A stretch of DNA of 28,438 nt from a virus. Made by a program: the position numbers and the translations under genes. The first letter of the stretch is position 1, and each line of letters begins with the position of its first letter. Under the pieces are notes generated by a model, which saw only the letters and a program-made list of their open reading frames with translations, made no database searches and had not been told where the DNA came from. The stretch covers positions 1-28,438 of the IMG/VR virus record IMGVR_UViG_3300046542_000245, one strand, 5' to 3'. Shown one piece after another: positions 1-28,438 of the stretch.

Positions 1-2
1 GC

Positions 3-575
3 ACCTTCGTCCGGCCGGCGACTGTCAGCAACCTGTCGGCCGAGGTGAAGCTGAAGGATTTCGCCGGCAAGGGCACGCCAGCGGCTAAGTACCTGGCCGC
101 GCAGCTGCAGGGCGGCACTCGTCGACCAAAACGGTTCGAGCGCGCGCTGCAGTCGCTCGGAGCGCTGCCGCCTGGCTATCGGGCGATCCCGGGTGCCGGG
201 GCGAAGGTGGACGCATACGGCAACATGGACCGTGGACAGATCGTCCAGATCCTGTCGTACTTCCGTGCCTTCCCGGAGGCTGGTTACAAGGCGAACATGA
301 CGGACAAGCGGAAGGCTGCGCTAGCGCGCGGTAGCAAGACCCAGCAGGGTTACGCATACTTCATCGGCCGCCCGGGCGACCGCCTCCCGCTCGGCATCTA
401 CCAGCGCGTGTACTTCGCTCGCGGGACCGCAATCAAGCCGATCTTGATCTTCGTGTCGTCCGCCATGTACGAGGCCATCTTCGACTTTGACTTCGTGGCC
501 AGGATCACGGTCGACGCGGCCTTCCCGGAGGAATTCCAGCGGGCACTGGCCGAGGCGGAGGCGGCTGCGCGATGA
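3..575 (+). CDS. Conserved phage structural-type protein, 5' end cut by window edge
   Basis: The reading frame is open to the left edge, so the true start lies outside the window; a GTG at 45 is internal. At least 190 residues are visible. From memory, its signature (a GTP-A-KYL stretch, GG-R-KRFERAL, an A-GNM-RGQIVQILSY segment, then a GRPG-LPLGIYQR segment and an ILIFV strand) matches an uncharacterised family common in tailed phages and sometimes annotated as virion-associated or minor-tail-like. No catalytic motif or membrane segment is seen. Its TGA overlaps an ATG at 572 and it lies just upstream of the terminase genes. A structural or morphogenesis role is inferred from family and position only. 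Confidence 0.7.
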   Translation, partial: TFVRPATVSNLSAEVKLKDFAGKGTPAAKYLAAQLQGGTRRPKRFERALQSLGALPPGYRAIPGAGAKVDAYGNMDRGQIVQILSYFRAFPEAGYKANMTDKRKAALARGSKTQQGYAYFIGRPGDRLPLGIYQRVYFARGTAIKPILIFVSSAMYEAIFDFDFVARITVDAAFPEEFQRALAEAEAAAR

Positions 576-679
576 GCGGGCAGGGGCCAAGGTACTCCGG
601 CAAGGGGCCGCTCAAGGGTAATTCGAACCCCGAATTTTCGCTAGTCACAGGGCGAATGCAAGGGGGTTGTATTGTCTGA
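572..679 (+). CDS. Candidate 35-aa small ORF bridging to terminase
   Basis: The ATG overlaps the preceding stop as ATGA. The frame ends in a TGA at 677-679, eight bases inside the TTG start of the terminase small subunit. The predicted peptide is glycine- and lysine-rich at its N-terminus (MSGQGPRYSGKGPLKG). The tight overlaps at both ends suggest translational coupling. However, the length is short, the GGAG-like sequence at 557-560 is 11 bases from the ATG, and no family is recognised. It may be a chance frame across a region that carries packaging or regulatory signals. Confidence 0.3.
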   Translation: MSGQGPRYSGKGPLKGNSNPEFSLVTGRMQGGCIV

Positions 680-1199
680 CCTGAGCAAACCGATGACCCA
701 GGCGCAGTTCGGCGCTCTCGTTGGGGTGAGCCAGCAGGCCATCGGCAACCTCGTTGGTCGCGGCATCCTCGACATGGCCATGCCAGCGCAGGCCGTGCTT
801 CACGCCTACTGCTCGCACCTGCGCGAGACCGCCGCCGGCCGCTCCGCTGGCGGTGACCTCGACCTGGTCGCGGAGCGCGCCATGCTCGCGAAGGCCCAGC
901 GCGAGCGCATCGAAATGCAGAACGCGGTGACGCGTGGCGAGTTGGCCCCGGTGGTGCTGATCGAAGAGGTGCTGTCGAAGGCAGGCGCGCGCATCGGTGG
1001 CATCTTCGATGCGATCCCTGGCGCGGTGCGCCGCCGGGTGCCCAGCCTGTCGTCGGAAGAAATCGGCAACATCGAGAAAGAGATCGCCAAGGCGCGAAAC
1101 GTCGTGGCAGCGATGTCGCTCGCGGACCTGCGCGACGACGAGGAAGAGGACGCCGGGCCCACGCAGGAGTACTCGCCGGACGACGAGGTGCTCAGATGA
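672..1199 (+). CDS. Terminase small subunit, Nu1-like
   Basis: 175 aa. This is the DNA-recognition subunit of the packaging motor; in lambda, Nu1 binds cos and recruits the large subunit. An N-terminal winged-helix-like segment (residues about 8-35: MTQAQFGALVGVSQQAI) is followed by a long charged helical region around residues 60-100 and an acidic tail that would contact the large subunit. I chose the TTG at 672 because AGGGGG at 661-666 sits five bases upstream; the in-frame ATG at 693 is the alternative and lacks a clear ribosome binding site. An in-frame TAG at 642 rules out longer starts. The stop overlaps the terminase large subunit start (ATGA at 1196). Assignment follows from N-terminal pattern, length and position. 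Confidence 0.88.
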   Translation: MSDLSKPMTQAQFGALVGVSQQAIGNLVGRGILDMAMPAQAVLHAYCSHLRETAAGRSAGGDLDLVAERAMLAKAQRERIEMQNAVTRGELAPVVLIEEVLSKAGARIGGIFDAIPGAVRRRVPSLSSEEIGNIEKEIAKARNVVAAMSLADLRDDEEEDAGPTQEYSPDDEVLR

Positions 1200-3283
1200 G
1201 CGACCTGTCCGAAGTGCTCGGCTGGAGGTCGCCCGAGGTCGCGGCCTGCCTATCGCGCGGGCTCGGTGCCTTCGGTGTGCCCGAGCCGATGTCGCTGGAG
1301 CAGTGGGCGCGCGAGCACTTCTACCTGTCGAAGGAATCGTCGTACGTCGAGCAGGCCTGGGAGGCGTGGCCGTTCCAGCGCGCCATCATGGCGTGCATCA
1401 GCAACGACGATATCTTTGAGATCGACTTCAAGAAGTCGGCGCGGGTCGGGTACACCAAGATTCTGCTGGCCGCGATTGGCTACTTCATCGAACACAAGCG
1501 CCGCAACCAGGCGATCTGGCAGCCGACCGACGGCGACAGCGACGAATTCGTCAAGACCGAGCTCGAGCCGATGCTGCGCGACGTGAAGGCAATGCGGCGC
1601 GCGTTCCCGGCGCACATGGCGCGCCACAAGGACAATACGCTGCAGCAGAAGAAGTTCCTCGGCTGCGTGCTGCACACGCGCGGCGGCAAGGCGGCGCGCA
1701 GCTACCGCCGGATCTCGGTCGACAACGCGCTGCTCGACGAGCTCGATGCGTTCGACCCTGACGTCGAGAAGGAGGGTGACCCGGTCACGCTGGCCGCCAA
1801 GCGCGTCGAGGGTGCGACCTTCCCCAAGCTGGTGGTGGGATCGACCGCAAAACTCAAGGGGTTTTCGCTGATCGATGCGAGGCACATGTTGGCCGATATC
1901 AGACTGCAGTATGCAATCCCCTGCCCGGACTGCGGGAGGTACCACCCGCTTGCATGGGGTGGTAAAGACCATACGACAGGGTTCAAGTGGGTGAACGGCG
2001 ATCCGGACACCGTGCGCCACCTTTGCCCGCATCCCGATTGCGGCGCGCTGATCGACCAAGGTCAATATCTCGCTGCGGCTGAGCATGGTCGATGGCAGAA
2101 CGAAGACGGCAGCGTCACGGTCGACCATGCTGGCGTTTTCCGCAACGCCAGTGGTGCGATCATCGAGCCGCCTCGGCACGTTGCATTTCACGTTTGGACC
2201 GCCTACAGCCCGCTCGCCACCTGGGCAAATCTCGTGCGCGAGTTCATGGCCGCCCACGCGAAAGCGCAGGAAGGCGACATGTCGAAGATGAAGGCGTTCG
2301 TCAACACCACGCTGGGCGAAGCGTGGGAGCAGGACGTCGAGAAGACCGACAGCGACCAGCTCAAGCAACGCTCCGAGCCGTACAAGTTCGGCACAGTACC
2401 GATGGGCTGCCTGCGCCTGCTGGCCGGCTGCGATACGCAGGACAACCGGATCGAGGTCACGGTGTGGGGCTACGGCCGCGGCTGCCAGAAGTGGCACATC
2501 GACCACCGCATCTTCTACGGCAACCCGAACGAAGACCAGGTATGGCAGGACGTGGCCGAGTACCTGTTCGAAGCCGAGTTCAAGCACGCCAGCGGCCGCT
2601 CACTCACCATCTACGCGTCGGCTATCGACACCGGCGGCCACAACACGCAGGCCGTCTACAACTTCGTGCACACCCACGCCGCGCTCGGTCGCCGCATCTT
2701 CGCGGTCAAGGGCCGCTCGGGGCGCGAAAAGCACATCAAGGACGGCGCGTCGAAGGTCGACCTCGACTGGCGCGGCAAGACCCGGCGCCGCGGCCTGATT
2801 CTGTGGCAGGTCGGTACCAACCTGGCGAAGGACCTGATCTACGGCCGGCTGCAGATCACGCGCCCGGGCCCGGGCTACATGCATTTCTCGAAGGATGCCA
2901 GCGACGAGTACTACAAGCAGATGGCGGGCGAGATCCGCGCCGAGCGGGCCACCGCCAGCGGTACCGAGTCGCGCTGGTCGCCGATCCGTAAGCGGGTCGA
3001 GGCCTGGGACTGCACCGTCTACACGGTCTGGCTCGAGACTCACTACGAGCTGACCAAGAAGCCGGAGAAGTGGTGGGATGCGCTCGAAGCGGAAGTGCAG
3101 CCGGCGATCGGCGATCTGTTCGCCGCGCCGGTGGTGGAGCGCCAGCCGGACGGCGAGCCGGAAACAGAACAACAAAATTCAACAACCACGGTACCGGCAC
3201 GCGCAGCGCCGCCGGCGCCGGTCCAAAAGAGATCAGGCAGCCGGTTCGCATCGGATGCCTGGCTGAGCAGGGGAATAGGATGA
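1196..3283 (+). CDS. Terminase large subunit, GpA family
   Basis: 695 aa, close to the usual GpA length. It is the ATPase and nuclease of DNA packaging, acting at the portal vertex of the prohead. The lambda-type Walker A is visible as KSARVGYTK (residues 80-88). A Walker B-like ISVDNALLDELDAF lies at 173-186 and a coupling-type GST at 215-217. A four-cysteine knuckle (C243, C246, C277, C282) resembles a zinc ribbon. The C-terminal nuclease domain begins near GCDTQDNRIEV (411-421) with acidic residues D413 and E420 as likely metal ligands. The C-terminal 50 residues are low-complexity. The ATGA overlap with the small subunit gene implies coupled translation. The stop overlaps the next ATG at 3280. 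Confidence 0.96.
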   Translation: MSDLSEVLGWRSPEVAACLSRGLGAFGVPEPMSLEQWAREHFYLSKESSYVEQAWEAWPFQRAIMACISNDDIFEIDFKKSARVGYTKILLAAIGYFIEHKRRNQAIWQPTDGDSDEFVKTELEPMLRDVKAMRRAFPAHMARHKDNTLQQKKFLGCVLHTRGGKAARSYRRISVDNALLDELDAFDPDVEKEGDPVTLAAKRVEGATFPKLVVGSTAKLKGFSLIDARHMLADIRLQYAIPCPDCGRYHPLAWGGKDHTTGFKWVNGDPDTVRHLCPHPDCGALIDQGQYLAAAEHGRWQNEDGSVTVDHAGVFRNASGAIIEPPRHVAFHVWTAYSPLATWANLVREFMAAHAKAQEGDMSKMKAFVNTTLGEAWEQDVEKTDSDQLKQRSEPYKFGTVPMGCLRLLAGCDTQDNRIEVTVWGYGRGCQKWHIDHRIFYGNPNEDQVWQDVAEYLFEAEFKHASGRSLTIYASAIDTGGHNTQAVYNFVHTHAALGRRIFAVKGRSGREKHIKDGASKVDLDWRGKTRRRGLILWQVGTNLAKDLIYGRLQITRPGPGYMHFSKDASDEYYKQMAGEIRAERATASGTESRWSPIRKRVEAWDCTVYTVWLETHYELTKKPEKWWDALEAEVQPAIGDLFAAPVVERQPDGEPETEQQNSTTTVPARAAPPAPVQKRSGSRFASDAWLSRGIG

Positions 3284-3501
3284 ACCACATGGGAGATATC
3301 GTCGCCGACGTTCTCGTCACGGTCGAGGCCGAGCTCGGGGCGCGGCTGGCGCCGGAGAAGCGCACCGCGATCGAGGAGAAAATCCGGCATGTCTGGGGCG
3401 GGCAGGAGGTCTACGTCAAGAAAGGCGACGCCTACGTCTGGAGGGGGAGCGAAGGTGGGCTCGGTCGCACCCAGTTCTACAAGATCATCAAGGGTCAGTA
3501 A
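3280..3501 (+). CDS. Small protein resembling the N-terminal part of Mor-type activators
   Basis: 73 aa. It starts in the ATGA overlap with the terminase large subunit stop. The sequence has a helical first half followed by a HVWGGQEVYVKKG strand motif near residues 41-53, which recalls the WGGQ-VYI strand of the Mor/C transcription activator family. The usual C-terminal helix-turn-helix is absent; instead it ends with a short TQFYKIIKGQ tail. It could be a truncated regulator or an unrelated head-module protein. The position between terminase and gpW, and co-translation with the terminase, favour a morphogenetic or late-regulatory role, but no function can be assigned. The stop is three bases before a repeated hairpin. 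Confidence 0.7.
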   Translation: MNHMGDIVADVLVTVEAELGARLAPEKRTAIEEKIRHVWGGQEVYVKKGDAYVWRGSEGGLGRTQFYKIIKGQ

Positions 3502-3504
3502 GCT

Positions 3505-3530
3505 GTCCACTTTCTCCCTAGAAAGTGGAC
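3505..3530 (+). repeat. 26-bp hairpin repeat, copy 1
   Basis: Perfect inverted repeat with 11-bp arms (GTCCACTTTCT and its complement) around a CCCT loop. The same 26 bases recur at 5439 and 19066 in the same orientation. It lies between the Mor-like gene and gpW and is not followed by a T tract, so it is not a standard terminator. Confidence 0.95.
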
Positions 3531-3573
3531 GCCGCGGTTGTTAGTGTTGGGCCTCATAACGATGGGGGTTCCA

Positions 3574-3813
3574 ATGCCAGCGCCAACCGCACAAGACATG
3601 CTTGACAAGTACATCGAGGCCGAACTGGCGATCCTCGATGGCAAAAACGTCAGCTTCCAGGGCCGCACCATGGGCATGGAAGACCTCGACAAGATCCGCC
3701 TCGGGCGCCAGGAGTGGGAGCAGCGTGTCGCGCGCGGGTCGCGGGTGAGCAGTGGCCAGCCGACTTTCGGCGGCCGTACGTTCTCGGTGGCGCGCTTCGG
3801 GGGCGACTCGTGA
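3574..3813 (+). CDS. Head-tail joining protein, gpW-like
   Basis: 79 aa. The gpW family stabilises packaged heads and forms part of the connector to which tails bind. The helix-strand-helix pattern is visible: an N-terminal helix (TAQDMLDKYIEAELAILDG), a short hairpin (KNVSFQGRTMG), then a helix (MEDLDKIRLGRQEWEQRVA). Length fits lambda gpW (68 aa) with a short basic/Gly-rich C-terminal extension. I chose ATG 3574 because GGGGG sits five bases upstream; ATG 3562 is in frame but has no ribosome binding site. The stop overlaps the GTG of the portal gene, matching the lambda W-B order. It is preceded by the repeated hairpin at 3505. Confidence 0.85.
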   Translation: MPAPTAQDMLDKYIEAELAILDGKNVSFQGRTMGMEDLDKIRLGRQEWEQRVARGSRVSSGQPTFGGRTFSVARFGGDS

Positions 3814-5375
3814 GCGCCCAGCAGCAAGGGCGCCAGGCGCCAACGATCCGCCTCAACCCTGTTGATCGGCTCATCAATTTCTTCTCGCCTGTCGCCGGCC
3901 TTCGCCGCCTTGCCGCGCGGCGGATCCTCAATCAATACGAAGCAGCAAAGCCTTCACGCCTGCGCAAGGGAACGCTGGATCACCGCGCGCCCGACACCCA
4001 GGTGACGCAGGGCGCAGTCGCGCTGCGGGCGTTGGCGCGCAACCTGGAACAGAACCACGACATTGCCCGTGGCGCGCTGCGCATCCTGGTCAACAACGTG
4101 GTCGGTCCGGCCGGCATCGGCATCGAGCCGCAGCCACGCCGGCGCGACGGCACGATCCATGAGGACTACGCGAAGTCGTTGCGCGAGGCGTACCGTGACT
4201 GGCAGAAGAAGCCCGAGGTGACGCAGCAGCACCGCTGGAGTCGGGCCCAGCGCCTGGTGGCGCGCACCTGGTTCCGCGACGGCGAAGTGTTTTCGCAGCG
4301 CCTGATGGGCAATGTGCCGGCGCTTGATCACGGGACGCGGGTGCCGTATTCGCTCGAGCTGCTCGAGCCGGACATGGTGCCGATGGACTACTACGACGAG
4401 TCGCGCGGCATCCAGCAGGGCATCCAGCGCAACACCTGGGGCAAGCCGACGGCGTACTGGGTCTACAAGGCGTTCCCGATCGGCGACCGCTGGACCCGCG
4501 GCACGTACGAGATGAAGCCGATCCAGGCAGCGCAGATGCTGCACGTGAAAGCGGTCGACCGCATCGGCCAGCTGCGCGGCGTCTCGGAGTTCGCCAGCGT
4601 CGTTACGCGCCTTGAGGACATCAAGGACTATGAAGAATCCGAACGCATCGCCGCGAAGGTGGCCGCATCGCTGACGGCCTACATCAAGAAGGGCGACGGC
4701 CAGTCCTACGGCAACCCGGAGGGCGGCGATGGGACCAAGCCCGGCGCGCGCGAGATCCAGTTCTCGCCGGGCATGATCATCGACGACCTGCAGGCGGGTG
4801 AGGAAATCGGCCTTATCGACTCCAACCGGCCGAACCCGAACCTAGTCACGTTCCGGCAGGGCCAGCTGCGCGCGGTCGCCGCGGGCATCGGCACCTCGTA
4901 TTCCAGCACCTCGCGCGACTACAGCGGCACCTACTCCGCGCAGCGTCAGGAACTGGTCGAGCAGTGGGTCAACTATGCCGTGCTGACCGACGAATTCGTC
5001 GGGCAATTCGTGCAGCCGGTGTGGGAAGACTTCGTGCTGGTCGCCCACCTGTCCGGGGTGGTGAAAATGCCGCCAGATGTGGATCCGGACAAGGCCGACG
5101 ACTGCCTGTTCGTCGGCCAGTCGATGCCGTGGATTGACCCGCTCAAGGAAGCGCTGGCGTGGGAGTCGCTGGTACAGAACGGCTTTGCCAGCGAAGTCGA
5201 AGTGCAGCGCAAGCGCGGCGTTAATCCGAACGACACGATCGAGCAGATATCCACGTTCCGCACGACGGCCAAGGAGAAGGGCCTGGTGTTCGGTTCCGAC
5301 TTCGCCAACCACATGAAGGTTGGCCCGGAAGGCCAAGCCGCGAAGCAGGCAAAGCAGAACGATTCAACCGAGTAG
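3810..5375 (+). CDS. Portal protein, lambda gpB family
   Basis: 521 aa, close to lambda gpB. It forms the dodecameric ring through which DNA enters and leaves the capsid. Recognisable family segments include the N-terminal RLNPVDRLINFFSPVAGLRR, LVNNVVGPAGIGIEP (about residues 93-107), the LELLEPDMVP block (about 181-190), and the C-terminal SYSSTSRDYSGTYSAQRQE block. The start is taken as GTG 3810 because it overlaps the gpW stop (GTGA); upstream in-frame codons lie inside gpW. A strong terminator hairpin follows the stop within 20 bases, unusual inside a late operon. Confidence 0.95.
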   Translation: MSAQQQGRQAPTIRLNPVDRLINFFSPVAGLRRLAARRILNQYEAAKPSRLRKGTLDHRAPDTQVTQGAVALRALARNLEQNHDIARGALRILVNNVVGPAGIGIEPQPRRRDGTIHEDYAKSLREAYRDWQKKPEVTQQHRWSRAQRLVARTWFRDGEVFSQRLMGNVPALDHGTRVPYSLELLEPDMVPMDYYDESRGIQQGIQRNTWGKPTAYWVYKAFPIGDRWTRGTYEMKPIQAAQMLHVKAVDRIGQLRGVSEFASVVTRLEDIKDYEESERIAAKVAASLTAYIKKGDGQSYGNPEGGDGTKPGAREIQFSPGMIIDDLQAGEEIGLIDSNRPNPNLVTFRQGQLRAVAAGIGTSYSSTSRDYSGTYSAQRQELVEQWVNYAVLTDEFVGQFVQPVWEDFVLVAHLSGVVKMPPDVDPDKADDCLFVGQSMPWIDPLKEALAWESLVQNGFASEVEVQRKRGVNPNDTIEQISTFRTTAKEKGLVFGSDFANHMKVGPEGQAAKQAKQNDSTE

Positions 5376-5392
5376 TGATGGGGGGCGTGTTT

Positions 5393-5419
5393 GGGCCGTC
5401 TTCGGGCGGCCCTTTTTTT
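5393..5419 (+). terminator. Strong intrinsic terminator after portal gene
   Basis: An 8-bp GC-rich stem (GGGCCGTC paired with GGCGGCCC, one G-T pair) has a TTCG tetraloop closed by C-G and is followed immediately by seven T. This is a textbook rho-independent terminator on the + strand. It sits between the portal and capsid genes, so late transcription must pass it by antitermination or restart beyond it. Confidence 0.9.
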
Positions 5420-5438
5420 CGCACCGCGCAGAAAAATT

Positions 5439-5464
5439 GTCCACTTTCTCCCTAGAAAGTGGAC
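5439..5464 (+). repeat. 26-bp hairpin repeat, copy 2
   Basis: Identical to copies at 3505 and 19066, with 11-bp arms and a CCCT loop. It lies 20 bases after the terminator T tract and 61 bases before the protease/capsid gene start. Confidence 0.95.
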
Positions 5465-5525
5465 GACGAGAAATCGAAACTGTGCGAACTGAAACGACAA
5501 CGTCTCCAAAAAAAAGGAACGCACG

Positions 5526-7640
5526 ATGCCAACAGCAAACCAGAATCCGCAGGGCCAGCAGCCCGCCAAGTGGTACACGATCCGCACCAACGCGCGCGCC
5601 ACCGCCGCGGGCGCGGACAACGGCGTGCAGGCCTCCGCCGCCGAGATCCTGATCTACGGCGACATCGGCGAAAGCTGGTACGGCGACACGATCGCGGCCA
5701 AGGACTTCGTGCGCGATGTCGCGGCGCTCGACGTCGAGCACCTGACGGTGCGCATCAACAGCTACGGCGGCTCGGTCACGGACGGCATCGCGATCCACAA
5801 CGCGCTCAAGCGCCACAGCGCCCAGGTCACGACCGTGATCGACGGCATCGCCGCCTCGATCGCGAGCCTGATCGCGATGGCCGGCGACACCGTCGAGATG
5901 GCCGAGAACGCGCAGATCATGATCCATGCGCCGTGGGGCTACCAGGTCGGCAACAGCGCCGACATGCGCGAGTACGCGGACATGCTCGACAGCTGGGCTG
6001 ACGCGATGTCGACCACCTACGCTTCCAAGACCGGGACCGACAAGGCCGAGTTTCTGGCGTTGCTCACCGATGGCAAGGATCACTGGTACACCGCCGAGCA
6101 GGCGCTGGAGGCCAAGCTGATCGATACCGTCATCCCCGGCCTGCCGGTTGCTGCCAGCGCGCAGCTGAAGGAATCCGTCAAGGCGCGCTATGCGTCGTTC
6201 GGCCAGACCGGTACGGCGCCAGCGACTCCGGCATACACCAGTTCCACAACCGCGGCAGCCGCCGCAACTCAACCACAGGAGAACACCATGCCTGGTGCAG
6301 CAACCCAACAGCCGGCGGCAGCGTCGCAACCCGCTGGCAACAACGAAGAAACCATCCGCCTGCAGGCGCTGGCCGCAGACGGCGAACGCCGCAAGGGCAT
6401 CCAGCTCGCCTTTGCCGCCTTCGCAGCCCGTGCCGGGGTGGCCGAGCTGCAGACGACCTGCTGCGATGACGTGAACTGCTCGGTCGAGCAGGCCAACACC
6501 AAGCTGCTGGCCCACCTGGGCAAGGACGCGACCCCGGTCGCCGGCAGCTACATCGTCACGCTGGAAGACTCGCGCGACAAGTTCCGCGCCGGTGCCGAGA
6601 AAGCCGTGCTGGCCCGCGCTGGCATGGAGAAGGACGACCGCGCCAACAACTACCGCGGCTTCACGATGATGGAGCTGGCACGCGAGTGCCTGGCCCACGC
6701 CGGCGTCAACACGCGCGGCATGGACAAGATGGGGATGGTGTCGGCCGCCTTCACCCATACGTCGTCGGACTTCCCGTCGCTGCTGTCGAACATCGCCGAG
6801 AAGGCCATGCTCAGGGGCTACGAAGAAGCCGACGAGACCTTCCAGAAGTGGACTTCGAAGGGCACTCTGAGCGACTTTAAGGTCGCGCGCCGTGTCGGCC
6901 TGAATACCTTCCCGTCGTTGGACCAGATCGCCGAAGGCGCCGAGTACCACTACGCCGATGTTAGTGATCGTGGCGAAAGCGTGGTGCTGGCGACCTTCGG
7001 CAAGCTGTTCTCGCTGAACCGCCAGACCATTATCAACGATGACCTGGGCGCGTTCACCAAGATCCCGCGCAGCATGGGCCGCGCCGCGATCCGCACGATC
7101 GGCGACCTCGTGTACGCAATTCTGACCACGAACCCGAAGATGTCCGATGGCGTCGCCCTGTTCCACGCCAACCACAAGAACCTCCTGGACGCCGCGAACG
7201 CCGCGACGATCAGCACCGCATCGGTCGACGCGATGCGCGTGGCGATGGGCAAGCAGAGCGACGGCAACGCGTCGGCACTGAACATCCGCCTGGCCAACCT
7301 GATCGTGCCGCTGGCACTGGAAGGCCTGGCGATCACGGTGCGCGACAGCCAGTACGCGGTCGGCGGCGCCAACAACGCGACCATCCCGAACATCGTCAAG
7401 GGCAACTTCGACGTGATCGCCGACGCGCGCCTCGACCGCGCTTCGCCGACCTCGTGGCACGGTGTGGCCGATTCGGGCAAGTACGACACCGTGGAAGTGC
7501 AGTACCTGGACGGCATTGAGACCCCGACGCTGGAGCAGCAGAACGGCTGGAACGTCGACGGCGTCGAGTTCAAGGTGCGCATCGATGCCGGCGTCAAGGC
7601 GCTGGACTACCGCACGCTGGCGAAGAACATCGGCGCCTAA
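5526..7640 (+). CDS. ClpP-like prohead protease fused to major capsid protein
   Basis: 704 aa. Residues about 36-210 form a ClpP/SppA-type protease: INSYGGSVTDGIAI (78-90) is the glycine-rich strand, Ser111 lies in GIAAS, and His134 in IMIHAPWG. The third catalytic residue is less certain. A low-complexity Ala/Thr/Gln linker spans about 225-275. The remainder is a capsid protein, with VALFHANHKNLLDAANA and a C-terminal FKVRIDAGVKALDYR segment resembling the Mu gpT type. Such fusions are known in phages; the protease matures the prohead. AAGGA precedes ATG 5526. An internal ATG at 6288 with its own ribosome binding site probably makes the capsid part separately. Confidence 0.93.
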   Translation: MPTANQNPQGQQPAKWYTIRTNARATAAGADNGVQASAAEILIYGDIGESWYGDTIAAKDFVRDVAALDVEHLTVRINSYGGSVTDGIAIHNALKRHSAQVTTVIDGIAASIASLIAMAGDTVEMAENAQIMIHAPWGYQVGNSADMREYADMLDSWADAMSTTYASKTGTDKAEFLALLTDGKDHWYTAEQALEAKLIDTVIPGLPVAASAQLKESVKARYASFGQTGTAPATPAYTSSTTAAAAATQPQENTMPGAATQQPAAASQPAGNNEETIRLQALAADGERRKGIQLAFAAFAARAGVAELQTTCCDDVNCSVEQANTKLLAHLGKDATPVAGSYIVTLEDSRDKFRAGAEKAVLARAGMEKDDRANNYRGFTMMELARECLAHAGVNTRGMDKMGMVSAAFTHTSSDFPSLLSNIAEKAMLRGYEEADETFQKWTSKGTLSDFKVARRVGLNTFPSLDQIAEGAEYHYADVSDRGESVVLATFGKLFSLNRQTIINDDLGAFTKIPRSMGRAAIRTIGDLVYAILTTNPKMSDGVALFHANHKNLLDAANAATISTASVDAMRVAMGKQSDGNASALNIRLANLIVPLALEGLAITVRDSQYAVGGANNATIPNIVKGNFDVIADARLDRASPTSWHGVADSGKYDTVEVQYLDGIETPTLEQQNGWNVDGVEFKVRIDAGVKALDYRTLAKNIGA
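6288..7640 (+). CDS. Major capsid protein from internal start, in frame within the fusion
   Basis: 450 aa, same frame as the longer protein. AGGAGA at 6277-6282 sits five bases before ATG 6288, a better ribosome binding site than that of the full gene. The start falls in the low-complexity linker after the protease domain. Separate translation would give an excess of capsid subunits over the protease, which the stoichiometry of heads demands. The arrangement parallels lambda C/Nu3, where an internal start in the protease gene yields the scaffold. The N-terminal 100 residues could act as a scaffold before cleavage. That both products exist is inference. Confidence 0.72.
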   Translation: MPGAATQQPAAASQPAGNNEETIRLQALAADGERRKGIQLAFAAFAARAGVAELQTTCCDDVNCSVEQANTKLLAHLGKDATPVAGSYIVTLEDSRDKFRAGAEKAVLARAGMEKDDRANNYRGFTMMELARECLAHAGVNTRGMDKMGMVSAAFTHTSSDFPSLLSNIAEKAMLRGYEEADETFQKWTSKGTLSDFKVARRVGLNTFPSLDQIAEGAEYHYADVSDRGESVVLATFGKLFSLNRQTIINDDLGAFTKIPRSMGRAAIRTIGDLVYAILTTNPKMSDGVALFHANHKNLLDAANAATISTASVDAMRVAMGKQSDGNASALNIRLANLIVPLALEGLAITVRDSQYAVGGANNATIPNIVKGNFDVIADARLDRASPTSWHGVADSGKYDTVEVQYLDGIETPTLEQQNGWNVDGVEFKVRIDAGVKALDYRTLAKNIGA

Positions 7641-7671
7641 TCCGCGTCAGGCGGACAGGCCGATCACAAGG

Positions 7672-7691
7672 TGCGCCGCTCCGGCGGCGCA
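7672..7691 (+). other. UNCG-capped hairpin after capsid gene
   Basis: An 8-bp stem (TGCGCCGC paired with GCGGCGCA) is closed on a TCCG tetraloop and lies in the 79-base gap between capsid and decoration genes. No T tract follows. It may slow polymerase or protect the capsid mRNA 3' end. Confidence 0.6.
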
Positions 7692-7719
7692 AACGAATTT
7701 CCGATAGAAGGAGCCAAAA

Positions 7720-8049
7720 ATGGCACGCAATTATGTGGGTGAAGGTGACGTACTGAACTACGCGAACGGCAACGCTGCGGTCGCTTCCGGCGCGGTCGTC
7801 GTGTTCGGCAAGCGCGTCGGTGTGGTGCTGGCCGATATTCCGGCCAACAGCGTGGGCGCGGTCTCGGTGGACGGCGTGTGGACGCTGCCGAAACATGCTG
7901 CCGACGTGGTCGGCATGGGCGACGACCTGTACTGGGATGCCGCCGCGCACGAGCTGACCACCACGGCCGGCGCCAACGCCCGCGCCGGCTATGCTGCTGC
8001 GGCCGCGGGCGCCGGCGTCACCACCGCCGACCTGGTCATCAACCTCTGA
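7720..8049 (+). CDS. Capsid decoration/cement protein, DUF2190 family
   Basis: 109 aa. The DUF2190 family comprises small beta-rich proteins that bind the outside of the capsid lattice and stiffen it. The family pattern is visible: N-terminal ARNYVGEGDVLNYAN, the central SGAVVVFGKRVGVVLADIPANSVGAVSVDGVWTLP segment (strand, GKRVGV, VDGV-TLPK), then DDLYWDAAAHELTTT and a C-terminal AGYAAAAAGAG. AAGGAG precedes the ATG. Position directly after the capsid gene fits. The gene ends two bases before the next start. Confidence 0.88.
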   Translation: MARNYVGEGDVLNYANGNAAVASGAVVVFGKRVGVVLADIPANSVGAVSVDGVWTLPKHAADVVGMGDDLYWDAAAHELTTTAGANARAGYAAAAAGAGVTTADLVINL

Positions 8050-8051
8050 CC

Positions 8052-8357
8052 ATGTTCGACAAGCTCGAGGCCCGGACCAACCGGCTGGCGATGGAGCGGC
8101 TGGCCAACGCCACCGCTGTCATCGTCGGCGTGGCCGAGCCGGTGCCGGTGATCTTCGACGCCGAGTACCGCGCCGGCACGATCGGGGTCGGGATGGGCGC
8201 CGCTGCGCCGCAGATGGTGATCGCCAATGACCGCATGCCGGCCGATTTCGTCGGCCAGCGCATCGAGATCAACGGCGCCGCCTGGTGCGTGGCGGATGCC
8301 CAGCCCGACAGCGAGCTGCCGTCCGGCCTGAGCCTTGTCATCCTGGAGAAGGCATGA
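8052..8357 (+). CDS. Head-tail joining protein, gpFII-like
   Basis: 101 aa. Likely the connector protein that joins the finished head to the tail, as lambda FII. Visible features are a short N-terminal helix (MFDKLEARTNRLAMERLANATAVI, split as helix then strand), an IFDAEY segment, and a C-terminal GLSLVILEKA strand. Size and position between decoration protein and tail terminator fit the family. ATG 8052 is the first start after the preceding stop at 8047-8049; the longer open frame upstream overlaps the decoration gene and is not credible. The stop overlaps the next gene (ATGA at 8354). Confidence 0.75.
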   Translation: MFDKLEARTNRLAMERLANATAVIVGVAEPVPVIFDAEYRAGTIGVGMGAAAPQMVIANDRMPADFVGQRIEINGAAWCVADAQPDSELPSGLSLVILEKA

Positions 8358-8806
8358 GCAGCCAGCACCAGGCCGCGCTCGAGGCGCTCGCGGATCTGCT
8401 CCGGGCAGTGCCGGACCTGGCTGATCCCGGCCAGGTGCACATCGCCCGGACCCGTACCCTCAGCACCTCCGTGCGGCGCTCGATCGTCGTGCGGCTCGGG
8501 CGCAGCGCGTCGCAGGAAAGCGCGGTGCTGGGCGGGCGCACCAGCTGGAGCACGCTGATCGCGGTCGAGTGCTACGGCCGGGACGATGAAGGCGCGGTGC
8601 CGGGGTCGACCGCCGATGCGATGGTCGAGAAGGTCTTCGCGACCCTCGACCAGGCACCCAGCTTGTGCGACGGCTTCGGCGATATCGAGCCGCTCGCGGG
8701 CGACACGCTGGCGTGGGACTACGACGAGCTGGACAGAACCATGGCGTGCATCACTGCACGCTTCGTGATGAAACACCAAACCACAGGAAGGACCCTGACC
8801 TTATGA
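8354..8806 (+). CDS. Probable tail terminator / minor tail protein (gpU position)
   Basis: 150 aa. It sits in the order where lambda-like phages encode the tail terminator that stops tube growth and joins it to the head. The protein has an N-terminal helix (HQAALEALADLLRAVPDL), strands around SIVVRLGRSASQ and LIAVECYGRDDEG, a central helix (TADAMVEKVFATLDQAP) and a C-terminal strand pair (CITARFVMKHQT-GRTLTL). This alpha/beta pattern fits gpU-like proteins, though I do not recognise a close family by sequence. Start and stop both form ATGA overlaps with neighbours, so translation is coupled. Confidence 0.62.
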   Translation: MSSQHQAALEALADLLRAVPDLADPGQVHIARTRTLSTSVRRSIVVRLGRSASQESAVLGGRTSWSTLIAVECYGRDDEGAVPGSTADAMVEKVFATLDQAPSLCDGFGDIEPLAGDTLAWDYDELDRTMACITARFVMKHQTTGRTLTL

Positions 8807-9060
8807 ACGTTCAAGATCCCAAGGCGGCGCTCCCGGAGCCGTCGCATGGCGGCAGTTACACGCGCGACCCTGGCAGCGGCGAGCTGGTTCTGACCGAGCG
8901 TACCGGACTCGATCCGGTCGAGCGCGAGGGCAAGCGCAGCGCGCCGCAACAGGACGCCGACGACATTCCCGGTACCGAGCTGTCGCCGGCCGCCGACGTG
9001 ACAACCACGGATCGCGGGGCCGCGCAGCTGGGCGCCGTGCATCTGATCGACGAGGAGTAA
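8803..9060 (+). CDS. Small acidic protein between tail terminator and tail tube genes
   Basis: 85 aa. No family is recognised. The sequence is rich in Pro, Asp, Glu and Gly, with little hydrophobic core, so much of it is probably disordered; a central RDPGSGELVLTERTG segment may be a short hairpin. It starts in an ATGA overlap with the preceding stop and ends five bases before the tail tube start, so it is part of the tail operon. Small genes at this position are common in Burkholderiales siphophages, but their role is unknown. It might be a small tail accessory protein. Confidence 0.7.
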   Translation: MNVQDPKAALPEPSHGGSYTRDPGSGELVLTERTGLDPVEREGKRSAPQQDADDIPGTELSPAADVTTTDRGAAQLGAVHLIDEE

Positions 9061-9064
9061 CAAG

Positions 9065-10039
9065 ATGGCACAACGCCTCATTCGCAAGACCGCCATCCTA
9101 GCGGCGCTCGAAGCCACCTATTGTGTGGACGCCACCCCGAGCGGTGCCGCCAACGCGATGTTGGTCAGCAACCTGACGATCAACCCGCTGAACGCCGAGT
9201 GGATTGCGCGCGGCATCATCCGCGACTACCTGGGTGGCTCGGAGGAACTGCCGGGCGCCTGCTACCTCGAGATGGGCTTCGATATCGAGCTGGTCGGTTC
9301 GGGCACGGCTGGCACCGCGCCGGCGTGGGGCCCGCTAATGCGCGCCATCGGCTTTGCCGAAGTGATCACTGCCGCGACCCGGGTCGACTATACGCCGATC
9401 TCGGCCGCCTTCGAGTCGGCCACGATCTACTGGTACGACGACGGCGTGCTGCACAAGGGCCTGGGCGCTCGTGGCACCGCCATGCTGGACATGAGTGTCG
9501 GCCAGAAGCCGGTGATCTCGTTCAAGTTCATCTGCGTCGACGGCGGCATCACCGCCACGCCGGTGGTGAGCACCACGCTGACCACGTTCCGCGTGCCGCA
9601 GATCGTGATCGACCAGAACTCGGGCGACCTCACGTTCGGCGCCACCCACGCCACGGCCACGGCGCCGGTGCTCACGGGCGGCACCATCTACCCGAGCCTG
9701 GGCCTGCAGGTGGATCTCGGCATCAAGGCCCAGTTCCAGAAGATGCTCGGCGAGCAGTCGGTTGCGGTGACCGAACGCGAAGTCACCGGTTCCGCCAAGC
9801 TGAAGCTGACCGCAGCGCAGGAGGTCACGTTCATGGGGAACGTCAAGAGCGCTACCAAGAGCAGCCTCGGCCTGCAGCACGGCACGGTGGTGGGCGACAA
9901 GGTGCTGGCCTTCATGCCCAACGTGCAGCTGAAGGAGCCGACCAAGGAAGAGCTGAACGGCGAGCGCCTGTGCGGTTACAAGCTGCGCATGCTGCCGCTG
10001 GCCGGCAACGACGAGTTCCGCCTCGTCACCAGCTTCTAA
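9065..10039 (+). CDS. Major tail tube protein
   Basis: 324 aa. Builds the non-contractile tail tube by stacking hexameric rings around the tape measure protein. The family look is clear: N-terminal RKTAILAALEATYCVDATPSG, repeated beta strands through the middle, a VDLGIKAQFQKMLGEQSVAVTERE segment and a C-terminal FMPNVQLKEP block followed by a terminal strand. GAGGAG at 9052-9057 precedes the ATG. The gene is directly followed by a UNCG-capped hairpin, and then by the tail assembly chaperone genes, as expected of a tube gene. Exact subfamily not determined. Confidence 0.87.
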   Translation: MAQRLIRKTAILAALEATYCVDATPSGAANAMLVSNLTINPLNAEWIARGIIRDYLGGSEELPGACYLEMGFDIELVGSGTAGTAPAWGPLMRAIGFAEVITAATRVDYTPISAAFESATIYWYDDGVLHKGLGARGTAMLDMSVGQKPVISFKFICVDGGITATPVVSTTLTTFRVPQIVIDQNSGDLTFGATHATATAPVLTGGTIYPSLGLQVDLGIKAQFQKMLGEQSVAVTEREVTGSAKLKLTAAQEVTFMGNVKSATKSSLGLQHGTVVGDKVLAFMPNVQLKEPTKEELNGERLCGYKLRMLPLAGNDEFRLVTSF

Positions 10040-10043
10040 CCCC

Positions 10044-10063
10044 GGCGGGGCTCCGGCCCCGCC
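10044..10063 (+). other. UNCG-capped hairpin after tail tube gene
   Basis: A perfect 8-bp stem (GGCGGGGC paired with GCCCCGCC) closes on a TCCG tetraloop, five bases after the tail tube stop. No T tract follows, so it may be a partial terminator or an mRNA-stabilising structure. Confidence 0.65.
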
Positions 10064-10094
10064 ACCCTCTCACTCTCAATAACAAGGAACAAAC

Positions 10095-10445
10095 ATGAGC
10101 AAGAAATACGTGGTGGTGGTCAGCGACATGGTGCAGGTGCCGATCGAAGGCAAGCTCAATGATGAAAACGGCACCGCGAAGCCGTTCAAGTTCTCGCTGA
10201 CCTGCCGCCGCCGCAGCGCCACCGAGATCCGGGAGGCGCTGGACGCGGCGACCTTCAGCGCACAGGACTTCATGAAGGGCGTCACCACCGGCTGGAAGGG
10301 ACAGCGCCTGGTGATGGAAGAAGACGGCCAGACCCCCGCCGAGTTCTGCGAAGAGTCGTTCGACGCGCTACTCGACGTTTCCGGCATGGCCATGTTTTGC
10401 TTTAACGCGTTCGGCAAGGCTGCGGGCGTCACTGCAAAAAACTAG
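10095..10445 (+). CDS. Tail assembly chaperone, gpG-like
   Basis: 116 aa. Corresponds to lambda gpG, a non-virion chaperone that keeps the tape measure protein soluble and recruits tube subunits. The N-terminus has strands (KKYVVVVSDMVQVPIEG, FKFSLTCRRR) followed by helices (SATEIREALDAATFSAQDFM and a C-terminal EESFDALLDVSGMAMFCFNAFGKAAG). AAGGAA precedes ATG 10095. The zero-frame product ends at a TAG directly after the slippery A AAA AAC heptamer at 10436-10442, from which ribosomes can shift to the -1 frame and extend the protein to 10801. Confidence 0.87.
   Translation: MSKKYVVVVSDMVQVPIEGKLNDENGTAKPFKFSLTCRRRSATEIREALDAATFSAQDFMKGVTTGWKGQRLVMEEDGQTPAEFCEESFDALLDVSGMAMFCFNAFGKAAGVTAKN
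10436..10442 (+). promoter_or_regulatory. -1 ribosomal frameshift site (A AAA AAC)
   Basis: The zero-frame codons GCA AAA AAC TAG contain the X-XXY-YYZ heptamer A AAA AAC immediately before the stop. The -1 frame is open from CTA at 10442 to TGA at 10799-10801. This is the position where lambda-like phages make gpG-T. Confidence 0.88.
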
Positions 10446-10801
10446 AAGAGCTCGCGCGCGCCGATGCGCTCGGGGAAGTCGAGTGGCAGGGCGAGCGCGA
10501 GCAAGACGACCAGGTCGTTGACGAAGCGCTGGCCGCCTTCGGGCTGGTCGCAATCCGCACCGCCGAGCAGCTCGACCCGCTTTACCTGTGGCCCGAGAAC
10601 ATCCCGAGCTGGAATCTGTTCCGGGCTGTGTCGACGCAGTGGCTGATGGGGCCGGCGGGGGCGGTGGGGTTGAGTTACCCGGGTGTGGAAGTGGTGATGC
10701 GCAAGTGGCGCATCAAGGGAAAGGACGAACAGCGGCTGTTTGCCGACGTTCAGGTGATGGAGCGCGCGACCTTGCAAGCGTGGAGTGAGCGGAGAAAATG
10801 A
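10442..10801 (+). CDS. Tail assembly chaperone -1 extension (gpT-like, DUF1799-type)
   Basis: 119 codons in the -1 frame, joined to the gpG-like protein by the slippery site to give a 235-aa fusion. There is no credible independent start near the beginning of this frame; its first in-frame ATG comes late. The product starts LEELARADALGEVEW, has an acidic middle, and ends with AFGLVAIRTAEQLDPLYLWPEN and a C-terminal PGVEVVMRKWRIKGKDEQRLF region, resembling the DUF1799 family found before tape measure genes. The fusion binds the tape measure protein in lambda. The TGA overlaps the tape measure ATG at 10798, so the two are translationally coupled. Confidence 0.85.
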   Translation, partial: LEELARADALGEVEWQGEREQDDQVVDEALAAFGLVAIRTAEQLDPLYLWPENIPSWNLFRAVSTQWLMGPAGAVGLSYPGVEVVMRKWRIKGKDEQRLFADVQVMERATLQAWSERRK

Positions 10802-13800
10802 GCGGATCCAAGGTAATCATCACAGCCGACGAGGCGCAGGCGGTCCGGGCGTTTGACCGCTTCCGCGCCGAGGCCACCGGGTCGCTGGGCAAGGTGGCCG
10901 ACGCCGGCGGCAAGCTGAAAGGGCTGCTCGCGACGGTCGGCGTCGGGCTGTCGGTGGCGGCGCTGACCGGTGTCGTCAACAGCTCGATCGAGGCCGCCGC
11001 CGGCATGCATGACCTGTCGATCCAGACCGGTGCCTCGGTAGCGTCGCTGATGGCGTTCAAGTCGGTGGCCTCGACCTCGGAAACCACGCTCGACGGCATC
11101 GGCGCGGCGATGAACAAGATGGCCAAGGGCATGTCGGTGGCCAACGAGGAAAGTGCCGGGGTGGGCGCGGCGGTGCGCGCGCTCGGTCTGGATTTCGCCG
11201 CCCTGAAGAACGAGAAACCGGACCAGCAGATGCTGGACGTGGCGGACGCACTGGACAAGTTCCAGGATGGCGCCGGCAAGTCGGCCGTCGCCATGACGCT
11301 GTTCGGCAAGGAAGGCGCGAAGATGTTGCCGTTCCTGGCCGACCTGGCCGACGAATCGGAGGCGGTGCGCGCCAAGCTTACCGACCAGCAGGTGCAGATG
11401 AAGGCCGCCCAGGCCGCGATGGCCGACGATTTCAGCGACAACCTCACCAAAATCAAGAAATCCGGGGAGAGCTGGAAGAAGGACGTCTCGATGGGCATGC
11501 TGCCGGCGCTCTATGAGCTGAGCGGTGCGTTCTACGAGGTGACGAACCAGGCGGGCGGCTTCAAGGACCACGTCACCCAACTGGCCCAAGATGGCACCTT
11601 CGCCAACTGGACCCGGGCTGCCATCACCGGGGTGACCTACCTGGCCGATGCGGCCGAAGGCACGTACCGGGTCGTCAAGGCGATCGGGATCACGCTCGCC
11701 GCCATGTGGGCCGGCACCATCGAGGGGGTCGGCGGCGTCGCCCACGCCATGTCGCAGTTCGTGCACGGCGATTTCGCGGCCGCCTGGACCACGATCAAGG
11801 CCACCGGGAGCGGTGCGGCGGCCATCGGCAAGGACCTGATGGCCGACCTGACGGCGACGTTCAGCGAGCAGTCGTTCGGATCGAAGATCCGCGACCGGAT
11901 GGACGAGATCCGCAACATGGGTGCGGCCGCCAAGGAGGCGAAGAGCGCGCTGGACTTCGACGCCAGCGGTGACGCCAATGCGGCCGCGGCGGCGAAGAAG
12001 GAGGCCGAGGCGTTCGCCGGGTTGATCGCGACGATCCGCACCAAGCGCGACGAGGACAAGCTCGAGCTGGCGACGGCCGAGACGGCGACCGAAGGCCAGA
12101 AGCTGCGCATCAAGGTCGAGCAGGAGCTGGCGTCCGGTAAGCTCAAGCTGTCGGAAGCGCACCTGCTGGTCGTGCACGCGGCGCTGGACGAGCTGGACGC
12201 CACCGAGCAGCTGGTCAAGGCGCAGAAGGGCGAAAAGGACGTCGCCGCCTGGCTGCGCGAAAGCGCGCAGGCGCGCAGCGCATCGAGCGACACCCTGTCG
12301 GTCGAGTACGCGCTGTACGGCAAGACGGCCGACGCGCGCGAGATCGCGATGGTGGCGGTCAAGAATGAGACCGAGCTGGAGAAATTCCTGCTCGAGGAGC
12401 GCAAGAAAGGAATTGCGATTAGCGGCGCGCAGCTGGCCCAGCTGCGCGCGGAGAAGGACACCCGGACAGCGGTCGAGCAGGCCACACTGGCGCAGACCAA
12501 GGCCCTCGGCTACGCCAACTCGCTGGCGCAGGAGAACCGGCGCTTTGCGGCGGAGTCCATCGTCGACGAGAAGCAGCGCGCCCGCGCCCTGCTGGAAATC
12601 GATGCCGACACCTGGCGACAGCGCATCCAGCTCGCCGGCGACGGCACGCTGGCGCAGATCCGCCTGCAGGAGCAGTTCGACCAGTGGTACGCCAACCAGT
12701 CGATCAAGCCGCGCCAGGAGCAGGAAAGGCAGCTGTGGGACGGGATCGAGAACGCCGCGCACGACACCTTCCTGAGCATCGAGAATGGCGCCAAGTCCGC
12801 CGGTGACCGGGCCAAGGAAGCGCTCAAGAACGGCCTGTTCGAATGGCTGTGGCAACTTGCCGCGAAGCCGATTTACCTGGATGTCCGCGCAGCCTTCAGC
12901 TCGGGCGGGTCTGCCATCCTCGGCACTGGCTCCGACGCATTAGGATCCGCCGCCGGCACCTCCGGTGCGAGCAGCGGCAATCCGCTAATCTCTGCCGCAT
13001 CGGCGGCATCGGCGCTCTATAAAGCGGTCAGTGTCGGCTTCGATGGGCTTGCGGATGCGGTGGCGGGCGGCGTGCAGACGGCGATGTCGGCGGCAGGCTA
13101 TACGCCGCTCGCATCGCAGGGGTTGGCAACGGCATCGGGTCAGGCGCTGACACCGCTGGCCAGCATGGCCGGCACAGCCGCCAGCTATGGCGCCGGCCTG
13201 CTGGGTGGCCACTTCATCGGCAACGCGATCGCCGGCGACTACAGCGTCAACCATGGCCAGGCGGTCACCAACATCGCCGCCGTGGTCGGCTCGGTTCTCG
13301 GCGGCCCGATCGGCGGGGTGATCGGTGGCGCCATCGGCGGCCTGATCAACCACGCGTTCGGCATGGGCTCGACCCAGGTGCAGGCGCAGGGTTTGCGCGG
13401 CACCTTGTCCGATGCCGGGCTGAGCGCCGCCAACTACCAGAAGCTGCACCAGAACGGCGGCTGGTTCCGAAGCGACAAGGATTGGGAGAGCACCACCCCG
13501 GCCAGCGCCGAGCTGTCCGCGCAACTCATGCAGGGGCTGGCCGCGATCAAGGGCGCCTCGGCCGGGTTTGCCAGCGCGGTCGGCGCCTCGGCCGACGCGC
13601 TGCAGGGCTATGCGAAAACCTTTGACCTGGTGCTGACCGGCGACGCCGCCAAGGACCAGCAGGTGTTTGCCGACCTGCTGACCGGCATCGGCGACGAGAT
13701 CGCCAACAAGCTGGTACCGAACCTGGCCGATTTCACCACGTCCGGCGAAAGCGCGTCTGCCACGCTGCAGCGGCTCGCGGGCGACTTCCAGGCGACCAAC

Positions 13801-15360
13801 CAGATGGCGCAGCTGCTGGGCAAGTCGGCCAGCGCCGTGTTCGGTTCGCTGGGCATGGCATCGGCGGCCGCGCGCGAGCGGCTGGTCGACCTGTTCGGCG
13901 GCGCGCAGTCGCTGACCCAGCTGGCCGGCAGTTACGCGCAGAACTTCCTGAGCGATGCCGAGCGCCTCCAGCCGGTGCGCGAGGCGGTCGACGCGGCCAT
14001 GGCCAGCCTCGGGCTGGCAGCGGTCCAGACCCGGGCCCAGTTTAAGGCCATCGTCGCCGGCCTCGACCTGACCACCGAGGCCGGCGCCAAGGAATTTGCG
14101 TCGCTGATGAACCTGGCTGATGCGTTCGCCCAGGTGCACCCGGCGATCCAGTCAACGACCGACGCGCTGCAGGCGATGAAGGATGCCGCCAGCGCCGCGC
14201 TGGGCGAGGTCGACAGCAAGTTCGCCGTATTGCAGAAGGTGGTCGACCGCGAGAAGGCGGCGCTGCAGGTGCGCATCGATGCCGAGGCCGCGGCGATCGG
14301 CAAGCTGCAATCACTGTCGCAGGCGCTGCACGGGACGCTCGACGCCCTGAAGGGGCCGGACCAGGCCGCGTACGACCGCCTGGTGGCGCAGGGGCAGGTC
14401 AAGGCTGCGCTCGCGATCGCCAAGGCGGGCGGCCCGTTGCCTGCGGCCGACTCGCTCAAGGGCGCACTGTCGGCCTTGCAGCAGGACGCGAGCGGCCAGT
14501 TCGCAACCTACGCCGACTACCTGAATGACTTCTACTCGACCAAGAACGACATCGCCGAGCTGGCCGGGATCACCGACGATTCGCTGTCGGTGGAGCAGAA
14601 GACGCTCGACGCGCTGAATCAGCAGGTCAAGCAGTACGATGCCATGCTGGCCAGCGAGCAGGCACAGATCGAAGAGCTGAAGGGACAGTCGACCACGCAG
14701 CTATCGATCCTGCAGGCGCTCGCCGGGATTCAGAGCGCGATCCTGGCGGCGCAAGCCAACCCGGTCGTCGCCGCCGGGCAGGCCGTCAATCAGGCTTACC
14801 AGTCGGCGCTCGGCCGCACGCCGGATGCGGCGGGTTTGGCGTACTGGCAGCAGCAGGCCGCGAGCGGCACCCCGATCAGCGACATCATCGGCGCGATCGG
14901 CAATTCGCCCGAGGCCACCATCCGCGGCATGTACCAGACGATGCTTCACCGCGATCCGGACGCGGCCGGCATGAACTTCTGGATGAACCAGGTGGGCAAC
15001 GGCGTGTCGCTGGCCTCGATCAGCGATGAGCTGGCCGGCAGCGATGAGGCCAAGCGCCGCGCCGGGATTCCGGGCTATGCGAAAGGTGGCGAGAACGGCC
15101 CCGAGCTCGAGGCGACTGGCCCGGCGCGGATCTTCAACGCATCGCAGACCGCCGGGATCCTGTCACGACTGGCGAGCCCGGCGGACAACAATGCGGCGCT
15201 GCTGCAGGAGATCAAGAGCCTGCGCACCGAAGTGGCCCTGCTCCGGCGCGACAACAGCGCCGAGAACCTCTCGATCGCCAAGCATTCGATGAACGCCGCG
15301 AATGCCCTGGATGATGCCGTGAGCGGTGCGCGCCCGCTCTTGACCAAGGCAGGAACCTAA
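10798..15360 (+). CDS. Tail tape measure protein with C-terminal DUF4214 repeats
   Basis: 1520 aa. Sets tail length and helps DNA entry. The N-terminal region is Ala/Gly-rich and helical, followed by long charged coiled-coil stretches (about 390-670). A very hydrophobic glycine-rich stretch (about 821-858: VVGSVLGGPIGGVIGGAIGG) could insert in a membrane at infection. Near the C-terminus two DUF4214-like repeats are seen (ALGRTPDAAGLAYW at about 1337 and MLHRDPDAAGMNFW at about 1381), a module often found in surface and tape measure proteins of Burkholderiales phages. A short coiled coil ends the protein. At about 3 residues per 4.5 Å of helix the tail would be near 200 nm; that is an estimate only. 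Confidence 0.95.
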   Translation: MSGSKVIITADEAQAVRAFDRFRAEATGSLGKVADAGGKLKGLLATVGVGLSVAALTGVVNSSIEAAAGMHDLSIQTGASVASLMAFKSVASTSETTLDGIGAAMNKMAKGMSVANEESAGVGAAVRALGLDFAALKNEKPDQQMLDVADALDKFQDGAGKSAVAMTLFGKEGAKMLPFLADLADESEAVRAKLTDQQVQMKAAQAAMADDFSDNLTKIKKSGESWKKDVSMGMLPALYELSGAFYEVTNQAGGFKDHVTQLAQDGTFANWTRAAITGVTYLADAAEGTYRVVKAIGITLAAMWAGTIEGVGGVAHAMSQFVHGDFAAAWTTIKATGSGAAAIGKDLMADLTATFSEQSFGSKIRDRMDEIRNMGAAAKEAKSALDFDASGDANAAAAAKKEAEAFAGLIATIRTKRDEDKLELATAETATEGQKLRIKVEQELASGKLKLSEAHLLVVHAALDELDATEQLVKAQKGEKDVAAWLRESAQARSASSDTLSVEYALYGKTADAREIAMVAVKNETELEKFLLEERKKGIAISGAQLAQLRAEKDTRTAVEQATLAQTKALGYANSLAQENRRFAAESIVDEKQRARALLEIDADTWRQRIQLAGDGTLAQIRLQEQFDQWYANQSIKPRQEQERQLWDGIENAAHDTFLSIENGAKSAGDRAKEALKNGLFEWLWQLAAKPIYLDVRAAFSSGGSAILGTGSDALGSAAGTSGASSGNPLISAASAASALYKAVSVGFDGLADAVAGGVQTAMSAAGYTPLASQGLATASGQALTPLASMAGTAASYGAGLLGGHFIGNAIAGDYSVNHGQAVTNIAAVVGSVLGGPIGGVIGGAIGGLINHAFGMGSTQVQAQGLRGTLSDAGLSAANYQKLHQNGGWFRSDKDWESTTPASAELSAQLMQGLAAIKGASAGFASAVGASADALQGYAKTFDLVLTGDAAKDQQVFADLLTGIGDEIANKLVPNLADFTTSGESASATLQRLAGDFQATNQMAQLLGKSASAVFGSLGMASAAARERLVDLFGGAQSLTQLAGSYAQNFLSDAERLQPVREAVDAAMASLGLAAVQTRAQFKAIVAGLDLTTEAGAKEFASLMNLADAFAQVHPAIQSTTDALQAMKDAASAALGEVDSKFAVLQKVVDREKAALQVRIDAEAAAIGKLQSLSQALHGTLDALKGPDQAAYDRLVAQGQVKAALAIAKAGGPLPAADSLKGALSALQQDASGQFATYADYLNDFYSTKNDIAELAGITDDSLSVEQKTLDALNQQVKQYDAMLASEQAQIEELKGQSTTQLSILQALAGIQSAILAAQANPVVAAGQAVNQAYQSALGRTPDAAGLAYWQQQAASGTPISDIIGAIGNSPEATIRGMYQTMLHRDPDAAGMNFWMNQVGNGVSLASISDELAGSDEAKRRAGIPGYAKGGENGPELEATGPARIFNASQTAGILSRLASPADNNAALLQEIKSLRTEVALLRRDNSAENLSIAKHSMNAANALDDAVSGARPLLTKAGT

Positions 15361-15362
15361 AC

Positions 15363-16952
15363 ATGATGATCATTGATCCGGTGGCGCTGGGGGACGTCGC
15401 GTCCACCCGGCCATCCTCTAAAAATGTGTACGACAAGGCCGGCACGCTGGTGACGGTGCCGGCTAACCAGGTCGCGATCACCTACGACCCGAGCGACCTC
15501 AAAAAAGCGCCGTACCCAGTGATCGAGCCGTCCGCGACGAACGTTATCAGGTCGTCTGAAAACCTCGCCGATATGGCGGTATGGGCACAAATCGGCCTGA
15601 CCGTTACGCCAAACACAGGCATCGCGCCCGATGGGACGGTGAGCATGGACACACTAAACGGCGTAGCTGCAGTTACGTGCTACGTGCAACAGACCTTCGC
15701 GGTTACCCCGCAGGCCGATTGGGGAGTCTCGATATTTTTTAGCAAGGACACGTCCGATAGCAGTTGGATTCGCGTATTTAACAGCGGCCTGAGCGTCGAG
15801 ATGGCGGGCGTCATCTTCCAATGGACGAATGGCGTTCCGAGCATCGTTGCCACATCGGGGGCGTGGACGAAAATGCCGACTATCGAGCTGGGCACGGGCG
15901 GCGTTTACCGGCTAAAAGGGCTCGTCAACACGCAGGCTAACGCCGCACTTAACTTGCTGGTGTACCCGAGCACGAACAACAAGGCGGAAAACGCAAAGTT
16001 TTGGGGCGCGCATGCGCAGCTCGGGGAAGTCGGCACCTACATTTCGACCGCCGGTGCCGTCGTTACGCGCGCGGCCGACACCATCGCTGCCGGCGCTGGC
16101 CTGGTCTACTCCAATGTCGCGATCACCGAAACGGCCTACAGCGTCGCGGCGACCTATGCCAAGGACGCCCAGGTCTACGACCCGGCCACTTACCTGATGT
16201 ATCAGTCGCTGGCCAACGCCAACACCGGCAAGGCGCTGACTGACACGACGGCGTGGACCCCGATGAACAGGCCCGTCAACCGCTGGCAGATGTTCGACAG
16301 TTACAACAACACGCAGACTGCCAATGCCGAAGAGATCATGGTGGTCCTCAGCCCGCAGGCGATCAGTCAGGGTGTTTACCTCGGCAACGTCGATGCGACC
16401 GAGGTGCGTATCTCCGTGGTCGACCTGAGCGAAGGACTGGTCTACCGCGAGACACAGAGTCTGGTGGTGCCGGACTCGAAGTCGTCATTCTACAACTGGT
16501 GTTTCAAGCGCATCCGCCGCAAGTCCTACCTGGTGTCGGTGGGGCTGCCGCCGTACGCCAACGCCTTGATCACGATCGCGATCAGGAAGCCGGGAGGCAT
16601 CGCAAAGTGCGGCGTGTGCGCCGTCGGGCCGCTGGTAGACGTCGGCCTGTCGCAGTACGGCCTATCGCGCGAGATCCGTGACTTCTCGACCATCAACTTC
16701 AACTTCGATGGGACCAGCAACCAGCAGATCCGCAACTACGCCAAGCGCATGGATGTCGACGTGCAGATCGAGAACGACGTGATCGACAGCGTCACGGAGA
16801 ACCTGGAGGCCTACCGCCAAAGGCCGGTGGCGTGGATCGGCGCCAAGGAATTCGGGTCGGCCTGCGTGTTCGGACGCTACTCCAGCTTCAAGAACGTGAT
16901 CAAGAATGTGCCGTTTTCCCTAATGAACTTGCAAATTGAAGGAACCGTTTAA
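15363..16952 (+). CDS. Tail tip / minor tail protein with inserted lectin-like module
   Basis: 529 aa. The N-terminal 45 residues (DPVALGDVASTRPSSKNVYDKAGT is split by a loop) and the C-terminal 270 (from about YSVAATYAKDAQVYDPATYLMYQ onward) resemble distal-tail/minor tail proteins. Between about residues 50 and 240 lies a beta-rich module beginning EPSATNVIRSSENLADMAVW and ending with the AHAQLGEVGTYISTAGA segment, a layout typical of concanavalin-like carbohydrate-binding modules in phage fibres. Bases 15530-16060 are visibly richer in A/T third positions than flanking genes, suggesting module exchange. The stop overlaps the next ATG by one base. Function in host contact is inferred. Confidence 0.72.
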   Translation: MMIIDPVALGDVASTRPSSKNVYDKAGTLVTVPANQVAITYDPSDLKKAPYPVIEPSATNVIRSSENLADMAVWAQIGLTVTPNTGIAPDGTVSMDTLNGVAAVTCYVQQTFAVTPQADWGVSIFFSKDTSDSSWIRVFNSGLSVEMAGVIFQWTNGVPSIVATSGAWTKMPTIELGTGGVYRLKGLVNTQANAALNLLVYPSTNNKAENAKFWGAHAQLGEVGTYISTAGAVVTRAADTIAAGAGLVYSNVAITETAYSVAATYAKDAQVYDPATYLMYQSLANANTGKALTDTTAWTPMNRPVNRWQMFDSYNNTQTANAEEIMVVLSPQAISQGVYLGNVDATEVRISVVDLSEGLVYRETQSLVVPDSKSSFYNWCFKRIRRKSYLVSVGLPPYANALITIAIRKPGGIAKCGVCAVGPLVDVGLSQYGLSREIRDFSTINFNFDGTSNQQIRNYAKRMDVDVQIENDVIDSVTENLEAYRQRPVAWIGAKEFGSACVFGRYSSFKNVIKNVPFSLMNLQIEGTV

Positions 16953-17962
16953 TGGCGAACCAGATTACCGTCCTCCTCGATCCGACGCAGATGCCGGCGC
17001 GCACGCAGGACCAGACCGTATTCGATAACAACATGGCGAACCTCGCCGCAAACCTCCCGACGCTGGGCGCGCAAATGAACCTGGTGGCCGCCACGATGAA
17101 TGCTTACTCGGCGGGCACGGCGTACTCGATCCCGTATACGTTCGACGCGGCTACAGCCGACGCCGATCCGGGCGCGGGGAAGATTCGGTTCGATAACGCG
17201 ACGCAGAGCGGCACCACGACGCTGCGCTTGGATTTGCTTGGGTCCAATGGTATCGACTACACCACGCTGGTTGACAGCTTCGATGCATCGACGAGCATTG
17301 TAAAAGGCGCAATCCGTATCGAAAAGGCAGCCGACCCGACCAAGTTCATTGCGTTCAACGTAACCGGCCGTGCAGCGCCGGCGGGGTACAGGAACGTCGC
17401 CGTGAGTTACGTGGGCATTTCATCGGCTAATCCGTTTGCCAACGGTGATGCGCTGGTCCTTAAGTTCCAGCGCACGGGCGATAAGGGCGATCCCGGCGTC
17501 GTTACAGCGTTTCCGATGCTGCACGCACGCGATGAGAAAACGTCCGGAACCTCCGGCGGGGCCATCGTCGCGAGCACTTGGACGGCGCGCACACTCAACA
17601 CGGTTAAGAAGAACAGCATTACGGGCGCGAGCGTCGCTGGCAATCAAATTACCCTGCCGGCAGGTACTTACCGCTTCCGCGGCCGTGCTCCTGCCTTCGA
17701 CGCTAACGCGCACCAAGCCGCTCTTTATAACGTAACCGACGGCGGCTTCGCCATGGTTGGGTCGACCAGCTACTCAGGCCCGACGACGACGCCGATGAGC
17801 TCCGACAGTGACCTGGCGGGAGAGATCATCTTGGCTGCGCCTAAGGTATTTGAGCTGCGCCATTGGATCGCCAACGGTACGAACGGGACGAATATAGGCC
17901 AGCCTGCTAACACTGGCCAAGTCGAGGTCTATTCCGAAATCATCTTTGAAAAGGTCGCATGA
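16952..17962 (+). CDS. Tail fibre / receptor-binding protein with C1q-like C-terminus
   Basis: 336 aa. The N-terminal 60 residues (LLDPTQMPARTQDQTVFDNNMA and following) probably anchor to the tail tip. The middle is beta-rich. A short collagen-like GDKGDPG lies at about residue 174. The C-terminal 140 residues (from PMLHARDEKTSG; GTYRFRGRAPAFDANAH; EIILAAPKVFELRHW) resemble the jelly-roll C1q/TNF-like heads found at the tips of phage fibres. AAGGAA precedes ATG 16952. Receptor specificity cannot be read from sequence. Codon usage is also more A/T-rich than in the head genes, as expected of an exchangeable region. Confidence 0.75.
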   Translation: MANQITVLLDPTQMPARTQDQTVFDNNMANLAANLPTLGAQMNLVAATMNAYSAGTAYSIPYTFDAATADADPGAGKIRFDNATQSGTTTLRLDLLGSNGIDYTTLVDSFDASTSIVKGAIRIEKAADPTKFIAFNVTGRAAPAGYRNVAVSYVGISSANPFANGDALVLKFQRTGDKGDPGVVTAFPMLHARDEKTSGTSGGAIVASTWTARTLNTVKKNSITGASVAGNQITLPAGTYRFRGRAPAFDANAHQAALYNVTDGGFAMVGSTSYSGPTTTPMSSDSDLAGEIILAAPKVFELRHWIANGTNGTNIGQPANTGQVEVYSEIIFEKVA

Positions 17963-18597
17963 TGCTTGATATCGAAGATACTCAAGGCACTCCGGCGCTG
18001 ACGGCGGCGCCTCAACCGTTCGGTTACGTCGTGTTCGACGAGAACGGCGCGCTTGTCGAATCGTGCTTCCAGGTGCCGCCGGCCGCACACGCGGGGCGCT
18101 GGATCGGCGTCGACGAGGCCACCCGTGACAACTGGACCGCGTACCGCGCCAACGCGGCGCGCGATGGCGTGGAGCTCCTGCCCCCCATCACGCCGTTGGT
18201 TGACCTGGCGGCGCTCAAAACCGCCGCGCTCAGCCAGACGTATGCCGATGTCGATCGGGTCTACGCGGACGCGGTGGGTAACCGGGCGACCGAATACCAG
18301 GAGGCGGAACAGGCGGCGCGCGATTATGCGGCAGCAGGTTACGCCGGCGCGGCGTCCGAATACGTGTCGGACTATGCCCTGAACAATCCGACGCTGGAAG
18401 CCCAGACCAATCAGTGGGCGGCCGACGAGATCATCGCGCGGGCGGACGCGTTCCGGACCGCACAGAAGGCCATGCGCAGCAAGCGCTTCGAATGCCAGGC
18501 CGCGATGCGTGCCGCGGCTACCGCGGATGAGCTTGAGCAGGCGATCGCGCAGTGGGCGGGCTTCATTGCCGGCCTGCGCGCCGCGCTGGAGCTGTAA
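17959..18597 (+). CDS. Probable tail fibre assembly / fibre-associated protein
   Basis: 212 aa. Starts in an ATGA overlap with the fibre gene stop (a second ATG follows at 17962). The first 60 residues (FGYVVFDENGALVESCFQV, GRWIGVDEATRDNWTAYR) resemble a small beta domain; the rest is highly helical and Ala-rich (ADVDRVYADAVGNRATEYQ, TNQWAADEIIARADAFRTAQKAM). Proteins with this VD-VYADAVGNRATEY segment are common after phage fibre genes and are often annotated as tail or fibre-assembly proteins. Overlap on both sides indicates co-translation with the fibre. Function inferred from position. Confidence 0.65.
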   Translation: MMLDIEDTQGTPALTAAPQPFGYVVFDENGALVESCFQVPPAAHAGRWIGVDEATRDNWTAYRANAARDGVELLPPITPLVDLAALKTAALSQTYADVDRVYADAVGNRATEYQEAEQAARDYAAAGYAGAASEYVSDYALNNPTLEAQTNQWAADEIIARADAFRTAQKAMRSKRFECQAAMRAAATADELEQAIAQWAGFIAGLRAALEL

Positions 18598-19082
18598 TGC
18601 TGCGCGCTGCCTTCTACAAGGGCGCGCACGCGGGGCTGCCGGGTGTCTACAACCGGCTGGTGCGCTGGTGGTGCCGCAGCGCCTACTCGCACGTCGAGCT
18701 GGTGTTCGGCGACGGCCAGGCCGCTTCGGCGTCTTACATGGATGGCGGCGTGCGCTTCAAGGCGATCGACTTCGATCCGATGCTGTGGGACTTCGTGCCG
18801 CTGCCGGCCGCGCTCGAGCAACGCGCCCGCGCCTGGTTCGTAAAGCACAAGGGGCAAGCCTACGACCTGCTCGGCAACCTGCACTTCGTCATTGGCGGCG
18901 TCGGCGACGACAAGGAAAAGTGGTTCTGCTCGGAGTCGGTGGCGGCCGCACTGGGCATGGATCAGGCATGGCGTTACGACCCCGCGACGCTGTATTCAGC
19001 CCTGTTCTTCCTCGCTGGTAGTGATGCGGCCGTCGTCGATCCCGATATGGCGGCCGCGGCAAATAGTCCACTTTCTCCCTAG
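18597..19082 (+). CDS. Permuted NlpC/P60-like cysteine hydrolase
   Basis: 161 aa. YiiX/YebB-like permuted papain fold: the His comes first (His32 with Glu34 in SAYSHVELVF) and the Cys later (Cys111 in EKWFCSESVAAALG). Such enzymes cleave peptide or acyl bonds; in phages they occur beside tail genes and may act on the cell wall at entry. The ATG overlaps the previous TAA by one base. The last residues (NSPLSP) and the TAG stop are encoded by the third copy of the 26-bp hairpin, so the natural C-terminus has been set by that repeat. Substrate unknown. Confidence 0.82.
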   Translation: MLRAAFYKGAHAGLPGVYNRLVRWWCRSAYSHVELVFGDGQAASASYMDGGVRFKAIDFDPMLWDFVPLPAALEQRARAWFVKHKGQAYDLLGNLHFVIGGVGDDKEKWFCSESVAAALGMDQAWRYDPATLYSALFFLAGSDAAVVDPDMAAAANSPLSP

Positions 19083-19091
19083 AAAGTGGAC
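19066..19091 (+). repeat. 26-bp hairpin repeat, copy 3
   Basis: Identical to the copies at 3505 and 5439. It overlaps the 3' end of the NlpC/P60-like gene, supplying its stop in the hairpin loop, and separates the tail module from the lysis module. Confidence 0.95.
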
Positions 19092-19092
19092 G

Positions 19093-19110
19093 CCAGTTTT
19101 AACAAACTGG
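19093..19110 (+). other. Second hairpin beside repeat copy 3
   Basis: Perfect 7-bp stem (CCAGTTT paired with AAACTGG) with a TAAC loop, two bases after the 26-bp hairpin. No T tract follows. The remaining gap to 19176 holds no gene or clear promoter. Confidence 0.5.
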
Positions 19111-19176
19111 GGCTTCATTGTTGAACACTGGACGCGATGTCCGGCACAGCGAAAAGGCCATCCATGCTAGGTGCAA

Positions 19177-19452
19177 ATGCTCATGCGTTTTGATCCGACT
19201 ATCAACCTGGGCCACGTCCTGACGTTCGCAGGCTTCATCGTCGCCGGCTTCGGCGCCTACAGCGCGCTGGACAAGCGGGTGGTCGTACTGGAAGAGCAGC
19301 GCTTCGCGCAGGCAGCCGTGGACCGCCGGCAGGACGACGAACGCAGCGAAATGAAGCGCACCAACCGCGAAGACTTCAAAGAGATCAATTCGAAGCTGGA
19401 CCGGCTATTGCTGGTGGCCGGGGCACCGCAGACACAGCGTATGGGGAGGTAG
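19177..19452 (+). CDS. Membrane protein with cytoplasmic/periplasmic coiled coil, lysis module
   Basis: 91 aa from ATG 19177. One transmembrane segment (LGHVLTFAGFIVAGFGAYSAL) is followed by a charged coiled coil (ALDKRVVVLEEQRFAQAA, DDERSEMKRTNREDFKEINSKLDRLLL). Three starts are possible: GTG 19171, ATG 19177 and ATG 19183; AGGTG at 19169-19173 could serve either ATG, so the start is uncertain by a few residues. It directly precedes the holin gene, with three bases between. Its role may be antiholin-like or as a second lysis membrane protein, but no family is recognised. Confidence 0.72.
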   Translation: MLMRFDPTINLGHVLTFAGFIVAGFGAYSALDKRVVVLEEQRFAQAAVDRRQDDERSEMKRTNREDFKEINSKLDRLLLVAGAPQTQRMGR

Positions 19453-19454
19453 TG

Positions 19455-19724
19455 ATGGACCGGATCAAGAAGCCGCTGCATTTGATGGAGAAGTACGTGT
19501 GGGCCGTGCTGCTGGCCCTGTACCCGTTTGCCGACCAGATCCTGGCCATGGCCGAGGTCCAGTTGCCGGTGCTGCAGCCGGTGTTGGGCGCCAACGCGTT
19601 TCGCTACATGGGGCTGGCGATCGTGGTGGCCAAGTTTGCCCTGCAGGCGTGGCGTTGCTTGCAGCAGCTGCGCGCGCTGTTAGCCAACATCCCGCTGCGC
19701 TCGGACGAAGCGCCCCATGGCTGA
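19455..19724 (+). CDS. Putative holin
   Basis: 89 aa. Two hydrophobic segments (VWAVLLALYPFADQIL and YMGLAIVVAKFALQAW) lie between a basic N-terminus (MDRIKKPLHLMEKY) and a charged C-terminus, the usual make-up of a small holin that forms or triggers holes in the inner membrane. GGAGG at 19445-19449 sits five bases before ATG 19455. It overlaps the endolysin gene by eight bases (endolysin ATG at 19717). With a SAR endolysin downstream, it would act as a pinholin that collapses the membrane potential; that is inference. Confidence 0.75.
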   Translation: MDRIKKPLHLMEKYVWAVLLALYPFADQILAMAEVQLPVLQPVLGANAFRYMGLAIVVAKFALQAWRCLQQLRALLANIPLRSDEAPHG

Positions 19725-20244
19725 GACGAACAAGCAGCGCCCGCAGCGCCTGGCGATCGCCGCCGCGCTGGCCACCGCGCTGGCACTGCCAGCGGAGGGC
19801 CTGCGCCAGGTGGCCTATTACGACCCGCCCGGGATCCTGACGGTTTGCCGGGGCCACACTGGCGCCGACGTGCAGAAGAACGTTACCTACTCGCTGGCTC
19901 AGTGCGACGCCTGGATGACGGCTGACATGAAGAGGGCGATCGAGCAGGTCGACCGCTGCGCACCCAACCTGCCGCCCGAGGTGCTAGCCGCGTTCGGCGA
20001 TGCCGCTTTCAACATGGGCAGCAGGATTGCCTGCGACACCGCAAACAGCACGGCCGCGCGCTACCTGCACCAGTACAGCATGGTGGCGTACAAGGATGCG
20101 GCCAGCGGCAAGCCGCTGCTGGCGGCCGCGTGCAACCAGCTGCCGCGCTGGGACAAGGCCAACGTGGCCGGCGTGATGGTCTCGCTGCCGGGTCTTACCA
20201 AGCGCCGCGCCGCCGAACGTGACCTATGCCTGCAGGGCGCCTGA
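19717..20244 (+). CDS. SAR endolysin, GH24-type lysozyme (muramidase)
   Basis: 175 aa. The lysozyme signature E-8-D-5-T is exact: Glu27 (LPAEGLR), Asp36 (YYDPPG) and Thr42 (ILTVCRG). Downstream blocks AFGDAAFNMGS and LPGLTKRRAAERDLCLQ are typical of phage lysozymes. A weakly hydrophobic, Ala-rich N-terminal helix (residues 12-25, LAIAAALATALALP) directly abuts the catalytic Glu, after a basic N-terminus, as in P21-type signal-anchor-release endolysins. Such an enzyme is exported by Sec, held inactive in the membrane, then released when the membrane depolarises. It starts eight bases inside the holin gene. Confidence 0.92.
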   Translation: MAETNKQRPQRLAIAAALATALALPAEGLRQVAYYDPPGILTVCRGHTGADVQKNVTYSLAQCDAWMTADMKRAIEQVDRCAPNLPPEVLAAFGDAAFNMGSRIACDTANSTAARYLHQYSMVAYKDAASGKPLLAAACNQLPRWDKANVAGVMVSLPGLTKRRAAERDLCLQGA

Positions 20245-20247
20245 GTC

Positions 20248-20388
20248 ATGGATGGCGAACTCGATTATCTGGACCCGGTGCCGTGCTGCGATGAACTGCC
20301 ACGCGGCGCCTGGCTGATCGGCAGCATCGCCGCGATCCCGCTCGCACTGCTCGCGCTGGCGCTGTTGCATTCGTTTGGGGAGAGGTGA
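20248..20388 (+). CDS. 46-aa single-span membrane protein in lysis cassette
   Basis: ATG 20248 follows the endolysin stop by three bases, and the TGA shares its last base with the Rz ATG (TGATG). The acidic, Cys-Cys N-terminus (MDGELDYLDPVPCCDELP) is followed by a strong transmembrane helix (AWLIGSIAAIPLALLALALL) and a short HSFGER tail. Placement between endolysin and spanins, tight spacing and a convincing membrane span make it likely real. It may be a second holin, a holin inhibitor or a lysis regulator; no family is recognised. Confidence 0.68.
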   Translation: MDGELDYLDPVPCCDELPRGAWLIGSIAAIPLALLALALLHSFGER

Positions 20389-20993
20389 TGGAAGACCTGA
20401 CCGATATCGCCAAGGATGCCGGGCGTGCGATCGCCGGGCCGCTGGCGTTGCTGATGGACCCGCGCTTCTGGCTGGCGGTGGTGCTGTACACGCTCACGGT
20501 TGCGGCCACCACCGGACATTACGTGAGCCGGTATGTGACGCACGAAGCCCGGCTGGCCGAGGTACAGCGCACCGCTGCGGCAGTGGCCGAACAGGCCAAA
20601 GCCGACGCCTTAGTGTTGGCCGATGAACGAGCGCTGCACAAGGCCGACTTGGCCGATTTCGAGACATACCGCAAGGAGAACACCGATGCTCACGCTGAAA
20701 AAGACCGCCTTATCGCTCGCCTGCGCGCTGGCACTGAGCGCTTGCGGGTCCCCGTCCGTCAGGTTTGTCCAGCGGCGTCCGATGCAGGTGGACCCGCTGC
20801 CGGCGGAGCTGGCGGGGAAGGATACGCCGAACTTAGTCCAGACGCTTCGGAGTTCTTGGTCAACCTCCTCCAGCGTGGCGACGACGCCATCCGCAAGCAC
20901 GGCCAAGTAGTCGACCGCTACAACCGACTGCTGGCCAAGTGCACGAGCGCGCGCACTTCGGCCGATCCGCCGGACGACGCCGAGGCGGAGTAA
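20388..20993 (+). CDS. i-spanin, Rz-like
   Basis: 201 aa. Inner-membrane spanin subunit that, with the outer-membrane lipoprotein, fuses the two membranes in the last step of lysis. There is one transmembrane segment (RFWLAVVLYTLTVAATTGHYV, about 26-46), then a long coiled coil (HEARLAEVQRTAAAVAEQAK through DRLIARLRAGTERLR), a Gly/Pro-rich linker, and a C-terminal helix with Cys (VVDRYNRLLAKCTSA). Longer than lambda Rz (153 aa). GGGGAGAGG precedes ATG 20388. The o-spanin gene is nested in the +1 frame. Confidence 0.87.
   Translation: MEDLTDIAKDAGRAIAGPLALLMDPRFWLAVVLYTLTVAATTGHYVSRYVTHEARLAEVQRTAAAVAEQAKADALVLADERALHKADLADFETYRKENTDAHAEKDRLIARLRAGTERLRVPVRQVCPAASDAGGPAAGGAGGEGYAELSPDASEFLVNLLQRGDDAIRKHGQVVDRYNRLLAKCTSARTSADPPDDAEAE
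20686..20910 (+). CDS. o-spanin lipoprotein, Rz1-like, nested within Rz
   Basis: 74 aa, entirely inside the Rz gene in a different frame. AAGGAG is placed just upstream of ATG 20686. A signal peptide of Lys-Lys then Leu/Ala (LKKTALSLACALALSAC) ends in the lipobox LSAC, with the lipidated Cys at residue 20. The mature part is about 55 residues, with prolines (PSVRF, MQVDPLPAELA) as in other Rz1 proteins. Lipoprotein sorting to the outer membrane is expected (Gly-Ser after Cys). The full nesting matches the lambda Rz/Rz1 arrangement. Confidence 0.9.
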   Translation: MLTLKKTALSLACALALSACGSPSVRFVQRRPMQVDPLPAELAGKDTPNLVQTLRSSWSTSSSVATTPSASTAK

Positions 20994-21003
20994 AAGACAG
21001 GGC

Positions 21004-21037
21004 GCCGGCGGCGATTGCGCGAACAACCGCCGCCGGC
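21004..21037 (+). other. GC-rich hairpin at end of late operon
   Basis: A perfect 10-bp inverted repeat (GCCGGCGGCG and its complement) flanks a 14-base loop, 10 bases after the Rz stop. There is no T tract, so it is a possible rho-type or partial terminator closing the lysis module. Confidence 0.5.
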
Positions 21038-21081
21038 CTCAATCCACTGAACAGCCAGTGAACCGAGCCAAGGCTCTGCCA

Positions 21082-21126
21082 CCTCCCGGGAGGCGGGCGG
21101 AGTCTAGCATATAAGTTTAGAAAAGG
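21082..21126 (+). promoter_or_regulatory. Possible promoter/operator of the methylase gene
   Basis: A perfect 12-bp palindrome (CCTCCCGGGAGG, 21082-21093) precedes an unusually AT-rich stretch with a -10-like TATAAG at 21110-21115 and the ribosome binding site AAAAGG at 21121-21126. No good -35 is visible. The palindrome could be an operator. Confidence 0.4.
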
Positions 21127-21133
21127 TTAAACA

Positions 21134-21922
21134 ATGGCTGTTCCAATTATCCCGTGGATGGGCGGCAAGCGCCGTCTGGCCGACTACCTGATTCCGCAGT
21201 CCCCGCCGCACAAGTGCTACGTCGAGGTATTCGCCGGCGGCGCTGCGCTGTACTTCCTGCGGCCGCCGGCCGAGGTCGAGGTGATCAACGACATCAATGG
21301 CGAGCTGGTCCGGCTGTACCGGGTGGTGCAGAACCACCTCGAGGAATTTGTCCGCCACTTCAAGTTCGCGCTCTCTAGCCGGGAGGTGTTCAAGTGGCAC
21401 CAGGTCACGCCGCCGGACACGCTCACCGACATCCAGCGCGCGGTGCGCTTCTTCTACCTGCAGCAGCAGGCCTTCGGCGGCAAGGTCGAAGGGCAGAACT
21501 GGGGCACGGCCACCACGGCGCCGCCGGTCAACCTGCTGCGGATCGAAGAGAACCTGTCGGCCGCGCACCTGCGCCTGGCGGGCACGTACATCGAGAACAT
21601 GGACTGGTACAAGCTGATCGAGCGGTACGACCGACCGCACACGCTGTTCTACCTGGATCCGCCATATTGGGAGACCGAGGGCTATGGCGTGGACTTCGGG
21701 ATCGCCGAGTACGAGAAGATGGCCGAGCTGCTCGCGCGCATCAAGGGCAAGGCGATCGTCAGCCTGAACGATCACCCGGAGATCCGGCGCATCTTCGCGG
21801 CGTTCCAGATGGACACCGTTCCTATCAACTACATCGTGGGCGGCGCCGGCAGGACCGCGGAGCGCTCCGAGGTGATCATCTACAGTTGGGACCGCGCCGC
21901 GGATCCGGCCGGGTTGTTCTAG
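21134..21922 (+). CDS. D12-class DNA adenine N6-methyltransferase
   Basis: 262 aa. Transfers methyl from S-adenosylmethionine to adenine N6. The motifs of the D12 (Dam-like) class are in order: PWMGGKRRL at 7-15, the SAM-binding VEVFAGGAAL at 30-39, a INDINGELVRLY block at 51-62, and catalytic DPPY at 175-178, followed by LNDHPEIR. Target site is not readable; no restriction partner is nearby, so it is an orphan. It probably protects phage DNA from host nucleases or affects regulation. It is set apart from the late operon by 140 bases with its own AT-rich leader. Its TAG overlaps the opposite-strand stop in a shared CTAG. Confidence 0.93.
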   Translation: MAVPIIPWMGGKRRLADYLIPQSPPHKCYVEVFAGGAALYFLRPPAEVEVINDINGELVRLYRVVQNHLEEFVRHFKFALSSREVFKWHQVTPPDTLTDIQRAVRFFYLQQQAFGGKVEGQNWGTATTAPPVNLLRIEENLSAAHLRLAGTYIENMDWYKLIERYDRPHTLFYLDPPYWETEGYGVDFGIAEYEKMAELLARIKGKAIVSLNDHPEIRRIFAAFQMDTVPINYIVGGAGRTAERSEVIIYSWDRAADPAGLF

Positions 21923-22323
21923 CGGCAGACGGCCTCGGCGGCCTGGACCACGCCGCCCGCCGTCTTGGCCGACACTTCGCACCGGGTGCTGGTGTCGTCC
22001 AGGCGGCGCGAGATCTGGATCGCCGCCGAGCCGTCGTAGGTACAGTACAGCCACTTTTCGCCGCCGCCGGCGAATTGCCAGATGGTGACGCTGCCGTCCT
22101 TGCGCTTCTTGCTGTTCGCTGGCACCAGGTAGGTCATCGATTCGGGCGGCCCGGCCATCATCCCGAACCCGGTCAGGCGCATGAGGCTCGAGGAATAACC
22201 CTGCCAGCCGGCCGGCGCCTTGACTGCGACGGCTGCCTTCGCCAGCATCGGCGGACAGGTGGTGGGCTGGGCTTGTACCTGCAGCGTCGCGCTGGCCAGC
22301 AGGAGGGCGATCGCGGCGCGCAT
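21919..22323 (-). CDS. Exported STY0301-like protein, candidate periplasmic immunity protein
   Basis: 134 aa. A clear Sec signal peptide (MRAAIALLLASATLQVQA, cleavage likely after residue 18) leads to a mature protein with four cysteines (near CPP, WLYCTYD, STRCEV and the C-terminal VCR), enough for two disulphides. The layout, with AGWQGYSSSLMRLTGF, W-F-WLYC and RRLDDTSTRCEV, fits the STY0301 family of uncharacterised enterobacterial and burkholderial proteins as I recall it. Its ATG overlaps the stop of the BPSL0067-like hydrolase by one base, so both are made from one mRNA. A periplasmic partner next to a cytoplasmically made wall hydrolase suggests immunity; that function is inference. 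Confidence 0.75.
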   Translation of the reverse strand: MRAAIALLLASATLQVQAQPTTCPPMLAKAAVAVKAPAGWQGYSSSLMRLTGFGMMAGPPESMTYLVPANSKKRKDGSVTIWQFAGGGEKWLYCTYDGSAAIQISRRLDDTSTRCEVSAKTAGGVVQAAEAVCR

Positions 22324-22727
22324 CAGTGCAGCTCGATCACGTAGAACGCGCCAGCGGAGTTGCTGGGGTCGGCGTAGGTGCCATCGCGGTAGGTCTTGCC
22401 AGGGTAGATTAGCCGTAGCCCGATCCATGGCCGCCGCGCGTCGCCCTTCCATTGATCCATCACCCAGATAGCCGCGCCGGCGTAGCCGACGAAGATCGCG
22501 GCATGGTTGCCGTGCGGCCGGTTGGGGTAGCGGCCGCGCTCAAAGGTGGCGATCGCCGTGCCCGGCAGCAGGGCCGAGGTGTCAAGCACCCGGGCGCCCT
22601 GGCGCCATGCCGAGGTCGGGACCCCCTGCAGGCCGGGTACCACGGTTTTGATCAGGTCGACGCAGTTGCCGCCTCCCGCGAGCGGCTGCTTCTCGAGAGA
22701 GCGCGGGTCTCGGTAAACGTGGGGCAT
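22323..22727 (-). CDS. BPSL0067-like Cys/His hydrolase, candidate wall amidase effector
   Basis: 134 aa. Resembles the BPSL0067 family, whose members look like small NlpC/P60 or CHAP-type amidases. Cys22 (GGGNCVDLI) starts a helix, His75 lies in PHGNHAAIFVG, and DQW at 91-93 follows, with a WIGLRLIYPGKTYRDGTYADPSN tail region typical of the family. No signal peptide is seen, so export would need a secretion system or delivery at lysis. ATG 22727 is chosen for its AGGAG five bases upstream; ATG 22751 is a weaker alternative. The ribosome binding site lies inside an inverted repeat. The following gene encodes an exported partner. Confidence 0.82.
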   Translation of the reverse strand: MPHVYRDPRSLEKQPLAGGGNCVDLIKTVVPGLQGVPTSAWRQGARVLDTSALLPGTAIATFERGRYPNRPHGNHAAIFVGYAGAAIWVMDQWKGDARRPWIGLRLIYPGKTYRDGTYADPSNSAGAFYVIELH

Positions 22728-22751
22728 ATGTTCTCCTCGCTGAGAGAACAT
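22728..22751 (-). promoter_or_regulatory. Inverted repeat over the hydrolase ribosome binding site
   Basis: ATGTTCTC and its exact complement GAGAACAT are separated by eight bases, directly upstream of the hydrolase ATG. The 3' arm on the mRNA (GAGAACAT) contains the end of the AGGAG ribosome binding site, so a hairpin would mask it; alternatively it is a repressor operator. Confidence 0.6.
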
Positions 22752-22809
22752 GCTCGCCGAGTTGGTGGAGCAGGCAATTGGTGTGGGTCAATTCGGCGCC
22801 GGCGTCAGG

Positions 22810-23007
22810 TCAAGAGAAGGCTGGTTCGTCATCGATGAGCGGCGGCGCCCGGCGCGACCTGGTGGTTGTTAGCACGCGTCGCGCCATCCGCAGTGGCACG
22901 CAGTGGCGCGCGAGCAGCGCGGCGGCCGCTGGCAGGCCGAGCATGTGCCGGTAGAACAGGGCGAGGGAAATCAAAGCGGCGGTGCGCTGGTCAGTGCGTG
23001 GAGTCAT
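22810..23007 (-). CDS. Small hypothetical protein
   Basis: 65 aa. A hydrophobic, Ala/Leu-rich helical first half (AALISLALFYRHMLGLPAAAALLARH) is followed by an Arg-rich part (RMARRVLTTTRSRRAPP) and an acidic end. No clear ribosome binding site precedes the ATG. It lies in line with the other - strand genes, 52 bases downstream of the next gene and 82 bases before the hydrolase start. The family is not recognised; small proteins with a similar LALFYRH and RVL-RR layout occur in phages. It could be spurious. Confidence 0.48.
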   Translation of the reverse strand: MTPRTDQRTAALISLALFYRHMLGLPAAAALLARHCVPLRMARRVLTTTRSRRAPPLIDDEPAFS

Positions 23008-23059
23008 CCGCGCACGATAGGCACTATGTGCTCAGATTGCGTTGAGCGTTCTCAAGCGG

Positions 23060-23353
23060 TCAGCTGCCGTCAGGGTCGGGTCGACGCAGCTCGGGCAGCC
23101 TGGTTTGTTCGAGCACGCATGGTTCCTTGGCGAGATCGCTTCTCAGTGCCGACAGGATCAGGCCCACGCCACCACCTGGCGCGCCGAGGACCGACTGCAG
23201 CTGATCGGCGCGCAGCACGAGGGCGCGCAGCCGCTTTATTTCCCACAGGGCCGAGTACAGGTCGTCCGAATATTGGTCGCCGCGTGTGCGAGGATTTCGC
23301 TGCTGGATCCGCGCCAGGTCGTCCTTTGTCAAGGGAGGTTTGAAGGTGCTCAT
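23060..23353 (-). CDS. Hypothetical phage protein
   Basis: 97 aa. Polar N-terminus (MSTFKPPLTKDDLARIQQRNPRTRGD), then an amphipathic helix with leucine heptads (LYSALWEIKRLRALVLRADQLQ), a Gly-rich bend and a second helix; the C-terminus is charged. Small proteins with this WEI-RLR-LVLRADQLQ helix are frequent in Burkholderiales prophages; their role is not known. Its ATG overlaps the stop of a 26-aa frame (ATGA), which may couple its translation, as its own ribosome binding site is poor. Confidence 0.7.
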   Translation of the reverse strand: MSTFKPPLTKDDLARIQQRNPRTRGDQYSDDLYSALWEIKRLRALVLRADQLQSVLGAPGGGVGLILSALRSDLAKEPCVLEQTRLPELRRPDPDGS

Positions 23354-23430
23354 GATGTTGATGCCGGCGTAGCTTTTGGCGTAGGTTCCTGATTCTGCGC
23401 CTCGGCTTCATAGCGTAGCTGATGCATCAT
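23350..23430 (-). CDS. Candidate 26-aa leader ORF
   Basis: Begins with two ATG codons (23430, 23427) and ends in a TGA overlapping the ATG of the next gene (ATGA at 23353-23350). The peptide MMHQLRYEAEAQNQEPTPK and onward is hydrophilic. No strong ribosome binding site is seen. It may act as a coupling leader for the 97-aa protein, but such a short frame may be chance. Confidence 0.38.
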   Translation of the reverse strand: MMHQLRYEAEAQNQEPTPKATPASTS

Positions 23431-23487
23431 CGGCTTGTGCTAAGGTGGCGGTGGGCGGGCCAGAACCGGCGCCGCCCCCAGCAAGGA

Positions 23488-23625
23488 TTACTTGCCCTTC
23501 TTCGCGGACGGTTTCGCTGGCACCTTGATAGTCTCAACGACCGCCGTCCGCTTTTGTTGCTGGGCTTGTTTCACCGGGATGAACTGCCCATTGCCTGCAT
23601 CACGTCCAATCTTTCGCGTTGCCAT
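23488..23625 (-). CDS. Small conserved basic protein
   Basis: 45 aa, with GGAGG four bases before ATG 23625. The sequence MATRKIGRDAGNGQFIPVK, a polar linker and TAVVETIKVPAKP match a type of small, Lys-rich protein that I recall near prophage ends in many Proteobacteria: an RDAG-GQFI-VK N-terminus and a TVVETIKVP end. The function is unknown; the IGRDAGNGQF motif could be a compact nucleic-acid or partner-binding fold. A longer frame to 23727 is rejected because it lacks a ribosome binding site and the extra part does not look like protein. Confidence 0.75.
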   Translation of the reverse strand: MATRKIGRDAGNGQFIPVKQAQQQKRTAVVETIKVPAKPSAKKGK

Positions 23626-24137
23626 ACAGCCTCCATGAAGTTGGCCCGAGAGCACTGCGCCACAGCGTGGATTAGCCCCTCGGTGCCCGCATTGTAATGC
23701 CTGCCTGCACCACTTATCCACAGGCACGGTGCATTTTTTCTGTACAAAAAGATCGGCGAGCTGGCTTCTAACTCGGCGGCATCATGATTGTAGTGGACCA
23801 GCTGCCGAGGTTGCGGTGCCTGTTAGCCACGCAGCGCGAAAAATTGGTGGTATGGACGTTGGTATCGATGGAGTATTGATTTTATGAAGGTCAATGAAAT
23901 CAAGTGGTTAGCACTCAGAAGAGAAGTTCACCGCTTCCGCCACTGTTGTGTTTCTGGTTGTTCCAGACCGTTCCAGTTTCGATGGTCCTTCACCATTCCT
24001 CACATGGTTTGAAGTACCGCACCGTCCCGCAACGCTCGTTGCCATCCCACAAAATTGTTGGTATAAGTGTTGGTACCACTTTTCTGCCAGCGCCGCCCCG
24101 TACCAACACGAGCATCCGGCCTGTGCCCATACCAACT
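23626..24137 (+). other. 512-base non-coding region: probable att/integrase control region
   Basis: No convincing gene. From left it holds a perfect DnaA box (TTATCCACA, 23714-23722) inside a weak stem-loop (TGCACC at 23706 paired with GGTGCA at 23728) followed by six T, then an AT-rich stretch, then reiterated GTTGGTAY motifs up to the integrase start. The open frame 23904-24137 joined to the integrase is probably not translated. No tRNA gene or repeated att core can be seen. Confidence 0.6.
23858..24136 (+). repeat. Reiterated GTTGGTAY motifs (probable integrase arm sites)
   Basis: GTTGGTAT at 23858 and 24057 and GTTGGTAC at 24069 are direct copies; GTACCAAC at 24100 and ATACCAAC at 24129 are inverted. 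The copies at 24067-24076 and 24100-24109 form a perfect 10-bp inverted repeat. The last copy ends two bases before the integrase ATG, so binding could also repress the gene. Confidence 0.6.
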
Positions 24138-25331
24138 ATGTCACTCACCGATGTTAAGTGCCGCCAGGCGAAGACCGGCGAAAAACTGGTCAAGCTATCC
24201 GATGGTGGCGGCCTGCAGCTGCACCTGCTGCCGAGCGGTTCCAAGATCTGGCGCGGCGCGTACCGCTTCAACGGCAAGCAGAAGACCTACAGTATCGGAG
24301 CATACCCGGACAAGGGGCTGCAGGAAGCCCGGGACGCGTGGCGCGCTGCCAAGGCGCTGCTCGAGGAAGGACGGGATCCGACCGTGGAGCGGCGCGTCGA
24401 CAAGCTGCGGGCAGCGGTCGCCAGCGACAAGACATTCGAGGCGGTGGCCATCGAATGGCGGGCGACCAAGTACCCCGTGGTTTCCCAAACCGGTGACGAC
24501 GCCCTGCATCGCGTCCGCATGAATATTTTCCCCGACCTGGGCGCGCTACCCATCGCGTCGATCGATCCGCCGATGGTGCTCGCGTCATTGAGGCGCATCG
24601 AAGCGCGCGGATCGATGGACATGACTAAGCGGGTACAGCGACTGGTTGCGCGCATCTTCAATTTCGCGATTGCCTCGGGCCTGCGCAAGGACAATCCCGG
24701 TGCACCGGTCAAGGAAGCGCTGAAGGGGCATAAGGCCGGGCACTTCGCGGCGATCGAGGTGGAGGAGTTACCGCGGTTCCTGACGGACCTGGCCAAGGCC
24801 GAACTGGAAGTCGAGGTGAAGACCCGGGTGGCGACACGGCTGGTGCTTCACACGTTCGTTCGCACCGAGGAACTGATCGGGGCGCCGTGGGCTGAGATCG
24901 ATCTGGACCGGGCCATCTGGATCATCCCCGCCGAACGCATGAAAATGAAGCGCGATCACGTCGTCCCGCTGTCGCGCCAGGCCGTCGCCCTGTTTCGCCA
25001 GATGGAGCCGATCACCGGCGGCCGGCACTTCGTTTTCCCGCACCGGTCAAAAGGCAAGGAGCACATGGATAACAACACGATCCTGCGTGCGCTCAGCCGC
25101 ATGGGCTACAAGGGAAGGATGACCGGCCACGGCTTCCGCACCTTGGCCATGTCCGCGATCACCCAGGAGCTGGGGTACGATTTCAAGCTCGTGGACCTGC
25201 AACTGGCGCACGTGAAGGAAGACAAAACCGACCAGGCCTACGACCGTGCGAAGTGGCTCAAAGAGCGTACCCGCATGATGCAGGACTGGTCTGACTACAT
25301 CGATGCGCTCGAGGCTGCCGGCGCACCTTGA
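24138..25331 (+). CDS. Tyrosine integrase, P4-like
   Basis: 397 aa, typical for the P4-like class. The N-terminal arm-binding domain starts with MSLTDVKCRQAKTGEK, then LSDGGGLQLHLLPSG and a YSIGAYPDKGLQEARD block (51-66). The catalytic residues are visible: R242 (FVRTEEL), K271 (MKMKRDHVVPLS), H331 and R334 (GHGFRTLA), H358 (LQLAHVK) and the nucleophile Y368 (DQAYDR). ATG 24138 is chosen because it begins the known family N-terminus; the frame is open farther upstream but lacks family sequence. The 3' end overlaps the AlpA-like gene by 37 bases on the opposite strand. Confidence 0.95.
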   Translation: MSLTDVKCRQAKTGEKLVKLSDGGGLQLHLLPSGSKIWRGAYRFNGKQKTYSIGAYPDKGLQEARDAWRAAKALLEEGRDPTVERRVDKLRAAVASDKTFEAVAIEWRATKYPVVSQTGDDALHRVRMNIFPDLGALPIASIDPPMVLASLRRIEARGSMDMTKRVQRLVARIFNFAIASGLRKDNPGAPVKEALKGHKAGHFAAIEVEELPRFLTDLAKAELEVEVKTRVATRLVLHTFVRTEELIGAPWAEIDLDRAIWIIPAERMKMKRDHVVPLSRQAVALFRQMEPITGGRHFVFPHRSKGKEHMDNNTILRALSRMGYKGRMTGHGFRTLAMSAITQELGYDFKLVDLQLAHVKEDKTDQAYDRAKWLKERTRMMQDWSDYIDALEAAGAP

Positions 25332-25510
25332 CGCTCGGCCATGCGCGCCTCGATCCAGCCGTCGATTTCGGCTTCGATCCAGCCGACCGCCTTGCCCCCC
25401 AAGGGGATGGACCGCGGGAATGCGCCGCTCGACTCCATGCGGTAGATCGTTGTGCGGCCCAGCCCAGTCTTGGACTTGACCTCTGGCAGGCGTAAAACGC
25501 GGTGGTTCAT
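25295..25510 (-). CDS. AlpA-family DNA-binding regulator / excisionase
   Basis: 71 aa. MerR-like winged helix of the AlpA family (P4 Vis, AlpA): RLPEVKSKTGLGRTTIYRMESSGAFPRSIPLGGKAVGWIEAEIDGWIEARM matches the family from helix-turn-helix to wing (residues 7-57, shown here for recognition in part: TGLGRTTIYR, FPRSIPLGGKAVGW, EIDGWIEAR). These proteins regulate the integrase and act as recombination directionality factors. It is convergent with the integrase and overlaps its 3' end. The ATG overlaps the stop of the next gene upstream (ATGA), so it is expressed from the promoter near 25.85 kb. Confidence 0.92.
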   Translation of the reverse strand: MNHRVLRLPEVKSKTGLGRTTIYRMESSGAFPRSIPLGGKAVGWIEAEIDGWIEARMAERQGAPAASSASM

Positions 25511-25758
25511 TTTCTAGATTCCGGCATCAACTCAGACCAAACAGACGCAGCGTCATCGCCATTGGCGCGAACACGCCCAACGGCTTTCCATTTACGGCCA
25601 TCTTCGGCTACAGCTAGGGCACCGATGCGCCAATGCTCGGGATTGCGAAGGCAGTTAACCCAACTGCAACAAACACCATCGAACAACACAACAACACCAC
25701 CAGCGCCGACCTTGCCAACGCGTTCCCTAAACTGAGCAGCCAAGTCCTCCGGGACCAT
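25507..25758 (-). CDS. Hypothetical protein co-expressed with AlpA
   Basis: 83 aa. GGGAGG precedes ATG 25758 and the stop overlaps the AlpA-like gene start. The protein has an N-terminal helix (PEDLAAQFRERVGKVG), a strand (GGVVVLFDGVCCSWVNC) containing three cysteines, and a C-terminal half with RIGALAVAEDGRKWKAVGRV. No family is recognised. It is the first gene after the operator-controlled promoter, so it is likely part of the lysogeny/excision control of the phage. Confidence 0.75.
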   Translation of the reverse strand: MVPEDLAAQFRERVGKVGAGGVVVLFDGVCCSWVNCLRNPEHWRIGALAVAEDGRKWKAVGRVRANGDDAASVWSELMPESRK

Positions 25759-25813
25759 AACGCAACCTCCCTAGCATGAAGATCCAAGAACATCAGCCGC
25801 CGCATTAACGGCT

Positions 25814-25831
25814 GTTTAGTAGATACTAAAC
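25814..25831 (-). promoter_or_regulatory. Operator 1: 18-bp palindrome over -10
   Basis: GTTTAGTA and TACTAAAC flank a two-base centre. It overlaps the -10-like hexamer of the - strand promoter and would block it if bound by a dimeric repressor. Confidence 0.75.
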
Positions 25832-25852
25832 TTAATTTACTAGCGTGGTCAA
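25823..25852 (-). promoter_or_regulatory. Sigma-70-type promoter for the 25758-25295 genes
   Basis: On the - strand, a -35 TTGACC (25852-25847, five of six matches to consensus) and a -10 TAGTAT (25828-25823, four of six) are 18 bases apart in an AT-rich stretch. It reads toward the 83-aa gene and AlpA. It lies between two related palindromic operators. Confidence 0.65.
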
Positions 25853-25865
25853 GTAACTGCTAAAC
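25848..25865 (-). promoter_or_regulatory. Operator 2: degenerate copy over -35
   Basis: On the - strand GTTTAGCAGTTACTTGAC matches operator 1 at 13 of 18 positions. Its centre lies 34 bases from that of operator 1, and it overlaps the -35 hexamer. Confidence 0.5.
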
Positions 25866-25890
25866 AAAGAGCGTCTGGTGTTGCGCCTTT

Positions 25891-26178
25891 TCAAGTCGCG
25901 GCATCAGGCGACGCCAAGAGGTCGAGCTGCCGGCCTTGGCTGGGATCGGACACGTAGATATAGCCGGGCTTGTACTGCTCGGGCCGACTCTCGCAGTCGG
26001 GCAGGCCTGCCGCGATCGCCGCTTCGCCGGCCGCTCGGCAAACGCTCGGTCGTTCCTTGGCGAAGAGGCAGCCCTTGCACTCGTCGGTGGGGTCGATCTC
26101 GTCGTCGCCGTAATAGTCGACGCGCTGATTGGCCGGGACCGCGATGAACCATGCGGCCCCATACTTCGCTCGGATCAC
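25891..26178 (-). CDS. Four-cysteine hypothetical early protein
   Basis: 95 aa, GTG start in a GTGA overlap with the upstream gene's stop. A first part with strands (AAWFIAVPANQRVDYYGDDEI) is followed by cysteines C34, C37, C47 and C62 in DECKGCLF, PSVCRAA and GLPDCES, a spacing seen in small phage proteins with a probable zinc site. The C-terminus is polar. It is the last gene of the overlapping - strand early operon; no terminator separates it from the promoter region at 25.85 kb. Function is not known. Confidence 0.75.
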   Translation of the reverse strand: MIRAKYGAAWFIAVPANQRVDYYGDDEIDPTDECKGCLFAKERPSVCRAAGEAAIAAGLPDCESRPEQYKPGYIYVSDPSQGRQLDLLASPDAAT

Positions 26179-26573
26179 CGAGCGGAGCCGCTGGCGGCTG
26201 CACCGGGAGCTGCTCCAGAGGCGTCGCTACTGGCGAGCAGCGCGTGCTGCAACTTTGCGACGTCGCCCGGGTTTTGATCGCGCCATTGCCGCCAGCTTTC
26301 GTTGGTCAGTTTCCAGCGGATCCAGTTGGGATGATCTGGTGTCGGCGTGAACGGCGCCTCGCCCTGCGTGCACCGCGTGCAGCGGCAGTGCATGCCGCCA
26401 AGGTGCTGACCGCAGAAGAACAGGCCGCAGCCGCGTTCTCCGCCACCTGGTTCGCCGCCACAGATATAGCCGAGTCCGCGGTCGATCTCCGCCCTGCAGC
26501 CAGGGTGGTCACAGTATGCCGGAACGCCGTATCCGACATCGCGTCCTTGGCTCTCGCCGATAGCCCAGCCCAT
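26175..26573 (-). CDS. Cysteine-rich zinc-ribbon-like early protein
   Basis: 132 aa. The N-terminus MGWAIGESQGRDVGYGVPA leads to a dense metal-binding region: C21, H23, C26, C38, C49, C54, H57, H62, C63, C65 and C68 (YCDHPGC, YICGGE, GCGLFFCGQH, HCRCTRC), enough for two zinc sites in RING- or ribbon-like fashion. A second part, PNWIRWKLTNESWRQWRDQNP, is a Trp-rich helix pair. From memory this is a recurrent phage early protein of unknown role. GGAGGG precedes ATG 26573. Its stop overlaps the next gene. Binding to nucleic acid or a host protein is plausible but unproven. Confidence 0.82.
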   Translation of the reverse strand: MGWAIGESQGRDVGYGVPAYCDHPGCRAEIDRGLGYICGGEPGGGERGCGLFFCGQHLGGMHCRCTRCTQGEAPFTPTPDHPNWIRWKLTNESWRQWRDQNPGDVAKLQHALLASSDASGAAPGAAASGSAR

Positions 26574-26828
26574 TTAGGTGCCCTCCTGCGAAGCGGCTGC
26601 CTGCACGGATTCTCGGCGCTTCGGAACACAGTTGCGCATGATGGCCGTGCTGTAGCAATAGGTGGAGCTATACTCGGCTTCCTTTTTGCAAAATAGCGTC
26701 TCGCCGGCCACCTTCTGCATCTGCGCATCCGTGCATTGATAGCGACCGGCAGCCTGGCCCCAATCTTCACTTTGGTCGTTTTGGCAGCCCGCTAGCGTTA
26801 CCAGCGCGATCAGTGCCAGGGCCTTCAT
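26574..26828 (-). CDS. Small cysteine-rich lipoprotein
   Basis: 84 aa. Signal peptide MKALALIALVTLAGC with lipobox LAGC (lipidated C15). The mature part holds four more cysteines (QCTD, LFCKK, YCYST, NCVP), probably disulphide-bonded in the periplasm. GGGAGG precedes ATG 26828; a longer frame to 26882 lacks such a site. The ATG overlaps the preceding gene's stop. A lipoprotein made from the early operon may alter the surface of the lysogen, for example in superinfection exclusion; this role is inferred from type and position only. Confidence 0.82.
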   Translation of the reverse strand: MKALALIALVTLAGCQNDQSEDWGQAAGRYQCTDAQMQKVAGETLFCKKEAEYSSTYCYSTAIMRNCVPKRRESVQAAASQEGT

Positions 26829-27175
26829 ACGGCACCTCCCAGCAAAGCCTCGCCTGCTTGGGTGCGCCGAGCCCAGACCCAAATGGGTCCATCGTTGGTG
26901 TCGTGGACCGAGAGGGTGAACCAGCCGTCGCCATCAGGCGCTTGGGGTTCCCATGCCGCGAACGAGGGCTCTTCGTTCTCGAGGTACGCGAGGTAGACAG
27001 GATGATCGTCCGGTTCGCTTTCCAGTAGCGCGTACGTGGTTTCCAGGCCCTGTGCATCGAGCCACTTTCGATACGCCTCATAGTCCTCATCGAGGTTTGG
27101 GATGCCAGGGTGTGACCAGAAGCCCTGCGCATCGCGCTCGACGGGTAGGGGCTGGATAAGTTTGACGCTATTCAT
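26825..27175 (-). CDS. Hypothetical phage early protein
   Basis: 116 aa. The N-terminus MNSVKLIQPLPVERDAQGFW is recognisable from other Burkholderiales phage proteins; then an EDYEAYRKWLDAQGLE helix, an acidic loop, and a C-terminal beta part (GDGWFTLSVHDTNDGPIWVWARR). The FTLSVHDTNDGPIWVWAR stretch looks like a small beta-sheet module. It overlaps both neighbours by four bases (ATGA), so expression is coupled. No function is known. Confidence 0.8.
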   Translation of the reverse strand: MNSVKLIQPLPVERDAQGFWSHPGIPNLDEDYEAYRKWLDAQGLETTYALLESEPDDHPVYLAYLENEEPSFAAWEPQAPDGDGWFTLSVHDTNDGPIWVWARRTQAGEALLGGAV

Positions 27176-28438
27176 TGCTGTCCTTTCTGCGCCTCTTCGT
27201 CGGCGCTATGTCTTTTCGCGATGATCGCCTCGTAGGTTTCGTCGCCGTAGGCTTCCCAGCATTGAGTCGCGGGGAACGCGCCGCGTGAGCCTTCCTTCGC
27301 CTCGATGTACCAAGACACGTAGCCAGGAGGTGGCGGGATGCAGCGCAGCCAAATGTGCTTGGGCATGCCGAGCGGCCAGTCGTAGCCATCAGCACGCACA
27401 TGGCGCATGAACTCGTCGGGGTCGTGGTGGCCCTTCGACATCAGCGTGTACGTGTCCTCGCCAACGTTCTGGATATCGAGCGGGTAAGTGCGCTTAGACG
27501 CGCGAACTATCGGGATTCCTCGGCATCCGTCTTTCATTCGATCATAAACGGTGCGGTCGCCGAACAGGCGCATCCACGGCCCGCGCGTTGCGGCTTGCGC
27601 CAGCGTTTCCAGCTTATCGAGGTCGATGCCTTCCACGCTGCCGCCTGCTGCGCGCGCATCGTCGCGTTCTTTGTACAGCCTGTTGATGCGGTCGATGGCG
27701 AACTGGAACACCGTGTACGGGAGCCTCGTTACGATTTGCAGGCGGTCCCGAAGTTCGGCCAGCTTGTCCCAATCATCCTGCTCCATCGGATCGAACCTGC
27801 CATCAGCAGCGCGTGCCTGTGCCAGCTTGGCGAGCACGAAGGCGTCGATGTGGGCGATGAGGGCGCGCTTCGATGCCGCTTGCTCGCTTTCCTGAGTCTC
27901 AGTGCTCACTGGTGAGGCCGTAAGGAATTCGACTAGCAAGCCGATGAATTCGCGCGATTCAATCGTCTCCCCGCCCATCTTGCAGAGAATGTTGTCCATC
28001 GCGCAGTTACCCGTAACAGCCATACAGCCTGCTCCGCCATTCGCTGGGTCAGTGCACCCGTTCGGGCATTGAACTTTGCTGTGTTCGCCACGTAAGTCAT
28101 TGATTTTGATTGCAATATCAAAGTTTTGCGGGGCTGCGCAGTCAGCTAGGGCCAGCCGTTCACACAGCGGCGGCTCATCATCGCTCTCAGCCCCGCCCAG
28201 CTTGCTCATCATGTTGACGTCACGCCCAAAGTCAGTATCCATGCGGGTTTCGGCGGTTTCGTGGGCGTTTTCCGCGCTGGATGACGTCGCGCCTTTTTCC
28301 TCTGCCTGGCGCATCATGTGGGCGTGGTAGGTGCGGAGCTTGAGAGCGTATGTCCGCCATTGCATCTTGTTGCGCTCTGCGACCTGTAACTTCTGCCATG
28401 TGGATCGGTAGTCGGCGTCCCAATCATCCGGAGTGGTC
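27172..28438 (-). CDS. Ead/Ea22-like early protein, 5' end cut by window edge
   Basis: At least 422 residues; the frame remains open to the right edge, so the apparent start at 28365 is internal. The N-terminal visible part is charged and helical (DDWDADYRSTWQKLQVAERN). A cysteine-containing stretch (QCPNGCTDPANGGAGC, then CAMDNILCKMGGE) may bind a metal. Near residue 300 the DLDKLETLAQAATRGPW motif marks the Ea22-type module, followed by PKHIWLRCIPPPPGYVSW and a conserved ATQCWEAYGDETYEAIIAK end. It is probably a mosaic of phage early modules. The stop overlaps the next gene (ATGA at 27172-27175). Function unknown. Confidence 0.78.
   Translation of the reverse strand, partial: TTPDDWDADYRSTWQKLQVAERNKMQWRTYALKLRTYHAHMMRQAEEKGATSSSAENAHETAETRMDTDFGRDVNMMSKLGGAESDDEPPLCERLALADCAAPQNFDIAIKINDLRGEHSKVQCPNGCTDPANGGAGCMAVTGNCAMDNILCKMGGETIESREFIGLLVEFLTASPVSTETQESEQAASKRALIAHIDAFVLAKLAQARAADGRFDPMEQDDWDKLAELRDRLQIVTRLPYTVFQFAIDRINRLYKERDDARAAGGSVEGIDLDKLETLAQAATRGPWMRLFGDRTVYDRMKDGCRGIPIVRASKRTYPLDIQNVGEDTYTLMSKGHHDPDEFMRHVRADGYDWPLGMPKHIWLRCIPPPPGYVSWYIEAKEGSRGAFPATQCWEAYGDETYEAIIAKRHSADEEAQKGQQ

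Follow-up and report, generated by a model that had tools for sequence, protein, structure and literature searches.

Three identical copies of a 26-bp palindrome lie at boundaries between gene modules of the 28,438-bp virus record analysed here (the whole stretch is referred to as the window), which raises the question of whether they serve as RNA signals, recombination sequences or binding sites of a regulator. An earlier note, made from the letters alone, had described the copies as sharing one orientation and each forming a perfect 11-bp stem with a CCCT loop, and re-computation at positions 3505, 5439 and 19066 (GTCCACTTTCTCCCTAGAAAGTGGAC) confirmed this in every respect. No further copy with up to 3 mismatches was found in the window (shuffled sequences give an expectation of 0.00), and a search for the 26-mer in the apparently complete sister genome (G001) recovered the same three copies only. 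As the note had also stated, no T tract follows any of them, so the arrangement of an intrinsic terminator, i.e. a hairpin followed by a T tract, is absent. The proposed location at the terminase-connector, connector-capsid and tail-lysis junctions was correct with one amendment: site 1 does not directly follow the terminase, since a small gene between the terminase and the head-tail adaptor comes first.

The sister record (IMGVR_UViG_3300046616_000193; 41,136 bp) has a 126-bp overlap between its ends and was therefore taken as the whole genome; it is apparently a complete circular molecule of ~41.0 kb. Over their shared length the window and G001 are 99.99% identical, the sole indel comprising 72 nt and the other differences being about three substitutions. 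The virion gene block has a lambda-like layout: small and large terminase subunits, head-tail adaptor, portal, protease-capsid fusion, decoration protein, tape measure, tail fibre, endolysin and Rz. Genes encoding an integrase and CI-like and CII-like regulators are present, so the phage was considered temperate. Searches of known phages with the DNA, the hairpin or the Mor-like protein described below revealed no close relative. Features of the analysed region are summarized in Table 1.

Table 1. Predicted promoter elements and neighbouring features of the window.
Feature	Position	Strand	Remarks
Mor/C-like activator gene	3280..3501	+	between terminase and site 1; window copy lacks 24 HTH codons relative to the sister
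Site 1, 26-bp palindrome	3505..3530	+	presumed activator site; overlaps the −35
Site 1, −35-like TAGAAA	3519..3524	+	near-invariant alignment columns 15-20
Site 1, −10-like TAGTGT	3542..3547	+	predicted start 3554; columns 38-43, A and T invariant
Head-tail adaptor gene	3574..3813	+	first gene 3′ of site 1; PHROG 118, 3e-21
Intrinsic terminator	5393..5419	+	GC hairpin and T7, directly 5′ of site 2
Site 2, 26-bp palindrome	5439..5464	+	
Site 2, −35-like TAGAAA	5453..5458	+	
Site 2, −10-like GAAACT	5476..5481	+	predicted start 5488
Protease-capsid fusion gene	5526..7640	+	first gene 3′ of site 2; PHROG 133, 1.2e-219
Site 3, 26-bp palindrome	19066..19091	+	
Site 3, −35-like TAGAAA	19080..19085	+	
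Site 3, −10-like CAAACT	19103..19108	+	predicted start 19115
Lysis block	19171..20993	+	3′ of site 3; two small ORFs, endolysin (19717-20244), Rz (20385-20993)

Three further loci of these genomes deserve mention. A gene encoding a D12-class adenine DNA methyltransferase (21134-21922), also found in several phages, directly follows the lysis block, while a gene falling into a family of minor tail proteins (PHROG 1924; 1-575) precedes the terminase, distant from the tail block, and is kept at that position in nearly all relatives. Outside the window, G001 carries a Prok_Ub (prokaryotic ubiquitin) gene adjoining a gene with a weak alpha-hel2 match (L095:6348-8079); this pair, which has homologues in several related phages (L012, L014, L027, L035 and L036), may form a cassette with an accessory or defence role.

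Within the sigma70 −10 element, A-11 and T-7 are the bases conserved best, and 17 bp is the standard spacing between the two promoter hexamers. Relatives were examined as 37 loci with related terminases, together with contigs retrieved by the conserved core, and in most of them the element recurs at the corresponding junctions. A gap-free alignment of 76 distinct sites from these relatives revealed three conserved blocks: the palindrome (columns 1-26), a near-invariant TAGAAA that forms part of its right arm (columns 15-20) and a NANNNT hexamer (columns 38-43) with A at position 2 and T at position 6 in 100% of the sites. A 17-nt spacer of low conservation separates TAGAAA from this −10-like hexamer, most of the remaining columns 3′ of the palindrome contain little information, and A-rich bases lie directly 5′ of it. 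Because the invariant A and T match A-11 and T-7 and the spacer equals 17 bp, we recognize the geometry of a promoter in the alignment, and the palindrome is best read as the upstream part of a sigma70-type promoter, not as an RNA signal. In the window, the next start codons are located 20, 38 and 56 nt downstream of the predicted starts at 3554, 5488 and 19115, respectively. A standard consensus promoter scan did not call sites 1 and 2 promoters, because both of their hexamers are far from consensus, as would be expected of an activator-dependent promoter. Promoters dependent on the Mu proteins Mor and C have a recognisable −10, a poor −35 and a dyad beside or over the −35; the sites described here have NANNNT, TAGAAA and a dyad over the −35, respectively.

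Three sites each were identified in nine phages (G001, G002, G010, G013, G014, G015, G017, G018 and G020), and no other position in these genomes exceeded the reporting limit, apart from a decayed copy in G011 and the mirror images of the sites themselves. In the G011 copy (G011:C1:20706-20731), the TAGAAA block is replaced (GTCCCATTTCTCCCTGCCAATGGGAC); this copy may be a decaying site 1, located where a diverged Mor-like gene ends. A loose-pattern search of GTDB genomes matched 14 stretches, and the hits to genera other than Massilia, single ones in Bacillus, Acinetobacter and others, were rejected as chance-like. No description of these promoters was found in the open-access literature.

By profile and fold comparison, the gene 5′ of site 1 encodes a protein of the Mor/C family in the intact relatives. 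The G001 protein scored 38.9 bits against Pfam Mor (cut-off 24.9) and its counterparts in three relatives 28-37 bits; scores of 20.8 for a relative with the second class of sites (class II, see below) and 12.2 for the deleted copy in the window are under the cut-off. G001 protein similarity to the PHROG "late transcriptional activator" family was 1.5e-11, and its profile matched the PDB entries for Mu Mor (1rr7; 1e-6) and Mu C (0.002). When its predicted fold, a model of moderate quality (pTM 0.40), was compared using Foldseek, ranks 1-7 were all Mor and C chains (probability 0.94-1.00, E 0.006-0.06, TM 0.36-0.38). A gene of this family precedes site 1 in every relative containing that region, and site 1 is still present in phages with genes inserted between the two. 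Such additional DNA, ~0.9 to 2 kb or more, was observed in L198, L199, L206, L213, L217 and L222, which makes this interval an apparent hot spot for accessory genes. A 252-aa gene located 5′ of the terminase was rejected as a candidate regulator, as it is annotated as a tail protein and phages of the other site class have it as well.

Linkage of gene and site was assessed in 295 unselected genomes from the family of Massilia sp. IC2-278. A close Mor-like gene was present in 5 of them, the motif in 5 and both in 4 (hypergeometric p 8e-8). Re-scoring placed a site ~20-40 bp downstream of all five close Mor-like genes (5/5), and a class II site behind one more distant Mor-like gene. Two genomes count against the activator reading, i.e. 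G190, which has a near-match to the site and no detected Mor-like gene, and G144, in which a Mor-like gene (5e-20) is accompanied by no recognised site. So does, in the window itself, a 72-nt in-frame deletion in the activator gene (3463/3464; G001 L037:12085-12375) between the near-repeats GGGCTCG and GGGATCG, which takes out most of the HTH. This is either a real regulation-defective variant or an assembly product. As the window's own copy is deleted, our view of the mechanism rests on the intact relatives.

Some relatives carry different sites at the same junctions. Class II sites (GTCTCAAWTTGCCCTGTTTT) have GAGAC at either of two offsets or lack it and show no inner pairing; they retain the outer GTCTC and the −10, which has the form TANANT and an unchanged position in almost all of 35 sites. 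One class II phage has a third copy 5′ of apparent lysis genes, whose endolysin was recognised by eye, not by profile. In a third class (GTCTCATTTCACCCCTAAAAATGAGAC), TAGCCT or CAAACT follows TAAAAA after 17 bp. The −10 spacing is thus unchanged in both classes although their inner sequences differ. Terminases of class II phages are 69-76% identical to that of the window, compared with 69-77% in class I, while identities of the Mor-like proteins to the reference are 22-25% and 41-55%, respectively. Since the Mor-like proteins split the classes and the terminases do not, site class tracks the activator (and the adjacent head block), not the terminase; this link is not fully independent of the head genes, as the head block and the activator travel together. 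A second conserved hairpin, TCGGCATCAA(C/A)AC(A/C)TTGATGCCGA, was observed in class II phages (L020:14298, L025:14288, L030:6046, L040:14275, L045:14290 and L046:2950). It directly follows the capsid promoter's −10, and 2 nt separate its end from the ATG; because of this position the capsid mRNA would begin with a hairpin beside the start codon.

A terminator with a T tract was found 5′ of 20/29 copies of site 2, usually about 46 nt upstream, compared with 0/44 other sites and 8/1020 random positions. As a GC stem and a T tract precede it, site 2 has the order terminator then promoter.

These observations make it likely, in our judgement, that the three palindromes are activator-dependent late promoters of a temperate lambda-like phage, switched by its own Mor/C-family protein. 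The activator would be made from the gene between the terminase and site 1 and would bind the 26-bp palindrome as a symmetric oligomer, with the centre of the palindrome about 36 bp 5′ of the start, over the weak −35 (TAGAAA). Once bound, it would bring the host sigma70 RNA polymerase to the weak −10 (NANNNT, 17 bp on), so that the three copies would fire the head-connector, capsid-tail and lysis operons together, and the terminator 5′ of site 2 would limit transcripts coming from upstream. The sequences directly demonstrate the identity and positions of the copies, their conservation and geometry, the linkage with the activator gene and the family to which the intact protein belongs, whereas binding, activation, start sites, late timing and the activator being the only factor needed are all what we infer from sequence. 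More tentatively, the element could be a nested palindrome (outer GTCYC/GRGAC, inner TTTCT/AGAAA) read simultaneously by two activator dimers over the −35, replacing part of the sigma contact, in which the outer repeats would give specificity and the inner ones couple the polymerase; we consider this possible rather than probable. The deposited Mu C complexes 9l0x and 9vw8, with four C chains each, would fit a reading by two dimers.

The earlier note had raised RNA processing or antitermination as an option; a hairpin of the late transcript could act in either way, or in stabilisation, if its sequence and shape were recognised. The z-score of the perfect 11-bp stem (about −5.5) and its constant strand agree with such a signal, as do outer pairs that change symmetrically, with covariation above that of shuffles, but symmetric change does not single out RNA, because a DNA dyad bound by a dimer predicts the same. 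Across 33 site variants, pairs 1-5 persist with few exceptions, but 26 of the 99 cells for pairs 6-8 lack pairing, so that the stem is broken in many relatives; two lineage variants fold at about −6 kcal/mol, compared with −13 to −15 kcal/mol for perfect stems, and class II sites occupy the same junctions without the inner pairing. The stem is not kept by compensatory change in the manner of a conserved structured RNA, an Rfam search of the window and its relatives gave no match, and the invariant A and T, 12 nt past the stem at a fixed spacing, would be left unexplained. An RNA signal of this kind seems to us very improbable. Slightly less so, though still unlikely, is an operator over the late promoters for another regulator, which could be a repressor or else the CII-like protein of the CP76 family. 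CII of phage 186, a relative of the latter, is an activator using half-sites 20 bp apart; the outer repeats described here are spaced about 20-21 bp, and a CP76-family gene is present in 20/28 records. The CP76 protein was nevertheless down-weighted, as CII-like proteins have diverged to as little as 23% identity among phages with nearly the same sites and none was found in G002 or G003, which carry sites. Moreover, the rest of the genome, in which an activator of lysogeny would presumably have its targets, is free of sites, and the Mor-like gene shows higher conservation and is linked in all cases.

The perfect identity of the three copies and their location at module boundaries could also suggest a recently spread repeat, mobile or used in recombination, that permits module exchange, another option of the note. 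Yet the sites are homologous in situ across phages whose terminases are about 69-77% identical, and they change symmetrically there; letters are common to the copies within one phage and different between phages, as for sites following one regulator. Neither target duplications (by eye) nor copies elsewhere were found, and the fixed −10 spacing and the regular positions per genome contradict mobility, which makes this explanation extremely unlikely. A host repeat, which the note had named as a possibility, is refuted by a 5.8-Mb Massilia genome that has sites only in its prophage (three). REP/BIME-type repeats have many chromosomal copies, unlike the only 3 prophage copies of Massilia sp. IC2-278, and in the family of this strain 290/295 genomes are without any site match, with 5/295 having one. 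The interpretation given in the note is, as a whole, partly supported: its proposal of a binding site for a late regulator gains strong support from the −10 conserved at a fixed distance and from the linked Mor/C-family gene.

The Mu middle promoter Pm has, in place of the −35, a 16-bp dyad made up of two 5-bp repeats with its centre at −43.5; a Mor dimer binds this dyad, and an A-rich element lies directly 5′ of it (PMC4390567). Four late promoters of Mu, namely Plys, PI, PP and Pmom, respond to the C protein, and their −10 and −35 elements depart from consensus (PMC4461284). The sites described here resemble Pm in their homologous activator, a dyad 5′ of a recognisable −10, the lack of a consensus −35 and the A-rich bases before the dyad. 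They differ from it in number (three promoters instead of one) and geometry, having a 26-bp palindrome near −36.5 from the predicted start, over TAGAAA; this greater width and shorter distance to the start weigh against the activator reading. The three sites would thus work like a Mor/C promoter without the Pm geometry. With the Mu late promoters they share non-consensus −10 and −35 elements and dispersal over several operons, probably also under one Mor/C-family protein. However, near-identical long palindromes at all sites set them apart, and Mu is a transposing phage with its C gene in the middle operon, whereas this phage is lambda-like, carries an integrase and has the gene between the terminase and the head genes.

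Late genes of lambda are read from one promoter via Q antitermination. The present phage has the lambda layout of virion genes (terminase, portal, protease, decoration, tail) but, unlike under Q control, several activator-type promoters and an internal terminator. The hairpin or RNA reading of the palindromes is probably wrong, and the case illustrates that a flawless stem-loop read from the bare letters can instead be a dyad in the DNA. The late regulon of lambda-like phages of Massilia and relatives gains a likely trans-acting factor, promoter coordinates and predicted starts, and a Mu-type activator acting on three matched promoters has apparently taken the place of lambda's antitermination logic. 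Three site classes beside diverged activators constitute a natural data set on DNA recognition by Mor/C proteins and on the co-evolution of their sites.
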